Notes under the pieces: model-generated
What the model was told of the DNA's origin: nothing
Databases searched by the model: none
Seen by the model: only the letters and a program-made list of their open reading frames with translations
DNA from: Lutibacter sp. B1
GTDB lineage: Bacteria > Bacteroidota > Bacteroidia > Flavobacteriales > Flavobacteriaceae
Reading direction: 5' to 3'
NCBI RefSeq assembly: GCF_012524075.1
Contig: NZ_JAAZUI010000007.1
Span: 62,001-126,000 of the forward strand
Length of the DNA: 64,000 nucleotides
Translations under genes and position numbers: made by a program
Shown: positions 1-64,000 of the stretch, in pieces
Numbering within the stretch: position 1 is the stretch's first letter
How the letters are laid out: every line of letters begins with the position of its first letter

Positions 1-83
1 CCATCACGTGCGGCTTGTTGTAAAACTTCAGCTAAGTCTTTTTGTAAAACACCTGCTATTTTTTTTTGTCTGTTTGTTTCCAT
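1..83 (-). CDS. rbfA: Ribosome-binding factor A, N-terminal fragment (gene runs off the left edge)
   Basis: The minus strand encodes a start codon at 83-81 followed by 27 codons reading METNRQKKIAGVLQKDLAEV and on to the window edge, the typical opening of flavobacterial RbfA. RbfA binds the 30S subunit and helps mature the 5' end of 16S rRNA. Only the N-terminal helix is visible, so the identification rests on this short but characteristic start. A -7 box lies four bases before the ATG, which would give an almost leaderless mRNA. The gene is divergent from the epimerase gene that follows. Confidence 0.8.
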   Translation of the reverse strand, partial: METNRQKKIAGVLQKDLAEVLQQAARD

Positions 84-87
84 AATG

Positions 88-95
88 CAAAGATA
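88..95 (-). promoter_or_regulatory. -7 promoter element of rbfA
   Basis: The minus strand reads TATCTTTG, a perfect match to the Bacteroidota -7 consensus TAnnTTTG. It ends four bases before the rbfA ATG, so the transcript should begin at or within a few bases of the start codon. No convincing -33 TTTG is seen at the usual distance. Confidence 0.55.
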
Positions 96-196
96 ATAGT
101 TAAATGTACACAAATTTTGTTTTTGTTTTTTTGCTGAAATAAAATTATTTCAACCTAAAAAATAAGGCTAACGGTTTTATTGCGTTTTAAATTCAG

Positions 197-204
197 TAAA
201 TTTG
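197..204 (+). promoter_or_regulatory. -7 promoter element of the first methylmalonyl-CoA epimerase gene
   Basis: TAAATTTG matches TAnnTTTG. The expected transcript start, about 5-7 bases downstream, falls near 209-211. That is next to a first ATG at 212 and 13-15 bases before the preferred ATG at 224. Confidence 0.45.
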
Positions 205-223
205 ATTAATAATGATTGTTAAA

Positions 224-625
224 ATGGAAAAAATAGAACACATTGGTATAGCAGTTAAAGACCTGGAGAAATCTAACGAACTTTTTAAAGGAATTTTTGG
301 AAAATCTCATTACAAGGTTGAAGAAGTTGAAAGTGAAGGCGTTAAAACATCTTTTTTTGAAGTTGGACCTAATAAAATTGAATTGTTAGAGGGCACAAAT
401 GAAAATAGCCCAATAACAAAATTTATTGAGAAAAAAGGAGAAGGAATCCATCATATTGCATTTGCTGTTGAAGATATTTTAAGTGAAGTGAAACGTTTAA
501 AAAATGAAGGTTTTATAGTGTTGAATGAAACTCCAAAAAAAGGAGCAGATAACAAACTTGTGGTTTTTTTACACCCAAAATCAACTAATGGTGTTTTAAT
601 TGAACTTTGTCAGGATGCAAATTAA
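224..625 (+). CDS. mce: Methylmalonyl-CoA epimerase (paralogue 1)
   Basis: The 133-residue product belongs to the vicinal oxygen chelate (glyoxalase) fold. Its two beta-alpha-beta-beta-beta halves open with EHIGIAVKDL near residue 5 and GIHHIAFAV near residue 77. Metal-ligand positions are recognisable at the N-terminal His, the IHH motif and the final IELC Glu. It interconverts S- and R-methylmalonyl-CoA, joining propionyl-CoA carboxylation or decarboxylation to the B12 mutase. ATG 224 is preferred over ATG 212 because family members begin just before EHIG. A second, clearly related copy sits at 22683-23090 at the head of the methylmalonyl-CoA decarboxylase operon. This copy stands alone, between rbfA and ftsX. 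Confidence 0.88.
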   Translation: MEKIEHIGIAVKDLEKSNELFKGIFGKSHYKVEEVESEGVKTSFFEVGPNKIELLEGTNENSPITKFIEKKGEGIHHIAFAVEDILSEVKRLKNEGFIVLNETPKKGADNKLVVFLHPKSTNGVLIELCQDAN

Positions 626-726
626 AATAATGCAAATTTCATAGGTAAAATGCACTGTAAAAAAACTAAAATTCAGTAATTAACAACTAACAAGTAATTT
701 GTATATTGCAAACTCTTTAATAAACA

Positions 727-1611
727 TTGCTTTTGGACAATTCATTTGAAAAATATCAAAAAAGAAGACTGCGTTCATCATACTTTTCTGTAGTTATAAG
801 TATTGCTTTGGTATTGTTTTTAGTAGGCATTTTAGGTTTAATTGTAATAAAAACAAAGAGTATATCAGAGCACTTTAAAGAGAAAGTTGCAATTACCATT
901 TTTTTAAAAGACAACGCTAAAAGTAGTGATGTTGAAATTTTACAAGCCGAATTAAAAAAAGCTGAATATACCAAAGATGTAATTTATATTTCAAAAGAAG
1001 AGGCTGCTAAAAAATATAGCGAAGATATAGGTGAGAATTTTCTGGAATTTTTAGGGGAAAATCCGTTAAAAAACGCCATTGATCTTTCCTTAAAATCGGA
1101 CTATGTAACTCCCGAAAAAATGGCTGATATTGAGAAAAATATGTTGATAAGAAGCATTGTTTCCGAAGTTACTTATGATAAACCTTTAATAGAACTACTC
1201 ACCAAAAACATTAGCAGGTTAAGTTTTTGGATGTTGTTATTTAGTGCACTTTTTGCTTTAATTGCAGTAGTTTTAATTAATAGTTCCATAAGGCTTTCGG
1301 TATATTCAAAAAGGTTTACGCTAAAAACAATGCAAATGGTGGGTGCTACCAAACAGTTTATTAGAGTACCTTTTATATGGAAAAGCATTCAATTAGGAAT
1401 TATAGGTGCATTGGTGGCAATAGCAGGTTTAATAGTGTTTATAATGTATGTTAACAAAACTATTCCTGAATTGGAATTGTTAAGCAGCTATAAAATTTTA
1501 GGAATTTTATTTGCAGGTATTATAGCTTTGGGAATACTAATTACCTGGATAAGTACATTTTTTGCAACTCAACGCTTTTTAAATTTAAGAACAGACGAAC
1601 TTTATTATTAA
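727..1611 (+). CDS. ftsX: Cell division protein FtsX
   Basis: The 294-residue protein has the FtsX layout: a short cytoplasmic N-terminus, one membrane helix at about residues 22-42, a periplasmic domain to about residue 165, then three membrane helices ending the protein. FtsX is the permease half of the FtsE-FtsX ABC complex that controls septal peptidoglycan hydrolases. An in-frame TAA at 721-723 lies directly upstream, and no ATG is available before conserved sequence, so the start must be TTG at 727 or TTG at 733. It heads the common flavobacterial cluster ftsX-DUF3098-uppP-truB, with gaps of one or two bases. FtsE is not in the window. Confidence 0.9.
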   Translation: MLLDNSFEKYQKRRLRSSYFSVVISIALVLFLVGILGLIVIKTKSISEHFKEKVAITIFLKDNAKSSDVEILQAELKKAEYTKDVIYISKEEAAKKYSEDIGENFLEFLGENPLKNAIDLSLKSDYVTPEKMADIEKNMLIRSIVSEVTYDKPLIELLTKNISRLSFWMLLFSALFALIAVVLINSSIRLSVYSKRFTLKTMQMVGATKQFIRVPFIWKSIQLGIIGALVAIAGLIVFIMYVNKTIPELELLSSYKILGILFAGIIALGILITWISTFFATQRFLNLRTDELYY

Positions 1612-1612
1612 A

Positions 1613-1861
1613 ATGGCAAAAGAAAAAAAACAAGGAAATAAAAGCGAATTTCTTTTTACTAAGAAAAACTATATAATTATGCTAATTGGTGTAGCTTTTA
1701 TTGCTTTAGGATTTATATTAATGGCAGGTGGCGGAAGCGATAATCCTGAAGTTTTTAACGAAGAAATATACAATTTTAGAAGAATACGTTTAGCACCAAC
1801 TTTGGTTATAATTGGTTTAGCTATAGAAATTTATGCTATAATGGCTAAATCGAAAAAATAA
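1613..1861 (+). CDS. DUF3098 family small membrane protein
   Basis: This 82-residue protein has two membrane helices, about residues 20-40 and 60-76, separated by a short polar loop with NPEVFNEEIYNFRRI. This matches the DUF3098 family, found almost only in Bacteroidota between ftsX and uppP. It begins one base after the ftsX stop and ends two bases before uppP, so it is co-translated with cell-envelope genes. Function is unknown; a role in division or envelope assembly is inferred from position only. Confidence 0.85.
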   Translation: MAKEKKQGNKSEFLFTKKNYIIMLIGVAFIALGFILMAGGGSDNPEVFNEEIYNFRRIRLAPTLVIIGLAIEIYAIMAKSKK

Positions 1862-1863
1862 GC

Positions 1864-2661
1864 ATGAATTATATTGAAGCGATTATTTTAGGAATAATTC
1901 AAGGACTTACCGAATTTTTACCTGTGTCATCAAGTGGGCATTTGGAATTAGCAAAGGCAATTTTAGGAGATACCTCAGTGCCGGAAGAAAGTTTAATGGT
2001 TACAGTAGTGTTACATTTTGCAACGGCATTAAGTACAATTGTAATTTTCAGAAAAGATTTATGGGAAATTATTACAGGTTTATTTCAGTTTAAATGGAAT
2101 GAAGAATTTAGATTTTCAATAAAAATAATTCTTTCAATGATACCTGCAGTATGCGTTGGCTTGTTGTTTGAGAAAGAGTTAGAGTCTTTTTTTGGAGGTA
2201 ATATTTTGTTAGTAGGTTTTATGCTTGTAATAACCTCCTTACTTTTATTATTTGCCGATAAAGCAAAAAATACCACAAAAGACGTATCCTTTTTTAACGC
2301 AATAGTTGTAGGTGTTTCACAGGCATTGGCTATTTTACCCGGTATATCAAGATCAGGAGCTACAATATCGTCTTCGGTTTTATTGGGAATTGACAGAACC
2401 AAAGCTGCACGTTTTTCATTTTTAATGGTTGTGCCTCTTATTTTTGGAAAAATTGGAAAGGATATAATGTCTGGCTCTATTGATTTTCACAGTTCAAAAT
2501 TTGGAGTTCTAAGTGTAGGTTTTATTGCTGCATTTTTATCGGGTTTATTTGCTTGTAAATGGATGATTACTTTGGTTAAAAAAAGTAAACTTTCGTATTT
2601 TGCCTTATATTGTTTTATTGTGGGTGTAATTGCCGTAGTTATAACCTTTTATCAAAATTAA
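1864..2661 (+). CDS. uppP: Undecaprenyl-diphosphatase
   Basis: The 265-residue polytopic membrane protein carries both UppP/BacA signatures: GLTEFLPVSSSGHLE at about residues 14-28 and PGISRSGATISSSVLLG at about 159-175. The enzyme removes a phosphate from undecaprenyl pyrophosphate to recycle the lipid carrier of peptidoglycan and surface polysaccharide synthesis. Its TAA stop shares its last A with the ATG of truB, so the two are translationally coupled. Confidence 0.95.
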   Translation: MNYIEAIILGIIQGLTEFLPVSSSGHLELAKAILGDTSVPEESLMVTVVLHFATALSTIVIFRKDLWEIITGLFQFKWNEEFRFSIKIILSMIPAVCVGLLFEKELESFFGGNILLVGFMLVITSLLLLFADKAKNTTKDVSFFNAIVVGVSQALAILPGISRSGATISSSVLLGIDRTKAARFSFLMVVPLIFGKIGKDIMSGSIDFHSSKFGVLSVGFIAAFLSGLFACKWMITLVKKSKLSYFALYCFIVGVIAVVITFYQN

Positions 2662-3344
2662 TGACCTTAGACGATTTTAAAAACGGACAAGTTATTTTAA
2701 TTGATAAGCCTTTAGAGTGGACTTCCTTTCAAGTAGTAAATAAACTTAGGTGGAATATCAGACAAAAATTCAATATTAAAAAAATTAAAGTAGGTCATGC
2801 CGGAACTTTAGATCCGCTAGCAACAGGATTATTAATAATTTGTACTGGTAAATTCACAAAAAAAATTGACGAATATCAAGCTCAAGTTAAAGAGTATACA
2901 GGAGAAATTACTTTAGGTGCTACAACACCCAGTTACGATTTAGAGACTGAAGTTGATCAAACTTTTCCTATAGAGCATATAACCGAAGAGTTAATTTATA
3001 ATACTGCTAAAAAATTTATTGGTGAAATTGATCAAAAACCTCCTATATTTTCAGCCATAAAAAAAGAAGGAAGACGATTGTATGATATCGCTAGAGAAGG
3101 TGGAACTACAGAAATAAAATCAAGAAAAATTACTATTAACCAGTTTGAAATTACGGATATAAATCTTCCGAAAGTAAAATTTAGAGTGGTTTGCAGTAAA
3201 GGCACATATATTCGTTCTTTAGCATACGATTTTGGGAAACAACTGAACTCAGGTGCTCACTTATCTGAATTAAGACGGACTAAAATAGGTGATTTTAAAG
3301 TTGATAATGCAGTTACTGTTGATGATTTTATTGATAATTTATAA
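2661..3344 (+). CDS. truB: tRNA pseudouridine(55) synthase TruB
   Basis: The 227-residue product has the TruB catalytic motif GHAGTLDPLATG with nucleophile Asp51, the conserved KPxxWTSF motif near residue 16 and a C-terminal RTKIGDF segment. It isomerises U55 in the T-loop of most tRNAs. The start is taken at ATG 2661, overlapping the uppP stop as TAATG. An upstream in-frame ATG at 2610 would place a non-homologous 17-residue tail inside uppP. It is the last gene of this plus-strand cluster. Confidence 0.95.
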   Translation: MTLDDFKNGQVILIDKPLEWTSFQVVNKLRWNIRQKFNIKKIKVGHAGTLDPLATGLLIICTGKFTKKIDEYQAQVKEYTGEITLGATTPSYDLETEVDQTFPIEHITEELIYNTAKKFIGEIDQKPPIFSAIKKEGRRLYDIAREGGTTEIKSRKITINQFEITDINLPKVKFRVVCSKGTYIRSLAYDFGKQLNSGAHLSELRRTKIGDFKVDNAVTVDDFIDNL

Positions 3345-3351
3345 AGTATAG

Positions 3352-3834
3352 TTATAAAAGTTTACCCAACCAACTATCCATTATATTAATTTCCCAGTCG
3401 TATTCCAATTCTTCTTTTGTGGTAATTAAATTATTAAAAATAGTGGCATTGGTTGAAACAGCCTTATTTTTAATAAGTTTTTTAAATTCTATCAATTCTT
3501 TATATTGTACAAACTCACCTTGTTTAAAGCATACGTTAATTTTATCAAGTAAAATGACTTCGTATTGCTTTTCTAAGGATTGTATAAAATCTGTTAATTT
3601 GTTGTGAGCTTCTATGCTTAAGCTGTTTTCAGCATCATCAACGGTTATAATAATAAACCTGTCGTATTTTAACGAGTAAGCACAAGTAACAGGCGTGTTT
3701 TTATCTTCCCAATTGGTTAAAAATTTCTCTAAACTTTTATGTATTTCAGAAATTTCTTTTTCGTAAAATTTTCTGCTAGATGGGAATATCCAAATTTTCG
3801 AGTAATCAGGAATGTTATTAAAATCTATAATCAT
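3352..3834 (-). CDS. Conserved Bacteroidota protein often labelled 'ABC transporter ATPase'
   Basis: The 160-residue soluble protein has no Walker A or ABC signature motif, so the label commonly carried by its relatives is not supported by the sequence. Conserved features that I recognise from flavobacterial homologues are KIWIFPSSRKF near residue 14, LLDKINVCFKQGEF near residue 95 and a C-terminal DSWLGKLL. It is convergent with truB, with only seven bases between the stops. Function is unknown. Confidence 0.7.
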   Translation of the reverse strand: MIIDFNNIPDYSKIWIFPSSRKFYEKEISEIHKSLEKFLTNWEDKNTPVTCAYSLKYDRFIIITVDDAENSLSIEAHNKLTDFIQSLEKQYEVILLDKINVCFKQGEFVQYKELIEFKKLIKNKAVSTNATIFNNLITTKEELEYDWEINIMDSWLGKLL

Positions 3835-3880
3835 TGAGATAATTTAATGCTCAAAGATATTCAAATTATTTATTGAAATG

Positions 3881-4480
3881 TTAAGAAGCTTTTAATATAT
3901 CTAATATGTCTTTTTGAGTACTTAAACCTTTGTCTTTATTGTACCAAATTTGTAAATCCTTTTTAAATTCGGCATCCAAACTACCATTTTTATCTTTATA
4001 ATCTTGCACCATTTTTGTTGCGATAGAAGGTCTTGGCCCCCAAGAAGTAATTACATTATTTTCTGAATCTACTAAAATAGTTTTTGGAATAGATTTGCTT
4101 CCGTTAGTTAAAAACTGATTCATTAAATCTTCGTTCTCATCTCTCAACACAATTTTCAAATCAATTTTATCTGAAGCCTCTGCTATTTTATTTAATATTG
4201 GAACAACTTGAGCAGCATCTCCACACCAACCTTCAGCAATTACTAAAAAAGTAATTTTATTAGTCATTTCATTTAAAGAATTCTGAGTTTCTTCTGAAAT
4301 CTTTAAAGTTTTATCTAACCTATCCATTCTTTTATCATTCAACAAACTATATTCTAATAAAAATTCAGACTGTTCTAATCCTGTAGATTTTTCTTCTAAC
4401 AATAGTTTTTTTATTAACAAACGGTATTCATTATAATTAATTCCTTGTTCTAAACTATTGGTTATTATTGTATTATTCAT
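3881..4480 (-). CDS. Thioredoxin-family protein with a single-cysteine WCGDA motif
   Basis: The 199-residue cytoplasmic protein has a thioredoxin-like fold from about residue 75, with the active-site region WCGDA at residues 85-89 and a cis-proline motif SIPKTIL near residue 132. The second cysteine of the usual CxxC is Asp here, so it cannot cycle as a normal disulfide oxidoreductase on its own. A monothiol or binding role is more likely. No signal peptide is visible. It is transcribed away from the nos cluster and shares the intergenic region with it. Confidence 0.75.
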   Translation of the reverse strand: MNNTIITNSLEQGINYNEYRLLIKKLLLEEKSTGLEQSEFLLEYSLLNDKRMDRLDKTLKISEETQNSLNEMTNKITFLVIAEGWCGDAAQVVPILNKIAEASDKIDLKIVLRDENEDLMNQFLTNGSKSIPKTILVDSENNVITSWGPRPSIATKMVQDYKDKNGSLDAEFKKDLQIWYNKDKGLSTQKDILDILKAS

Positions 4481-4564
4481 TATTTTTTTATTATTTTTAT
4501 TACTTTAATTATTGACGATTAATTTTGTAAATACTTACTTTAAACAACATTATTAAAGTGAATG

Positions 4565-4594
4565 CAAAGATAAACTTAGTAATTCAAGTGCAAA
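4565..4594 (-). promoter_or_regulatory. Promoter of the thioredoxin-family gene
   Basis: On the minus strand TTTG at 4594-4591 is followed after 18 bases by TATCTTTG at 4572-4565. Together they form a complete Bacteroidota -33/-7 pair. The predicted leader is long, about 80 bases. Confidence 0.6.
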
Positions 4595-4649
4595 TGTAAT
4601 TATTGTTACAAATAATAAAAGATAAAAAAGTCTTTTAATCTTTAAAAGG

Positions 4650-4661
4650 TGATTTTTATCA
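4650..4661 (+). promoter_or_regulatory. CRP/FNR-type operator upstream of the nos cluster
   Basis: The 12-base perfect inverted repeat TGAT-TTTT-ATCA has the TGAT-N4-ATCA core recognised by FNR-like regulators (consensus TTGAT-N4-ATCAA). Its centre, 4655.5, lies 29.5 bases before the first base of the -7 element at 4685. That places it near -41 relative to the expected transcript start, the class II activator position. The same box type at the same spacing precedes the methylmalonyl-CoA decarboxylase operon. Confidence 0.6.
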
Positions 4662-4684
4662 TATTTTAAATGCTTGTACAATAG

Positions 4685-4692
4685 TACTTTTG
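4685..4692 (+). promoter_or_regulatory. -7 promoter element of the nos cluster
   Basis: TACTTTTG matches TAnnTTTG. The spacer holds a TTG exactly eight bases upstream (4674-4676) but no -33 TTTG at the normal distance, as expected for an activator-dependent promoter. The leader to the first ATG is about 28 bases. Confidence 0.6.
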
Positions 4693-4724
4693 CGATTAAC
4701 AAACTTAACAAACAAACAAAAACA

Positions 4725-5303
4725 ATGAAAAAAATCAAACTAATCTTTCCAATTTTAGCAGTATTGGCACTTTTTTTAGTCTCCTGCGGCGGAAATGAAA
4801 AAAAACAAGAAGTTAAGGAAACTTCAACAGAAGCAGTTCCAGAAGAAAAAGGACAATCTACAGTTGTAGACAACGTTTCAGCAGCAAACGCTTTACAAGT
4901 AGCAAAATCTCTAGATGATTTTAAAACATTAGTTGTAGCAATTGAGGCTGCCGGCGTAGAAGATGCCGTTGTAAATGTAGGCCCGCTTACAATATTTGCA
5001 CCAGTAAATGCCGCTTTCGACAAGTTACCAGAAGGAACTGTGGAATCTTTGTTACAACCTGAAAACAAAGAAAAATTGGCGTTTATATTAAAAAATCATG
5101 TAGCTCCAGCAAACTATCCTGATACACAACTTAAAAAAGAAGCTAAAAAAGGACGTAAGTTATATATGGCTTCTGGAAAATATTTAGTTGTTGAAAATAA
5201 GGAAGATGGTATTTATGTTGGTGGAACAAAAGTATTAAAAACAGTACAAGTAAGTAATGGTTGGATTCACGTAATTGACAACGTTTTAGTTCCAGCCGAA
5301 TAA
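4725..5303 (+). CDS. Fasciclin (FAS1) domain lipoprotein, first gene of the nos cluster
   Basis: The 192-residue protein has a lipoprotein signal ending in LVSC with Cys21, a charged linker to about residue 55, and one FAS1 domain with its two typical motifs: TIFAPVNAAFDKLP near residue 89 and a C-terminal segment ending WIHVIDNVLVPAE. FAS1 domains bind surfaces or other proteins; no enzymatic role is known. ATG 4725 is chosen because the signal peptide begins there; the longer in-frame start at 4674 lies upstream of the promoter. It is followed within 29 bases by a cytochrome c and then nosZ, so it is probably co-expressed with N2O reductase. Its job there is unknown. Confidence 0.85.
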   Translation: MKKIKLIFPILAVLALFLVSCGGNEKKQEVKETSTEAVPEEKGQSTVVDNVSAANALQVAKSLDDFKTLVVAIEAAGVEDAVVNVGPLTIFAPVNAAFDKLPEGTVESLLQPENKEKLAFILKNHVAPANYPDTQLKKEAKKGRKLYMASGKYLVVENKEDGIYVGGTKVLKTVQVSNGWIHVIDNVLVPAE

Positions 5304-5332
5304 TTAATTTAAGAATAAATAATAACTAAAAA

Positions 5333-5797
5333 ATGAAATTAAAAGTATTAGTAGTAGCATTAGTTGTAGCAATTGTATCTAGCTGCGGAAGTGATGGAAA
5401 AAAAGAGGAAAAATCAACAACTCCTAACCAAGAACAAAAAGAAGTAGTTGAAGTTGACCCAATGAAAGACAAAGGTATAGGACCTATAACAAGTATTACT
5501 CTTGCTGAAATTGACGAGGCAATGGCCGAGGAAGGTAAAGCAATATTTACTTCAAAATGTTCTGCTTGTCATAAAATGAGCAAACGTTTTGTTGGACCTG
5601 GTTTGGCAGGAGTTACAGAAAGAAGAACTCCTGAATGGATAATGAACATGATTCTAAATCCTGAAGAAATGGTTGAAAAAAACCCAATAGCAAAACAATT
5701 ATTAGCTGAGTATTTATCTCCAATGGCAAACCAAAGTTTAACGGAAAAAGAAGCTAGATTAATTTTAGAATACTTTAGAACAGTAAAAGCTGAATAA
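5333..5797 (+). CDS. Monoheme c-type cytochrome lipoprotein of the nos cluster
   Basis: The 154-residue protein has a lipoprotein signal (VSSC, Cys18), a Glu/Lys/Pro-rich linker, and a class I cytochrome c domain. The heme motif CSACH is at residues 76-80 and a likely axial Met131 lies in SPMANQSL. It sits between the FAS1 lipoprotein and nosZ, 36 bases before nosZ, so it is the obvious candidate for electron delivery to the CuA site of NosZ in the periplasm. That role is inferred from position and from cytochromes in other clade II nos clusters. No nosR-like or nosC-type quinol module is present. Confidence 0.88.
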   Translation: MKLKVLVVALVVAIVSSCGSDGKKEEKSTTPNQEQKEVVEVDPMKDKGIGPITSITLAEIDEAMAEEGKAIFTSKCSACHKMSKRFVGPGLAGVTERRTPEWIMNMILNPEEMVEKNPIAKQLLAEYLSPMANQSLTEKEARLILEYFRTVKAE

Positions 5798-5833
5798 GCA
5801 TTAACACAAACTATAAAACAAACAATTAATAAT

Positions 5834-7810
5834 ATGAAAACAATTTTTAAGTCTTTACTTGCAATTACAGTACTTTCAATAGTATATAGTTGTGGTAATG
5901 GAGGTTCAAATAAAGGATCTCAAGGTGCACTATCAAGTAGTGCTGCAGAGAAAGTTTATGTAGCTCCAGGTGAACATGATGAATTTTATGCTTTTGTATC
6001 AGGAGGTTTTAGTGGACAATTAGCGGTTTATGGTCTTCCATCTGGACGTTTATTTAAAGTAATTCCTGTTTTTTCAGTTGATGCTGAAAAAGCGTATGGT
6101 TTTAACGAAGAAACAAAACCAATGTTAAATACTTCTCACGGATTTATTCCTTGGGATGACTCTCACCATCCAGACATTTCGCAAACTGCAGGTGAATTAG
6201 ACGGCCGTTGGGTATTTATTAATGGTAACAATACACCTCGTATTGCTAAAATTGATTTAACAACTTTTGAAACTACAGAGATTATTGAAATTCCAAATTC
6301 AGCAGGTAACCACAGTTCATCTTTTGTAACTGAAAACACTGAATATGTTGTTGCTGGTACGCGTTTTTCTGTACCTTACCCTCAAAGAGATATGCCAATT
6401 GATGAGTACAAAGGAAACTTTAAAGGTGCTTTAACTTTTATTTCTGTTGACCCTGAAGATGGTGGAATGGATTTAAAATTCCAAATAATGATGCCTGGTT
6501 TTAACTACGACTTATCGCACCCAGGAAGAGGAAAATCTCACGGATGGTTTTTCTTTACAACATATAATACTGAAGAAGCTAACTCATTATTAGAAGTAAA
6601 CGCTTCTCAAAACGATAAAGATTTTATTGCAGCTATTAACTGGAAAAAAATTGAAGAATATGTGAATAATGGTGGAGGAACAAAAGCCCCAACTAAATAC
6701 GCACATAACGTTTATGACGAGCATACACATACTGCTACATCAACTATAAAAGAAGAAGTAGTTGTCGTAAACCCATCTGATGTTCCTGGAGCAATTTATT
6801 TCTTACCAACACCAAAATCTCCTCACGGTTGTGATGTTGATCCTTCTGGTGAATATATTATTGGTAGTGGTAAATTAGCAGCTGAATTAACAGCACATTC
6901 ATTTACAAAAATGTTAGCAGCTATTGAAGGTAAGAAATTTGATGGAGATGCATACGGAATTCCTATTTTACAATACGACGAAATTTTAGCAGGTGCTGTA
7001 AAACAACCTGGTTTAGGCCCATTACATACAGAATTTGACGGACAAGGTAATGCATATACTACATTCTTTATTTCTTCAGAAGTTGTAAAATGGAAATTAG
7101 GAACTTGGGAAGTAATTGACAGAAAACCAACGTACTATTCTGTAGGTCACTTAATGGTTCCTGGAGGAAATTCAAGAAAACCATTTGGTAAATATGTATT
7201 AGCAATGAATAAAATTACTAAAGACCGTTATTTACCTACTGGTCCTGAAGTAACACAATCTGCACAATTATATGATATCACAGGTGAAAAAATGGAGCTA
7301 TTGTTAGATTTTCCAACAATTGGTGAGCCACATTATGCTGCAGGTATTCCAGCAGATTTAATAAAGCCTAATTCTAAAAAAATATACAAATTAGAAGATA
7401 ACAAACACGAATTTGCTGTTAAGAGTGAAGCTGAAACAAAGGTTGTTAGAAATGGTAACGAAGTTCATATTTATATGACTATGATTCGTTCTCACTTTGC
7501 ACCAGATAATATTGAAGGAGTTCAAGTTGGTGATAAAGTATATTTCCACGTAACAAACTTAGAACAAGATTACGATGTTCCTCACGGAATTTCTATGATT
7601 GGAGCTAACACATCTGAACTATTAATTATGCCAGGACAAACTGAAACATTTGTTTGGGAACCTAAGCAAGTTGGTGTATGGCCATTCTATTGTACAGATT
7701 TCTGTTCAGCATTACACCAAGAAATGCAAGGTTATGTGAGAGTCTCTCCAAAAGGATCTGATGTTCCAATTACTTATACATTGGATGGTGACCCTGTAGA
7801 TGCAGAGTAA
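5834..7810 (+). CDS. nosZ: Nitrous oxide reductase NosZ, clade II (Sec-dependent, lipoprotein type)
   Basis: The 658-residue enzyme reduces N2O to N2 in the periplasm. It has a seven-bladed propeller carrying CuZ ligands, seen in DDSHHPDIS near residue 113, NHSSSF near 158, PGRGKSHGW near 230 and EPHYAA near 500. A C-terminal cupredoxin domain holds the CuA ligands His584, Cys620, Cys624, His628 and Met631. The N-terminus lacks a twin-arginine motif and instead ends in VYSC (Cys20). This marks the Sec-exported clade II form and suggests lipid anchoring. It is preceded by two other lipoproteins and followed by accessory genes. Confidence 0.97.
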   Translation: MKTIFKSLLAITVLSIVYSCGNGGSNKGSQGALSSSAAEKVYVAPGEHDEFYAFVSGGFSGQLAVYGLPSGRLFKVIPVFSVDAEKAYGFNEETKPMLNTSHGFIPWDDSHHPDISQTAGELDGRWVFINGNNTPRIAKIDLTTFETTEIIEIPNSAGNHSSSFVTENTEYVVAGTRFSVPYPQRDMPIDEYKGNFKGALTFISVDPEDGGMDLKFQIMMPGFNYDLSHPGRGKSHGWFFFTTYNTEEANSLLEVNASQNDKDFIAAINWKKIEEYVNNGGGTKAPTKYAHNVYDEHTHTATSTIKEEVVVVNPSDVPGAIYFLPTPKSPHGCDVDPSGEYIIGSGKLAAELTAHSFTKMLAAIEGKKFDGDAYGIPILQYDEILAGAVKQPGLGPLHTEFDGQGNAYTTFFISSEVVKWKLGTWEVIDRKPTYYSVGHLMVPGGNSRKPFGKYVLAMNKITKDRYLPTGPEVTQSAQLYDITGEKMELLLDFPTIGEPHYAAGIPADLIKPNSKKIYKLEDNKHEFAVKSEAETKVVRNGNEVHIYMTMIRSHFAPDNIEGVQVGDKVYFHVTNLEQDYDVPHGISMIGANTSELLIMPGQTETFVWEPKQVGVWPFYCTDFCSALHQEMQGYVRVSPKGSDVPITYTLDGDPVDAE

Positions 7811-7841
7811 TAAATAAAATGAATTATTAAAAAGCAATTTT

Positions 7842-7875
7842 AAACGGGCAAGGAATTAAAACTACTTGTCCGTTT
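7842..7875 (+). terminator. Hairpin downstream of nosZ (terminator or attenuator)
   Basis: AAACGGGCAAG at 7842-7852 pairs with CTTGTCCGTTT at 7865-7875, with one mismatch and a 12-base loop. Only a weak T-rich run follows, so partial termination or 3'-end stabilisation of the lipoprotein-nosZ mRNA is more likely than a complete stop. Confidence 0.5.
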
Positions 7876-7982
7876 ATAATAAACTGTCATAAAAAAAACG
7901 AAAATCTAATAATTTTCAACATAAGTTTTTAAAATTAACTTTCAGCAGATTTTAAATTAATATTAAAACTTAAAAATAAGTA

Positions 7983-8570
7983 ATGAAAAAATCTAAATTA
8001 TTAATGATAATAGGTTCGCTTCTATTATTAGGTTTGTTTGTATTTCCTTTATGGAATATAACTTTAGAAGCGCCTCAATATCCTACACCTTTAGGAATGG
8101 ATATTTATATAAACAAATTTGCTGATACACACGAATTTGATATTAAAAACATCAACTTAATGAATCATTATGTTGGAATGCAATACATCCCTGAAACCAT
8201 TCCAGAGTTTAAAATATTTCCAATAGCTATATTGGTTATGTCTGCTTTAGGAGTTATTATTGGTTTTTTAGGTAATCACAAACTATTTTTAGTGTGGTTT
8301 GTAGTAATGGCTCTACTAGGAGTTGCAGGTATGTATGATTTTTATTTATGGGAATACGATTATGGTCATAATTTAGATCCAAAAGCAATTATGACTTTTA
8401 AAAATCCGGATGGTTCTGTAATGGGATTTCAACCTCCATTATTTGGTTCAAAAGATATTTTGAATTTTAAAGCGCATTCATATCCAAGATTAGGAGCGTA
8501 CTTTTTATTTGTTGGAATGTTTATGACTTTAACAGCCTTTTTCATTGGGAAAAAAGAACCAAAATCCTAA
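7983..8570 (+). CDS. Membrane protein of the nos cluster, unknown function
   Basis: The 195-residue protein has an N-terminal membrane helix (about 7-25), a periplasmic segment rich in aromatic residues, two central helices near 80-120 and a final helix near 170-190. It holds the place taken by the membrane protein NosB in epsilonproteobacterial nos clusters, but I cannot show homology from sequence alone. The loops contain several His, Met and Tyr residues (NLMNHYVGMQY, YDYGHNLD), so metal or quinol-side chemistry is possible but unproven. It lies between two hairpins and may be transcribed at a different level from nosZ. Confidence 0.65.
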   Translation: MKKSKLLMIIGSLLLLGLFVFPLWNITLEAPQYPTPLGMDIYINKFADTHEFDIKNINLMNHYVGMQYIPETIPEFKIFPIAILVMSALGVIIGFLGNHKLFLVWFVVMALLGVAGMYDFYLWEYDYGHNLDPKAIMTFKNPDGSVMGFQPPLFGSKDILNFKAHSYPRLGAYFLFVGMFMTLTAFFIGKKEPKS

Positions 8571-8591
8571 TTAAAATTTTACTTAAATTTC

Positions 8592-8625
8592 AAAACGGAT
8601 ATAACTTTCAAAATATATCCGTTTT
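8592..8625 (+). terminator. Perfect 12-bp hairpin between the nos membrane protein and nosL
   Basis: AAAACGGATATA at 8592-8603 is perfectly complementary to TATATCCGTTTT at 8614-8625, with a 10-base loop and a terminal T4. It could end transcription in part before nosLDFY. Confidence 0.6.
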
Positions 8626-8661
8626 AATGTATATTTACAATACTATTAAAATCAAAAAATA

Positions 8662-9108
8662 ATGAATACAAAATTTCTTCAGCCATTTATTGGCATAATT
8701 ATACTTTTGCTTACAATTTCGTGTAAAGTTGAACCTCAACCTATTGAGTTTGGAAAAGATCAATGTAGTTTTTGTGTAATGAATATTGTTGATAAAACAC
8801 ATGCAGCACAATACGTTACCAAAAAAGGGAAACAATTTAAATTTGATGCTATTGAGTGTTTAGTAAACGATTTAAGTGAAAAAAACGAAGATGAATTAGC
8901 CATTATTTTAGTTTCAGATTACGGAAACCCTGGAAACATGATTGAAGCTAAAACTGCAACTTATTTAATTAGCATAGAAATAAAAAGCCCAATGGGCGCA
9001 AATCTTTCAGCGCTGTCAACTTTGGAAAAAGCGAAAGAACTTCAACAAAAACATACAGGTGAATTATATACTTGGGAAACATTAAAAGAAAGACTTTCTG
9101 ACAAATAA
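8662..9108 (+). CDS. nosL: Copper chaperone lipoprotein NosL
   Basis: The 148-residue protein carries a lipoprotein signal ending in TISC (Cys21) and the NosL copper-binding motif CSFCVM at residues 35-40. A repeated alpha-beta domain with FDAIECLV near residue 65 and SPMGANLSAL near 113 follows. NosL delivers Cu(I) to apo-NosZ in the periplasm together with the NosDFY transporter. The stop is two bases before the nosD ATG, so nosL-D-F-Y form a tight operon. Confidence 0.93.
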   Translation: MNTKFLQPFIGIIILLLTISCKVEPQPIEFGKDQCSFCVMNIVDKTHAAQYVTKKGKQFKFDAIECLVNDLSEKNEDELAIILVSDYGNPGNMIEAKTATYLISIEIKSPMGANLSALSTLEKAKELQQKHTGELYTWETLKERLSDK

Positions 9109-9110
9109 TT

Positions 9111-10349
9111 ATGAATAAAATTAGCCTTCTCCTTTTTTTGTTTACTATTTCATTTTCACAAGCCAAACAAATTGAAGTTTGTAATACTTGTGAAATTTCA
9201 ACCATTAAAAAAGCTATAGAATTGGCTGAAAATGGTGATGAAATATTTATAAAAAAAGGTGTTTATAAAGAAAATGATATTGAGGTTAACAAAGAAATAA
9301 CTATTTATGGTGAAGAAGGAACTATTTTAGATGGCACAAATAACGGAAGTGTTCTTCATGTAACAGCTAACAATTTTGCTATTAAAAACATAAAAATTAT
9401 AAATGTTGGTGTAAGTTACACCAAAGATTTTGCTGCAATTAAAGTAGTTAGATGCGAGAATTTCACAATTGAAAATGTTGTTCTTGACCAGATATTTTTT
9501 GGTATTTTAATTGAAAAATCTCATTATGGTAAAATTCTAAATAACACATTATCAAGCACTGCAAAAGACGAAGCAAATTCAGGAAATGGTATTCATATTT
9601 GGCACAGTTCAAATATGGAAGTGGAAGGAAATGAAGTTTTCGGAATGCGTGACGGAATCTATTTTGAATTTGTGACTGAAAGTAAAATTCACAACAATTT
9701 AAGTCACGACAATATACGTTACGGATTACATTTTATGTTTTCCAATAACGACACCTATTACAATAATGAATTTAAAAATAATGGTGCAGGTGTTGCAGTT
9801 ATGTTTTCAAAATTCATAACCATGTATCAAAACAAATTTTTACACAATTGGGGCTCGGCATCCTACGGTTTGTTACTGAAAGAAATTTACGACACTCAAA
9901 TTTATAACAACCTTTTCCAAGAAAACACCATTGGAATTAAAGGTGAAGGTTGCACACGAATTAACTACAAAAACAATACATTTTTAAGAAACGGATGGGC
10001 AATTAAAATTGCAGGTGCTTGTTATACAAATATTTTTGAGAACAACGATTTTATGCATAACTCGTTGGATTTAGCTTATAACACAAAAGTAAACGACAAC
10101 CGTTTTGAAAATAATTATTGGAGTGAATATACTGGATATGATTTAGATAATGACGGTATTGGAGATGTTCCTTACCGACCTGTTAAATTATTTTCGTACG
10201 TTGTTAATAAAACTCCTGAAGCACTTGTTTTATTAAGAAGTTTGTTTGTTGATATTATCAACTTTTCAGAGAAAGTTTCACCGGTTTTTACTCCTAATGA
10301 TTTAATGGATAAAAATCCTAAAATGAAAAAAAACAATGATTCAATTTAA
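9111..10349 (+). CDS. nosD: Periplasmic copper-maturation protein NosD
   Basis: The 412-residue product has a Sec signal (about residues 1-19), then a right-handed beta-helix of parallel repeats (CASH/PbH1 type) recognisable by repeated G-I/G-A-x-x-N-x-F strand turns. Its C-terminus is a DLDNDGIGDVPYRP segment near residue 345 that is typical of NosD. NosD works with NosF and NosY to assemble the CuZ cluster of NosZ. Its end overlaps nosF by 14 bases, which implies translational coupling. Confidence 0.95.
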   Translation: MNKISLLLFLFTISFSQAKQIEVCNTCEISTIKKAIELAENGDEIFIKKGVYKENDIEVNKEITIYGEEGTILDGTNNGSVLHVTANNFAIKNIKIINVGVSYTKDFAAIKVVRCENFTIENVVLDQIFFGILIEKSHYGKILNNTLSSTAKDEANSGNGIHIWHSSNMEVEGNEVFGMRDGIYFEFVTESKIHNNLSHDNIRYGLHFMFSNNDTYYNNEFKNNGAGVAVMFSKFITMYQNKFLHNWGSASYGLLLKEIYDTQIYNNLFQENTIGIKGEGCTRINYKNNTFLRNGWAIKIAGACYTNIFENNDFMHNSLDLAYNTKVNDNRFENNYWSEYTGYDLDNDGIGDVPYRPVKLFSYVVNKTPEALVLLRSLFVDIINFSEKVSPVFTPNDLMDKNPKMKKNNDSI

Positions 10350-11043
10350 AAATATACATAAACGTTTTGGCAAATTAACGGTGTTAGATGGTTTGGATTT
10401 GGATATTAAAAAAGGTGGAATTTTTGCCATTTTAGGTCCAAATGGATCAGGAAAAACTACTTTGATAAAATGTTTATTAGGAATGGTAATTCCTAATAAA
10501 GGCGACATTACATTTGAAGGAAAAAGTGTGCTAAAAAAATGGGAATACCGTAACAATTTAAATTACTTGCCTCAAATAGCAAACTTCCCTCCTAACTTAA
10601 CTGTTATTGAGTTGATTAATATGGTGAAAAATCTTCGCCCTAAAAGTTCAAACGAACAAGAATTAATTCAGCTTTTTGGTTTAAAAAGTTTTTTAAATAA
10701 AAAATTAGGAAACCTTTCAGGCGGAACAAAACAAAAGGTAAATCTTGTTCTTACATTTATGTTTGATAGTGATTTAATTATTTTAGATGAACCAACTACA
10801 GGCTTAGATCCAATTTCTTTAATTCATTTAAAAGAACTAATTCAAAAAGAAAAAGAAAAGGGTAAAACTATTTTAATTACCACTCATATTATGAGTTTTG
10901 TTAATGAAGTTGCCGATGAAATTGTGTTCTTGTTAGATGGAAAAATATATTTTAAAGGAAGTATAGATGAGCTTAAAAAACAAACCAACAACAACAATTT
11001 GGAACACGCAATTGCTAATTTAATATCTAAACAATATGCTTAA
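10336..11043 (+). CDS. nosF: ABC transporter ATP-binding protein NosF
   Basis: The 235-residue ATPase has Walker A GPNGSGKT at residues 34-41, the signature LSGGTKQK near 132, Walker B LIILDEPTTGLDP near 150 and an H-loop ITTH near 182. It powers the NosDFY complex required for CuZ assembly. It overlaps nosD by 14 bases and nosY by 8 bases. Confidence 0.95.
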   Translation: MIQFKNIHKRFGKLTVLDGLDLDIKKGGIFAILGPNGSGKTTLIKCLLGMVIPNKGDITFEGKSVLKKWEYRNNLNYLPQIANFPPNLTVIELINMVKNLRPKSSNEQELIQLFGLKSFLNKKLGNLSGGTKQKVNLVLTFMFDSDLIILDEPTTGLDPISLIHLKELIQKEKEKGKTILITTHIMSFVNEVADEIVFLLDGKIYFKGSIDELKKQTNNNNLEHAIANLISKQYA

Positions 11044-11818
11044 AATATTAAAATATAGTTTTTACGATTTAATGCGTAGCCGCTGGAGTTACGTATACTT
11101 TTTATTTTATCTATTACTTGGTTTTGTATTGCTATTTTTAAACAACGATGTAAACAAAGCAGTAATTACATTAATGAATATTATAATTGTTTTAACACCA
11201 CTAATTGGAACCATTTTTGGTGTAATGTATTACTACAATTCAAAGGAATTTACTGAACTTTTATTAGCACAACCCATCAATAGAAAAAAAATATTTATGG
11301 GGCAATATGTTGGTATTTCATTATCCCTGACACTTAGTTTGGTACTAGGTTTAGGAATACCATTTATATTATATGGTTTATTTAAATCTACTGCCATTTT
11401 TAACTTTACATTACTATTAATTGTCGGTTCTTTTTTAAACTTTATTTTTGTAGCACTATCGTATAATATTGCACTTTCTACCGAAAATAAAATTAAAGGC
11501 TTTGGTTATGCTATTTTAATGTGGCTATTTTTAGCAGTAATTTATGACGGCGTTTTCTTAATTTCGCTTGTAATGTTTGATGAATATCCGTTAGATAAAT
11601 TTTCATTAATTGCAACAATGCTAAATCCTATAGATTTATCTAGAATTTTAATTTTATTAAAACTCGATATTTCAGCTTTATTAGGTTATACAGGAGCTGT
11701 ATTTAGAAAATTTTTTGGAACCAATTTTGGAATGCTAATTTCAATGTCCATTTTAGTTTTATGGGTAATTTTTCCGATTTTTAGAATGAATAGAAAATTA
11801 AAACGAAAAGATTTTTAA
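11036..11818 (+). CDS. nosY: ABC transporter permease NosY
   Basis: The 260-residue permease has six predicted membrane helices, roughly at 19-36, 42-63, 90-115, 125-145, 160-180 and 232-250. A conserved TELLLAQPINRKKIFMGQY cytoplasmic stretch near residue 73 is typical of NosY/ABC-2 permeases. It is the membrane partner of NosF and NosD and closes the nos cluster. A strong intrinsic terminator follows about 35 bases downstream. Confidence 0.94.
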   Translation: MLKILKYSFYDLMRSRWSYVYFLFYLLLGFVLLFLNNDVNKAVITLMNIIIVLTPLIGTIFGVMYYYNSKEFTELLLAQPINRKKIFMGQYVGISLSLTLSLVLGLGIPFILYGLFKSTAIFNFTLLLIVGSFLNFIFVALSYNIALSTENKIKGFGYAILMWLFLAVIYDGVFLISLVMFDEYPLDKFSLIATMLNPIDLSRILILLKLDISALLGYTGAVFRKFFGTNFGMLISMSILVLWVIFPIFRMNRKLKRKDF

Positions 11819-11851
11819 GTTACTTTTTAAGTTTTATAAAATTTATATTGG

Positions 11852-11894
11852 AAGGGTTTTTAACAAGTTGTTTTTTGTTAAAAACCCTTTTTTT
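11852..11894 (+). terminator. Intrinsic terminator of the nos cluster
   Basis: AAGGGTTTTTAACAA at 11852-11866 pairs perfectly with TTGTTAAAAACCCTT at 11875-11889, followed by a T run to 11894. Confidence 0.85.
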
Positions 11895-11920
11895 ACAATG
11901 GTTCATTTTATCAATATTGT

Positions 11921-11928
11921 TATCTTTG
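11921..11928 (+). promoter_or_regulatory. -7 promoter element of meaB
   Basis: TATCTTTG matches TAnnTTTG and lies 31 bases before the meaB ATG. The small palindrome CAATATTG sits directly upstream at 11912-11919. No TGAY-N4-RTCA box is seen at the activator position used by nos. Confidence 0.55.
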
Positions 11929-11959
11929 AATAGAAAATTAAACAATTAGCTAGTAATTA

Positions 11960-12973
11960 ATGAAGAATTACAAACCCAAAAACAGATTGTCCGCAAAAAC
12001 CTATATTGAAGGTATTTTAAAAGGTGATAGAGTATTACTTTCAAGAGCTATTACAATTATTGAAAGTAATTTAGAAAGTGATAAACTACTAGCAAAAGAA
12101 ATAATTCAAGCAATTTTACCAAAATCAGGAAACTCTATCAGAATTGGAATAACAGGAGTTCCCGGTGTTGGAAAAAGTACATTTATTGAAGCTTTCGGAA
12201 AACATTTGATTACCAAAAAACATAAAGTTGCCATTTTATCTATTGATCCTAGTAGCCAACGCTCAAAAGGAAGTATTTTAGGCGATAAAACACGGATGGA
12301 AGAGTTGGCAAATGCCGAAGAAGCTTATATTAGACCTTCAGCTTCTGGAGATACATTAGGTGGAGTTGCCAATAAAACAGGCGAAACTATGTTGCTTTGC
12401 GAAGCTGCTGGTTACGATGTAATTTTAATTGAAACTGTTGGCGTTGGTCAATCTGAAACTGCTGTACACGGAATGACGGATTTCTTTTTACTGTTAATGC
12501 TTTCTGGTGCTGGTGACGAATTGCAAGGTATTAAAAAAGGAATTATGGAAATGGCCGATATGGTAGTTATTAACAAGGCCGATGGAGATAATGTCAGAAA
12601 AAGTGAACAAGCAAAAATACAATACCAAAACGCATTGCATATTTTCCCGCAATCAGAATCTGGTTGGAGTCCTGTGGTTAGTACTGCATCCGCAATAAAA
12701 AATATTGGAATTGACAACGTTTGGAAAGAAATTACTAAGTTTAAAAATTTGGTAAAAGAAAACGGCTATTTTGATAAGAATAGAAATCATCAACAAATTC
12801 AATGGATGTACAATAATATTAATGAAGAATTAAAACGCTTGTTTTACGGTTCAAAAAATATTTCTACACAACTTACCTCTTTAGAAAAAGATATTATAAC
12901 TGCAAAAATATCACCTGTAAAAGCTGCACAACACATTATTGAAGAATTTAAAAAGTCATTTAATAAAAAATAA
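11960..12973 (+). CDS. meaB: Methylmalonyl-CoA mutase-associated GTPase MeaB
   Basis: The 337-residue G3E-family GTPase (ArgK/MeaB) has a P-loop GVPGVGKS at residues 66-73, the switch region ETVGVGQSE near residue 158 and the base-recognition motif NKAD near 205. MeaB gates the loading of adenosylcobalamin into methylmalonyl-CoA mutase and protects the mutase from inactivation. It is on the opposite strand to mutA/mutB and about 640 bases from the mutB stop, so the partners face each other. Confidence 0.94.
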   Translation: MKNYKPKNRLSAKTYIEGILKGDRVLLSRAITIIESNLESDKLLAKEIIQAILPKSGNSIRIGITGVPGVGKSTFIEAFGKHLITKKHKVAILSIDPSSQRSKGSILGDKTRMEELANAEEAYIRPSASGDTLGGVANKTGETMLLCEAAGYDVILIETVGVGQSETAVHGMTDFFLLLMLSGAGDELQGIKKGIMEMADMVVINKADGDNVRKSEQAKIQYQNALHIFPQSESGWSPVVSTASAIKNIGIDNVWKEITKFKNLVKENGYFDKNRNHQQIQWMYNNINEELKRLFYGSKNISTQLTSLEKDIITAKISPVKAAQHIIEEFKKSFNKK

Positions 12974-13014
12974 GATTACTATATTTAAAGGGATGTTCAT
13001 AATTAAAAATTGAA

Positions 13015-13209
13015 ATGAAATTAATTGACAAAGTAAATTTCAAAAATAAAACAGAGAAAAAAGCCTTTACCTATTCTATGATAATAGCAATTATAGTTGG
13101 TCAAATAACAGCTTTAATTATTTGGCTCATTTTTAAAGAAAATTATTTTATAGCATTATTCTTTGGCTCAATGGTAGGATTATTATTTGGTTACAGTGGA
13201 AAAAAATAA
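13015..13209 (+). CDS. Small two-helix membrane protein, unknown function
   Basis: The 64-residue protein has a basic N-terminus, a membrane helix at about 20-40 and a second at 44-60 ending in GYSGKK. It starts 41 bases after meaB and may be co-transcribed with it. I recognise no family. Confidence 0.55.
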   Translation: MKLIDKVNFKNKTEKKAFTYSMIIAIIVGQITALIIWLIFKENYFIALFFGSMVGLLFGYSGKK

Positions 13210-13276
13210 ACTCAACAATGTAATCAAGAGATTAATAATTAATTAAAACTTATTATTTTGAATAAAAGATTCTCTT

Positions 13277-13531
13277 TTGGATATAGTATTAGTTGGCTTT
13301 TTGGGATTATTGTTTTTCTTGACGGGTTTGCTAAATTTATTTTACGGAAATGATTTTGGCTTGGGAGTTTTTTTTATTTTTCTTTCATTTATTTACCTTC
13401 TGCCAATAAATAAATTTCTTAAAAACAAATTTGGATTTTCAATTCACTATTCTTTAAAAATAGTTTTAGCCCTTTTTATTATTTGGGTAACATTAGCAGT
13501 TGGTGCTATTGCAGAAGGATATGTTTTTTAA
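13277..13531 (+). CDS. Small hydrophobic membrane protein, unknown function
   Basis: The 84-residue frame encodes three strongly hydrophobic segments (about 3-22, 28-46, 58-80). No ATG is available after the in-frame TGA at 13259-13261, so the start would be TTG 13277. The coding character is moderate: a clean hydrophobic pattern and a following terminator. It is probably a real membrane protein, but function cannot be assigned. Confidence 0.4.
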   Translation: MDIVLVGFLGLLFFLTGLLNLFYGNDFGLGVFFIFLSFIYLLPINKFLKNKFGFSIHYSLKIVLALFIIWVTLAVGAIAEGYVF

Positions 13532-13555
13532 AAAGATTTGAATTTACATAAAACT

Positions 13556-13588
13556 AAAAAAAGCCTACATTTAAAATGTAGGCTTTTT
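13556..13588. terminator. Bidirectional terminator between the meaB side and the mutase operon
   Basis: An A-rich run and GCCTACAT up to 13570 pair with ATGTAGGC from 13576 and a following T5 run. The A-tract and T-tract allow termination in both directions, serving the small membrane genes and the long minus-strand operon ending at 13612. Confidence 0.85.
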
Positions 13589-13611
13589 AATATATTCTCT
13601 ATTTAGATATT

Positions 13612-15744
13612 TTATTCTTGCTCTAAATACTTATCCATAATAGTAATGGCTGCTTCAGAAATAACAGTACCTGGACCAAAAATAGCTGCTACTTTTCTTT
13701 CTAATAAATAATCATAGTCTTGCGCAGGAATAACTCCACCTGCAAAAACCATTATATCTGGTCTTCCTAATTTTTCTAACTCTTCAATTAATTGAGGAAT
13801 TAAGGTTTTATGACCTGCTGCTAAACTTGAAGCTCCTACAAAATGCACATCGTTTTCAATGGCTTGTTTTGCAACTTCTTCAGGAGTTTGGAACAAAGAT
13901 CCCATATCAACATCAAAACCTAAATCTGCAAAACTTGACGCAACAACTTTGGCACCTCTATCGTGACCATCTTGCCCCATTTTTGCAATCATTACTCTTG
14001 GTCTACGCCCTTCAATTTCAGCAAATTTATCTGCCAATTTTTGAGCTTTTACAAAAATACTATCGTTATTTACCTCTTTACTATACACACCACTTATTAA
14101 ATTAGTATCTGCTTTATGACGACCAAAATGAACTTCTAAAGCATCGGAAATTTCGCCTAAAGTAGCAAAATTTTCAGCTGCTTCAACTGCCAAGGCTAAT
14201 AAATTTCCTTTTCCAGTTTCTGCACATTTAGTTAATGCTGCTATATTTGTATCAACTACAGCTTGATCTCTATTTGCTCTTAGTTTTTTCAAACGTTCAA
14301 TTTGTGAATTTCTAACTACTGTATTATCAACTTCTAAAATTTCAATGTCTGATTTTTCAGCAGTTTGAAATTTATTTACGCCAACTAAAATATCTTGACC
14401 CGAGTCTAAACGTGCTTGTTTACGAGCCGAAGCTTCTTCAATACGCATTTTTGGAACTCCAGTTTCAATGGCTTTTGCCATTCCACCTAGTTCTTCAACT
14501 TCTTCAATTAATTTCCAGGCTTTTTTAGCAATTTCTTGTGTTAAATATTCAACATAATAACTTCCAGCCCAAGGATCAACCGCTTTTGTAATTTGCGTTT
14601 CATCTTGAATGAAAATTTGCGTATTACGTGCAATGCGAGCCGAGAAATCTGTTGGCAATGCAATTGCTTCATCCAATGCATTTGTATGTAAACTTTGAGT
14701 TCCTCCTAAACCTGCAGCCATTGCTTCAATACACGTACGAGCCACATTATTAAAAGGATCTTGTTCACTTAAACTCCATCCAGAAGTTTGACTGTGCGTA
14801 CGCAACGCCATTGATTTTGGGTTTTGTGGATTGAATGATTTTATGATTTTTGCCCAAAGCATACGTGCAGCACGCATTTTTGCAATTTCCATAAAGTGGT
14901 TCATTCCAACTGCCCAGAAGAAAGATAATCTAGGTGCAAATTCATCTATTTTTAAACCCGATTTTAATCCGGTTCTAATGTACTCCATACCATCGGCCAA
15001 GGTATAAGCTAACTCAATATCCGCAGTTGCACCAGCTTCTTGCATATGGTAACCACTAATTGAAATGGAGTTGAATTTAGGCATATTGTTGGTGGTGTAC
15101 TCAAAAATATCACCAATAATTTTCATTGAAGGTAATGGTGGATAAATGTATGTGTTACGCACCATAAATTCCTTTAAAATGTCATTTTGGATGGTTCCAG
15201 AAAGTTTATCTAAAGAAACACCTTGTTTTTTGGCAGCAGCAATGTAAAATGCCATAATTGGCAACACAGCACCGTTCATTGTCATAGAAACCGACATTTT
15301 ATCTAGCGGAATTTGATCGAACAAAATTTCCATATCTAAAATAGAATCTATGGCAACACCGGCTTTACCAACATCACCTGTTACACGTGGATGATCGGAA
15401 TCGTAACCACGATGTGTAGCTAAATCAAAAGCAACAGACAACCCTTTTTGACCTGCCGCTAGGTTTCTTCTGTAAAAAGCATTTGATTCTTCGGCAGTTG
15501 AAAAACCTGCATATTGACGTACAGTCCAAGGGCGTGAAACATACATTGTGCTGTAAGGTCCTCTTAAAAAAGGAGGAACACCAGCAGCAAATCCTAAATG
15601 CTCAGCTTTTGAAATATCTTCTTTTGAAAAATGCTTTTTTACTGGAATTCCTTCAGGTGTATTCCAAACATCTTGATTCTCTGATTTTGCAACAGTTTGT
15701 TTTACTGCTGAATTTAATGTTATATCTGAAAAATCTGGTTTCAT
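13612..15744 (-). CDS. mutB: Methylmalonyl-CoA mutase, large (catalytic) subunit
   Basis: The 710-residue protein has the CoA-binding TIM barrel with the [20 protein letters not shown] region near residue 98. A C-terminal B12-binding domain carries DGHDRG with the lower-axial His594, and a [12 protein letters not shown] motif near residue 670. It interconverts R-methylmalonyl-CoA and succinyl-CoA with adenosylcobalamin. It begins four bases after the small-subunit stop and is the last gene of the operon, followed by a bidirectional terminator. Confidence 0.97.
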
Positions 15745-15748
15745 CTGT

Positions 15749-17557
15749 TTAAGCTTTAATTGTTTGTTGAATTTTTTGCTGAATACTTGCTATTGTTTCA
15801 ATAACATCTGATCGCATATTTACACAACCGTTTAAACCAGCTTTTGTTAATTCATCCATATTTGATGGCGCTCCTGCCAATAGCAGAACTTTATCACTGT
15901 TTAGTGCCCTAAATGTTTTTACAAAAGACATTGCACTTTCATCATAATCTTCATCTGAACTACAAATAACTACAACAGCAGCTTCAGATTTAGCACTTGT
16001 TTCAGCAGCTTCTATTGCAGATGCATAGCTTTTTTCTTGCTGAACATTAAAACCACTTACTCCAATAAAATCATATGCAAAAGCAGCTCTTGCCTTACGC
16101 ATTGTTAAATTACCAAAACTTGAAAGTTCAACTATTGGTCGGTGGTTTGTTTGCGCAACAATGTTTTCTGTAACTTTTCGTAAAGCTTCAATTTCTAATG
16201 TGGCTCTTCTTGGTTTTAAAAGTTTGCTATTAGATGCCGAAGGCATGTCAGATAAAATACCGGCAGCAACAGTTTCCATTAAATTTGGATATTTGTTAAC
16301 TCCAACCATTGCAAGTCTTCGTTGACTTAATAGTTTTAGTTTTTCTAAGCGTATTTCGGCAATTTGGCTTTGAATTAACTCGCTTTCAAAAGCTTCATAA
16401 AAACCTCCTTTTGCTTCAATTTCTTTAAAAAGTTCTAATGCTTTTTCTGCGATTTTAATACTTACTTCTTCAATATAATAAGAACCGTCAACCGGATTTG
16501 AAACTTTTCCAAAATAAGATTCTTCTTTTAGTATTGTTGTTATATTTCCGGCTATTCTGCTTGAAAAATCTGTTGAATCATTAAATTCTTTATCATAAGC
16601 ATCAATTAAAACACCATCAACATTTCCTAAAATTGCTGACATTGCTTCTGTTGTTGAACGAAGCATATTTGTATTGGCATCTGTAATTGATTTACTCCAA
16701 ATAGAAGTTTTAGCAGTTAATGAATGTGAAAAAATTGTAAGATTGTATTTTTTAGCAACTTCATGCAATAAATTGTTAAAAGCTCTAAATTTTCCTATTT
16801 CAATAAAATATTCAGAACCAATTGCTAATTGAAAATGCAGATTGTCAAAAATAGTTTGAACAGCAATTTCTTTAGTTGTTAATTTTTCAATTAAAAAAAC
16901 CAAAGAATTTAATGTATATGCAATTTCTTGTACTTGATTTGCACCAGAATCTAAATATTCTCTACCCGAAATTGAAACAGATTTAAAGTTTGGATACTCT
17001 GCACTTAATTTTACAAGTTCTACAACTTTGTCAAATTGAGTTTCATCTAAATTTCCTTTGGTTACATAATCTGAGATTAATTTTAAATCAAAATAACCTT
17101 TAAGGCTTTTTTTATTGAGGTTACTTTCTTTTATAAAAGCAAAGAAATCGGTAGCAAAAGCAACTTCACCAGTTGTTAAAATAAATGAAACAGCTATTTT
17201 AGTTAAGTCAATACCTTTTAAAAGGTTTTTTGCTGATACGTTTTGTTTTATATCAAAAAGTAATCCGTTAATTCCTTCTTCAATAGCTTTTAAAGCTAAT
17301 GTATTTCCACTTTTCTCTGATGTTGTGGTAATACATCTGTAGTTAATCAAAGATTGAGAATTTTCTCCGGTGTTTTTTAAATATTCTTTTTTGTCTTCTG
17401 CATTGTAAAAAGGTTGAATGTCAATTTTGCTCAAGTTTTTCCAAACAAGTTTTCTGTTGAAATCGGCTCCTTTTAAGTCAATGTTCACTTTTTCTATCCA
17501 TTCCTGTTTTGTAACAGGTCCGAAATCTGAAAAAAGCGGTTTATTTTTATCATTCAT
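15749..17557 (-). CDS. mutA: Methylmalonyl-CoA mutase, small subunit
   Basis: The 602-residue protein is a shorter paralogue of MutB with the same barrel plus a degenerate B12-like domain. At the position of DxHxxG there is no such motif (the region reads [11 protein letters not shown]), so it cannot bind cobalamin and serves as the structural partner of the heterodimer. Barrel signatures such as [21 protein letters not shown] near residue 195 remain. It lies 67 bases downstream of the CoA-transferase and four bases before mutB. Confidence 0.95.
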
Positions 17558-17624
17558 AATATTTTACATTAATTTAGATATCAATACTTACTGATAATTT
17601 TACATCAAGCAAGTCTAACTAAAA

Positions 17625-18914
17625 TTATTTAACCATTAAACTACTTCCAAATCTATCAAAAATAGCTTTGTCTAGTTCTTCTCTATGATCTGGGTGAGCA
17701 ATGTCTCTTAGTGATTGTGCGCGTTGTTTTAGGTTTCTTCCAAACAATTCAGCAACACCGTATTCTGTTGCTACAAATCTTGCATGTGCACGAGTTGTTA
17801 CAACTCCAGCACCTTGTTTTAGCATAGGAACAATTTTTGAAACTCCTTTTAATGTTGTAGAAGTTATCGCAATAATTGGTTTTCCTCCTATTGATAAAGC
17901 AGCTCCTCGCATAAAATCCATTTGCCCTCCAACTCCAGAAAACATTCTTGTTCCAATTGAATCGGCACAAACTTGTCCTGTGATGTCAATTTCAATAGCT
18001 GAATTAATTGCAGTTGCTTTTGGATTTTGACGAATAATAGCAGTATCATTAACATAGGCAATATCTTTCATTTCAATTTCAGGATTGTCATCCATAAAAT
18101 CGTATAATCGACGCGTACCCATAGCAAAACCAGATACTATTTTATAAGGATTTACTTTTTTTTGTGATCCGTTTACCACACCTTTTTCAACTAAATCAAC
18201 AATTCCTTCTGAAAACATTTCAGTATGAACACCTAAATTTTTATGATTGGTCAAAAAAGTTAATACCGCATTTGGAATACCTCCAATACCCATTTGAAGC
18301 GTAGCGCCATCATCAATTATTTCGGCAATATTTTTACCAATTGCTTTTTCTTCTTCAGAAGGTGCAACAAATTTCATTTCATGAATTTCCTCTTCCACTA
18401 ATACACAAGCACTAAAATTATTTAAGTGAACTAATGCATCTCCAAAAGTACGAGGCATATGAGAGTTTATTTGTGCAATTACAGTTTTTCCTTGTTCAAT
18501 TCCTGAGATTACAATATCTACAGAAACTCCTAAGGAACAAAATCCATGTTTATCCGGTGGAGATACATTTACTAAAACAACATCTAAATCCATATATCCT
18601 TGACGGAATAAACTTGGAATATCACTTAAGAAAATTGGAATATAATCAGCGGTATCTCCAACCATTTTTCTGATATTTCCTCCAATAAAAAATGCGTTTG
18701 TATGGAAACTATCTCTAAATTCAGGTTTAGTATATCCACACTCTCCTTCAGTGTGAAGGTGTACAATTTCTACTCCTTTTAATTCAGGAGCACGTTCAAC
18801 CATTGCTTTAACTAAAGTTTGTGGCGTAGCCGACCCTCCTTGAATTAATACTCTATCTCCTGATTTTATTAGTTTAACAGCTTCTTGGGCTGTCATTATA
18901 TTTGGTATGTTCAT
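17625..18914 (-). CDS. Acetyl-CoA hydrolase/transferase family CoA-transferase (likely propionyl-CoA:succinate)
   Basis: The 429-residue protein is a class I CoA-transferase of the acetyl-CoA hydrolase/4-hydroxybutyrate CoA-transferase family. The likely catalytic Glu232 lies in HTEMFSEG. Conserved loops include GGSATPQ near residue 26, MGIGGIPNAV near 208 and GVGGQMDF near 330. Position between the decarboxylase and the mutase points to moving CoA between succinate and propionyl-CoA, which would close the cycle without ATP. Acetate or butyrate specificity cannot be excluded from sequence. Confidence 0.9.
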   Translation of the reverse strand: MNIPNIMTAQEAVKLIKSGDRVLIQGGSATPQTLVKAMVERAPELKGVEIVHLHTEGECGYTKPEFRDSFHTNAFFIGGNIRKMVGDTADYIPIFLSDIPSLFRQGYMDLDVVLVNVSPPDKHGFCSLGVSVDIVISGIEQGKTVIAQINSHMPRTFGDALVHLNNFSACVLVEEEIHEMKFVAPSEEEKAIGKNIAEIIDDGATLQMGIGGIPNAVLTFLTNHKNLGVHTEMFSEGIVDLVEKGVVNGSQKKVNPYKIVSGFAMGTRRLYDFMDDNPEIEMKDIAYVNDTAIIRQNPKATAINSAIEIDITGQVCADSIGTRMFSGVGGQMDFMRGAALSIGGKPIIAITSTTLKGVSKIVPMLKQGAGVVTTRAHARFVATEYGVAELFGRNLKQRAQSLRDIAHPDHREELDKAIFDRFGSSLMVK

Positions 18915-18970
18915 ATTTATTTAAAATTTAAAATTTGTTGTTATGTTGGTTTTAAACAACTAATAATTAA

Positions 18971-20296
18971 TTATCCTAAAAAACTTAATATAATACCCGC
19001 AGCTATAGCTGATCCAATTACACCGGAAACGTTAGGTGCCATTGCGTGCATTAATAAATAATTGTGTGGATCAGACTTTAAACCTTCGGTATGTACAACT
19101 CTCGCACTATCCGGAACAGCAGAAACTCCTGCCGCACCAATTAGTGGATTGATTTTATTATCTCCTTTAAGAAATAAGTTCATTAATTTGGCAAAAAGTA
19201 AACCGCCCATTGTTGCTATAACAAAAGAAATAGCTCCAAGTCCAAATATTAATAAAGAATCTTTTGTTATAAAAATATCTGCTTGTGTTGATGCTCCTAC
19301 AGTAACTCCTAAAAGAATGGTAACTATATCAATTAATTTGGTACGTGCAGTATCTGCAAGTCTTTCTGTTCTACCGGATTCTTTTAGTAAATTTCCAAAA
19401 AATAACATACCTAATAAAGGTAATGAACTTGGTGAAATAAATGTTGTTAGTATTAATGCTGCAACAGGAAATATCATTTTTTCTTTTTGAGATACCGCCC
19501 TTGGTGGTTTCATTCTTATTTTTCTATCTTTCTTAGAGATTAATAATCTCATTATAGGCGGTTGAATAACCGGAACCAATGCCATATAAGAATAAGCTGC
19601 AATTGCAATTGGGCCAATTAAGTTTTTTACAGTTGTGCCATCTGGTAATATATTTATGCCATTTGCAAGTTTAGATGAAAGGAAAATTGCGGTAGGGCCG
19701 TCTGCTCCACCAATTATTCCAATAGCGCCGGCTTCCGGAAGGTTGAACCCTAAATAAAGAGCTCCTAAAAATGTAGCAAAAACACCAATTTGTGCAGCTG
19801 CTCCTAAAAGCATTAATTTTGGATTGGCTATTAACGAAGAAAAATCCGTCATAGCTCCAATACCTAAAAATATAAGTGGCGGATAAATACCTTTTACCAC
19901 ACCAAAATACAGATAGTTTAATACAGAACCGGTTTCGTAAATACCTGTTTGATTTCCTGCAACAAATGGAATATTACCAAGTATTACACCTATACCTATT
20001 GGTATTAGAAGTAGAGGTTCATAATCATATTTTATTCCTAAAAAGATAAATATAATTCCAATAATAATCATAATTAAATTACCGGAAGTAGCATTTGCGA
20101 AACCTGTATAATTATAAAATTGTTTAATTCCTTCAAAAGCACCATTATAAGAATTTACTTCTTCTATTTGATTATTTTGTTCAACAGAAACTGACGTAGT
20201 TATATTTTCAGCACTTTTATTAGAATTTAAGCCAAGTGCAGGTCTTATAAAAATCAGTAGCGATAGAACACTAAATATTAATAATATTTTCTTCAT
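18971..20296 (-). CDS. mmdB: Sodium-translocating decarboxylase beta subunit (methylmalonyl-CoA type by context)
   Basis: The 441-residue protein begins with a signal-like helix and a polar extension to about residue 55, then about nine or more membrane helices of the OadB/MmdB/GcdB family. Hallmarks are GIIGGADGPTAIFLSSKLA near residue 193 and GAAGVSAVPDSARVVHTEG near 385. The first contains the Asp essential for Na+ transport in the family. It decarboxylates carboxybiotin while exporting Na+. It is surrounded by the alpha, biotin and delta subunits, so methylmalonyl-CoA is the probable substrate. Confidence 0.93.
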   Translation of the reverse strand: MKKILLIFSVLSLLIFIRPALGLNSNKSAENITTSVSVEQNNQIEEVNSYNGAFEGIKQFYNYTGFANATSGNLIMIIIGIIFIFLGIKYDYEPLLLIPIGIGVILGNIPFVAGNQTGIYETGSVLNYLYFGVVKGIYPPLIFLGIGAMTDFSSLIANPKLMLLGAAAQIGVFATFLGALYLGFNLPEAGAIGIIGGADGPTAIFLSSKLANGINILPDGTTVKNLIGPIAIAAYSYMALVPVIQPPIMRLLISKKDRKIRMKPPRAVSQKEKMIFPVAALILTTFISPSSLPLLGMLFFGNLLKESGRTERLADTARTKLIDIVTILLGVTVGASTQADIFITKDSLLIFGLGAISFVIATMGGLLFAKLMNLFLKGDNKINPLIGAAGVSAVPDSARVVHTEGLKSDPHNYLLMHAMAPNVSGVIGSAIAAGIILSFLG

Positions 20297-20324
20297 TTTT
20301 TTCTTTTTTATAAATGAGAATGTC

Positions 20325-20744
20325 CTATTCTAATTCAATCATTAATTCGTTTTGTAATACTTGTTGTCCAACACTAATATTAATGGCAGTAATGGTACCT
20401 GGTTTTTCACAAACAATATTGTTTTCCATTTTCATAGCTTCTAAAACTAACATGCGATCACCAACTTTTATTGTATCACCAACTTTAACATCAATTGATA
20501 AAACAATACCTGGAATTGGAGCAACAATTTTAGTTGTTTGAGATTTTGGATTTACTTTTAATGGTTCCGCAGGCCTTTTTGAAGCTGCACGAACAAGTGT
20601 TGGAGTTTTTGTTTTCTTAATTTCCTGCTTTAGTTCTACATCATAAGAAGTACCATTTACTTCTAAATTAATGATGTTATCTTCGTGAGATTTTATATTA
20701 ACTGTGTACCCAGTTTCGTTTACTTTGAATTTATAAGTTTTCAT
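20325..20744 (-). CDS. mmdC: Biotin carrier (gamma) subunit of methylmalonyl-CoA decarboxylase
   Basis: The 139-residue protein has a beta-rich N-terminal part, a basic/proline linker (about 43-70) and a biotinyl domain with the motif EAMKME, biotinylated Lys105. It carries carboxybiotin from the carboxyltransferase to the membrane beta subunit. It starts three bases after the delta-subunit stop, in an uninterrupted gene row. Confidence 0.92.
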   Translation of the reverse strand: MKTYKFKVNETGYTVNIKSHEDNIINLEVNGTSYDVELKQEIKKTKTPTLVRAASKRPAEPLKVNPKSQTTKIVAPIPGIVLSIDVKVGDTIKVGDRMLVLEAMKMENNIVCEKPGTITAINISVGQQVLQNELMIELE

Positions 20745-20747
20745 ATT

Positions 20748-21107
20748 TTATAATCTATTATGTGTTCCATAAATTTTAGAACTCCAAGGTGAATATGTTT
20801 TTTTAACTTGTTTAATTGTTAAAATTGCGCTTTCGTGATCGTGTTGTTCATTCATATACATATGAACAGCAGCACCAATTGCCGCAGCAATTTCACCGGT
20901 AAAATTGCGGTCAGATTTTAATGAAATTTCGGTAATTTTTTTATCTTTTCTTCTTGTTATTACTTTATATATGTATAACATAATTGGTAATGCATATTTG
21001 AAGAATAATGAAAGTAAAATTAAAGCGCTAAAAACAATTATCAATCCTGTAATCAAGATAACGTATCCTTCGCTAATTTGATCTGTAAATAAAGGTAGAA
21101 ACATCAT
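20748..21107 (-). CDS. mmdD: OadG-family delta subunit of sodium-pumping decarboxylase
   Basis: The 119-residue protein has one membrane helix at about residues 14-38 and a cytoplasmic tail with EIAAAIGAAVHMYMNE near residue 72 that is typical of Bacteroidota OadG-like subunits. It ties the soluble carboxyltransferase to the membrane part. Its ATG shares the A of the preceding TAA stop (TAATG), which implies coupled translation with the alpha subunit. Confidence 0.85.
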   Translation of the reverse strand: MMFLPLFTDQISEGYVILITGLIIVFSALILLSLFFKYALPIMLYIYKVITRRKDKKITEISLKSDRNFTGEIAAAIGAAVHMYMNEQHDHESAILTIKQVKKTYSPWSSKIYGTHNRL

Positions 21108-22666
21108 TATAGAGGTATGTTTGAGTGTTTTTTAGGAGGATTTATTTCCTTTTTATTTTGAAGTAATTGCAATGCTCTAATAATTCTGAAACGTGTGTTT
21201 CTAGGCTCAATAACATCATCAATAAAACCATATTTAGCAGCAACATAAGGATTTGCAAATTTTGCATTGTATTCATCCTCTTTTTGCTCTATATAATCTA
21301 GTTTTTCTTCAGCATCTTCTATTTTTCTAATATTAGATCCTTCTAAAACTTCAACAGCTCCTTTAGCTCCCATAACAGCAATTTCTGCTGTTGGCCAAGC
21401 ATAATTTAAGTCTCCACGTAATTGTTTACAACTCATTACATCATGTGCGCCACCATAAGATTTACGGAGTGTAATGGTAACTTTTGGAACAGTTGCTTCT
21501 CCGTATGCAAATAATAATTTTGCTCCGTGAAGAATAATTCCGCCATATTCTTGTCCTGTTCCAGGTAAAAATCCAGGTACATCAACAAGGGTTACAATTG
21601 GGATGTTGAATGCATCACAGAAACGAACAAAACGCGCAGCTTTTCTTGATGCTTCAATATCTAATACACCAGCATAATATTTTGGTTGATTGGCAACAAT
21701 ACCAACAGGGTGACCATTAAATCTTGCAAAACCTACACAAATGTTTCTAGCATAATTTCTATGAACTTCCGTAAATTCTCCATTATCAGTTATAATTGAA
21801 ATTACATCAACAATATCATAAGGTTGATTTGGGTTTTCAGGAATTATTTCATTTAACGCATCTTCTAATCTATCGATAGGATCATCACAAGTAATAATTG
21901 GTGCTTCTTCTAAATTGTTTGATGGTAAGTAACTTAATATTTTACGAACTAATAATAAGTTTTCTTCATCATTTTCTGCTAAGAAATGTGAAACACCTGA
22001 TCTTGTTGAATGTATGTTAGCACCACCTAATTGTTCAGTAGTTACTACTTCACCAGTTACAGTTTGCACCACTTTAGGTCCGGTTACAAACATATAACTT
22101 GTTTGATCTGTCATAATTGTAAAATCTGTTAAAGCAGGTGAATAAACCGCTCCACCGGCACAAGGTCCTAAAATTGAAGAAATTTGAGGTATTACACCGG
22201 AAGCCATAATATTTCTTTGGAAAATTTCAGCATAACCGGCTAATGATCTTACTCCTTCTTGAATACGTGCTCCACCAGAATCATTTAAACCAATTACCGG
22301 AACTCCAATTTTCATTGCCATATCCATAATTTTACATATTTTCATCGCATAAGTTTCAGATAATGAACCTCCAAATACCGTAAAGTCTTGAGCGAAAAGG
22401 TAAACAACTCTCCCATCAATTGTTCCGTGTCCTGTTACAACACCATCAGAAAGATAAATTTCTTTATCTAGTCCAAAAGATTTTGTTCTGTGAGTTACAA
22501 ACATATCAAACTCTTCAAAACTATCTTCGTCTAAAAGTATTTCTATTCGTTCACGAGCAGTTAATTTTCCTTTAGCGTGTTGTGATTCAATACGTTTTTC
22601 ACCTCCACCTAGTTTGGCTTGAACTCTTTTTTCAATGAGTTCATTAATTTTATCTTGATTTGCCAT
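21107..22666 (-). CDS. mmdA: Methylmalonyl-CoA decarboxylase alpha subunit (carboxyltransferase)
   Basis: The 519-residue crotonase-fold carboxyltransferase belongs to the PccB/MmdA group. It has the oxyanion motifs [11 protein letters not shown] near residue 124 and GGAVYSPAL near 172, and [12 protein letters not shown] plus [11 protein letters not shown] in the C-terminal half. It transfers the carboxyl of S-methylmalonyl-CoA to biotin. The same fold works as propionyl-CoA carboxylase beta; the neighbouring OadG/OadB genes decide for the decarboxylase. It begins 16 bases after the epimerase stop. Confidence 0.95.
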
Positions 22667-22682
22667 AATTATATTTATTTAG

Positions 22683-23090
22683 CTATTCTTGTTTAGAGCA
22701 AAGTTCTGTAAGTACCCCATTTGTTGATTTTGGATGAAGAAAACCAATATCTAATCCTTCAGCTCCTTTGCGTGATTCCTTGTCAATTAGTGTTACTCCA
22801 CGTTTTTCTGCTAATTTTAAAGCTTCAGTAGCATTTTTCACAGCAAAAGCAATGTGATGAATTCCTTGACCTTTTTTAGCAATAAACTTACCTATAGGAC
22901 CTTCAGGTGAAGTACTTTCCAATAACTCAATTTTTGTAGTACCTACCAAAAAAAAGGCTGTTTTCACTTTTTGATCAACAACCTCTTCTATAGCGTAGCA
23001 TTTTAGCCCTAAGATTTTTTCATAGTATTTAATTGATTCTTCTAAATTATCTACTGCAATTCCAATGTGTTCAATATGAGATATATTCAT
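22683..23090 (-). CDS. mce: Methylmalonyl-CoA epimerase (paralogue 2), first gene of the propionate operon
   Basis: This 135-residue vicinal-oxygen-chelate protein has EHIGIAVDNL near residue 7 and GIHHIAFAV near 78, and ends with GVLTELC. It supplies the S epimer for the decarboxylase or the R epimer for the mutase. It is collinear with the copy at 224-625, but the two differ at many positions. This copy heads the operon with the decarboxylase and mutase genes, so it is the likely pathway-dedicated isozyme. Confidence 0.93.
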   Translation of the reverse strand: MNISHIEHIGIAVDNLEESIKYYEKILGLKCYAIEEVVDQKVKTAFFLVGTTKIELLESTSPEGPIGKFIAKKGQGIHHIAFAVKNATEALKLAEKRGVTLIDKESRKGAEGLDIGFLHPKSTNGVLTELCSKQE

Positions 23091-23169
23091 AATTAGGATG
23101 TTTTTAAATTTTATTCTCTCAATTAGTTCTAAAAAGAGTGTGAAGTTTTAATTATTTTAAGTTAGAGAA

Positions 23170-23177
23170 CAAAATTA
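23170..23177 (-). promoter_or_regulatory. -7 promoter element of the propionate operon
   Basis: The minus strand reads TAATTTTG, matching TAnnTTTG, with a TTG exactly eight bases upstream as at the nos promoter. The leader to the epimerase ATG is about 75 bases. No -33 TTTG is seen at the normal distance. Confidence 0.55.
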
Positions 23178-23199
23178 GAATATAGCAATTCTTAAAAAG

Positions 23200-23213
23200 A
23201 TGACAGATGTCAT
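23200..23213 (-). promoter_or_regulatory. CRP/FNR-type operator of the propionate operon
   Basis: ATGAC-AGAT-GTCAT is a perfect 5-bp-arm inverted repeat with a four-base spacer. Its core TGAC-N4-GTCA resembles FixK/DNR/FNR boxes. Its centre, 23206.5, lies 29.5 bases from the first base of the -7 box at 23177, identical to the nos promoter. Confidence 0.55.
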
Positions 23214-23223
23214 ATATTGGATT

Positions 23224-23249
23224 AAACTACTAAAACGTTTTAGTAGTTT
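23224..23249. repeat. 26-bp perfect palindrome upstream of the propionate operon
   Basis: AAACTACTAAAAC is followed immediately by its exact reverse complement. The AAACGTTT centre resembles LacI-family operators. It lies 30 bases centre-to-centre upstream of the CRP/FNR-type box. It could alternatively be a 3' hairpin of the threonine dehydrogenase mRNA, but no T-run follows. Confidence 0.7.
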
Positions 23250-23459
23250 TGAAGACCTTTTAATTTAGAAGACAATCCTGGTATTAACTTTATTAAAAAA
23301 AGATATTTCAGGGATGTTTAATTTTAAAGTGCTTGTTTTCAGTACTTTACTAAATAAATTTTGGATTAATTTTACTGGGAGCTTATAATAAACTTTAAGT
23401 GTTTTAATAACAGGGTACTTATAACGAATCTTAGTGTTTTACACATTTTTGAATGATAA

Positions 23460-24416
23460 TTATAATTCTTCGTATTTTGCATGTAAACTGTTTAACATAT
23501 TTTTCGACATTTTTTTTAGGTCGAATTTATGTTTCCATCCCCAATCTTCTCTTGCTCTAGAATCGTCAATGCTTCTTGGCCAGCTATCTGCAATATTTTG
23601 TCTGAAATCTGAATGATAAGAAATTTCAAATTCAGGTATAAATGTTCTAATTTCTTCAGCAATTTCTTCAGGAGTAAAACTCATTGCTGCTAAATTATAT
23701 GACGAACGTATTTTTATGTCTTCAGGTTTTGCATCCATTATTTTTATAGTTGCATCAATAGCATCATCCATATACATCATAGGTAATTTAGTACCTTTAT
23801 TTAAAAAGGAGTCGTATTTACCTAAAAGTAACGCATTGTGGTAAATTTCTACGGCATAATCAGTTGTGCCACCACCCGGATTGGTTTTCCAGCTTATAAT
23901 TCCCGGATAGCGTAAACTTCTAACATCAACACCATATTTATTGAAATAATATTCACACCAACGTTCACCGGCCTGTTTGCTAATTCCGTAAACGGTTGAA
24001 GGTTCCATTATGGTCTCTTGCGGTGTGTTTTCTTTTGGAGTAGTAGGTCCAAATACGGCAATAGAACTTGGCCAAAAAACTTTTTTTATTTTACCTTCCT
24101 TAGCTAAATTTAAAACATTAAAAAGAGAATTCATATTTAATTCCCATGCTTTATCCGGAAATTTTTCTCCTGTAGCGGAAAGCATTGCTGCCATTAAATA
24201 AACTTCGGTAATAGCATATTTTTCAATAACAGACAAAATACTATGGTAGTCTAAAGCATTTATAGATTCAAATGGGCCGGATTGCATCAACTCTTCGTTA
24301 CCTTCTCTAATATCAGCAGCTATTACACTATTTTTGCCATTAATTTCACGCAGTTTTAGAGTTAATTCAGTTCCAATTTGGCCACAAGCACCAATTATTA
24401 ATATGCTTTTTTTCAT
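23460..24416 (-). CDS. L-threonine 3-dehydrogenase, short-chain (epimerase-like) type
   Basis: The 318-residue NAD-dependent protein has a Rossmann GACGQIG motif at residues 9-15 and the catalytic Tyr-x-x-x-Lys in STVYGISKQAGE near residue 138. It also has the signatures RYPGIISWKTNPGGGTTDYA and TKLPMMYMDDAI that set this threonine dehydrogenase group apart from other sugar epimerases. It oxidises threonine to 2-amino-3-oxobutyrate. ATG 24416 is preferred: the residues preceding it at the longer in-frame ATG 24446 are not Rossmann-like. No glycine C-acetyltransferase partner is adjacent. Confidence 0.88.
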   Translation of the reverse strand: MKKSILIIGACGQIGTELTLKLREINGKNSVIAADIREGNEELMQSGPFESINALDYHSILSVIEKYAITEVYLMAAMLSATGEKFPDKAWELNMNSLFNVLNLAKEGKIKKVFWPSSIAVFGPTTPKENTPQETIMEPSTVYGISKQAGERWCEYYFNKYGVDVRSLRYPGIISWKTNPGGGTTDYAVEIYHNALLLGKYDSFLNKGTKLPMMYMDDAIDATIKIMDAKPEDIKIRSSYNLAAMSFTPEEIAEEIRTFIPEFEISYHSDFRQNIADSWPRSIDDSRAREDWGWKHKFDLKKMSKNMLNSLHAKYEEL

Positions 24417-24443
24417 GAAATAAAAATTTATTTTATCATTTAT

Positions 24444-24451
24444 CAAATATA
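24444..24451 (-). promoter_or_regulatory. -7 promoter element of threonine dehydrogenase
   Basis: The minus strand reads TATATTTG, matching TAnnTTTG, about 28 bases before the chosen ATG. This also argues for ATG 24416, because ATG 24446 overlaps the box. Confidence 0.5.
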
Positions 24452-24528
24452 CTTAAATTTTGAATTTATATTTATGATAAATTCCCATATCAAAGAAACA
24501 TTTTTTTATATAACAGTATAATTATTAC

Positions 24529-24536
24529 TATTTTTG
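24529..24536 (+). promoter_or_regulatory. -7 promoter element of the lipoprotein pair
   Basis: TATTTTTG matches TAnnTTTG and lies 18 bases before the ATG at 24555. Confidence 0.5.
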
Positions 24537-24554
24537 ACAGCAATAAGTTTTTGT

Positions 24555-25154
24555 ATGAAGTTTTTATATGTTTTTTTGTTGATTGTGTTGTTTCTAAATT
24601 TTTCTTGTGACCAAAAAAAGGAAATAGAGAAAGTTTCTGAAAAAAAAGATACAATTCAAGTTAATTCTAATCGTATTGTAAATACGTTAGGAGAAACTTT
24701 AATACCTAAAGCGAAAACTTCATTAAAAGATTGGAAAGAATATAATGATGTTGATGAATTTTTATTGAAGTATTACAACATTTCATCTTATGAGGCACTT
24801 AATAATGCGCAGGAACTATCGGATTTGGTTAAATTGATGAAAGACTCTGTAAGAGTTGAAAAATTAAAGCAATTAAATGTTACAGCTCGTATTAATGTTT
24901 TGCATAATGAAACTTTGCGTTTGGTTGATATGTCTACAATACCATCAATCAAAAATGAAGAAATTAAAGAAGAAGTTACAAAAATTTTAGAGGTTTATTC
25001 GGCGTTAAATTCCAAGATCAATACAATTTATAAAGCCGAAGATATTCAAAATTCATTAGAGGTTGATACAGAAACTCCTATTGAATTAGAGAAAGAAAAA
25101 AAGGAGCCATTAAAGAAAGAATTTAGAGGAAAAGTGTCATCAAAAACACAATAA
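24555..25154 (+). CDS. Hypothetical lipoprotein
   Basis: The 199-residue protein begins with a hydrophobic signal ending NFSC (lipobox Cys about residue 18). A Lys/Glu-rich, mostly helical mature part follows. A helical region with YNISSYEALNNAQELSDLVK near residue 65 and coiled-coil-like stretches is visible, and the tail is acidic then basic. ATG 24555 is chosen over TTG 24534 because the signal starts there and the TTG overlaps the -7 box. No family is recognised. It is three bases upstream of a second lipoprotein gene. Confidence 0.6.
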   Translation: MKFLYVFLLIVLFLNFSCDQKKEIEKVSEKKDTIQVNSNRIVNTLGETLIPKAKTSLKDWKEYNDVDEFLLKYYNISSYEALNNAQELSDLVKLMKDSVRVEKLKQLNVTARINVLHNETLRLVDMSTIPSIKNEEIKEEVTKILEVYSALNSKINTIYKAEDIQNSLEVDTETPIELEKEKKEPLKKEFRGKVSSKTQ

Positions 25155-25157
25155 TTT

Positions 25158-25685
25158 ATGAAAAAAACAAGCGTATTATTTTTTATTTTAATTGTGTTAA
25201 TTAGTTGTTGTAAAGAGCAAAAAGTTGAAAAAACAATTGCTTTTTCGGCTGAAAAAAATACAATAAATGATGTTTTAGATAATTGGCATAAAAATGCTGC
25301 TGAAACTAATTTTGAAAAGTATTTTAATGCTATGACTAAAGAAAGTGTGTTTATAGGAACAGATGCTTCTGAGAATTGGAAAAATTCTGAGTTTAAAGAT
25401 TTTAGTAAACCTTTTTTTGTTAGAGGAAAAGCATGGAATTTTACTTCTGTACAGCGTAATATTTATATAAATTCTGAAGGTGATTTTGCTTGGTTTGATG
25501 AATTGTTAGATACGTGGATGGGTATTTGCAGAGGTTCGGGTGTTTTAATTAAAAAAGATGATCAATGGAAAATTGAACATTATGTTTTATCGGTTACTGT
25601 TCCAAATGAAGATATTAATGAAGTAATAAAAGTGAAAAAAGAAAAAGATTCTATTTTTTTAAATAAATTAAAAAAACGCAATTAA
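25158..25685 (+). CDS. SnoaL/NTF2-like domain lipoprotein
   Basis: The 175-residue protein has a lipoprotein signal (LISC, about Cys17) and a domain starting at about residue 38. This domain has the SnoaL/DUF4440 pattern: a helix with VLDNWHKNAAETNFEKYFNAM, a strand VFIGTDASENW, then AWFDELLDTW and GSGVLIKKDDQWKIEHYVLS. Such domains bind small ligands or act on unknown substrates. It is co-transcribed with the preceding lipoprotein. Its stop overlaps that of the convergent downstream gene through a shared TTAA. Confidence 0.75.
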   Translation: MKKTSVLFFILIVLISCCKEQKVEKTIAFSAEKNTINDVLDNWHKNAAETNFEKYFNAMTKESVFIGTDASENWKNSEFKDFSKPFFVRGKAWNFTSVQRNIYINSEGDFAWFDELLDTWMGICRGSGVLIKKDDQWKIEHYVLSVTVPNEDINEVIKVKKEKDSIFLNKLKKRN

Positions 25686-26041
25686 AAAGTGTTTTTAATT
25701 TTTTCGGTAAGTTCTGTTTCTTCAATGCTTATAATGTTATTATTGTCGTAAACAATTTTAGTTATTTTATTTTCACTCCAATATGTCCATGTGCCAACTT
25801 TTACACCATAGTTATAAGTAGCAATACATTTTCTGCTTCCATCTAAATTAAAACTTTCCCAAGTTGCATGTAATTTACCATCTTCGGTATAAAAGCCATG
25901 TTGCATTATATTTCCGTTTTCATAATACAATTTAACTTCTAATAAATCTCCTTTTTTTTCAATTTTTCTAATATCGTTTTCTTGAGAAAATACTACAAAA
26001 GTTGAAAATAACGTCACAAAAGTTAATAATAAATTTTTCAT
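25682..26041 (-). CDS. Secreted MORN/YwqK-like repeat protein
   Basis: The 119-residue protein has a signal peptide (about 1-20, ending VFSQ) and repeated Y-x-N-G-x-x-x-x-G-x-Y/W units, for example YENGNIMQHGFYTEDGK and YNYGVKVGTWTYW. These resemble MORN/YwqK-type repeats. Flavobacterial relatives are often named 'nicotinic acid mononucleotide adenyltransferase', which the sequence does not support. ATG 26041 gives the cleanest signal; a second ATG lies six bases upstream. Function is unknown. Confidence 0.65.
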   Translation of the reverse strand: MKNLLLTFVTLFSTFVVFSQENDIRKIEKKGDLLEVKLYYENGNIMQHGFYTEDGKLHATWESFNLDGSRKCIATYNYGVKVGTWTYWSENKITKIVYDNNNIISIEETELTEKIKNTF

Positions 26042-26137
26042 AATCAATAAATTATATAGTCTAAAATAATTGATAATAAAAGTATAAAATTTGACGCTAA
26101 AAGAGTATGATAATAATCACTAAAACAGAAGGTTTAT

Positions 26138-26608
26138 CTATAATAAATTATTGGTGATTTTATAAATTAAGTCTGTTTCGTAACCTTTTGAGATAAGGTA
26201 AGTAATAAGTTTTTGTTTCTTTTTATAGATGTTTTTTTCATTAATTACTGCCAATTTTTTTTCAGCAATTGATTGTAAGGTTTTAACATAATCGTTCTCA
26301 TCAATTTCTTTTAAGGCAACATTAATATTGTATGATGAAATGTCTCTAAATTTAAGCTCGTTTTTAATTTTAATTTTCCCCCAATTTTTCATATAAAATT
26401 TACCTCTTGCAAAGGCTTTAGAAAAACGCTCTTCATTTAAAAAATTATGATCTAAAAGGTGAAGTATTATTTTTTCTTTTGCTTCGGGAATCATTTTTAA
26501 ATCATATAGTTTACTTTCTATTTCTTTATGACATCGTTCTTGGTAGGCACAGTAATTTTCTAAAATTTTTGTTGCTTCATCTACTGTATATGTTTTTTGA
26601 TTTTTCAC
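26138..26608 (-). CDS. recX: Regulatory protein RecX
   Basis: The 156-residue protein consists of three-helix repeats typical of RecX: CHKEIESKLYDL near residue 23, FLNEERFSKAFARGKFYMKNWGKIKIKNEL near 56 and a third repeat near 125. RecX binds RecA filaments and limits recombinase activity. It is divergent from the polyprenyl synthase gene; a 37-bp inverted repeat lies between the two. Confidence 0.9.
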   Translation of the reverse strand: MKNQKTYTVDEATKILENYCAYQERCHKEIESKLYDLKMIPEAKEKIILHLLDHNFLNEERFSKAFARGKFYMKNWGKIKIKNELKFRDISSYNINVALKEIDENDYVKTLQSIAEKKLAVINEKNIYKKKQKLITYLISKGYETDLIYKITNNLL

Positions 26609-26617
26609 ATATTAAAA

Positions 26618-26654
26618 GTATAAATTTTAATTTAACTTAAATTAAAATTTATAC
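26618..26654. repeat. 37-bp perfect inverted repeat between recX and the polyprenyl synthase gene
   Basis: GTATAAATTTTAATTTA at 26618-26634 and its exact reverse complement at 26638-26654 flank the three bases ACT. The arms are pure A/T apart from the outermost G/C pair. It begins 10 bases upstream of the recX ATG and ends about 90 bases before the ATG of the other gene, so it could be an operator or cruciform in a shared promoter region. Confidence 0.75.
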
Positions 26655-26746
26655 AGATTTAACGAACTATTTTTTTGATTATAGTTTGTTTATTCATAAA
26701 AATATAGACTAAAAATGTACTTTTACATTTTAAACATCTAATTTAA

Positions 26747-27718
26747 ATGAATAGTATTGAAACTTATAAAAATCAGTTTGTAGATTATTTAACTGAAATT
26801 ATAAAAGTTAAAGAACCAACCAATTTATATGAGCCTATTGAATATATTTTACAAATAGGAGGTAAGCGGTTGCGCCCTGTTTTAACATTAATGATTTGTG
26901 ATTTGTTTCAAGGTGAAGTTAAACAAGCCTATAACGCGGCTTTGGCAATTGAGGTTTTTCATAATTTCACATTAGTACACGATGATATTATGGATAGCGC
27001 TCCAATAAGAAGAGGTATGCCTACAGTACATAAAAAGTGGAACATTAATACCGGGATTTTATCGGGCGATGCTATGATGATTTTAGCCTATCAATGTTTT
27101 GAAAATTATGAGCCTTCAACCTTAAAAAAACTACTTCAATTATTTAATAAAACAGCAATAGAAGTTTGTGAGGGACAACAATTGGATGTTGATTTTGAAA
27201 ATAGAAATGATGTTAGTATTTCAGAATATACTAAAATGATAACGTATAAAACGTCGGTTTTGGTTGCGGCGGCGATGAAAATGGGAGCTATAATTGCCGA
27301 TGTTACTGAAAATGAAGCAGCTTTAATTTATGAATTTGGGTTAAACCTGGGAATTGCATTTCAATTACAAGATGATTATTTAGACACGTTTGGCGATGCT
27401 AAACTTTTTGGAAAGCAAATAGGTGGCGATATTTCAGAAAATAAAAAAACATACTTGTATTTAAAAACGATTGAAGTTTGCAATATAACAGATAAAGAAA
27501 AGTTATTGACGTTATATAAAACCAAAAAATCAAATCAAAGAAAAATAGAAGAGGTAACACACATATTTGAAAGAAATAATATTCCTCAAATTACATTGAA
27601 AGAAATAGAACTTTATACAAACAAAGCTTTTGATGTTTTAGATAAACTTACTATAGATAGTGCTAATAAGACTGTTTTGAAAGATTTTGGATTAAGTTTA
27701 ATGAAGCGTACAATCTAA
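26747..27718 (+). CDS. Polyprenyl (trans-isoprenyl) diphosphate synthase
   Basis: The 323-residue protein has both aspartate-rich motifs of trans-prenyltransferases, DDIMD at residues 79-83 and DDYLD near 207. It also has the substrate-binding GGKRLRP near residue 38. It elongates allylic diphosphates with isopentenyl diphosphate for quinone side chains or carotenoids. The spacer length between motifs fits the farnesyl/geranylgeranyl/polyprenyl group, but chain length cannot be read safely. Its TAA overlaps the ATG of the interrupted gene that follows. Confidence 0.92.
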   Translation: MNSIETYKNQFVDYLTEIIKVKEPTNLYEPIEYILQIGGKRLRPVLTLMICDLFQGEVKQAYNAALAIEVFHNFTLVHDDIMDSAPIRRGMPTVHKKWNINTGILSGDAMMILAYQCFENYEPSTLKKLLQLFNKTAIEVCEGQQLDVDFENRNDVSISEYTKMITYKTSVLVAAAMKMGAIIADVTENEAALIYEFGLNLGIAFQLQDDYLDTFGDAKLFGKQIGGDISENKKTYLYLKTIEVCNITDKEKLLTLYKTKKSNQRKIEEVTHIFERNNIPQITLKEIELYTNKAFDVLDKLTIDSANKTVLKDFGLSLMKRTI

Positions 27719-28065
27719 TGTTGAGACCTAACAATTCTTTAGAATTATTAAATACAATTGAAGTTGAAAATTTATATGATGATTTGATCAATCAATTAAA
27801 TAAAGATTTTCAATAGGTACATTTACCTATAAGTTTTGAGAAAAACACACCTCCTGTTACACTTAAAAATTCTTTAGATATTATTTTAATGGATTTGATA
27901 ACAAATAATTACGATAACTATTTAAATTTATTATACAGAATAGATGTTTCAGAAAAAGAATTATCAAAAATAACCGGCAATAATTTAACCGAAACAGTTG
28001 AACAAATTACTTTTTTGATTTTAAAAAGAGTTTATCAAAAGGTTTGGTTTAAAAATACACTCTAA
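27718..28065 (+). pseudogene. Conserved flavobacterial hypothetical gene interrupted by an in-frame amber stop
   Basis: A 116-codon frame starts at ATG 27718, overlapping the preceding stop as TAATG, and ends with TAA 28063-28065. It is broken only by TAG at 27814-27816 (codon 33). Both halves read as one protein: LINQLNKDFQ before the stop, and LNLLYRIDVSEKELSKITG plus FLILKRVYQKVWFKN after it. This matches a small protein I recall downstream of this synthase in related bacteria. It may be a true nonsense mutation, a sequencing error or, less likely, read-through. The last 17 bases overlap the convergent beta-barrel gene. Confidence 0.7.
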
Positions 28066-28567
28066 AAATGGGAGATAAACCAGATGAATAGAGTAAATTC
28101 TCATTTTCATCAAATAAAACATCATAACGCAAACCCATTGATAAATTACCGGTTACATACTCAATACCAATATAAAAGGCAGATTGCCATGTAGAATTAT
28201 TTTCTTCAGTAGTAAATTTTTTCTTTAGCTTTAGTTGTTCATATTCTGTAGAAAATTGTAAAAAGCTCACAGGTTTGTACAATGCTAATATACTTCCGCC
28301 ATAAAGATTGGTTGTAGACTCAATAGTTGATTTATTTTTAAGGTACATATAAGTAAAACTTAAACCTCCGCTAAATTCAGGCGTAAAATCATAAATAGCA
28401 CTTGGTGAAATAGAAAATGAGGAATGAGAATCTCCTAATCCAATATTTACTCCACCACCAAAACGCACATCATCAAAAAAAGTTTTCTTATCCGTTTCAG
28501 AATTTTGACACCATAAACTAGAATTTGTTAAAAAAAATAGAAACAATAAGTAAATAGTTTTGTGCAT
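28049..28567 (-). CDS. Outer-membrane beta-barrel protein, unknown function
   Basis: The 172-residue protein has a signal peptide ending about residue 20 (LWCQ). Alternating-pattern strands follow, starting FGGGVNIGLGDSHSSFSISPSAIYDF. The C-terminus, SGLSPIFRVYF, ends in the aromatic residue typical of outer-membrane barrels. About eight strands are expected. It overlaps the convergent interrupted gene by 17 bases. Confidence 0.7.
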   Translation of the reverse strand: MHKTIYLLFLFFLTNSSLWCQNSETDKKTFFDDVRFGGGVNIGLGDSHSSFSISPSAIYDFTPEFSGGLSFTYMYLKNKSTIESTTNLYGGSILALYKPVSFLQFSTEYEQLKLKKKFTTEENNSTWQSAFYIGIEYVTGNLSMGLRYDVLFDENENLLYSSGLSPIFRVYF

Positions 28568-28647
28568 ATTAAGTATTTTAGCTAAGATAAAAATATATTC
28601 CTGAAATTTTTTACAAAAAAAATATTGTAGGTAAAATAAAATTATAG

Positions 28648-28655
28648 TATTTTTG
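28648..28655 (+). promoter_or_regulatory. -7 promoter element of the tRNA gene
   Basis: TATTTTTG matches TAnnTTTG and lies 13 bases before the mature tRNA 5' end. Confidence 0.6.
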
Positions 28656-28668
28656 CGTCCAGTTTCAG

Positions 28669-28742
28669 GGACCCATAGCTCAGCTGGTTAGAGCACCTGA
28701 CTCATAATCAGGGGGTCGAAGGTTCGAGCCCTTCTGGGTCCA
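28669..28742 (+). tRNA. tRNA with anticodon CAT (tRNA-Met or lysidine-type tRNA-Ile)
   Basis: A full cloverleaf is present: acceptor GGACCCA/TGGGTCC, a D-arm beginning GCTCAGCTGGTTAGAGC, anticodon stem CCTGA/TCAGG around loop CTCATAA, and T-arm GAAGG-TTCGAGC-CCTTC. The discriminator base is A, followed by CA in the genome. The CAT anticodon belongs to elongator Met or to Ile2, and I cannot separate these safely; the acceptor lacks the mismatch of initiator tRNAs. A T-run terminator follows. Confidence 0.95.
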
Positions 28743-28751
28743 CAAGTTTAT

Positions 28752-28783
28752 AAAAGTCTAACAAACCTTGCTAGACTTTTTTT
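28752..28783 (+). terminator. Terminator of the tRNA gene
   Basis: AAAAGTCTA at 28752-28760 pairs with TAGACTTTT at 28772-28780, followed by more T residues. Confidence 0.75.
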
Positions 28784-28973
28784 ATATTTAATAGAATTTC
28801 ATAACATCGTTTGATGCGATTTTTTAGCTGATTTAAACTGCAGACTATTAAATTCTTGCTTTTTTGTTTCGTTTTTTAAAAATTAAGCATAAATTTAATG
28901 ACGTATTAAAAAAGCATAATTTTAATTGGTAATTTTTTAATTTTCAATAAGTTATTGTAATCAACCCCAAAAA

Positions 28974-29153
28974 ATGAAAATACAAAAATATACTTATTTA
29001 GCAAGTTTTTGCTTGCTGTTTTTTTGTGTTACAGTAGTTGCCCAAGTGCCACCGCCGCCTGTAGGTCTTCCGGTTCCAATAGATGGAAATATTATTTATT
29101 TACTTATTTCAGGTATAGCTTTTGGAGTTTACACGTTAAAAAGAAGAAAATAA
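28974..29153 (+). CDS. 59-residue secreted peptide with a PID-CTERM-like sorting tail
   Basis: ATG 28974 opens a 59-codon frame: a signal peptide (about 1-23, ending TVVAQ), a proline stretch VPPPPVGLP, then PIDGNIIYLLISGIAFGVY and a basic end TLKRRK. The PID motif, hydrophobic helix and Arg/Lys tail form the tripartite pattern of the PID-CTERM protein-sorting domain described in Bacteroidota. Almost no mature domain lies between signal and anchor, so the whole peptide may be a surface or periplasmic anchor unit. It is convergent with ribE, two bases before that gene's stop codon on the opposite strand. Function is unknown. Confidence 0.7.
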   Translation: MKIQKYTYLASFCLLFFCVTVVAQVPPPPVGLPVPIDGNIIYLLISGIAFGVYTLKRRK

Positions 29154-29738
29154 TTATTTTTCTAATAATCTCGCTACATATTTTCCTATAACATCAAACT
29201 CTAAATTAACTTCGGTTCCAATTTTAAAAGTGTGAAAATTAGTGTACTCGTAGGTGTAAGGAATTATAGCTACAGAAAAGCTATTCTTTTTAGAATTTAC
29301 AACGGTTAAACTTGTTCCATTAACTGTTATAGATCCTTTTTCAATAGTTATATTGTTATAAGAACTGTCATATTTAAAACTAAATACCCAGCTGCCATCT
29401 TCTTCAATAATATTGGTGCAAACAGCTGTTTGATCTACATGACCCTGAACAATGTGTCCATCTAACCTGGCCCCTAAAATCATTGCTCGTTCTAAATTTA
29501 TTTTACTGCCAATAGTTAAATGTTTTAAGTTTGATTTATCTAAAGTTTCTTTAATTGCAGTTACAGTATATTCTTTATTATTAATATTTACAATGGTTAA
29601 GCAAACGCCATCGTGAGCGATACTTTGGTCAACTTTTAATTCTGAAGTAAAATCACTTTCAATCGTAATATGTATATTTTCACCTTCTTTAACAATATTT
29701 TTAACTGTACCTAAACTTTCTATTATACCTGTAAACAT
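29154..29738 (-). CDS. ribE: Riboflavin synthase, alpha chain
   Basis: The 194-residue protein consists of two lumazine-binding barrels, starting MFTGIIESLGTV. It has the ligand motifs VCLTIV near residue 50, GHIVQGHVDQ near residue 97 and NGTSLTVV near residue 142. It dismutates two 6,7-dimethyl-8-ribityllumazine to riboflavin. It is divergent from pdxA with a short shared promoter region. No FMN riboswitch is visible in its leader of about 30 bases. Confidence 0.95.
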   Translation of the reverse strand: MFTGIIESLGTVKNIVKEGENIHITIESDFTSELKVDQSIAHDGVCLTIVNINNKEYTVTAIKETLDKSNLKHLTIGSKINLERAMILGARLDGHIVQGHVDQTAVCTNIIEEDGSWVFSFKYDSSYNNITIEKGSITVNGTSLTVVNSKKNSFSVAIIPYTYEYTNFHTFKIGTEVNLEFDVIGKYVARLLEK

Positions 29739-29759
29739 AATTTTCTCAATTTAATTGAT

Positions 29760-29767
29760 TACTTTTG
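29760..29767 (+). promoter_or_regulatory. -7 promoter element of pdxA
   Basis: TACTTTTG matches TAnnTTTG, 33 bases before the pdxA ATG. It lies seven bases from the oppositely oriented ribE box. Confidence 0.5.
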
Positions 29768-29773
29768 ATGTCT

Positions 29774-29781
29774 CAAAATTA
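29774..29781 (-). promoter_or_regulatory. -7 promoter element of ribE
   Basis: The minus strand reads TAATTTTG, matching TAnnTTTG, about 35 bases before the ribE ATG. It overlaps the transcribed start of pdxA, so the two promoters cannot easily be occupied together. Confidence 0.5.
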
Positions 29782-29800
29782 AGCATAATAAACCTTATTT

Positions 29801-30844
29801 ATGAATAAATCTGAAAAAATAAAACTGGGAATTTCTATTGGAGATTTTAATGGTATTGGTATAGAAATCATCTTGAAAACATTTTTAGATAAAAGGATGC
29901 TAGACTTTTGCACACCAATTATTTTTGGAAGTACAAAGCTGATTACATCTTATAAAAAAAATTTAAACTTAAATATACCATATAACGGAATTAAAAATAT
30001 TGACAAAGCAATACATGGTAAAATAAATATTTTGAATCTTTGGAAAGAAGACATTAATGTTGAAATAGGAAAGCCTACTGAAATTTCGGGAAAATACGCT
30101 TTTAAATCATTGGAAGCTGCTACAAATTCTTTGGTGAAAAAAGAGATTGATGTTTTGGTAACGGCGCCAATTAATAAAGATAATATTCAGTCTGAAGAAT
30201 TTAAATTTCCCGGCCATACCGAATATTTAGAATCTAAAGTTAAAGGTGAAAGTTTAATGATTTTAATGACTGACAGTTTAAGAGTAGGCTTAATAACAGG
30301 TCATATTCCGGTTTCTAAAGTGCCAAAAGCAATTACACCTAATTTAATTAAGAAAAAAGTACGTATTTTACATAAAACACTTGTTCAAGATTTTGCAATT
30401 CCAAAGCCTAAAATAGCAATTTTAGGATTAAATCCACATTGTGGCGATAATGGTGTTATAGGAAAAGAAGATGATGAAATTATTAGACCAACAATTGCTG
30501 AAATACAAGATACAGGAAAATTAGTTTACGGACCTTATGCCGCCGATAGTTTTTTTGGTTCAGAGAATTACAAAAATTTTGATGCCATATTAGCTATGTA
30601 TCACGATCAAGGATTAGCACCGTTCAAAACGTTGTCTTTTGGTGAAGGGGTTAATTATACAGCAGGCTTAGATGAAGTAAGAACTTCACCGGATCATGGA
30701 ACAGCATACGATTTAGCCGGAAAAGATAAAGCGAATATAAACTCGTTTAAAGAAGCTGTTTTTACCGGAATTCAAATTTTTAAAACCAGAACAGAATATA
30801 AAAGTTTGACTGAAAACACTTTAAAAATAACACATCAAAAATAA
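29801..30844 (+). CDS. pdxA: 4-hydroxythreonine-4-phosphate dehydrogenase
   Basis: The 347-residue protein has the PdxA signatures GDFNGIGIEI near residue 12, TAPINKDNIQ near 120, GHTEYLE near 138, and YHDQGLAPFKTLSFGEGVNYTAGL with SPDHGTAYDLAGK in the C-terminal third. The three metal-binding histidines fall in GHTE, YHDQ and DHGT. It oxidises 4-phosphohydroxy-L-threonine in the DXP-dependent route to pyridoxal 5'-phosphate. Confidence 0.96.
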   Translation: MNKSEKIKLGISIGDFNGIGIEIILKTFLDKRMLDFCTPIIFGSTKLITSYKKNLNLNIPYNGIKNIDKAIHGKINILNLWKEDINVEIGKPTEISGKYAFKSLEAATNSLVKKEIDVLVTAPINKDNIQSEEFKFPGHTEYLESKVKGESLMILMTDSLRVGLITGHIPVSKVPKAITPNLIKKKVRILHKTLVQDFAIPKPKIAILGLNPHCGDNGVIGKEDDEIIRPTIAEIQDTGKLVYGPYAADSFFGSENYKNFDAILAMYHDQGLAPFKTLSFGEGVNYTAGLDEVRTSPDHGTAYDLAGKDKANINSFKEAVFTGIQIFKTRTEYKSLTENTLKITHQK

Positions 30845-30893
30845 AAACAGTAATTTTTCAAAATTTATTGTTTAAAATAAATTTATAATTTTA

Positions 30894-30901
30894 TATCTTT
30901 G
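30894..30901 (+). promoter_or_regulatory. -7 promoter element of the DUF177-rpmF operon
   Basis: TATCTTTG matches TAnnTTTG, 22 bases before the ATG at 30924. Confidence 0.55.
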
Positions 30902-30923
30902 CACGCTCAAATTGAAGTTCTAT

Positions 30924-31490
30924 ATGAAAGATTTAAAAGAATTTGATATATCTTTTATAGGTTTAAAAGAAGGAATGCATCAATTTGAATATAAAATTGA
31001 GAAACTGTTCTTTGATTTTTTTGAATATGATGAGTTTTATAATTCAAATGTAAAAGTTGATTTGTCTTTTTTAAAAAAGACTACAATGTTTGAATTAAAC
31101 TTTGATTTTAATGGTTGGGTAGAAGTTGCATGTGATCTTACTAATGAGCTCTATAAACAACCAATAAAATCTAACATTGAGTTAATTGTAAAGTTTGGTA
31201 ATGAATTTAATGATGAGAATGAAGAATTATTAATAATTCCTCATTCAGAATTTAAAATCAATATAGCTCAATATATATATGAGGCTATTGTTTTAGCAGT
31301 TCCATTAAAAAGAATTCATCCGGGAGTTGAAGATGGAACTTTGCACTCCGACATATTAGAAAAATTAAAAGAATTTGAAATAAAAGAAGAACAAGAACAG
31401 GAAGAAGAAAATACTAAGGAAATTGATCCAAGGTGGAATAAATTAAAAGATATACTAATAGATAAAAATAAGAGTAATGGCACATCCTAA
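30924..31490 (+). CDS. DUF177 (YceD-type) protein upstream of rpmF
   Basis: The 188-residue acidic protein belongs to the DUF177/YceD family, which is usually found just before rpmF and is linked to 23S rRNA and large-subunit assembly. A beta-rich core with [16 protein letters not shown] near residue 70 carries only one of the cysteines seen in other members. ATG 30924 is chosen over TTG 30912. Its end overlaps rpmF by 14 bases. Confidence 0.85.
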
Positions 31491-31671
31491 AAGAAAAATA
31501 TCAAAAACCAGAAGAGATAAAAGAAGAACTCATTACAAAGCAGTTGCTCCTCAAGTAGCTGTAGATCCAACAACTGGAGAAGCTCATTTATATCATAGAG
31601 CACACTGGCATGAAGGTAAACTTTATTATAAAGGGCAAATTGTAATTGATTCTGAAGAAACTCAAGCTTAA
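31477..31671 (+). CDS. rpmF: Ribosomal protein L32
   Basis: The 64-residue protein has the L32 start [20 protein letters not shown] and a CxxC-free middle, so it is the zinc-independent form. It overlaps DUF177 by 14 bases and is followed by a terminator. Confidence 0.97.
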
Positions 31672-31693
31672 TATTACAAGTTAAAAAAACATA

Positions 31694-31720
31694 AAAACTC
31701 TCATTTTGAGGGTTTTTTTT
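31694..31720 (+). terminator. Intrinsic terminator after rpmF
   Basis: AAAACTCTCA at 31694-31703 pairs with TGAGGGTTTT at 31707-31716 (one G-T pair), followed by a T run. Confidence 0.8.
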
Positions 31721-31823
31721 ATTTTTTGACTTAAAATTGACTAAAAAGTGACGATTTTCATTAAAAAATCAAAATAAATTTCATTACTTTGAGCCTCTTT
31801 TTTTACTAAAAGAAAAACAACTT

Positions 31824-32819
31824 ATGACTAAAATTACCGCAGCAATAACAGCCGTTGGAAAATATGTTCCTGAAGACGTTTTAACAAATGCGATGTTGGA
31901 GAAAATGGTAGATACAAATGATGAATGGATTACTACTAGAACAGGTATTAAAGAACGAAGAATTTTAAAAGGAGAAGGTAAGGGTACTTCATACATGGCT
32001 ATAAAAGCTGCTCAGCAATTAATCGAAAAGAAACATTTAGATCCGAAAGAAATTGAACTTGTTATAGTTGCCACCGCAACACCCGATATGCAAGCTGCTG
32101 CAACCTCTGTATATGTCGCAAATCAAATTGGAGCAACAAATGCATTTGGGTTTGATTTAGAAGCAGCATGTTCAAGTTTTTTATATGGAATGTCAGTAGC
32201 CGCTAGTTACATTGAGTCTGGCAGGTATAAAAAAGTACTTTTAATTGGTGCCGATAAATGTTCTTCTATGATTGATTATACGGACAGAGCTACATGTATA
32301 ATTTTTGGAGATGGAGCAGGAGCAGTTTTATTTGAGCCAAATGAAGAAGGTTTGGGGCTACAAGACGAGTATTTAAGAAGCGATGGTTCCGGGAGAGAAT
32401 TTTTACAGGTTAAAGCTAGTGGTTCAATGTATCCGGTAACAAAGGAAGCAATTGATAAAAGAGAAAATTTTGTTTTTCAAGATGGAAAAACAGTTTTTAA
32501 AAATGCTGTATTTAATATGGCCGATGCAACAGTAAAAATTTTAGAAAGAAACAAGATAACTAAAGATAATATTAATTGGTTAGCAGCTCATCAAGCAAAT
32601 AAGCGCATTATTGAGGCTACAGCTAACAGAATAGAACTCGAAAGTTCAAAAGTAATGATGAACATTCAAAATTATGGTAATACTACTTCAGCAACATTAC
32701 CATTACTTTTAGCAGATTACGAAAAACAACTTAAAAAAGGAGATACTATAATTTTTGCAGCATTTGGAGGTGGTTTCACTTGGGGATCAATCTATTTCAA
32801 ATGGGCATATAATTCTTAA
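31824..32819 (+). CDS. fabH: 3-oxoacyl-ACP synthase III
   Basis: The 331-residue thiolase-fold enzyme has the FabH catalytic triad: Cys116 in EAACSS, His256 in AAHQANKRI and Asn286 in NYGNTTSA. It condenses acetyl- or branched acyl-CoA with malonyl-ACP to start fatty acid synthesis. It is followed by accB and accC, so initiation and malonyl-CoA supply genes are grouped. Confidence 0.96.
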   Translation: MTKITAAITAVGKYVPEDVLTNAMLEKMVDTNDEWITTRTGIKERRILKGEGKGTSYMAIKAAQQLIEKKHLDPKEIELVIVATATPDMQAAATSVYVANQIGATNAFGFDLEAACSSFLYGMSVAASYIESGRYKKVLLIGADKCSSMIDYTDRATCIIFGDGAGAVLFEPNEEGLGLQDEYLRSDGSGREFLQVKASGSMYPVTKEAIDKRENFVFQDGKTVFKNAVFNMADATVKILERNKITKDNINWLAAHQANKRIIEATANRIELESSKVMMNIQNYGNTTSATLPLLLADYEKQLKKGDTIIFAAFGGGFTWGSIYFKWAYNS

Positions 32820-32840
32820 TAAATTAACAACTAAAACCAA

Positions 32841-33326
32841 ATGAATATGGACTTGAAAGATATTCAAAATCTGATAAAATTTGTAGCCAAATCGGGTGCA
32901 AGTGAAGTTAAGTTAGAAATGGAAGATATAAAAATTACCATTAAAACTGGCTCAGATAAAACAGAAACTACTATAGTGCAGCAAGCACCTTTAGGGATTC
33001 CTCAAATGCCTTTAGGAGCAACTTCAGGTAATTTACCAACTGAGACTATAAATGTTGAAACTGCTTCTAAAGATGAAAATTCAAAATATATAGAAATTAA
33101 ATCCCCAATAATAGGTACTTTTTATAGAAAACCATCACCAGACAAACCTGTTTTTGTTGAAGTAGGTGATACCGTAAATAAGGATACAGTAGTTTGTATA
33201 GTAGAAGCAATGAAATTATTCAATGAAATTGAGTCTGAAGTATCAGGAAAAATAGTTAAAATACTAGTTGAAGACGGAACACCAGTTGAGTTTGGTCAGC
33301 CGTTATTTTTAGTTGACCCATCGTAA
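32841..33326 (+). CDS. accB: Acetyl-CoA carboxylase biotin carboxyl carrier protein
   Basis: The 161-residue protein has an N-terminal helical region (MDLKDIQNLIKFVAKSGASE), a Thr/Pro-rich linker and a biotinyl domain with EAMKLFNEIE, biotinyl Lys125. A second ATG six bases downstream is equally possible. It sits 21 bases after fabH and 81 bases before accC. Confidence 0.95.
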   Translation: MNMDLKDIQNLIKFVAKSGASEVKLEMEDIKITIKTGSDKTETTIVQQAPLGIPQMPLGATSGNLPTETINVETASKDENSKYIEIKSPIIGTFYRKPSPDKPVFVEVGDTVNKDTVVCIVEAMKLFNEIESEVSGKIVKILVEDGTPVEFGQPLFLVDPS

Positions 33327-33407
33327 AGTTTAATCCAAAGTTCAATTTGAAATTTCAAAATAAATTGAAATTTTGCCCAATTGTATTTTTTAATTCGAAA
33401 GTGCATT

Positions 33408-34760
33408 ATGTTTAAAAAAATATTAGTTGCCAACAGAGGTGAAATAGCTTTACGAGTTATAAGGACTTGTAGAGAAATTGGAGTTAAAACTGTAGCAGTT
33501 TATTCTACTGTAGATTCTGAAAGCTTACATGTACGTTTTGCAGATGAAGCAGTATGTATAGGTCCGGCTGCAAGCAGTGATTCCTACTTAAAAATGTCGG
33601 CTATATTGTCTGCTGCAGAAATTACGAATGCTGATGCAATTCATCCGGGATATGGATTTTTAGCAGAAAATGCTAAATTTTCTAAATTATGTGAAGAACA
33701 CGGAATTAAATTTATTGGCGCTACAGCTGATATGATTAATAAAATGGGAGATAAAGCATCTGCCAGAGCTACAATGAAAGCTGCAGGTGTACCAACAATA
33801 CCAGGTTCTGAAGGTATAATTGAAACGTATGAAGAAGCCGAAAAATTAGCTGAAGACATGAAATATCCTGTAATGTTAAAAGCTACTGCAGGAGGTGGAG
33901 GTAAAGGAATGCGAGCTGTTTGGAAGAAGGAAAACTTAAAAAATGCTTGGGAATCTGCACGTCAAGAAGCGCAAGCTGCTTTTGGAAACAACGGAATGTA
34001 TTTGGAAAAGCTTATTGAAGAGCCTCGACATATAGAAATTCAAGTTGTAGGTGATGCTTATGGAAAAGCGTGTCATTTATCAGAAAGAGACTGTTCTATT
34101 CAACGTCGTCATCAAAAATTGACTGAAGAAGCTCCGTCTCCATTTATGACTCCTCAGCTTAGAAAAAAAATGGGTGAAGCTGCAATAAAAGCTGCTGAAT
34201 ATATAAAATACGAAGGAGCAGGAACTGTTGAGTTTTTAGTTGATAAGGATAAAAATTTCTACTTTATGGAAATGAATACTCGTATTCAAGTAGAACATCC
34301 AATAACAGAGCAGGTTATAGACCACGATTTAATTTATGAACAAATTAAAGTAGCTGCAGGAATTCCTATCTCAGGTAAAAATTATACACCAAAATTACAT
34401 TCTATTGAGTGTAGAATTAATGCTGAAGATCCGTTTAATGATTTTAGACCTTCTCCCGGTAAAATAGCAACATTGCATATTCCGGGTGGACATGGAGTTA
34501 GGGTTGATACGCATGTTTATGCAGGTTATACAATACCTCCTAATTATGATTCTATGATTGCTAAACTGATAACAACCGCTCAAACAAGAGAAGAAGCAAT
34601 AGCAAAAATGAGAAGAGCATTAGATGAGTTTGTGATAGAGGGTATAAAAACAACCATACCTTTCCATAGACAGTTGATGGATAGTCCGGATTATATAGCA
34701 GGAAATTATACTACTAAATTTATGGAGGTATTTAAAATTTTACCAGAGGAGGATAAATAA
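33408..34760 (+). CDS. accC: Biotin carboxylase
   Basis: The 450-residue ATP-grasp protein has [19 protein letters not shown] at the N-terminus, the glycine-rich ATP lid [10 protein letters not shown] near residue 163, [12 protein letters not shown] near 230 and [12 protein letters not shown] near 286. It carboxylates the biotin of AccB with bicarbonate and ATP. ATG 33408 is chosen over an upstream in-frame ATG because the family starts there. It might also serve a propionyl-CoA carboxylase, since no other biotin carboxylase is in the window. Confidence 0.96.
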
Positions 34761-34777
34761 AATCTCAAATTGAAATA

Positions 34778-34816
34778 AAAATAAAGGATATGAATTTTCA
34801 TATCCTTTATTTTTTT
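34778..34816 (+). terminator. Intrinsic terminator after accC
   Basis: A 17-base arm ending GGATATGAA at 34794 pairs perfectly with TTCATATCC starting at 34797, with a two-base loop and a T-rich end. Confidence 0.85.
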
Positions 34817-34840
34817 AAATTTACTTTATATAATATTTTT

Positions 34841-35305
34841 ATGAAGGAAAAGGAGTTACATATTGATGGTATAGATAAAATTATATTAAAGCATTTAATG
34901 GAAGATGCAAGAACTCCTATTTTAAGTATTGCAAGAGAAATTGGAATATCTGGAGCAGCAATACATCAAAGACTTAGAAAGTTAGAATCAGCAGGTTTAA
35001 TTTCAGGGTCTAAATTTATTATTAACCCTAAAGTTTTAGGGTATAAAACCCTTGCTTTTGTAGGTATATTTTTAGATTCGGCAAGTAAATACTCAGCGGC
35101 TTTGACAAGATTGAAAGAAATACCGGAAGTAATTGAAAGCCACTATACTACTGGGAACTGGGCGATATTTATTAAAATACTTTGTAAAGATAACGAACAT
35201 TTAATGAAACTTCTCAACTTAGAAATACAATCAATTAAAGGTGTTGCCAGAACAGAAACTTTTATTTCGTTAGATCAGCAAATTGACAGACAGATAAAAT
35301 TATAA
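34841..35305 (+). CDS. Lrp/AsnC-family transcriptional regulator
   Basis: The 154-residue protein has an N-terminal AsnC-type helix-turn-helix (LKHLMEDARTPILSIAREIG, then SGAAIHQRLRKLESAGLI) and a C-terminal ligand-binding RAM domain with VESHYTTGNWAIFIKI near residue 100. Such regulators answer to amino acids. The start is ATG 34841; an upstream in-frame ATG lies within the accC terminator. Targets are unknown. Confidence 0.92.
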   Translation: MKEKELHIDGIDKIILKHLMEDARTPILSIAREIGISGAAIHQRLRKLESAGLISGSKFIINPKVLGYKTLAFVGIFLDSASKYSAALTRLKEIPEVIESHYTTGNWAIFIKILCKDNEHLMKLLNLEIQSIKGVARTETFISLDQQIDRQIKL

Positions 35306-35332
35306 AAAAAGCCGTTTTAAACGGCTTTTTTT
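35304..35332. terminator. Bidirectional terminator between the Lrp-type gene and the zinc protease
   Basis: A7 plus GCCGTTT at 35304-35317 and AAACGGC plus T7 at 35319-35332 form a perfect hairpin usable from both strands. Confidence 0.88.
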
Positions 35333-35345
35333 ATTTCAAATTTAT

Positions 35346-36044
35346 TTAATCTCTTGAACCTAAAATTCTAAGACCCCAATAAAATAGCATTGCTAATGAC
35401 CCTATTGCAGCTACTAAATAAGTTCTTGCAGCCCATTTTAATGCGTCTTTAGCGCCATCTTGCTCTGCATTAGTAAGCATGTTATTTGTTTTTAACCAAG
35501 CTAAAGCCCTGTTACTTGCATCATACTCAACAGGAAGTGTAATAAAGCTAAATATAGTTGCCAAGGCCATCATTGCTAGTCCTATAATTGCTACTGTAAA
35601 TCCCATACCAGTACTTCCTGAAGCTGCGCCCAAAGCTAAACCTCCAAAAACTAACCATATTGAAAATTTAGATGAAATATTAACTGCAGGAACTAATTTA
35701 GAACGCATTTCCAGCCATTGATATGCTTGTGCATGTTGAACAGCATGACCAACTTCATGAGCTGCAACAGCTGCCGCTGAAGCATTTCTTTGATTGTAAA
35801 CTTCTTCACTTAAATTTACTGTTTTGTTTGCAGGATTGTAGTGATCTGTTAATCTGCCCGGAGTTGAAATTACTTGAACATCAAAAATTCCGTTATCTCG
35901 TAACATTTTTTCAGCTATTTCTTTTCCGCTTAAACCGTTTTGTAAATGAACATTAGAATAGTATTTAAATTTACTTTTTAAACGTTGACTTACAAGCCAA
36001 CTTACCAATGATATAATTCCTATTAAAATATAATACCCTGTCAT
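35346..36044 (-). CDS. Membrane zinc metallopeptidase (YugP-like, Zn_peptidase_2)
   Basis: The 232-residue protein has an N-terminal membrane helix, the zinc motif HEVGH at residues 96-100 and a substrate-side VNLSEEVYNQRNASAAAVAAHE stretch. Two hydrophobic helices (about 128-170) and a final one near 210 follow. The family is widespread and its substrates are unknown; membrane protein quality control is a guess. Confidence 0.88.
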   Translation of the reverse strand: MTGYYILIGIISLVSWLVSQRLKSKFKYYSNVHLQNGLSGKEIAEKMLRDNGIFDVQVISTPGRLTDHYNPANKTVNLSEEVYNQRNASAAAVAAHEVGHAVQHAQAYQWLEMRSKLVPAVNISSKFSIWLVFGGLALGAASGSTGMGFTVAIIGLAMMALATIFSFITLPVEYDASNRALAWLKTNNMLTNAEQDGAKDALKWAARTYLVAAIGSLAMLFYWGLRILGSRD

Positions 36045-36110
36045 AGATTTCTTTTTTAGTTAATGTTTTTTATTTGGTAAATTTACAACATAAATTATTC
36101 CAAAATAGAA

Positions 36111-37157
36111 GTGACAGACAAAATGACAAAAATTCCTCATATACTTTTAATTTATACAGGAGGTACCATTGGTATGGTTAAAGATTACAAAACAGGAGCG
36201 TTACATACGTTTAATTTTGATAAATTATTAAAACACATTCCTGAAATTAACCATTTAAATTGTAAAATTCAGAGTATCTCATTAAAAGAACCAATAGATT
36301 CTTCAAATATGAATCCTGAAAAATGGGTTTTAATAGCTGAAATTATTGAGGATAATTATAATGCTTTTGATGGATTTGTGATATTACATGGTTCTGATAC
36401 AATGTCATATACTTCATCGGCAATAAGTTTTATGTTTGAAAATTTGTCAAAACCTATCATTTTTACAGGTTCACAATTACCAATTGGCGATTTAAGAACA
36501 GATGCAAAAGAAAATTTGATTACATCAATAGAAATTGCTTCTGCCCAAGACAATGGTAAACCAATTATAACTGAAGTATGTTTATATTTTGAATATAAAT
36601 TATATAGAGCTAACAGAACTACAAAAATTAATGCAGAGCAATTTGAAGCGTTTACATCTCCAAATTTTCCTCCATTAGGAGAAAGTGGTGTTTACTTGAA
36701 ATTTTCCAAACAATTAATTCAAAAACCATTAAAAAATAGTTATTTAAAAGTTAGAAAGAAACTGGATAATAATATAGTAATACTTAAAATATTTCCAGGA
36801 ATTACTAAAGCTGTTGTAAAAAGTATTCTTGAAATAAAAGGACTAAAGGGTGTGGTTATGGAAACATTTGGATCGGGAAATGCTCCAACAGAAAAGTGGT
36901 TTGTTGAATTATTAAAAGAAGCAATTGATAAAAATATATATATTATAAATGTAACCCAGTGTGCAGGAGGAAATGTACAAATGGGACAGTATGAAACTAG
37001 TATTGAACTAAAAAATTTGGGAATAATTAGCGGAAAAGATATCACAACAGAGTCAGCTTTAGCTAAACTTATGTATCTGTTAGGAGAAAAAATTCCAAAA
37101 AATAAATTTAAATCAGTTTTTGAAACACAAATTAGAGGTGAAATTACTGAAGATTAG
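36111..37157 (+). CDS. ansA: Type I (cytoplasmic) L-asparaginase
   Basis: The 348-residue protein has the nucleophile motif YTGGTIGM near residue 15 and the second active-site motif LHGSDTMSYTSSAI near residue 89. It also has FTGSQLPIGDLRTDAKENL and a C-terminal allosteric-type domain. It hydrolyses asparagine to aspartate and ammonia. No signal peptide is present. GTG 36111 and ATG 36123 are both possible starts; the latter trims four residues. Confidence 0.93.
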   Translation: MTDKMTKIPHILLIYTGGTIGMVKDYKTGALHTFNFDKLLKHIPEINHLNCKIQSISLKEPIDSSNMNPEKWVLIAEIIEDNYNAFDGFVILHGSDTMSYTSSAISFMFENLSKPIIFTGSQLPIGDLRTDAKENLITSIEIASAQDNGKPIITEVCLYFEYKLYRANRTTKINAEQFEAFTSPNFPPLGESGVYLKFSKQLIQKPLKNSYLKVRKKLDNNIVILKIFPGITKAVVKSILEIKGLKGVVMETFGSGNAPTEKWFVELLKEAIDKNIYIINVTQCAGGNVQMGQYETSIELKNLGIISGKDITTESALAKLMYLLGEKIPKNKFKSVFETQIRGEITED

Positions 37158-37460
37158 TATATTTTTTATAATTAATCATCAGTTTATTAGGTTAATTTTT
37201 AATAAATTTGCTTAAATTCAATTTATTTTTAGTAATTTCTAAAAAAAAATAAGACATTCTAAAAAAATAATTTAAAGTAGGTCTAAAATTTTCAGAACTC
37301 AACATTTTTTCGTTACTTGGCATTCGCAAAAGACGTCTAATTATAGAGATATTAGATAGGTTGATGACTTTATATTTTTCTCCTTACTTAGACTAAATTT
37401 GTTTTTAAAAATTATTATATATTTAACCCGTATAAAAATTAATAAATTAACTATTACACA
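37158..37460 (+). promoter_or_regulatory. AT-rich leader and promoter region of the exbB operon
   Basis: No gene is seen in this 303-base region. Two -7 boxes match TAnnTTTG: TAAATTTG at 37203-37210 and TAAATTTG at 37394-37401. The second is 59 bases before exbB and is the better placed. Confidence 0.45.
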
Positions 37461-38210
37461 ATGAAAAGAGTATTTACTATCCTTGCAATTACAGGATTAT
37501 TGTTATTTGGAGCAGCACCTAAGGCTATAGCACAAGATGCAGCAAAAACTGAGCAAGTTGCAGATGCAACAGAATCAAAAACATTTCACCAAGAGTTAAA
37601 GCAGCGTTTTATTGAAGGTGGGCCTTTCTTTATGGGAATTGTATTAGTCTGCTTAATTTTAGGTTTAGCAATAGCTATTGAAAGAATTATTTATCTTAAT
37701 ATGGCTACAACTAATACCAAAAAATTAGTTTCTAACCTTGATGACGCTTTAGCATCAGGAGGAATAGAAGCAGCTAAAGAGGTTTGTAGAAATACAAAAG
37801 GTCCTGTAGCTTCAATATTTTATCAAGGATTAGATAGAATAGAAGATGAAGGTATTGACGCAGCTGAAAAAGCAGTTGTTTCATACGGAGGTGTTCAAAT
37901 GGGATTATTAGAGAAAAATATTTCCTGGCTATCATTATTTATTGCTTTAGCGCCAATGCTTGGTTTCATGGGGACAGTAATTGGTATGATTGGAGCTTTT
38001 GACTCAATTGAGCAAGCGGGTGATATCTCTCCAACAGTTGTAGCGGGAGGTATTAAAGTAGCGTTATTAACAACAGTATTTGGATTGGTTGTAGCGATTA
38101 TCCTACAAATTTTCTATAACTATATTATTTCTAAAGTAGACAGCATTGTTAACAGTATGGAAGATGCTTCTATTTCTTTAGTAGATCTTATGGTTAAATA
38201 CAAAAAATAA
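37461..38210 (+). CDS. exbB: ExbB/TolQ/MotA-family proton channel protein
   Basis: The 249-residue protein begins with a signal-like helix and a short periplasmic extension (to about residue 50). Three membrane helices follow at about 60-80, 150-172 and 190-215, the last two with LAPMLGFMGTVIGMIGAF and KVALLTTVFGLVVAI. It forms the channel that, with ExbD, energises TonB-dependent transporters such as the SusC protein in this window. It is the first of four genes running exbB, a membrane protein, exbD, exbD. Confidence 0.94.
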   Translation: MKRVFTILAITGLLLFGAAPKAIAQDAAKTEQVADATESKTFHQELKQRFIEGGPFFMGIVLVCLILGLAIAIERIIYLNMATTNTKKLVSNLDDALASGGIEAAKEVCRNTKGPVASIFYQGLDRIEDEGIDAAEKAVVSYGGVQMGLLEKNISWLSLFIALAPMLGFMGTVIGMIGAFDSIEQAGDISPTVVAGGIKVALLTTVFGLVVAIILQIFYNYIISKVDSIVNSMEDASISLVDLMVKYKK

Positions 38211-38219
38211 GAGCTTATT

Positions 38220-38678
38220 ATGAATAAGAATGTATCAAAAATATTAACATTAGCAACGGGAGCGTTGGGTTTAATTGGCTTCTTTTTTTTCATTAGAGTT
38301 TTAATGGCAGGAGATGAAGTTATTGAAACTGATGTAGCTGTTCAATCTAGTGTTGTATCACCATTTATAACTTACGCAGTATATTTGCTAATTGCAGTAT
38401 CTGCGGTTGCAATAATTAGTTCCTTATTAAATCTAATTAAAAATCCACAAGCATTAAAAAGAAGCTTAATTTCTTTAGTAATATTATGTGTACTTTTAGT
38501 TTTGGCTTATGTAATATCTTCTGGAGATCAAGTATTAAACTCGGCAGGAAAAGTTTTAAGCGAGGCTGGAAGTGTTTCTAAATGGGTTAGTACTCTAATA
38601 AACTATACTTTTATTTTAGGAACAATTGGCTTAATATTCTTCGTGTTTGATTTTATGAAATCATTAATAAAAAACTAA
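38220..38678 (+). CDS. Four-helix membrane protein of the exbB-exbD operon, unknown function
   Basis: The 152-residue protein has hydrophobic helices at about 8-28, 48-70, 80-100 and 124-146, with short charged loops. It lies between exbB and exbD with gaps of nine and six bases, so it is probably an accessory part of the TonB energising complex. I recognise no named family. Confidence 0.6.
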   Translation: MNKNVSKILTLATGALGLIGFFFFIRVLMAGDEVIETDVAVQSSVVSPFITYAVYLLIAVSAVAIISSLLNLIKNPQALKRSLISLVILCVLLVLAYVISSGDQVLNSAGKVLSEAGSVSKWVSTLINYTFILGTIGLIFFVFDFMKSLIKN

Positions 38679-38684
38679 TATATT

Positions 38685-39302
38685 ATGGCAAGAAGAGAAA
38701 GCGGCGGTGATTTTAGTGCTAGTTCAATGGCAGACATTGCGTTCTTGCTTCTAATATTTTTCTTAGTAACTACAACTATGGATGTTGATTCTGGAATTGC
38801 ACGTAAATTACCGGAAAAAACGCCACAAGATGTTCAAGTAACTATCAAAGAAAAAAATGTGTTAGATATTGTTGTTAACAGAAACAATCAACTTTTAGTT
38901 GAAAATGAATTTGTTCAAGTTACCGACATAAAAAGACTAGCAATGGAATTCATCGATAATGGTGGAGGTATAGGAGCACCAAAAGAAGGAAAACCAGGAG
39001 AACCTTGCGATTATTGTAAAGGTAGAAGAGATCCTGAATCATCAGATCATCCATCGAAGGCTATTATATCTTTACAAAGCGATAGAGGAACAACTTATGG
39101 TATGTATGTTTCAATTCAAAACGAAATTGAAGCTGCTTACAATGAGTTAAGAAACAGATTGGCTGTTGAAAAATATGGAAGATCTTATAATGATTTGTTA
39201 GATGATTATAATGATAACCCTACTGAAAGCCTTAAAGAGAAAATAGATTATTTGAAGGATAGTTACCCTCAAATTATCTCTGAACCTGAACCAATAAAAT
39301 AG
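38685..39302 (+). CDS. exbD: ExbD/TolR-family protein (copy 1, with a Cys-bearing insertion)
   Basis: The 205-residue protein has an N-terminal membrane helix at about 16-36 with the conserved ADIAFLLLIFFLVTTTM, bearing the channel Asp near residue 18, and a periplasmic domain. It is longer than usual: an insertion near residues 100-125 contains GEPCDYCKGRRDPESSD, with two cysteines spaced CxxC. It pairs with ExbB to drive TonB. Confidence 0.92.
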   Translation: MARRESGGDFSASSMADIAFLLLIFFLVTTTMDVDSGIARKLPEKTPQDVQVTIKEKNVLDIVVNRNNQLLVENEFVQVTDIKRLAMEFIDNGGGIGAPKEGKPGEPCDYCKGRRDPESSDHPSKAIISLQSDRGTTYGMYVSIQNEIEAAYNELRNRLAVEKYGRSYNDLLDDYNDNPTESLKEKIDYLKDSYPQIISEPEPIK

Positions 39303-39311
39303 TATCAGATT

Positions 39312-39785
39312 ATGAGTAAGTTTAAAAAGAAGAAAAAAGGGTTACCTGCTATTTCTACAGCATCATTACCTGATATTGTATTTATGCTATTGTTCTTTTT
39401 TATGGTTTCAACAACTATGCGAGAAACTGATTTATTAATTAAAAAACCAAATCTTCCAACTGCAAGTGAGGTGAAAAAATTAGAACTTAAAAGTTTGGTA
39501 AGTACTATTTATGTTGGTAAATCAAAAGATAAAAGAATAGCTGGTGATAAAATACAAGCGAATGATAAGATTATAGATGTAAAAGATGTACCTAATTTTA
39601 TATTTTCTGAAAGAGCTTTAAGAAAAGAAGAAGAAGTTAAATTTATGACTACTTCAATTAAGGCCGATAAAGATGCAAGTGTAGGTACCATTTTGGATAT
39701 CAAAGAACAATTAAGAGATATAAATGCTTTAAAAGTTAGTTTTTCAACCAGAAAAGGTTCTGACATAAAAAGTAACTATAAATAA
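39312..39785 (+). CDS. exbD: ExbD/TolR-family protein (copy 2)
   Basis: The 157-residue protein is a standard-length ExbD with a basic N-terminus, the membrane helix LPDIVFMLLFFFMVSTTM at about residues 19-36 with the channel Asp, and a periplasmic domain. It follows copy 1 by nine bases and is the last gene before a terminator. Two ExbD subunits in one operon are usual in Bacteroidota. Confidence 0.93.
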   Translation: MSKFKKKKKGLPAISTASLPDIVFMLLFFFMVSTTMRETDLLIKKPNLPTASEVKKLELKSLVSTIYVGKSKDKRIAGDKIQANDKIIDVKDVPNFIFSERALRKEEEVKFMTTSIKADKDASVGTILDIKEQLRDINALKVSFSTRKGSDIKSNYK

Positions 39786-39807
39786 TTTATATTTTCTATA
39801 ATAAAAT

Positions 39808-39843
39808 AAAAAGGCAATCTAACTAGTGTAGATTGTCTTTTTT
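39808..39843 (+). terminator. Intrinsic terminator after the exbB-exbD operon
   Basis: AAGGCAATCTA from 39811 pairs with TAGATTGTCTT from 39829 (one G-T pair), followed by a T run. Confidence 0.8.
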
Positions 39844-39855
39844 AGTTTTATAAAG

Positions 39856-39863
39856 TATATTTG
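39856..39863 (+). promoter_or_regulatory. -7 promoter element of the following barrel gene
   Basis: TATATTTG matches TAnnTTTG and ends four bases before the ATG at 39868, the same spacing as at rbfA, predicting a leaderless transcript. Confidence 0.5.
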
Positions 39864-39867
39864 TTAT

Positions 39868-40545
39868 ATGGGAAAATATTTCTTTTTGATTTTCTTCTTC
39901 TTTGGCTTAATTAAAATTGAAGCCCAAACAAAAATTGATACTGTAGATTTAAAATATTTAGAAGATCAGATTTATGTTTCATTAACCTATAATATTTTAA
40001 CTAACAAGCCAAAAGATATTTCGCAAAATGGATTTTCCGGAGGTATATCAGTTGGTTTTATAAAAGACATTCCTTTTAATTCTAAAAGAAATTATGGTTT
40101 AGGCATTGGATTGGGATATGCGTATAATGCAGCTATACAAAATTTAAAAATTTCAAGAGAAAACAAGCAAACTGTATTTGAATTAGCACAAGACTATGAT
40201 ACTAACAGGCTTGTAATGCATTCGCTTGAATTGCCAATAGAAATTAGGTGGAGAAACTCTACGCCAGTTAAGTATAGGTTTTGGCGTATTTACGGAGGGT
40301 TTAAATTTTCTTATTTATTTTCAATTAAATCTAAATATGAAGATACCAATGGAATAATAACTACTAAAAATATACCTGAATTTAATAAGTTGCAATATGG
40401 TATAACTTTAGCTACAGGTTATAGTACTTGGAATATATATTTGTATTATGGCTTAAATACTTTGTTTAAAGATACTGTAAAATTTGAGAATGAAAACCTT
40501 AAACTGAATGAGTTTAATGTAGGGCTAAAATTTTACATCATGTAA
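39868..40545 (+). CDS. Outer-membrane beta-barrel protein (porin-family, PorT-like fold)
   Basis: The 225-residue protein has a signal peptide (about 1-19, ending IEAQ). Alternating strands suited to an eight-stranded barrel follow, for example YGLGIGLGYAYNAAIQ and LNEFNVGLKFYIM at the end. A motif LELPIEIRWRNSTPVKYRFWRIYGG in the middle is typical of the OMP_b-brl_2/PorT-like group. A link to type IX secretion is possible for PorT relatives but is not shown here. It is convergent with, and overlaps by 13 bases, the next gene. Confidence 0.75.
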   Translation: MGKYFFLIFFFFGLIKIEAQTKIDTVDLKYLEDQIYVSLTYNILTNKPKDISQNGFSGGISVGFIKDIPFNSKRNYGLGIGLGYAYNAAIQNLKISRENKQTVFELAQDYDTNRLVMHSLELPIEIRWRNSTPVKYRFWRIYGGFKFSYLFSIKSKYEDTNGIITTKNIPEFNKLQYGITLATGYSTWNIYLYYGLNTLFKDTVKFENENLKLNEFNVGLKFYIM

Positions 40546-41144
40546 ATGTAAATATAGTATACTATAAATTGACTTACTAACCCAAAAATAAAACCTAAAG
40601 AAATTTCATTTAATTGATGTGCTTTTAATTTTAATCTTGTTGAAGATATTACACCTCCTATTATAAACAATACTGCTAAAATTATTATTAAATTAATTTT
40701 ATAATAGTGACTAAAACAAATTAAAAAACCTATTAAGCCTGAAATTGCAGCAGTATGCAAGCTTATTTTATACTTTAAATGTAAAAGAATATAAGAAAAA
40801 ATTAAGCATAATCCATAGCCAAAGTAGAAAAGAGCTAATAAATCGACTATTGTTGATTTATAGAGCCAGTTTCCTATAATGTAAGAAATACCAATAAAGA
40901 GTAAAGTTGGAAATTTTCTTTCTTCAATTGTTACCATATGATAGGTTTTTATCATTTCAAATCTTTTCAGAAGATAAGTTAGAAACAAAGGAAAAATATA
41001 TGTGCCTATAAAAATTACTAATAACATCATATATTCCTGAGGTTTAAATATAAACTCCGGAACAAAAATAAAATAAAGCAAAGCACCTATAATTGGAAAA
41101 TTAATTGGGTGAAAAAAGTAAGATATATATTTTGAAAATTTCAT
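40533..41144 (-). CDS. Polytopic membrane protein resembling a degenerate PAP2 phosphatase
   Basis: The 203-residue protein has about six membrane helices. Its C-terminal half contains ISLHTAAISGLIGFL where PAP2 enzymes carry SGH, and STRLKLKAHQLNEISLGFIFG where they carry the SRxxxxxHxxxD motif. The order and spacing recall PAP2, but key catalytic residues differ, so enzymatic activity is doubtful. It is 19 bases downstream of rpoN and may be co-transcribed. Confidence 0.6.
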   Translation of the reverse strand: MKFSKYISYFFHPINFPIIGALLYFIFVPEFIFKPQEYMMLLVIFIGTYIFPLFLTYLLKRFEMIKTYHMVTIEERKFPTLLFIGISYIIGNWLYKSTIVDLLALFYFGYGLCLIFSYILLHLKYKISLHTAAISGLIGFLICFSHYYKINLIIILAVLFIIGGVISSTRLKLKAHQLNEISLGFIFGLVSQFIVYYIYIYMM

Positions 41145-41163
41145 AGTAATTTTAAACCTAAGG

Positions 41164-42621
41164 CTAAATTTCTTTTCTTAATCGAGCAACCGGAATATCT
41201 AATTGCTCTCTATATTTAGCAACAGTTCTTCTTGCAATAGGATAGCCTTTTTCTTTTAATAGATTAGATAGCTTATCATCTGTTAAGGGTTTCTTTTTAT
41301 CCTCTTTTTTTATTACGGAAGCTAAAATGTTTTTGATTTCAATTGTTGAAACATCTTCACCTTGATCGTTTTTCATTGATTCGGAAAAGAATTCTTTAAT
41401 TAATTTTGTTCCATAAGGTGTTGTTACATATTTGCTGTTTGCAACTCTAGAAACTGTTGAAACATCCATATCAATAGCATCTGCAATATCTTTTAAAATC
41501 ATGGGTTTCAATTTTCTTTCGTCTCCGGTTAAAAAATATTCTTTTTGATGGTGCATTATAGCATTCATATTTAACAAAAGAGTTTGCTGGCGTTGTTTTA
41601 TGGCGTCAATAAACCATTTAGCTGCATCTAATTTTTGTTTGATGAATACAACAGCATCTTTTTGAGATTTTGACTTGTCTTTTGTATCTTTATAACCTTG
41701 TAACAAATCGTTATATTCTTTAGATATATGAAGTTCAGGAGCATTTCTAGAATTTAATGTAAGCTCTAATTCTCCTTCAACAATTCGAATTGTAAAATCA
41801 GGAACAATTTGTTCGGCTAATTTATTATTACCAACATAAGATCCGCCAGGTTTTGGATTTAACTTCTCAATTTGCTTAATAGCTTCTTTTAATTCGTTTT
41901 CACTAACATGAAATTTTTGTGTTAGTTTAGAATAATGTTTTTTTACAAAATGGTCAAAAGAATTTTCTAATATATTAATTGCTAAATTTCTGCTTGGATG
42001 CTCTTCTTTTCGTTTTAATTGAATTAATAAACATTCTTTTAAGTCGCGTGCACCCACACCGGCAGGATCCAAATCCTGAACAATTTTTAAAAGGCGTTCG
42101 AGTTCTTCTTGTGTTGTAAAAATACCTTGAGTAAATGCCAAATCGTCTAAAATATCTTCTAAGTCTCTTCTTATATAACCGCTTTCATCAATACTTCCAA
42201 TTAAAAAATCTGTAATTATTTCTTCATCATCATTTAATCGATAGGTATGTATTTGATTTTTTAAATGCTGTGTAAATGAAGTTCCGGAGGCATAAGGTAT
42301 GTGTTTATCTTCGTCATCCGATGAATAATTATTTGTTTGAGTTTTGTAATTAGGAATTTCATCATCACTCAAATATTCATCAATATTTATATCTTCAGCA
42401 CTTATACTTTCATTTCCAGTTTCATCATAATCATTATCAATTTGAGAGTTGTCATAATCATCTACATTCTCTTTACCGCTTTCTAAAGCAGGATTTTCTT
42501 CTAATTCTTGTTTTAAACGTTGTTCAAATGCCTGTGTAGGCAATTGAATCAATTTCATCAATTGAATTTGTTGAGGAGATAATTTTTGTAAAAGTTTATA
42601 TTGTAAACTCTGTTTTAACAT
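41164..42621 (-). CDS. rpoN: RNA polymerase sigma-54 factor
   Basis: The 485-residue protein has the Gln/Leu-rich activator-contact region I (residues 1-50), an acidic region II (about 55-100), the core-binding region, the helix-turn-helix near 390 (MDVSTVSRVANSKYVTTPYG) and the RpoN box with ARRTVAKYRE near residue 467. It directs transcription from -24/-12 promoters with AAA+ activators. No such activator is encoded in this window. Confidence 0.97.
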   Translation of the reverse strand: MLKQSLQYKLLQKLSPQQIQLMKLIQLPTQAFEQRLKQELEENPALESGKENVDDYDNSQIDNDYDETGNESISAEDINIDEYLSDDEIPNYKTQTNNYSSDDEDKHIPYASGTSFTQHLKNQIHTYRLNDDEEIITDFLIGSIDESGYIRRDLEDILDDLAFTQGIFTTQEELERLLKIVQDLDPAGVGARDLKECLLIQLKRKEEHPSRNLAINILENSFDHFVKKHYSKLTQKFHVSENELKEAIKQIEKLNPKPGGSYVGNNKLAEQIVPDFTIRIVEGELELTLNSRNAPELHISKEYNDLLQGYKDTKDKSKSQKDAVVFIKQKLDAAKWFIDAIKQRQQTLLLNMNAIMHHQKEYFLTGDERKLKPMILKDIADAIDMDVSTVSRVANSKYVTTPYGTKLIKEFFSESMKNDQGEDVSTIEIKNILASVIKKEDKKKPLTDDKLSNLLKEKGYPIARRTVAKYREQLDIPVARLRKEI

Positions 42622-42654
42622 ATATTGATTAAACGGGATTTTGAATAAAAATAC

Positions 42655-42688
42655 AAAAAAACATAGTATGTTGAATAACTATGTTTTT
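42655..42688. terminator. Hairpin terminator between asnS and rpoN
   Basis: AAAAACATAGT at 42657-42667 pairs perfectly with ACTATGTTTTT at 42678-42688. The upstream A-run gives a T-tract on the minus strand, so it terminates asnS. Confidence 0.78.
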
Positions 42689-42702
42689 ATGATTTAAATT
42701 TA

Positions 42703-44136
42703 TTAAAATTCTGCATTTTGTGGTGTTCTTGGATAAGGTATAACATCTCTAATATTACTCATACCAGTTGTAAATTGAACCAAGCGCTCAAATCCTAAGC
42801 CAAAACCACTATGTACAGCTGTTCCAAATTTTCGAGTGTCTAAATACCACCATAATTCTTTTTCGTCGATATTTAGTTCTTTTATTTTTTGTTTTAAGAT
42901 ATCTAATCTTTCTTCTCGTTGACTTCCTCCAACAATTTCGCCAATTCCCGGGAATAAAACATCCATTGCTCTTACGGTTTTACCGTCATCATTCAAACGC
43001 ATGTAAAAAGCTTTAATACTTGCAGGATAATCAAATAAAATAACCGGAGATTTAAAATGTTTTTCCACTAAATAGCGTTCATGTTCACTTTGAAGATCAG
43101 CGCCCCATTCATCAATTAAAAATTGAAATTTTTTCTTTTTGTTTGGTTTAGAATTCTTTAAAATATCTATAGCTTCAGTATAACTAACGCGAATAAAATT
43201 GTTTTCTACAACAAATTTTAACTTCTCGATAAGAGACATCTCACTTCTTTCGGCAGCAGGTTTAGATTTTTCTTCTTGCGTTAATCTATTATCAAGAAAC
43301 TCAAGGTCGTCTTTACAATTTTGTAAAATGTATGAAATAACTGATTTTATAAAATCTTCAGCTAAGTCCATATTGTCATCTAAATTGTTAAAAGCAACTT
43401 CGGGTTCAATCATCCAAAACTCTGCTAAATGCCTTGTGGTATTTGAATTTTCAGCTCTAAATGTAGGGCCAAAAGTATATACTTTACCTAAAGCCATTGC
43501 ATAAGTTTCAGCTTCTAATTGTCCGGATACAGTTAAATTGGTGTTTTTTCCAAAAAAATCTTTACTATAATCAATGGTGCCATCTTCATTTTTTGGAGGA
43601 TTTTCAGGATTAAGTGTAGTTACTGTAAACATTTCTCCAGCACCTTCAGCATCAGAGCCTGTAATTATTGGAGCGTGAAAATTATAAAACCCGTTTTCGG
43701 TAAAATATTTATGTATTGCAAAAGATAATGCAGATCTAACTCGCATTACTGCACTAAAAGTGTTTGTTCTAATACGTAAATGTGCATTTTCTCTTAAAAA
43801 CTCAAGACTGTGTTTTTTAGGTTGAATAGGATATTCTTCAGGATTGGAATCGCCTAAAATTTCAATTTCAGAAACTTGAATCTCAACACTTTGACCTTTT
43901 CCTAAACTTTCAATCAATGTCCCTTTTACAGAAATTGCAGCACCCGTAGTTATTCGTTTTAAAATGGTTTCATCAGTATTTTCAAAATCAACAACACACT
44001 GTATATTATTTATGGTTGAACCATCATTTAAAGCAATAAATCTGTTAGCTCTAAATGTTCTAACCCAACCTTTTACTATAATTTCATGTAAAAAATTGTC
44101 TGAACTTAAAAGTTCTGCTACATTAGTTCTTATCAT
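42703..44136 (-). CDS. asnS: Asparaginyl-tRNA synthetase
   Basis: The 477-residue class II synthetase has an N-terminal OB-fold ([20 protein letters not shown] near residue 20), motif 2 ([22 protein letters not shown] near 229) and motif 3 ([15 protein letters not shown] near 445). The TRHLAEF signature with the AsnRS insert fits Asn rather than Asp charging. Confidence 0.96.
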
Positions 44137-44156
44137 ATTCTAAATTTTAAGAGTTG

Positions 44157-44164
44157 CAAAGATA
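44157..44164 (-). promoter_or_regulatory. -7 promoter element of asnS
   Basis: The minus strand reads TATCTTTG, matching TAnnTTTG, 20 bases before the asnS ATG. Confidence 0.55.
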
Positions 44165-44229
44165 CATATTGAATTAAAAAATTTGGATAACCTTCAATTA
44201 AATTTGAAGTTTTTTAGGTAATAATTCAT

Positions 44230-46605
44230 TTATTTGTCTACATTTTCATCATCTGGAGTAAGGATGTCTAAAGTAGGTTCTTTAAATACTTTTTTATTAG
44301 CTATACTTTTTTCTAAAGAAAGCAATAGCGACGGTAATAATAATAAGTTAGAAACCATTGCAAATAATAGAGTTATTGAAACTAAACCTCCAAGTGCAAT
44401 TGTACCCCCAAAACTTGAAACAGTAAACACTAAAAATCCAAAAAATAAAACTATAGATGTATAGAACATACTAACACCGGTTTCACGAAGAGCAGCGTAA
44501 ACTGAATGTTTTATTCTCCAATTATTTGCTATTAATTCTTGCCTGTATTTTGCTAAAAAGTGAATGGTATCATCAACCGAAATACCAAAGGCTATACTAA
44601 ATACTAAAATTGTTGATGGTTTTAGAGGAACTCCTAAATACCCCATTAAACCAGCTGTTATTAGTAATGGAAATATGTTTGGCACTAATGATATTATAAT
44701 CATTCTAAAAGAACGAAACATGAAAGCCATAAAAATTGCGATTAATAATATAGCAAGTGAAAGTGATATGGCTAAATTATTAATTAAAAAATTGGTTCCT
44801 TTTAAAAATACCAAGGCTTTTCCTGTCATTGAAACATCGTAATTTTCTTTTGGAAATTCTTTATCAATTTTTTGTTGTAATCGTTCTTCAATAATTTCCA
44901 TTTTATCAGTACCAATATCTTTCATAAATGTTGTTATACGAGCATATCTTCCGGTAGAATCAACAAAATTGTTTAAGAGATTGGTATTTCCTGCTGAATT
45001 TTTAGTATAAGATAAAATCCAATTTTTTTCTTGACTATTTGGTAATTGATAATATTTTGGTTTTCCACTATAAAAAGCTTGTTTAGAGTATTTTACCATG
45101 TTTAAAACGGAGATTGGCTTAGATAATTGAGGAATTTCTTCTATAGTTTCATCAAGCTCGTTCATACGCTTTAAAGTTGATAGTTTCATCACACCTTTTT
45201 CAGCTTTGGTATCAATCAAAATTTCGAGAGGCATAATACCGCCAAACTCATCTTCAAAGAAAACTATATCCTTATAAAATTGTTTTCCTTTAGGCATATC
45301 TTCAATTAAACTGCCCGATACCTTAATCTTATAAATACCAATCATACTAATTATTATTAATACAATTGTAGCAGCATATACAGCAAATCTATGGTGCCTT
45401 ACTATTGATTCCATCCAATTTACAATAGCTTCAATCCATTTGCGTTCAAGGTGTTTTAAGTGTTTCTCTTTTGGCAAGGGCATAAAACTGTAAATAATTG
45501 GTATTATTAATAATGCCAAAATAAATATTGCTAAAATGTTAATTGAAGCAATGGTACCAAATTCTCTTAAAAGCTGACTTTTAGTAAAAATAAATGTTGC
45601 AAATCCGGAAGCCGTAGTAACGTTTGTCATTAAAGTAGCATTCCCAATTTTAGTAATAACTCTTTGTAATGATTTTGCCTGATTGCCGTGTTTTTTTACT
45701 TCCTGTTGATATTTATTTATTAAAAATATGGCATTAGGTACTCCAATTACAATAATTAAAGGAGGAATCATAGCCATTAAAACCGTAATTTCATATCTAA
45801 ACAAACCTATAAATCCAAAAGCCCAAATAACACCAATACTTACAACTAAAAGAGTAATGAATGTTGCTCTAAATGAACGGAAAAAGAAAAAGAAAATTAA
45901 AGCAGTTATACCTAAAGCAAGTGCTACAAACATTCCAATTTCATCAATAATATTTTGGGCGTTCATGGTACGTATATATGGCATACCAGATACTTTAACA
46001 TCTATATTATTTTCTTTTTCAAATTGATCAATAGCAGGATTTAGGGTATTAAAAACAAAGTCTTTACGTACTGATGTATTAACAATTTCTTTATTTAAAT
46101 ACACAACCGTTCTAATAGTACCTGTTTTTTTATTATACAAGAAATTATCAAAAAATGGAAGGTTGTCAAAAAGTTCAGTTTTAATTTTTTGAACTTCTTC
46201 TATAGTTTCAGGAGCTTTATTATAAATAGGTTCTAAATCAAACCTCTGTTCTTTAGTATTTTTACTAAGTTTTTTAATATCACCAACAGACATTGTAAAA
46301 TCAACTTCAGGAAAACTGTTTAATTGTTTTGATAAGTTATTCCAATCGTTAAATTTTTTAGGAGTAAAAACAGTAGAATCATTGGTGGCCAAAATTATTA
46401 AATTACCTTCTTCTCCAAAAATTTCTAAAAATCTGTCATATTCAACATTTATTATGTGATTTTCAGGTAATAAGTTAGCTTCAGTATAAGAAAAACGCAT
46501 GTATTGCATTTGTGAAGCTAAAAAGTACGTAATTGCAGCTATGGCAATTAAAATAACAAATCTTCCCTTTAAAATAAGTCTAGAAATCCGAGTCCAAAAA
46601 TTCAT
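44230..46605 (-). CDS. RND/MMPL-family membrane exporter
   Basis: The 791-residue protein has the duplicated RND layout: helix 1 (about 15-33), a periplasmic domain, five or six helices (about 220-385), a second single helix near 412, a second periplasmic domain and a final helix block (about 620-770). Conserved GVPNAIFLINKY near residue 290 and FGISVDDTIHFLAKYRQE near 687 match the MMPL/hopanoid-exporter group, with charged residues in helix 4 and 10. No membrane-fusion or TolC partner is adjacent, so it may move lipids or hydrophobic compounds alone. Confidence 0.88.
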   Translation of the reverse strand: MNFWTRISRLILKGRFVILIAIAAITYFLASQMQYMRFSYTEANLLPENHIINVEYDRFLEIFGEEGNLIILATNDSTVFTPKKFNDWNNLSKQLNSFPEVDFTMSVGDIKKLSKNTKEQRFDLEPIYNKAPETIEEVQKIKTELFDNLPFFDNFLYNKKTGTIRTVVYLNKEIVNTSVRKDFVFNTLNPAIDQFEKENNIDVKVSGMPYIRTMNAQNIIDEIGMFVALALGITALIFFFFFRSFRATFITLLVVSIGVIWAFGFIGLFRYEITVLMAMIPPLIIVIGVPNAIFLINKYQQEVKKHGNQAKSLQRVITKIGNATLMTNVTTASGFATFIFTKSQLLREFGTIASINILAIFILALLIIPIIYSFMPLPKEKHLKHLERKWIEAIVNWMESIVRHHRFAVYAATIVLIIISMIGIYKIKVSGSLIEDMPKGKQFYKDIVFFEDEFGGIMPLEILIDTKAEKGVMKLSTLKRMNELDETIEEIPQLSKPISVLNMVKYSKQAFYSGKPKYYQLPNSQEKNWILSYTKNSAGNTNLLNNFVDSTGRYARITTFMKDIGTDKMEIIEERLQQKIDKEFPKENYDVSMTGKALVFLKGTNFLINNLAISLSLAILLIAIFMAFMFRSFRMIIISLVPNIFPLLITAGLMGYLGVPLKPSTILVFSIAFGISVDDTIHFLAKYRQELIANNWRIKHSVYAALRETGVSMFYTSIVLFFGFLVFTVSSFGGTIALGGLVSITLLFAMVSNLLLLPSLLLSLEKSIANKKVFKEPTLDILTPDDENVDK

Positions 46606-46619
46606 CCAAAAATTTTTTG

Positions 46620-46627
46620 CAAAGGTA
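46620..46627 (-). promoter_or_regulatory. -7 promoter element of the RND/MMPL gene
   Basis: The minus strand reads TACCTTTG, matching TAnnTTTG, 14 bases before the ATG. Confidence 0.5.
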
Positions 46628-46657
46628 TAAAAATAGTTGAGTTTTGAGTTCTAAATT

Positions 46658-49165
46658 TTAAAAACCTAGTCTTAACTGGTATGTTAATTTTAGGGCAATA
46701 TTATCGCTAAATCTAGAATTTTGATAAGAGCCATACCTGTAAAATGAGCTTAAACCAAAACCTTTAAAAATACTGTTGAATTCTATACCGCTTTCAAAGT
46801 AACCATTTTGTAAACTTTTAAACTCTAATCCTTTATGATTTGAAGGGTTTTCTAAGTTTCCAATTGCTGCTCTTGTTACCAAAGTAACTTGTGGTTTAAA
46901 CTTAGAGCCAATTCTAAAATACCGTAGTTGATGCCTAATGTGAATTGCACCAAACTTATCTGAAATAAACTCGTTATAACCCATAGTTTCAAAGCTGTTT
47001 TTACCGGCAAAAGTTACACGTTTTAGCCAAGGACTTTTAAAGGTGTAGTTTGGTGTTGAATTAAAAAGATGAGAAATAGGAGCATCTCCTAAAACAATAC
47101 CACCTTCAACCAAAATTTCGGTAGTCGCTTTTCTCAATCTTTTTATTTCATGAAGTAACCTTAAATTAACTTGTGTAAAGTCAAAATCACTGCTAAAAAC
47201 ATTTTTAAAACTTTTAGTTATTTGAAAAGTAATTTGGGGGTAATCGTTTTTAATTTTCAATTTTCCTAAAGGTGAATTCATATATTCGTTTTTAGGGTTG
47301 TATTGTAAACCTAAAGCAGCAGTTGTTAGTGTATAATTGGTTGTAATTTTACCGGAAGTAATATATTGATAATCAAAAACAGGTTTATAATCACCAGAAC
47401 TTAATTGAAGTTTTGCTTCTAAATTTGGCTGAATATCATGTTCAAGATAAATGCTTGCGGTTTTATAATTATAAAATTTACTGATGTTTAAATTTCGAGG
47501 ATTTATAGGTGAAAAAGAGGTGTTTTCAGCAATAAAATCTAATGAAGCAGCTTCTTTTAAATCGTTTGTGTAATTTGCTCCCAACCAAGTGTTGGTGTCT
47601 TTATTGAGTCTGGTAGAGGCTCCAATGCTATATTTAATATCTTCATCTTTTGTGCCGTATGCTATGTAAGATTCAATTTTATATTTATTAGAAAAATTGG
47701 TGTTGGTTACACCACCAAAACCAATTCTTAAGCCTTCGTAATTATTAAGGTTAATTATTTTACCCAAATTAAGGTTTATGTATTTTGTAGGGTAGTAGCC
47801 TTTTAAAACGTTTCTGGCAATGTTTATTTTTTTCTCTACACCTTCGCTTTCTGCAATACTGTCTAGCTTTTTATATGCTGTTTCTCCTCGTTTAGTTAAA
47901 GAATCTGTTCTGTATTTGTTCCAAAAATCTAAAGATTGTTTATGAGCATCTTCATTGAATTGTATTGTTGAAGACGATTTTTTTACTACAACAGGTGTAT
48001 TTATTTCAATATTTGAATTTTCGGTTTTAGATATAAAATAAACAATATCTGATGGTTGTTTAGTTTTAGATTTAATTATTGAGTCGTTTTTTTTGTTTTC
48101 TGAAATTTTTACAACACCTCCAAATAGTTCTATGTTTTCGTTATTCGTACCTTTTTTAATAACCAAATCCATATTGCTTGGAAACCAAATTCCATAGTTA
48201 TTAATATATTCAAAGTTTTGAGTTGATTTAATATTAATTGATCCTTTTACTTCTGATACTGCTTTAGTTATTGCGTAAGTTTTATCATCAATGTACATTA
48301 CTCCCTCAACACCAGCAACGTCTATTTTCTTTTTTGGTTTAAAATAGATTAGAATTGCGTTTCCGTTAGAATTTTTTACGGTATCTAATATTTTATAATT
48401 ATATTTTTTAAGTGCATTATTTGCAATCGGGCTTGTGTATTTTGTGCCTGCAATTGTATAGTACTCATTGTAAAAAGAAAAATCTTGAATAGTAATTGCT
48501 AAAATTTCATAAATAGGTTGTTTAAGACCTGCCATTCTCGATGCTAAAATAATTTCTTTTTTCTTTTTCCCTTTTTGAAAATTAAATTCTGAAATTTTCT
48601 CTGTGATATATAGGTGATGTTCTGTAATTTCCTTTTTGAATTGATAATTTGAGGAGTCTAGTTTTTTAAATTCTTTTTTCCCGTTTTTAAGCACAAAAAT
48701 AGTATCTATTGTTCCACTAATAGAATCTGGATTTGCAGTAACTAATTTTTTGTTGTATGAATTGAATTTAAATGAATTTAGAGCTTTTTCGATATCATTT
48801 TTTTCTTTATTTGCTATCGCATTTTTGATAATTTTATTTGCCGGATTTTCTTTTGCTATAATTAGAACTTCATTTAAATTTTCAACTTTTGATTTTAATT
48901 TTATACTGATAAATTTTTGATTGTTTAAAACTATGTTTGTAGGTGTATAACCAACATACGATACAGAAATTTCATCAAAAGGTTTTTGGGTTGTTATCTC
49001 AAATTTACCTTCAACATCTGTTAATGTACCAAAGTTTGTATTGGTAATTATTGATGCAAACGCCAAGGGTTGTTTGGTTTTACTGTCAATTACAATTCCT
49101 TGAACATAGTTTTGTGAAAATAATAAGAATGGACTAAGAAATAATAAAAAAAGTATTTTTTTCAT
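46658..49165 (-). CDS. DUF5686 outer-membrane protein with carboxypeptidase-regulatory-like domain
   Basis: The 835-residue protein has a signal peptide (about 1-18, ending LFSQ), an N-terminal CarboxypepD_reg-like beta domain (YVQGIVIDSKTKQPLAFASI to about residue 100), a DUF5686 middle and a C-terminal barrel-like region ending LKLTYQLRLGF. The final Phe suits outer-membrane insertion. Such proteins are common in Bacteroidota; function is unknown. It is 52 bases upstream of the RND gene on the same strand but has its own promoter box. Confidence 0.85.
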   Translation of the reverse strand: MKKILFLLFLSPFLLFSQNYVQGIVIDSKTKQPLAFASIITNTNFGTLTDVEGKFEITTQKPFDEISVSYVGYTPTNIVLNNQKFISIKLKSKVENLNEVLIIAKENPANKIIKNAIANKEKNDIEKALNSFKFNSYNKKLVTANPDSISGTIDTIFVLKNGKKEFKKLDSSNYQFKKEITEHHLYITEKISEFNFQKGKKKKEIILASRMAGLKQPIYEILAITIQDFSFYNEYYTIAGTKYTSPIANNALKKYNYKILDTVKNSNGNAILIYFKPKKKIDVAGVEGVMYIDDKTYAITKAVSEVKGSINIKSTQNFEYINNYGIWFPSNMDLVIKKGTNNENIELFGGVVKISENKKNDSIIKSKTKQPSDIVYFISKTENSNIEINTPVVVKKSSSTIQFNEDAHKQSLDFWNKYRTDSLTKRGETAYKKLDSIAESEGVEKKINIARNVLKGYYPTKYINLNLGKIINLNNYEGLRIGFGGVTNTNFSNKYKIESYIAYGTKDEDIKYSIGASTRLNKDTNTWLGANYTNDLKEAASLDFIAENTSFSPINPRNLNISKFYNYKTASIYLEHDIQPNLEAKLQLSSGDYKPVFDYQYITSGKITTNYTLTTAALGLQYNPKNEYMNSPLGKLKIKNDYPQITFQITKSFKNVFSSDFDFTQVNLRLLHEIKRLRKATTEILVEGGIVLGDAPISHLFNSTPNYTFKSPWLKRVTFAGKNSFETMGYNEFISDKFGAIHIRHQLRYFRIGSKFKPQVTLVTRAAIGNLENPSNHKGLEFKSLQNGYFESGIEFNSIFKGFGLSSFYRYGSYQNSRFSDNIALKLTYQLRLGF

Positions 49166-49190
49166 TTAAAATGGTTATCACAAAGTGTAA

Positions 49191-49198
49191 CAAATATA
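49191..49198 (-). promoter_or_regulatory. -7 promoter element of the DUF5686 gene
   Basis: The minus strand reads TATATTTG, matching TAnnTTTG, 25 bases before the ATG. Confidence 0.5.
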
Positions 49199-49202
49199 CT
49201 AT

Positions 49203-49232
49203 AATAAAAAAGCACTCGTATGAGCGCTTTTA
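49203..49232 (-). terminator. Terminator of pyrH-frr
   Basis: A hairpin with arms AAAAGCACTC and GAGCGCTTTT (one mismatch) lies just beyond the frr stop. The minus strand has a T-run at its end. Confidence 0.7.
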
Positions 49233-49258
49233 GTTTTTTGATAAGTTTAACTTTTATA

Positions 49259-49813
49259 TTAAACTTTCATAATTTCTTGATCTTTTACTTTGTAATGCTC
49301 ATCAACTTCAAGAATAAACTTATCTGTTAATTTTTGAATGTCAATTTCAGCATTGGCTTTCATATCTTCAGAGGCATCCGTTTTTTTAATTTCATGCATC
49401 GCTTCCTTACGGTCGTTTCTAATGCCTATTTTTGCAGCTTCTGCAGCAGCTTTTGCTTGTTTTGAAAGTTCTTTACGTCTTTCTTCTGTTAAAACAGGAA
49501 CATTAATAATAATAACTTCGCCATTGTTCATTGGGTTGAAACCTAAATTAGCTATCATTATAGCTTTTTCAATTTCATGAAGCATATGTTTTTCCCATGG
49601 TTGAACTGTAATTGTATGTGCATCCATAGTGCTTACATTTGCTACTTGTGTTAATGGAGTTTGAGAACCATAATAATCAACAGTAACATTTCCCAACATT
49701 GCAGGGCTTGCTTTACCGGCCCTAATGTTTCTAAACTCTTTTTCTAAATGCGCAATTGCATTTTGCATTAATTCTTTAGTGCTATCTACAATAAATTTTA
49801 ATTCTTCATTCAT
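49259..49813 (-). CDS. frr: Ribosome recycling factor
   Basis: The 184-residue protein has the RRF signatures RAGKASPAMLGNVTVDYYG near residue 31, PWEKHMLHEIEKAI near 72 and LTEERRKELSKQAKAAAE near 108. It splits post-termination ribosomes with EF-G. It follows pyrH by 25 bases in the conserved pyrH-frr order. Confidence 0.97.
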   Translation of the reverse strand: MNEELKFIVDSTKELMQNAIAHLEKEFRNIRAGKASPAMLGNVTVDYYGSQTPLTQVANVSTMDAHTITVQPWEKHMLHEIEKAIMIANLGFNPMNNGEVIIINVPVLTEERRKELSKQAKAAAEAAKIGIRNDRKEAMHEIKKTDASEDMKANAEIDIQKLTDKFILEVDEHYKVKDQEIMKV

Positions 49814-49838
49814 AATTTAAAACGTTTAAATTAGACTG

Positions 49839-50546
49839 TTATTTATCAACAATTGTTCCAATATTCTCACCGTCAACTACTTTTACAAGATTTCCTTTAG
49901 TGTTCATATCAAATACAATTATTGGTAAATTATTTTCGTGACTTAAAGCGAATGCTGTCATATCCATTACTTTAAGACCTTTGTTCATTACATCTTTATA
50001 GGTAATTGAATCAAATTTGATAGCATTTTCATTTTTTTCCGGATCTGAAGTATAAATCCCATCAACTCGAGTTCCTTTTAAAATAACATCAGCATTTATT
50101 TCAATTGCACGTAAAACTGCAGCAGTATCAGTTGTAAAGTAAGGGTTTCCTGTACCACCTCCAAAAATAACAACTCTTCCTTTTTCTAAATGTCGCACGG
50201 CTCTTCTTTTAATAAAAGGTTCAGCAACTTGTTCCATTTTAATTGCGGTAAGCAGCCTTGTTTGTATTTCGGCATCTTCAAGTGCACTTTGTAGGGCTAA
50301 ACCATTAATTACTGTAGCAAGCATGCCCATATAGTCCGCCTGAACTCTATCAATACCGTTACTGGCTCCGGCAACTCCTCTAAATATATTTCCACCACCA
50401 ATAACTATAGCAACTTCAATACCTTTATCAACAATTTTTTTAATTTCTTCAGCGTATTCAGCTAAACGTTTAGGATCTATTCCATATTGGCGAGTGCCCA
50501 TAAGTGCTTCACCACTTAATTTTAATAAAATTCTTTTATAAGCCAT
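49839..50546 (-). CDS. pyrH: UMP kinase
   Basis: The 235-residue amino-acid-kinase-fold protein has KLSGEALMG near residue 8, GGGNIFRG near 50, [16 protein letters not shown] near 70 and the ATP-binding [16 protein letters not shown] near 128. It phosphorylates UMP to UDP. It is the first gene of the pyrH-frr pair. Confidence 0.97.
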
Positions 50547-50565
50547 AATTTTTTTAAAAGTTATG

Positions 50566-50573
50566 CAAATATA
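50566..50573 (-). promoter_or_regulatory. -7 promoter element of pyrH-frr
   Basis: The minus strand reads TATATTTG, matching TAnnTTTG, 19 bases before the pyrH ATG. Confidence 0.55.
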
Positions 50574-50683
50574 AGAAATACTTTATTAGAATAAATGCTA
50601 TGTTAATGTAGAATTACACTAAATATGCATGATGTGTAATTCTACTGTTAAAAATCATCTGATTAAATTTGGACTATTTTAAA

Positions 50684-52060
50684 TTAGTAATTCTTTGTTG
50701 TAAAACTTGACGCGGGTATATTGGCAGTATTAAACAAGTTTGAAATACTGGTGTTTCCCCATGCAAAGCGGATATATTTTGGATTGGTTACTTTTTTTGA
50801 ATAAGCAATAATTGTATTGTTTTTAATTGTAGCTTTTGCCGGATAAAAAATCAAATCTTCACCTGAAATTTCAAATAATGATATTTTTTCGGGCTTAAAA
50901 TAAAGACCTTCCGAATTTTTAAAATAAACCTTAGCTTTTTTATTTTCAAAAACAACTTTATCAAATAATGGGCCTTCAACTAAATTGGTATTTAGTTTGT
51001 AATGATTTTTTAAAGCTAAGTTTGCAAAGCGTAAACCAATTGGTATTTTATTTTTAGGATGGATATCTTCCACATCACAAAAATCACTGGTTATTACCAT
51101 TCCGGTATTTGGTATATCTAAAGTTCTTCTTTGAGCATCTCTAATTTGAACTCCTGCATAATTTGTTCCATAATTATAAGGAGCTATTTGTGCAAAATAA
51201 AAAGGAAAATCAATGTCCCATTTTTCTCTCCAACTTTTTATCAATGATGAAAATACATATTTATAATATTTAGGGTTTGAAGTATTGGTTTCTCCTTGAT
51301 ACCATATTACCCCGGCAATAGTGTACGGTACAAGAGGATGAATCATTCCGTTGAATGCTCTTGAAGGTTCGTTTGGACCCCATTCTTCTTTAACAAGTTT
51401 TGAGGCAGCTTCAGTTAGTTTTTCATCTTTTTCAAAAGCATTTTTTGGTATCCAAATCTCAGCTGGTGTTCCTCCCCAATTAGAACCAATAATTCCTATA
51501 GGAACATTTAAGCTTTCTTCTAATTTTTTTCCGAAGAAATAAGCAATGGCACTAAAATATTTCATTGTTTCAGGAGTACACTCTACCCAATTTGATTTTA
51601 CATTGTTTTGAGGATATTCTGCAGCTATACGTGGTACATCAAAAAAACGAATATTAGGATTATTAGCATTTTTAATTGCCTCTTCACCATTAATTATTCC
51701 TGCTGAAGCACTCCATTCCATATTTGATTGCCCTGATGCTAGCCAAACTTCACCAACCAAAACATTTTTTAATTCAATAGTGTTGTATCCTGAAATGGTT
51801 ATTGTAAAAGGTCCCGGACCTTCAAGTGTTTTTAGTTTTAACTCCCATTTTGCTTGTCTGTTTCCTTTTGTTGATAAAGTATCAGTTGGATTCCAAGAAG
51901 CAACAAGTCTAATTTCTTCACCAGGAGAAGCCCAACCCCAAATTTTGGTTGTTGAATTACGTTGAAGTACCATATTATCTGAAAAGACAGATGGTAATGA
52001 TATATTTGCCATTGAAATGTTTGCAATTAATAAAAATATATAAAACGTTAGTTTTTTCAT
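50684..52060 (-). CDS. Sialate O-acetylesterase-family carbohydrate esterase
   Basis: The 458-residue protein has a signal peptide (about 1-18), a beta-sandwich N-terminal part (VFSDNMVLQRN near residue 25) and an SGNH-type esterase domain. The nucleophile Ser112 lies in SGQSNMEW, with block III WYQGETNT near residue 255 and a C-terminal DVEDIHPKN with the catalytic His near residue 330. Members remove acetyl groups from sialic acid or, in many polysaccharide loci, from acetylated hemicelluloses. It is the last gene of a minus-strand trio in the polysaccharide locus. Confidence 0.88.
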   Translation of the reverse strand: MKKLTFYIFLLIANISMANISLPSVFSDNMVLQRNSTTKIWGWASPGEEIRLVASWNPTDTLSTKGNRQAKWELKLKTLEGPGPFTITISGYNTIELKNVLVGEVWLASGQSNMEWSASAGIINGEEAIKNANNPNIRFFDVPRIAAEYPQNNVKSNWVECTPETMKYFSAIAYFFGKKLEESLNVPIGIIGSNWGGTPAEIWIPKNAFEKDEKLTEAASKLVKEEWGPNEPSRAFNGMIHPLVPYTIAGVIWYQGETNTSNPKYYKYVFSSLIKSWREKWDIDFPFYFAQIAPYNYGTNYAGVQIRDAQRRTLDIPNTGMVITSDFCDVEDIHPKNKIPIGLRFANLALKNHYKLNTNLVEGPLFDKVVFENKKAKVYFKNSEGLYFKPEKISLFEISGEDLIFYPAKATIKNNTIIAYSKKVTNPKYIRFAWGNTSISNLFNTANIPASSFTTKNY

Positions 52061-52067
52061 GTGTAGT

Positions 52068-53060
52068 TTATTTTAAAATAGTTTCAATTTCTTGTAGTTC
52101 TGAAACCGAAAATTCTAAATTAGTTAAAGCGCCTAAATTGTCTAATAATTGTTTTTCGCTACTTACGCCAACTAAAACAGAGGTAATTCTATGATCTTTT
52201 AATAACCAAGAAATTGCCATTTGCGCTAAACTTTGTCCTCTTTTTTGAGCTATTCCATTAAGCTGCTGCGCTTTTTGTATAACTTCTTTTGTTACTTGTT
52301 CTTTTTGTAAAAATCCGGTGCTTTTAGCAGCTCTTGAGTTCTCAGGGATGCCTTTTAAGTATTTGTTGGTTAAAATACCTTGTTCTAAAGGAGAAAAAGC
52401 TATAGAGCCAATTCCTTCATCTTCAATAACATCAAGTAAACCATTTTCTACCCATCTATCTAACATACTATAACGTGGTTGATGAATTAAACAAGGTGTG
52501 CCAAGTTCTTTTAAAACTTTTGAAGCTCGTAAGGTATCTTCAGTATTATAAGATGAAATTCCAACATACAATGCCTTTCCTTGCCTAACAATTAAGTCGA
52601 GTGCACTCATAGTTTCTTCTAAAGGCGTGTAAGGGTCCGGTCTATGATGATAAAAAATATCAACATAATCTAATCCCATACGTTGTAAACTTTGGTCTAA
52701 ACTTGCAACTAAGTATTTTTTTGAGCCTAAATCTCCGTAGGGTCCTGGCCACATTCCCCAACCGGCCTTTGTTGAAATGATGAGTTCATCTCTATATGAA
52801 GCAAAACTTTGTTTTAATATTTTTCCGAAGTTTTCTTCGGCTGAACCCGGAGGAGGTCCATAATTATTAGCCAAATCAAAATGCGTGATACCTTTGTCAA
52901 AAGCTGTATGTACTATTTGTTTTGAGGTATTAAAATTATCGACATGCCCAAAATTATGCCATAATCCTAATGATAAAGATGGAAGTAAAATTCCACTTTT
53001 ACCACATCTTCTATATGGCATTGATTCGTATCTATTTGTAGCTGCTGTATAATTTTCCAT
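52068..53060 (-). CDS. Aldo/keto reductase (YghZ/glyceraldehyde-3-phosphate reductase-like)
   Basis: The 330-residue TIM-barrel oxidoreductase has the AKR catalytic residues in FDLANNYGPPPGSAEE (Asp near 58, Tyr near 63), the Lys in ISTKAGWG near 96 and His in YHHRPDPYTPLEET near 140. A C-terminal NADP site (SVLVGVSSEKQL) follows. The GPPPGSAEE motif is typical of the YghZ/AKR14 branch. It lies seven bases upstream of the O-acetylesterase and four bases downstream of the SGNH hydrolase, so it should act in the same sugar pathway. Confidence 0.9.
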   Translation of the reverse strand: MENYTAATNRYESMPYRRCGKSGILLPSLSLGLWHNFGHVDNFNTSKQIVHTAFDKGITHFDLANNYGPPPGSAEENFGKILKQSFASYRDELIISTKAGWGMWPGPYGDLGSKKYLVASLDQSLQRMGLDYVDIFYHHRPDPYTPLEETMSALDLIVRQGKALYVGISSYNTEDTLRASKVLKELGTPCLIHQPRYSMLDRWVENGLLDVIEDEGIGSIAFSPLEQGILTNKYLKGIPENSRAAKSTGFLQKEQVTKEVIQKAQQLNGIAQKRGQSLAQMAISWLLKDHRITSVLVGVSSEKQLLDNLGALTNLEFSVSELQEIETILK

Positions 53061-53063
53061 AAT

Positions 53064-54167
53064 TTATTCTGCTGAATTATTTAACATTTTTTTGTAGAAA
53101 GGTACTAGTTCTTCCGCTATTTTTTTATGATCGTTAATGTCAGGATGTGATGTGCAACCGCCTGGCGTAACTGTGCTGAATTCAAAAATTTCTATAACAT
53201 GTTCTTTACTGAAATGTTCTTTTATTTTGGTTAAACACTCTAGTAAAATTTCTCCTTTTTCGCCTGATATCATTGGACTTGTTAATAAAGCCACTTTTGT
53301 TTTTGGATAATGTGTGTATATTTTATTTAAGAAGTTGATATAATTTTCGATATATTTTTGAGTATCGAAATTGAAACGTTCTTTAACACCATCACCATCA
53401 GATAAATCGTTTGTGCCTAAACAAATACTTACAATATCCGGATTGTATGTAAAATCATATTTTTTTGAAGAATCAGTATTTAAATATAGGTTTTCATACA
53501 CTTCCGGCATTATTGGTTCTTCACCGGGTTCAGAATTCCAATTTCTATACATTCCAATTCCCGAAACTGAATTCAATATAAAATTAGCGTTTAAAGCTCT
53601 GGCAACAGTTGGTCCGTAAGCTAAGTAAGCATTGTGCTGGTCGTACCATTCGCCTGTTCCGCAAGGTATTTCACCTTTATCGGCACCCATTCCGCAAGTA
53701 ATTGAATTTCCTATAAATTCAATAGAATAATGTTTATCGTTATTTGTTGGGAGTAATTTTTTTGTATCAATTCCATGAAATATTATTCCACCGTTAGAAG
53801 CTTCAGTTGCTTTGTAAATACCTATTTTATTTGATTGTTGTGTTGGTAAAATTAGAGGGATTTTATTAATTGTACCAGCCTCAATTTTGTATCTTTTAAT
53901 ATACTCATCATTTATTGCTAATGAAATATAGTTATGTGCTTTGGTTTGAGGCTCTACATAAAGGTTTATAGAATCTCCTTCAACAATAAATTCTACTGAT
54001 GCAGCAGAGTTTATTAAAACTTTACAGGTATCATTGTGAATATCAGTTCTTCCTTGATAAAGAAAATGTTCATTTGTAGCATTTTTATAGGTGAAATAAG
54101 CTTTTTTTTCTTCTTTACAGCCTATTAGTACAAATAGTAAAATTGGGAATATAAATTTTGTTGACAT
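53064..54167 (-). CDS. SGNH/GDSL hydrolase lipoprotein, CE2-like acetyl esterase
   Basis: The 367-residue protein has a lipoprotein signal (LIGC, Cys17), a beta-sandwich N-terminal domain to about residue 140, and an SGNH domain with nucleophile Ser155 in GNSITCG. Block III GTNDLSDGDG lies near residue 252, and the C-terminal SHPDINDH contains the catalytic His. The two-domain layout recalls family CE2, whose members deacetylate sugars at O-6. It starts the trio of minus-strand polysaccharide genes and is divergent in role from the cytosolic reductase behind it. Confidence 0.85.
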   Translation of the reverse strand: MSTKFIFPILLFVLIGCKEEKKAYFTYKNATNEHFLYQGRTDIHNDTCKVLINSAASVEFIVEGDSINLYVEPQTKAHNYISLAINDEYIKRYKIEAGTINKIPLILPTQQSNKIGIYKATEASNGGIIFHGIDTKKLLPTNNDKHYSIEFIGNSITCGMGADKGEIPCGTGEWYDQHNAYLAYGPTVARALNANFILNSVSGIGMYRNWNSEPGEEPIMPEVYENLYLNTDSSKKYDFTYNPDIVSICLGTNDLSDGDGVKERFNFDTQKYIENYINFLNKIYTHYPKTKVALLTSPMISGEKGEILLECLTKIKEHFSKEHVIEIFEFSTVTPGGCTSHPDINDHKKIAEELVPFYKKMLNNSAE

Positions 54168-54277
54168 AACGTTAATTTTAAAAGAATAAAGGTATCATAA
54201 ACTAAGGAATTACATTTAACATAATTTATCAAAGAATGATATTATTTAAACAGGAAAAGTTTATCATTTTAATGGTG

Positions 54278-55150
54278 TTAAGAAACTTGTTTAATTCTAA
54301 CAAATTCATCTCTAAATTCGCGAGGAGTACAGCCTTTGGTTTTTTTAAAAAATCTGTTAAAATGAGCTATGTTGTTAAAGCCACATTTAAAACCAATTTC
54401 ACTAATACTTAAATCGGTATTAATTAACCATCGTGATACATAACTTAATCTAATATTATTTGTATATTCTACAAAAGTTTTACCGGTACGTTTTTTTATA
54501 AATCGATTAAATGAAACAGGAGTCATATTCACTAACTCTGAAATTTCGGAAAGAGAAATTTTACGATAATAGTATTTTTGAATGTATTCATAAACTTTTT
54601 TAATTTTTTTACTATTCTCGTATTCGTTATTTTTTGATATATAAGTTGAAAGTAATTTTTGATTTTTTGAGTTAGCTAACTCTTGTAAAATTGTTAAAAG
54701 TTGAGTAAAATCACTAATACTGTCAATTTTAGAAAGAGCTACAATACGAGGCATTAACTCTAAGGCCGTTTTAGCTGAGAATAGAATTCCGTGGTTTGAT
54801 TTGTTAAACAACTCTTTTATAGGCTTGAATATTTTTAATGAAAGTAATTTGTCATCAAATAAACCGTCATGAAATTGTATTGTTATTTCGTAAATTTGCT
54901 TGCTTTTACAGTTGTGGGTTTCCCAGCCGTGCTCAACATTAGGTCCCACTAATACCATTTCAACATTTTCAATATCTTCCATACTGTTTCCAACCACTCT
55001 ACGAACACCTTTCCCGTTAAGTATAAAGTTGAGTTCATATTCAGGATGAAAATGAATAGGGAAATCAAACTTTTGTTTTATTCTATTTATAACCAAAAAA
55101 ACATCATCGGGTTCTAGTTGAGTAATTTCTCGGTTAATATTTTCATACAT
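54278..55150 (-). CDS. AraC-family transcriptional regulator (copy 1)
   Basis: The 290-residue protein has an N-terminal cupin-like sensor (FPIHFHPEYELNFILNGKG near residue 30) and a C-terminal pair of helix-turn-helix motifs (ISLSEISELVNMTPVSFNRFIKKRTG near 200 and ISEIGFKCGFNNIAHFNRFFKKTKG near 250). It lies between the esterase trio and a closely similar copy 2 on the same strand, 67 bases away. It probably senses a sugar from the polysaccharide locus. Confidence 0.92.
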   Translation of the reverse strand: MYENINREITQLEPDDVFLVINRIKQKFDFPIHFHPEYELNFILNGKGVRRVVGNSMEDIENVEMVLVGPNVEHGWETHNCKSKQIYEITIQFHDGLFDDKLLSLKIFKPIKELFNKSNHGILFSAKTALELMPRIVALSKIDSISDFTQLLTILQELANSKNQKLLSTYISKNNEYENSKKIKKVYEYIQKYYYRKISLSEISELVNMTPVSFNRFIKKRTGKTFVEYTNNIRLSYVSRWLINTDLSISEIGFKCGFNNIAHFNRFFKKTKGCTPREFRDEFVRIKQVS

Positions 55151-55217
55151 GGCTTAGAATGTTTAATTTTAACTAAAATGATTAGATAGTATATATTGTA
55201 AGATACAAAATATGTGC

Positions 55218-56090
55218 TTATAAAACTCTTTTAATGCCTTTAAATTCTTCTCTGAATTCAGTAGGAGTACAATTTTTTACTTTTTTAAATACCCTGTTAA
55301 AGTTGGCTATATTATTAAATCCACACTTAAAACTTATTTCACCTATACTGTAATCTGATTCAATAAGTAAACGTGTGGCAAAACTTATTCTGGAGTCATT
55401 AATATATTCTATAAAAGTTCTGCCGGTTCTTTTTTTAATAAATCTGTTGAAAGAAACCGGACTCATATTTACTAAATCTGAAATTTCAGCAAGAGATATT
55501 TTTCGACTAAAATTATCTTGCACGTATTCATATACCTTTTTTATTTTATCACTATTCTCAAAGTTTTTGTTTTGAGAGATGTATGTAGAAAGTAATTTTT
55601 GGTTTCTTGAGTTAGCTAAATCGTGTAAAATTGAAATTAACTCTAAAAAATAGTCCATACTATCTATTTTTGATAGTGACATTATTCTGGGCATTAATTC
55701 TTTAGTGGTTTTTTTTGAAAATAAGATGCCATGATTAGATCGGTTAAACATATCTTTAATTGGTTTAAAGATTCTTTTTGAAAGCATTTTATCATCAAAT
55801 AAATCGTCATGAAATTGAATTGTAATTTCGTGAATCTTTTTATTTGTGCAATTATGAAGCTCCCAACCATGAACCAAATTGGGGCCAACCATTACAAGTT
55901 CTATATCATCTATTTCTTCTAAACTATTTCCTACCACACGTCTAACACCTTTTCCATTGTGAATGAAATTTAATTCATATTCAGGATGAAAGTGAATAGG
56001 AAAATCGAAATCATCTTTTACACGGTCAAAAACCAAAAAACTATCTTCTGGTGATAAAGGTGAAATTTCTCTGTGAACATTTTTATGCAT
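55218..56090 (-). CDS. AraC-family transcriptional regulator (copy 2)
   Basis: The 290-residue protein lines up with copy 1 over its full length without a visible gap: the sensor motif FPIHFHPEYELNFIHNGKG and the same two helix-turn-helix motifs. It is transcribed away from susC with a shared intergenic region. ATG 56090 gives the same length as copy 1; the in-frame ATG at 56099 adds three residues. The two likely arose by tandem duplication and may control the divergent sides of the locus separately. Confidence 0.92.
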   Translation of the reverse strand: MHKNVHREISPLSPEDSFLVFDRVKDDFDFPIHFHPEYELNFIHNGKGVRRVVGNSLEEIDDIELVMVGPNLVHGWELHNCTNKKIHEITIQFHDDLFDDKMLSKRIFKPIKDMFNRSNHGILFSKKTTKELMPRIMSLSKIDSMDYFLELISILHDLANSRNQKLLSTYISQNKNFENSDKIKKVYEYVQDNFSRKISLAEISDLVNMSPVSFNRFIKKRTGRTFIEYINDSRISFATRLLIESDYSIGEISFKCGFNNIANFNRVFKKVKNCTPTEFREEFKGIKRVL

Positions 56091-56115
56091 AATAATCATT
56101 GATGTTAAGTGTATA

Positions 56116-56123
56116 CAAAAATA
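56116..56123 (-). promoter_or_regulatory. -7 promoter element of AraC copy 2
   Basis: The minus strand reads TATTTTTG, matching TAnnTTTG, 25 bases before the ATG at 56090. Confidence 0.5.
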
Positions 56124-56124
56124 G

Positions 56125-56179
56125 TATTAAAATTTGATTAAATAGTATCACTATATCGTTGTAGTAAATATTAAATTTG
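56125..56179 (+). promoter_or_regulatory. susC promoter region with direct repeats
   Basis: TAAATTTG at 56172-56179 matches TAnnTTTG. It forms part of TATTAAATTTG at 56169-56179, which repeats TATTAAAATTTG at 56125-56136, with repeat starts 44 bases apart. The repeats are candidate sites for the neighbouring AraC proteins. The leader to susC is about 125 bases. Confidence 0.4.
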
Positions 56180-56310
56180 TTATATATATAAAAACTAGCA
56201 CAATAAATTAGTAAAATAATAAATTCTTTTCAAAGATAAGGGATTTATTATTTTCATGTTAGGTTAAGGTTTAATTAATAACAAAATTCAATTAACAAAA
56301 AAGATTTATT

Positions 56311-59300
56311 ATGAGAAATTATTTCTTTAGAAAATTTCTGTTTCTGGGAGCTTTATTGCTTAGCGGCTTTATGCAAGCCCAAATGATTTCAGGAACAGTA
56401 TCGGACGTTAATGGTCCACTGCCTGGAGCAAACGTTCTTGTTAGAGGTACAACCAACGGTACAACTACAGATTTTGATGGTAAATTCACTTTAAGTGAAG
56501 TTCCTTCAGATGCAGTTTTACATATTAGTTATGTTGGTTATGTAACACAGGAAGTAAGTGTTGCAGGAAAGTCTGTAATTAATGTGGTATTAGCCCAAAG
56601 CGCAGATGAATTAGACGAAGTTGTTGTAATTGGGTATGGTACCAAGAAAAAAAGTTTGGTAACAGGTTCAATTTCAAGTATTGATGAAAGTCAAATTGAA
56701 AGCTCTTCAACACAACGTATAGAACAAGTTTTACAAGGTAAAACAGCAGGGGTTACTGTTGTTTCTTCTTCTGGAGCTCCAGGTAGTGGAGCTAAAGTTA
56801 GAATACGTGGTACCGGTTCTAATGGTAATGCAGACCCTCTTTATATTGTAGATGGAATGAAAGTTTCAACTATAGATAATATTGCCCCAAGTGATATTGC
56901 TAATATGGAGGTTTTAAAAGATGCTGCCTCTGCAGCTATTTATGGTACACAAGGTGCTAATGGTGTTGTAATTATTACAACAAAAAGAGGTAAAAAAGGA
57001 CAATCAGTAATAAGCTATAACTCGCAATTTGGTATTCAAAGTGTAAGAACTGATATGAACTTAATGAATGCTTCTCAATTTGTTCAGTATATGAATGAAG
57101 CAGGTCAAAACCAAGTTGTTGATAATGGTATCAATACAGATTGGATAGATGAAACATTCCAAGATGCTTTTGTGCAAAGGCATGACCTTAGTTTTTCAGG
57201 TGCAACTGAAAAAACTTCATATTATTTATCAGGATCGTTATTAGATCAAGAAGGTATTGTTGGTAAAGAAAATTCAGGATACAAAAGATATACTTTAAGA
57301 GCTAATATTGTTAGCGAATTAAAAGATTGGTTAGAAATAGGAGCTAATATAACTTACGCAAACACAAACCAATCTCCTATTACTGAAGATGATTCTTATA
57401 GAGGAGTTGTTAATAACGTATTGTTAATTGACCCACTTACACCTGTGATTTATGATGGAGCTTTACCTGATAGAGCTGCAGAAGGTGTTGCAAATGGTAC
57501 AGCAATGGTTACAAAAAATGGTAGAGTATATGGATATCCAACATACTCAACAGGTGAGGTAATTAACCCTGTTGGTTATGCTAATTACGTATTTAGAGGT
57601 GAAGGTATTGATACAGATAGTTTTTTAACCTCTGTTTATGCTAAAATTAAATTGATGGAAGGCTTATCTTTTACAACTAGATTTGGTTATGAAAGAGCAA
57701 ATATGATCGATAATAGGTGGACTCCAATTTATGTTGTAGGTGCAGAGGCGTCAAATACAAGTGTATCATTAGCACACGATATTGATAGAAACTCAAGATG
57801 GTTGTGGGAAAATTTCGCAACTTATACCAAAGAGTTTAATGACCACTCGTTAACAGCTATGGTAGGTTATTCTGCAGAAAAAATTAAAAATCCATATTAC
57901 AGTCTAAAAGGAGGTTCTGTTGAAAGAAGTATTGATGAATTTGCTTATTTTGATTATACTGCCAGAGCTAATGATGTGATAGGAGGAGCTATTTATGAAA
58001 AAAATATGACATCTATATTTGGTAGATTGTCTTATGACTATATGGGAAAATACATGGTTGAAGGTTCTTTAAGATATGATGAATCTAGTGTGTTCCCAAA
58101 ATCAGATAAAGGAGACCTTTTCCCTGCTGTATCTGTAGGTTGGGTACTATCTAAAGAAGATTTTTGGAAACAAGATGCTAAGATTGATTATTTGAAATTA
58201 CGTGCCAGTTGGGGACAAAATGGTAGTGATGCTAACCTAGAAGGTAACGGAGATTTAGAATTTTGGCAAACAGTAGCTAGTGATGGAGGTTATGTTGTTC
58301 CTGTAATTTACGAAGGAGTAGGAGGTTACAATGTAGGAGATTTGGCAAATCCTAAATTGGTTTGGGAAAAGTCTGAACAGTTTGATATTGGGTTCGATTT
58401 AAGAGCCTTTAACGGAAAATTTAATTTCTCTGCAGATTATTACAATAAAGAAACAAAAGACCTATTAATTACTGATGGAAATTTAATTGTTCCCGGTTCT
58501 GTAGGTAGAACTTTAGGTCCGATAAATGCAGGAACTATTGAAAACAAAGGTTTTGAATTTGAAGCAGGATATAAAGATACAACAGAAGGTGGTTTTACCT
58601 ATGGTATTAATTTTAACTTATCTACTTTAGATAATGAAACTACAGATGTATCAGTTAATGCTGCTTTAAATGGAGCAACTATCCCTGGAGGAGAGCCTGT
58701 AACTCGTTTTGAAGAAGGACATCCTGTATGGTATTTCTACGGATATAAAACAAATGGTATTGATTCACAAACAGGAGCACCAATAATTGTTGATACTGAT
58801 GGAAATGGTACAATAACCAATAATGATAAAACTGAAATTGGTTCACCACATCCTGACTTATTGTATGGAGCTAGTATTAATTTAGGTTATAAAAACTTTG
58901 ATTTCAGTTTAAACTTACAAGGTACAGAGGGTAATGACATTTTTGCAGCATACCATCAGCCTTCACGTCCTTTAACCAATAAACCGGTTGAATATTTTAA
59001 TGGTAGATGGACACAGCCAGGTGATGCAAATGCAAAATATCCGGGAGCATCACAAATAAATGGTTATTATGATACTGATCTTATGATAGATGACGGTTCA
59101 TATATGAGAATTAAACAAATACAATTAGGTTATACTTTACCAACAAGTATTGTTGAAAAAATAAATCTAAAAAAACTTAGAGTTTATATTTCTCTTGATG
59201 ATTATTTCACATTTACAAAATATAATGGTTTAGACCCTGAAGCAGGTAGTTATGAAGATAATAGCCAAGGTGTAGATAGAGGATTTTATCCAATTCCTGG

Positions 59301-59334
59301 AAAAGCTTTATTTGGTTTATCAGTTGATTTTTAA
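56311..59334 (+). CDS. SusC/RagA-family TonB-dependent outer-membrane glycan importer
   Basis: The 1007-residue protein has a signal peptide (about 1-23), a CarboxypepD_reg-like domain (MISGTVSDVNGPLPGANVLV to about residue 100), the SusC hallmark DELDEVVVIGYGTKKKS, a plug with TGSNGNADPLYIVDG near residue 168, and a 22-strand barrel ending in GLSVDF. It imports oligosaccharides bound by SusD, powered by TonB-ExbBD. susD follows by 25 bases. Confidence 0.96.
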   Translation: MRNYFFRKFLFLGALLLSGFMQAQMISGTVSDVNGPLPGANVLVRGTTNGTTTDFDGKFTLSEVPSDAVLHISYVGYVTQEVSVAGKSVINVVLAQSADELDEVVVIGYGTKKKSLVTGSISSIDESQIESSSTQRIEQVLQGKTAGVTVVSSSGAPGSGAKVRIRGTGSNGNADPLYIVDGMKVSTIDNIAPSDIANMEVLKDAASAAIYGTQGANGVVIITTKRGKKGQSVISYNSQFGIQSVRTDMNLMNASQFVQYMNEAGQNQVVDNGINTDWIDETFQDAFVQRHDLSFSGATEKTSYYLSGSLLDQEGIVGKENSGYKRYTLRANIVSELKDWLEIGANITYANTNQSPITEDDSYRGVVNNVLLIDPLTPVIYDGALPDRAAEGVANGTAMVTKNGRVYGYPTYSTGEVINPVGYANYVFRGEGIDTDSFLTSVYAKIKLMEGLSFTTRFGYERANMIDNRWTPIYVVGAEASNTSVSLAHDIDRNSRWLWENFATYTKEFNDHSLTAMVGYSAEKIKNPYYSLKGGSVERSIDEFAYFDYTARANDVIGGAIYEKNMTSIFGRLSYDYMGKYMVEGSLRYDESSVFPKSDKGDLFPAVSVGWVLSKEDFWKQDAKIDYLKLRASWGQNGSDANLEGNGDLEFWQTVASDGGYVVPVIYEGVGGYNVGDLANPKLVWEKSEQFDIGFDLRAFNGKFNFSADYYNKETKDLLITDGNLIVPGSVGRTLGPINAGTIENKGFEFEAGYKDTTEGGFTYGINFNLSTLDNETTDVSVNAALNGATIPGGEPVTRFEEGHPVWYFYGYKTNGIDSQTGAPIIVDTDGNGTITNNDKTEIGSPHPDLLYGASINLGYKNFDFSLNLQGTEGNDIFAAYHQPSRPLTNKPVEYFNGRWTQPGDANAKYPGASQINGYYDTDLMIDDGSYMRIKQIQLGYTLPTSIVEKINLKKLRVYISLDDYFTFTKYNGLDPEAGSYEDNSQGVDRGFYPIPGKALFGLSVDF

Positions 59335-59359
59335 TAAAAAATAAATTAGTAATATAATT

Positions 59360-60889
59360 ATGAAAAAAATAATTTTTACCGTAATAACATCACTTTTAAT
59401 TTTTACTTCATGTAGTGATGATTTTGTTGAGAATCCACCTACAGGTACATTAGATACCGAGTATGTGTTCTCAACTGAGGAAAATGTAGAAAAAGCTGTA
59501 CTTGGATTATATGATCTTATGCAATATAATTATGCCAAAGATTGGCATAGTGCTTACTTTGTAAAATTATTGCCTGGAGACGATGCTAATGCAGCAGGAG
59601 GAAATGCAGGAGACCAAGCTCAATTACAAGATATTGATGATTATGCAAACGTTTCAATTTCAAACACTTCTATTACAAGTAATTGGGATTTGTTTTACAG
59701 AGTTATTGCATTAGCCAATGTTATTGTTGATAATGTGGAAGGAAGCTCATTAAGCAATAAAGCAAAGGTGTTGGCAGAAGCTAAATTTATGCGTGCATGG
59801 TGTTATTTTGAATTAACTACCATGTGGGGAGATGTACCGTTAAGATTACATAATCCTGATGTAGTAAGTCCTGAAGCTTTTGCGTTAGCTAAAAGCCCAA
59901 GAACTGAAATTTATACACAAGTTGAGTCTGATTTAACAGAGGCAATAACAGGATTGCCTGATAAATCTGCTGTCTCTGAAAATTTTAGAGTGTGTAAAGG
60001 AACTGCTCAAGCATTAATGGGAAAAGTATTGGTTTTTCAAGAAAAATATAGTCAAGCTATTCCTTATTTAGCTGCTGTTATTGCTAATCCGGCTCATGAT
60101 TTAGAGCCTGATCCTGCTAATGTTTGGACTATAGGTTCTGAATTTGGTATAGAATCTCTTTTTGAGTTAGGTTATATTTCTACCGAAGGATATGATTGGG
60201 GTAGTTTTAAATGGGGAGGACGTGTTGAAAGCAATGCACATATAATATTAATGGGTACAAGAGATTTCTTTGATGTGGCTCCTGTAGGTTTACTTAATGG
60301 TTGGGGCTTTAATTTACCAACTAAAAAATTGATTGATGCATTTGATGCAATGGGAGATACTGAGCGTAAAGCAGCTACTTTAATGACAGAAGCGGAATTG
60401 ATTGCAGGCGGAGGAGCAGTAAAAGAACCTGCTGAAAACATTTGGGATTACGAAGGAGCTATAAGAATAAAGTATACAACACGTGCAAGTGATACAAGTC
60501 CTGAAGGAACCGTAAGAGAATTAAATTACACTACCAACTGGAGGTTATTACGATACGCAGAGGTGCTTTTATTGGCAGCAGAAGCTTACAATAAAGATGG
60601 TCAAGACGGACAAGCTCTAATTGAATTGAATAAAGTTCATGAAAGAGCAGGTTTAGCTCCTTTATCAGGACTTACCGGAGACGCTTTATTCAATGCTATT
60701 GTAAATGAAAAATTCTTAGAATTAGCACATGAAGGCCAGCGTTTTTGGGATTTGGTAAGATGGGGAAGAGCAGCAACAGAATTGGCAGGAACAGGATATG
60801 CATCTAAAAATGATTTATTCCCTATTCCGGTTACAGAAATTGAATTAAACGATGCGTTAACCAACGCAGACCAGAATCCTGGATATTAG
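59360..60889 (+). CDS. SusD/RagB-family surface glycan-binding lipoprotein
   Basis: The 509-residue protein has a lipoprotein signal (FTSC, Cys18), the RagB/SusD helical TPR-like fold with FMRAWCYFELTTMWGDVPL near residue 144, LLRYAEVLLLAAEAYN near 395 and the C-terminal motif RFWDLVRWGRA. It ends LFPIPVTEIELN...NPGY, as the family does. It forms the lid of the SusC transporter. Confidence 0.96.
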   Translation: MKKIIFTVITSLLIFTSCSDDFVENPPTGTLDTEYVFSTEENVEKAVLGLYDLMQYNYAKDWHSAYFVKLLPGDDANAAGGNAGDQAQLQDIDDYANVSISNTSITSNWDLFYRVIALANVIVDNVEGSSLSNKAKVLAEAKFMRAWCYFELTTMWGDVPLRLHNPDVVSPEAFALAKSPRTEIYTQVESDLTEAITGLPDKSAVSENFRVCKGTAQALMGKVLVFQEKYSQAIPYLAAVIANPAHDLEPDPANVWTIGSEFGIESLFELGYISTEGYDWGSFKWGGRVESNAHIILMGTRDFFDVAPVGLLNGWGFNLPTKKLIDAFDAMGDTERKAATLMTEAELIAGGGAVKEPAENIWDYEGAIRIKYTTRASDTSPEGTVRELNYTTNWRLLRYAEVLLLAAEAYNKDGQDGQALIELNKVHERAGLAPLSGLTGDALFNAIVNEKFLELAHEGQRFWDLVRWGRAATELAGTGYASKNDLFPIPVTEIELNDALTNADQNPGY

Positions 60890-60927
60890 TCAAAATTAGG
60901 TGATTTTATTTTGAATTAATTTGAAGT

Positions 60928-60953
60928 GCAGCGTGAGTAATTACTCACGCTGC
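60928..60953 (+). terminator. 26-bp perfect palindrome terminating susCD
   Basis: GCAGCGTGAGTAA is followed immediately by its exact reverse complement, giving a very stable hairpin 39 bases after the susD stop. The following TTGTTTA is only partly T-rich. Confidence 0.75.
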
Positions 60954-61048
60954 TTGTTTAAAAAAAGTAGATAATAAATAACTAATACACGAGTTTGAAA
61001 AAAAATAACTGATAACTAATAGATATGTTTTTGGTTGATTAAGAGCCT

Positions 61049-61074
61049 GTTATTCCAGCGAAGGCTGGAATGAC
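61049..61074. repeat. Isolated hairpin repeat of the ATTCCAGC type
   Basis: ATTCCAGC-GAAG-GCTGGAAT with flanking GT/AC pairs forms an 11-bp stem with one G-T pair. Motifs of the shape ATTCC-N-GGAAT occur as dispersed palindromic repeats in several genomes. Only one copy lies in this window. Confidence 0.5.
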
Positions 61075-61190
61075 AAAAATATAATAAGCGCATCATAATG
61101 TATAAACTGTTTTAATTATAATCGAATCCTCATTTCATTATTTAAAGTATTTAAAAATAAAGGATTGGAGAGAATTGCTATTTATTTATT

Positions 61191-61224
61191 AAAAAAAGCC
61201 GAAGCATTATGCTTCGGCTTTTTT
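61191..61224. terminator. Bidirectional terminator after the alpha-galactosidase gene
   Basis: A7-GCCGAAGCAT at 61191-61207 pairs with ATGCTTCGGC followed by T6 from 61209, with a one-base loop; it is usable from both strands. Confidence 0.85.
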
Positions 61225-61243
61225 GTAGAATACTATTTTAATG

Positions 61244-62452
61244 TTATTTTTTTTGAAGTTTTATCATTAAAACATCATGAACTCCAATAGTAGTTTTTAA
61301 TTTTTTTGAAGTATCTCCCAAGTTTTTATGGTTGAATAAATCTCTGATAGTGTAAATATTATTTTTTAAATCTAAAAACTTTCCATTTACATCATCTCCA
61401 ATTTCATGTTTAGTCCAATCAAATTCAAAATCAATTGGCTCATCATTCATATTTACAAAAGTTATAGCCCAATTACCATCAGCAAGTGGTTTTAGCCAAG
61501 TTTCAACATTAAATTCATTAGAAAATCTAAAGCCTTGAATACCTAATTTATCTTGATTAACTGCTATTACTTCTTTATTAGAGAGTGTTTTTATGGTTTC
61601 AGGTGTAGCTGTTCTTAAATCATTTCCCATAATTAATGGAGAAGCCAACATACTCCACATTGCAAAATGACTTCTATCTTCAGCGTCAGTCATGCCGTTA
61701 CCAACTTCCATCATGTCGAAATCATTAAAATGACCAGGACCGGATGCTTTACGAATATCTTTTCTTAAATTGATGATTTTCCAAACTCCCCATGATGACC
61801 ATGAACCATGGCCAACTTCACAATCCCAGCAATTAATAATATCGCCTGTAACTCTCCATAAATGACCAACATCTTTAGCCCATTTCCAAGGTTCATTATC
61901 TCCCCATTCGCAAATACTGAATACAATAGGTCTGCCTGCAGCTTTTAAAGCGTCTCTCATTGTCATGTAAGCACCTTCAGCATTTAATTTGTCAGTATTA
62001 CACCAATCGTATTTTAAGTAGTCAACATCCCATGAAGCATATAAACGTGCATCTTGGTATTCGTAACCACGGCTTCCGGGATAACCACCACAAGTTTTTG
62101 AACCGGCACAATTGTACAATCCAAATTTTAAACCTTTTGAGTGTACATAATCAGCTAAAGCTTTCATGCCATTAGGAAATTTTACGGGGTCAGCTATTAA
62201 ATTTCCGTTAGCGTCACGTTCTTTTGCCATCCAACCATCGTCTAAAACAATGTATTCATAACCGGCATCTTTTAAACCCAATTCAACAAATTTATCTGCA
62301 ACATCTTTTACCAATTGTTCATTAATATTGGTAGAAAAAGTATTCCAGCTGTTCCAGCCCAAAGGAGGTGTTTGAGCTAATCCTTCAAATTTTTGAGCAA
62401 AGGAGTTTAAACTTACGGTTATTAAAAATAGTATAATTAAATTTTTTTTCAT
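61244..62452 (-). CDS. Alpha-galactosidase, glycoside hydrolase family 27
   Basis: The 402-residue protein has a signal peptide (about 1-20), the GH27 start TPPLGWNSWNTF near residue 28 and LDDGWM near 70. The nucleophile Asp149 lies in YLKYDWCN and the acid/base Asp204 in RVTGDI. The barrel is followed by a C-terminal beta domain. It releases terminal alpha-galactose, for example from galactomannan or other galactose-decorated glycans. It is convergent with susCD and follows a glycan-binding protein gene. Confidence 0.94.
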   Translation of the reverse strand: MKKNLIILFLITVSLNSFAQKFEGLAQTPPLGWNSWNTFSTNINEQLVKDVADKFVELGLKDAGYEYIVLDDGWMAKERDANGNLIADPVKFPNGMKALADYVHSKGLKFGLYNCAGSKTCGGYPGSRGYEYQDARLYASWDVDYLKYDWCNTDKLNAEGAYMTMRDALKAAGRPIVFSICEWGDNEPWKWAKDVGHLWRVTGDIINCWDCEVGHGSWSSWGVWKIINLRKDIRKASGPGHFNDFDMMEVGNGMTDAEDRSHFAMWSMLASPLIMGNDLRTATPETIKTLSNKEVIAVNQDKLGIQGFRFSNEFNVETWLKPLADGNWAITFVNMNDEPIDFEFDWTKHEIGDDVNGKFLDLKNNIYTIRDLFNHKNLGDTSKKLKTTIGVHDVLMIKLQKK

Positions 62453-62474
62453 TTTTTGAGATTTATTTTAACAA

Positions 62475-62506
62475 ATATTCCCTGTAAATTACTCTACAGG
62501 GAATAT
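62475..62506 (-). terminator. 12-bp perfect hairpin between the glycan-binding protein and the alpha-galactosidase
   Basis: ATATTCCCTGTA at 62475-62486 pairs perfectly with TACAGGGAATAT at 62495-62506. In minus-strand direction only a short T-rich stretch follows. It may act as a partial terminator or mRNA stabiliser, separating the two genes' expression. Confidence 0.6.
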
Positions 62507-62541
62507 ATGATTTATTCAAACAAGTTTTAATGGTTTAATAT

Positions 62542-64000
62542 TTATTGAAACTCAAATCTAATGTTATCCATTGAGAAATTTAACATTGATGTTCCACTAT
62601 AAGCAACACCAATTTCGTTGTCTACTAAGCTATAATCTGACACTCCAACATCGGTTAGAGGTACTGTAATAGTTTGCCATCCGTCTGATGTTACACTTGT
62701 AGCATCCCAATCGTAGAATATATCACCACCAGAACCTTCGAATCGGAATTTTAAAACACCGTCAGTAAAAGGTTCTATAACATTGATATCAAATTTAAGA
62801 ACATAACTATCTATATTAGTGCCAATAGTGGCACCAGGGAAATTATTACCTTCATTTCTAAAGAATAAACCTAACCAATCTTTACCTTGTACGTTAGTTG
62901 CGTTAAAGAAAGGGGTACCATCTACACTTGCAGCTTCGTCTGTTACTGTTGAATTAGCAACATCACCCCACCAAGAGTCTAAACCAGTTCCGTTAAAGTT
63001 AAAGTAAACTAAGCTTTCATCTGCTACAGGGTCAACAGGGCTATCGCTAACAATTGTTACTTCAGGATCAAATCCCCAATTATCAATATATACTCCTGCA
63101 TAAGGGTACTCACAAGTTTCGCAGCTAGCAAACTTAATTGCAATTTCGTTAATTGTAGAAGGATTTCCTAAAGCAGATAAAGGTATTGTAACTGTAGTCC
63201 ATTGTCCAGCAGCACTATTAAATTTATAGGTATTATCCCAATTTCCGCCAGCTTCAACTTCAAAACTAAGTACATCATCTGTATAAATATCAAATTGCAT
63301 TTCAGAATATTGTGAAATATCTAAATTAAAATCAGCAAGTTTGTAACCTGAGTCAGCTTTTGTGAATTCTATATTAAGTGAATAGTCTCCTGTTTTAACA
63401 ATTGCATCACTTAATGTATTTACACTAGTTACATCCCATGACCACTCTCCATTTGTAGTATTTGTATTGGTAAAGAAATCAGTAAATCCTTCTTCATAAA
63501 TTGGTAATCCGAAAGTAAGCACTTCAGTACCTACTGTTTCATAACCTTGAAGATCAAATCCAACATCATCAATATAAATAGTTTGTCCGCCTACACCGTC
63601 ATTAGTTACTTCTTTAAATCTAATTGCATCCATTTTTAAATCTCCAAACTCACTTATAGGTATTTCAATTTCGGTCCATACTCCCGGAGTTATAGCAACT
63701 TCAACACCTGTATCACAATCACATAAAGCAACTAAAACAGTTGTTGCAGTATCTCCATATACTGAGAAGTGGAAGGTAGAATAACCTGACACATCAATGC
63801 CTCCTGCACCAATTTGTGAAGATCCCCACTGTCCTTCGTAATCAAGTTTTATTGCAGCAGTACCATTACTCACATTTTCTGTATTAGCATAATCGTAAGT
63901 GCCTCCCCAGCCATCCCAAGCTGAGAATCCTTCACCTAAAGCGTCTTTATAAACAGAAAGAGCAAAAATAGGGGCGCCTTTTTCACCTTGTCCTAAACCA
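62542..64000 (-). CDS. Multi-module surface glycan-binding protein, C-terminal part (gene runs off the right edge)
   Basis: About 485 residues are visible and the frame stays open to the window edge, so the GTG at 63873 is internal. Three similar beta-sandwich modules follow each other, each closing with a Y/F-x-D-N/D-W/V-G/R-F-like strand: IYIDDVGFD, VYIDNWGFD and FSMDNIRFEF. Each also has an IP-L/I-S/T-x-x-G edge strand. This resembles carbohydrate-binding jelly-roll modules in SusE/F-position or IPT/TIG glycan-binding proteins. No catalytic motif is seen. Its start, signal and anchor lie outside the window. Confidence 0.7.
   Translation of the reverse strand, partial: GLGQGEKGAPIFALSVYKDALGEGFSAWDGWGGTYDYANTENVSNGTAAIKLDYEGQWGSSQIGAGGIDVSGYSTFHFSVYGDTATTVLVALCDCDTGVEVAITPGVWTEIEIPISEFGDLKMDAIRFKEVTNDGVGGQTIYIDDVGFDLQGYETVGTEVLTFGLPIYEEGFTDFFTNTNTTNGEWSWDVTSVNTLSDAIVKTGDYSLNIEFTKADSGYKLADFNLDISQYSEMQFDIYTDDVLSFEVEAGGNWDNTYKFNSAAGQWTTVTIPLSALGNPSTINEIAIKFASCETCEYPYAGVYIDNWGFDPEVTIVSDSPVDPVADESLVYFNFNGTGLDSWWGDVANSTVTDEAASVDGTPFFNATNVQGKDWLGLFFRNEGNNFPGATIGTNIDSYVLKFDINVIEPFTDGVLKFRFEGSGGDIFYDWDATSVTSDGWQTITVPLTDVGVSDYSLVDNEIGVAYSGTSMLNFSMDNIRFEFQ

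Follow-up and report, generated by a model that had tools for sequence, protein, structure and literature searches.

Does a single low-oxygen regulator govern both N2O respiration and succinate/propionate metabolism in Lutibacter sp. B1? Two promoters in the analysed stretch of 64,000 nt (the window), to which an earlier note had assigned an identical CRP/FNR-type class II geometry, raise this question. The nos promoter contains a predicted activator box TGATTTTTATCA (4650..4661, + strand) and a -7 element TACTTTTG (4685..4692, +), and the propionate-operon promoter contains a predicted box TGACATCTGTCA (23201..23212, - strand) and a -7 element TAATTTTG (23170..23177, -), each located to the base by the earlier note. 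Both promoters read TGAY-N4-RTCA, exactly 23 nt and then TAnnTTTG, with the claimed 29.5 nt between the first -7 base and the box centre. Neither 23-nt spacer contains a TTTG, which agrees with the reported absence of a -33 TTTG. Palindromic half-sites thus lie at a fixed distance 5' of a sigma promoter element, as in CRP/FNR class II promoters. In the available part of the Flavobacterium psychrophilum start-site map (PMC9723704), TAnnTTTG occupies -12 to -5. Transferred to Lutibacter sp. B1, that map predicts transcript starts at 4697 (nos) and 23165 (propionate operon) and a box centre at -41.5, where class II activators bind. A TTG eight bases 5' of the -7 element, also proposed as a shared feature, is present in both promoters. 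We rejected it as a promoter feature, as it occurs by chance at 2/11 own-genome sites with a 23-nt gap, which are these two promoters only.

The nos operon (+ strand) begins with a gene for a fasciclin-domain lipoprotein (4725..5303; Pfam PF02469), which is found beside NosZ in 30/30 nos loci. It is followed by genes for a c-type cytochrome (5333..5797; PF00034), the Sec-dependent (clade II) nitrous-oxide reductase NosZ (5834..7810; TIGR04246, 940.8 bits, cut-off 625) and an uncharacterised protein without a Pfam match (7983..8570). Pfam matches identify nosL (8662-9108), nosD (9111-10349) and a nosF-like ABC ATPase gene (10336-11043), and the match of the nosY-like permease gene (11036-11818) lies under its cut-off. 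The accessible portion of PMC6264515 reports that clade II nos genes of sediment metagenomes are often accompanied by an Rrf2-type nos regulator, which is enriched there; we found none in the six ORFs that precede nos in the window. On the - strand, the propionate operon is headed by a methylmalonyl-CoA epimerase gene (22683..23090; TIGR03081). The subunits of a Na+-pumping methylmalonyl-CoA decarboxylase come next: the mmdA-like carboxyltransferase or alpha subunit (21107..22666; PF01039; TIGR01117 mmdA, 794 bits, cut-off 999), the gamma subunit (20748-21107; PF04277), the biotin carrier (20325-20744; PF00364) and the Na+-translocating beta subunit (18971-20296; PF03977, TIGR01109). A CoA-transferase (17625-18914; PF13336) and the small (15749-17557; PF01642) and large (13612-15744; PF01642, PRK09426) subunits of methylmalonyl-CoA mutase complete the set. 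Thus, the operon has all four decarboxylase subunits together with epimerase and mutase; the alpha subunit scores under the mmdA cut-off, and the beta subunit, the epimerase and the large mutase subunit score over theirs.

The window contains a third site with this geometry, which the earlier note overlooked. Its predicted activator box TGATTATTATCA (26108..26119, -) and -7 element TACTTTTA (26077..26084, -) are separated by 23 nt and precede a gene for a 119-aa uncharacterised protein (25682..26041, -) without an NCBIfam match.

Neither element is enriched within the window alone (5 boxes against 3.64 expected, a number reached in 30/100 shuffles; 122 TAnnTTTG against 125 expected), and window-only statistics are uninformative, as is a general sigma-70 and terminator scan for this phylum. 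Counts at expectation would suit a chance origin of the window matches. We give this reading a negligible probability, as it is contradicted by the genome, the family and the orthologues, in which the 23-nt gap is exactly conserved. With reversed-pattern matches as the control, the box followed by a gap of 20-26 nt and TAnnTTTG is found 19 times in the genome against 2 control matches, with 11 at a gap of exactly 23, so box and -7 element together define a genuine promoter class. When gaps of 8-38 nt are allowed, the genome has 34 matches against 5, of which 11 have a gap of 23, four of 22, three of 24 and 16 are scattered across the other 28 lengths (Poisson P of at least 11 matches at one gap, about 3e-11). 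TAnnTTTA yields 16 further matches against one in the control, and 15 of these 16 have the 23-nt gap. Counted from coordinates, there are about 32 distinct boxes, 17 with TAnnTTTG and 15 with TAnnTTTA. At gaps of 22-24, the looser box TGA-N6-TCA has 24 matches (control, 3) and the strict box 18; the Y and R letters of the box matter, because the relaxed form adds only 6 matches, with 3 in the control. The base directly 5' of TGA is not fixed, being T in 2/19 own-genome matches.

Across 199 genomes of the family, 2069 sites have a gap of 19-27 nt (control, 343) and 1409 have the exact 23-nt gap (control, 29), the latter occurring in 173/199 genomes. The promoter layout extends across the class. 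The fixed gap in the genome and the family supports the proposed CRP/FNR-type class II geometry; on the other hand, with so many boxes and so wide a distribution, the two operons are not a special pair. The conserved FNR-like regulon is real and larger than nos plus propionate, and we infer its binding, signal and direction.

The layout is also kept at orthologous promoters in related genomes. Among 30 nos loci, including that of Lutibacter sp. B1, 25 have the strict box, a gap of 23 and TAnnTTTG. The remainder comprises three with TAnnTTTA, one with a single box mismatch and one with the box alone, and the layout is retained in 29/30 (25 strict, 4 near-matches). The propionate promoter has the box, the 23-nt gap and TAnnTTT[GA] in 75 of the 79 named loci for which upstream sequence was available. 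In an alignment of these 75 promoters, the most frequent base has a mean share of 0.89 at the eight specified box positions, 0.97 at the -7 element and 0.54 in the spacer, and the 29 nos promoters give 0.91, 0.98 and 0.51, respectively, the box and -7 letters being partly set by the search pattern and the loci themselves being picked by protein. When gaps of 15-30 nt were permitted at these protein-picked loci, all strict matches had a gap of 23. The box is absent at two deeper mmd loci (L082 and L083), though both genomes encode the FNR-like protein described below, and likewise at L163, L203, L205 and L206. The carboxylase paralogues with 62% identity (L084-L097) have no strict site in the upstream stretches read, but they are a weak control: most of these genes are not the first of their operon, so that their promoters may lie beyond those stretches, and a contig edge truncates L096.

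The genes 3' of the sites fit low oxygen: they encode cbb3 oxidase, PFOR, IOR, PEPCK and PPDK. In the part of PMC10939381 available to us, Flavobacteriaceae are described as facultative anaerobes that dominate in permeable marine sediments, and a Lutibacter isolate grew without oxygen. According to the same text, Lutibacter and Maribacter cultures contained propionate and succinate after 4 days of anoxia; the two acids were present under oxic conditions too, volatile acids were negligible at 2 days of anoxia and Maribacter did not grow in anoxia. Maribacter genomes carry the boxed propionate operon. We found no description in the open-licence literature of how Flavobacteriaceae switch to anoxic life.

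Both operons probably belong to a single low-oxygen regulon and are transcribed from class II promoters that depend on an activator, the likeliest main activator being an FNR-like protein. Its gene (C194:58205-58888) adjoins cbb3-oxidase and copper-ATPase genes that themselves carry sites. The protein has a cNMP-binding-like domain and an HTH with a Glu...Arg recognition helix, in which E191 and R195 are invariant. Classical FNR has the N-terminal cysteine pattern CxxCx5C and one internal cysteine. The FNR-like protein has C4, C7 and C106 and lacks the third N-terminal cysteine; C53 is invariant instead, and all four cysteines are conserved in 30/30 sequences. It scores 87.7 bits with the NCBIfam Fnr model PRK11161 (cut-off 228), and its profile matches Aliivibrio fischeri FNR with an E-value of about 1e-32 to 1e-31. 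Its structural model superposes on holo-FNR (PDB 5e44) with a TM score of 0.83. The two proteins are alike in fold, in the CxxC near the N-terminus and in the cysteine at the 106 position; however, they share 28% identity, and A. fischeri FNR has an alanine in place of C53.

CRP-type structures with bound cAMP are matched by the model as well, and the box core TGA-N6-TCA is likewise compatible with CRP half-sites. A catabolite-type cAMP-CRP regulator could use the box, but the four invariant cysteines and the low-oxygen gene content make this improbable. The earlier note had left the signal as oxygen or NO. The low-oxygen theme holds, and the four cysteines together with the genes under the sites lead us to favour O2 over NO. 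An NO sensor of the DNR/NnrR type would match the Dnr-type Crp/Fnr proteins proposed for clade II nos control in Nitrosophilus (PMC11539149, in the part accessible to us). It seems unlikely, if slightly less so than cAMP-CRP, as the genes under the sites belong to general anaerobic metabolism and the candidate regulator has the four invariant cysteines.

Alternatively, the main activator might be a phosphorylated receiver-CRP response regulator. The signal would then be the output of a kinase, reflecting redox or energy state, and the FNR-like protein would be secondary. There are three such regulators (L001, L002 and L004), whose recognition helices, compared by eye, are similar to that of the FNR-like protein and retain its Glu and Arg. 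Directly 3' of L004 is a site that precedes a Usp gene (L019), and a histidine-kinase gene near L002 bears its own TTTA site (L211). When presence of the FNR-like protein is defined as a match at E <= 1e-56, 10/30 nos loci belong to receiver-CRP genomes without such a match, and their boxes are conserved (8 strict, 2 with TTTA); the same holds for 1/16 mmd-type loci. A conserved box thus does not require an FNR-like match at this threshold. In the 156/199 genomes of at least 2.5 Mb, the mean number of sites is 16.8 with both regulators (n=49), 12.0 with receiver-CRP only (n=35), 9.9 with FNR only (n=59) and 3.9 with neither (n=13), against control means of 1.3-2.3, in a comparison that ignores shared ancestry. 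The genomes with neither regulator retain a slight excess (3.9 against 2.3 in the control), and the 43 genomes below 2.5 Mb have a mean of 4.3 sites against 1.0. FNR-only genomes, however, not only average 9.9 sites but also retain nos boxes (6 strict of 8), and the sites at the cbb3 and copper-ATPase genes lie beside the FNR-like gene. We therefore regard a receiver-CRP main activator as possible but clearly the less probable choice. Shared regulation of N2O respiration and succinate/propionate metabolism, as first proposed, is supported. The claim of a single regulator is not, given the three receiver-CRP proteins with a similar helix and the nos box kept in 10 loci whose genomes have such a protein but no FNR-like match at E <= 1e-56.

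With the FNR-like protein as main activator, a CRP/FNR-type dimer would sit on TGAY-N4-RTCA, replace the missing -33 TTTG contact and hold RNA polymerase, equipped with its primary sigma factor, at the TAnnTTT(G/A) that follows after exactly 23 nt. The protein probably carries an oxygen-labile Fe-S cluster, putatively on C4, C7, C106 and C53. A drop in oxygen would then turn on the high-affinity cbb3 oxidase, N2O respiration, the ferredoxin-dependent 2-oxoacid oxidoreductases, PEPCK/PPDK and the succinate-to-propionate pathway with its Na+ pump, and the receiver-CRP response regulators probably work at the same boxes. A broader reading, to which we give somewhat less than an even chance, is that this flavobacterial anaerobiosis regulon, with its class II layout and invariable 23-nt gap, is probably shared by Bacteroidia at large. 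Two unlike regulators, a variant FNR whose third cluster ligand moved from the N-terminal loop to C53 in the beta-roll and a receiver-CRP two-component regulator, would have been interchangeable over evolution, with the nos box kept while genomes lost either one. A fixed box-gap-promoter rule makes the anaerobic switch predictable across many genomes. The regulon links N2O removal with propionate fermentation, and the FNR-like protein may be a variant oxygen sensor.

E. coli FNR class II promoters have TTGAT-N4-ATCAA centred at -41.5. The promoters described here resemble them in the box core, the 29.5 nt from the -12 base to the box centre and the low-oxygen targets, but they have the Bacteroidota TAnnTTT(G/A) as -7 element, C or T as the fourth base of each half-site and a variable base before TGA. 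In Bradyrhizobium, FixK2 controls nosRZDYFLX (PMC5582078), and in Paracoccus, FnrP and NNR have a comparable role, as described in PMC11539149; as far as the accessible parts of these papers go, nos genes are there, too, under CRP/FNR-type activators responsive to low oxygen (and NO). Unlike in these Proteobacteria, a clade II nosZ here shares a predicted regulon with a Na+-pumping propionate pathway. Another parallel is Nitrosophilus labii, for which the available text of PMC11539149 proposes Crp/Fnr control of a clade II nosZ through TTGA-N6-TCAA boxes. This organism belongs to the Campylobacterota, however, and that text proposes that its nosZ is controlled negatively, with an NO signal of the Dnr type; the exact-match boxes lie 48-49 nt before the predicted starts.

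Both promoters were located correctly by the earlier note, which had assigned them one geometry: on re-reading the window, a TGAY-N4-RTCA box lies upstream of the nos operon at 4650-4661 (+) and is separated by 23 nt from a TAnnTTTG -7 element at 4685-4692 (+), and the propionate (mmd) promoter has its box at 23212-23201 (-) and its -7 element at 23177-23170 (-), with the same gap. In the 64-kb window, the box (5 observed, 3.64 expected) and TAnnTTTG (122 observed, 125 expected) both occur at chance level, so the window by itself cannot decide whether the likeness of the two promoters is a coincidence. We therefore turn to the whole genome of Lutibacter sp. B1 (3.42 Mb, 194 contigs), where the box followed after 20-26 nt by TAnnTTTG gave 19 matches, against 2 for the reversed pattern as a control. 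With gaps of 8-38 nt there are 34 matches (control 5), distributed as 11 at gap 23, 4 at gap 22, 3 at gap 24 and 16 over the remaining 28 lengths; the Poisson probability of at least 11 matches at one gap is about 3e-11. Allowing TAnnTTTA as the -7 element at gaps of 22-24 nt adds 16 matches (L208-L223; control 1), 15 of them at gap 23 and one inside the window at 26119-26077 (-). Since some of the palindromic boxes match on both strands, the 35 matches correspond to 32 distinct boxes (17 + 15), as tallied from the match coordinates.

We then aligned both promoters across relatives, using loci that were collected through their proteins, whether or not a site was present. For the propionate operon, aligned epimerases from eight orthologues were scanned against named genomes and the best 80 of 405 loci were used; these come from Lutibacter, Winogradskyella, Maribacter, Formosa, Polaribacter, Confluentibacter, Aureibaculum and other genera, the closest named epimerases among them belonging to Lutibacter and one unclassified Flavobacteriaceae genome. 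Leaving out L170, whose upstream stretch is too short, the box, exactly 23 nt and TAnnTTT(G/A) are found in 75 of 79 loci (63 with TAnnTTTG, 12 with TAnnTTTA), and the layout is absent upstream of the operon in L163, L203, L205 and L206. In an independent set of 16 family loci with a carboxyltransferase at least 79% identical, 13, including our own, have the strict layout (L068-L079, L081); a contig edge cuts the upstream region of L080, and two deeper relatives (L082 and L083) lack the strict layout. For the nos operon, a fasciclin match exists in 122 of the 199 Flavobacteriaceae genomes, and in the best 30 fasciclin loci nosZ always adjoins the fasciclin gene. The box stands before the first gene of the operon, which is often the cytochrome gene instead of the fasciclin gene. 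Here 25 of 30 promoters are strict, three have TTTA and one has a single box mismatch, all 29 with a gap of 23, while L042 has the box alone. The commonest base has a share of 89-98% at the box and -7 positions of the aligned nos and propionate promoters, versus 51-54% in the 23-nt spacer.

Immediately upstream of the propionate box, at 23225-23248 (-), is a perfect hairpin of 10 pairs with a 4-nt loop (folding z-score -3.3). It may terminate transcription of the upstream gene, which ends at 23460, or serve as an operator. Between nosZ and nosL, a 195-residue protein (7983-8570, +) has no Pfam match. The nos and propionate operons are about 20 kb or less apart on opposite strands also in two relatives (G047 contig 87 and G025 contig 1), an arrangement that could stem from shared transfer or from co-regulation.

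The classical class II activator position, known from E. coli FNR and CRP, is centred at -41.5. In the transcript-start map of Flavobacterium psychrophilum, TAnnTTTG is placed at -12 to -5 (PMC9723704). Counting the first -7 base as -12, the box centre 29.5 nt upstream of it is predicted at -41.5. The TTTG needed for a -33 element is absent from both spacers, as the earlier note had observed. The 16 TAnnTTTA matches, 15 of them at gap 23, suggest that activator-dependent promoters accept A as well as G at the last position; an activator supplying part of the polymerase contact would make TTTA tolerable at -7.

This promoter class is widespread. In the 199 family genomes, gaps of 19-27 nt gave 2069 matches (control 343), and gap 23 alone gave 1409 (control 29), present in 173 genomes. 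The excess in 116 members of the Bacteroidia outside the family (653 matches at gaps of 22-24 nt, control 44) indicates that it is general in the class.

We investigated the candidate regulators. Four of the 12 proteins with a cNMP-binding-domain match in Lutibacter sp. B1 have, by eye, a Glu...Arg recognition helix of the kind that should read TGA half-sites: L003 and three receiver-CRP fusions (L001, L002 and L004). L003 (228 residues; L003:1399-2085) is encoded beside the cco and copper-ATPase genes, where sites also occur. It is matched in 127 of 199 family genomes at E <= 1e-30, and in 117 of these at E <= 1e-56. All of the 30 loci that match best have C4, C7, C53 and C106. C4, C7 and C106 each align with a cysteine of A. 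fischeri FNR. C53 stands where that protein has an alanine and is displaced from the classical FNR pattern, whose third N-terminal cysteine has no counterpart here. The closest match of the structure model (pLDDT 85.8) is a Crp/Fnr structure from Porphyromonas gingivalis (2gau), and the model also matches holo-FNR 5e44 with a TM score of 0.83. We name this protein only FNR-like, since it lacks the ligand pattern of classical FNR and scores below the NCBIfam cut-off. A further cysteine at position 59 occurs in 28 of 30 orthologues (L098-L127) and is absent from our own protein.

Site numbers track the regulators: among the 156 of 199 genomes of at least 2.5 Mb, treated as independent of kinship and with ten genomes having only weak FNR-like matches scored as FNR-less, those with both regulators average 16.8 sites, those with FNR alone 9.9, those with receiver-CRP alone 12.0 and those with neither 3.9. 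The earlier note had proposed one regulator for both operons. The FNR-like protein stands as a candidate, but not as the sole one, since the nos box is kept both in FNR-only genomes (6/8 strict) and in receiver-CRP-only genomes (8/10 strict, the other two TTTA). The simplest reading is that either regulator could work one and the same promoter, though a third CRP/FNR protein may be involved. In the relatives G061, G071, G110, G121, G134, G159 and G173, the FNR-like and receiver-CRP genes are about 2 kb or less apart.

Besides the nos and mmd operons, genes downstream of sites in Lutibacter sp. B1 include ccoS of the cbb3 oxidase, followed by a ccoN-like gene (named by eye), and a gene for a copper P-type ATPase that diverges from the gene of the FNR-like protein. 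Others encode a ResB-like cytochrome-c biogenesis protein, ATP-type PEPCK, a flavodoxin-domain protein, Usp, SulP, an OmpP1/FadL porin and a multihaem cytochrome. A 2-oxoacid:acceptor oxidoreductase alpha subunit and a YfhL-type ferredoxin score over their own cut-offs. Below theirs are pyruvate phosphate dikinase, a TtrB/NrfC-like Fe-S protein, a FeoA-like protein, an OGOR-delta-like ferredoxin, pyruvate:ferredoxin and indolepyruvate:ferredoxin oxidoreductases, a PhsA/formate-dehydrogenase-like molybdopterin enzyme, a rhodanese and a histidine kinase; several scores are lowered because the locus end cuts the reads. The family searches gave no match for the genes at L013, L017, L210, L220, L221 and L222; the survey leaves out L214 and L219, and no gene was assigned to L030 and L218. 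The L212 site looks like a chance match. Chance could also explain a TTTA-type site (L213; G000:C76:53166-53208) that stands some 240 bases upstream of a gene for a glycosyl hydrolase of family 11 (xylanase), an unexpected target in a low-oxygen regulon.

The cbb3 oxidase of F. psychrophilum is described as strongly induced by oxygen limitation (PMC9723704). According to passages of PMC10939381, a Lutibacter isolate grows slowly without oxygen and Maribacter shows no anoxic growth; propionate and succinate are present in cultures of both after 4 days of anoxia and are formed with oxygen too, and volatile acids are negligible after 2 days of anoxia. In Proteobacteria, CRP/FNR proteins are known to control nos genes in response to low oxygen (PMC5582078, PMC11539149), and for one clade II nosZ of the Campylobacterota a Crp/Fnr control has been proposed (PMC11539149). 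In a metagenome study, just one nos scaffold assigned to Bacteroidetes carried an nnrR-like Crp/Fnr gene, and Rrf2 genes accompanied other clade II scaffolds (PMC6264515). In the literature searched, largely open-licence papers, we found neither an FNR regulon described for Flavobacteria nor an account of nos genes being controlled jointly with the propionate pathway.

One site in Lutibacter sp. B1 lies directly 3' of the receiver-CRP gene L004 and before the Usp gene (L019), and sites occupy the equivalent place beside receiver-CRP genes in two other genomes (G153:C4:315872 and G027:C1:368288).
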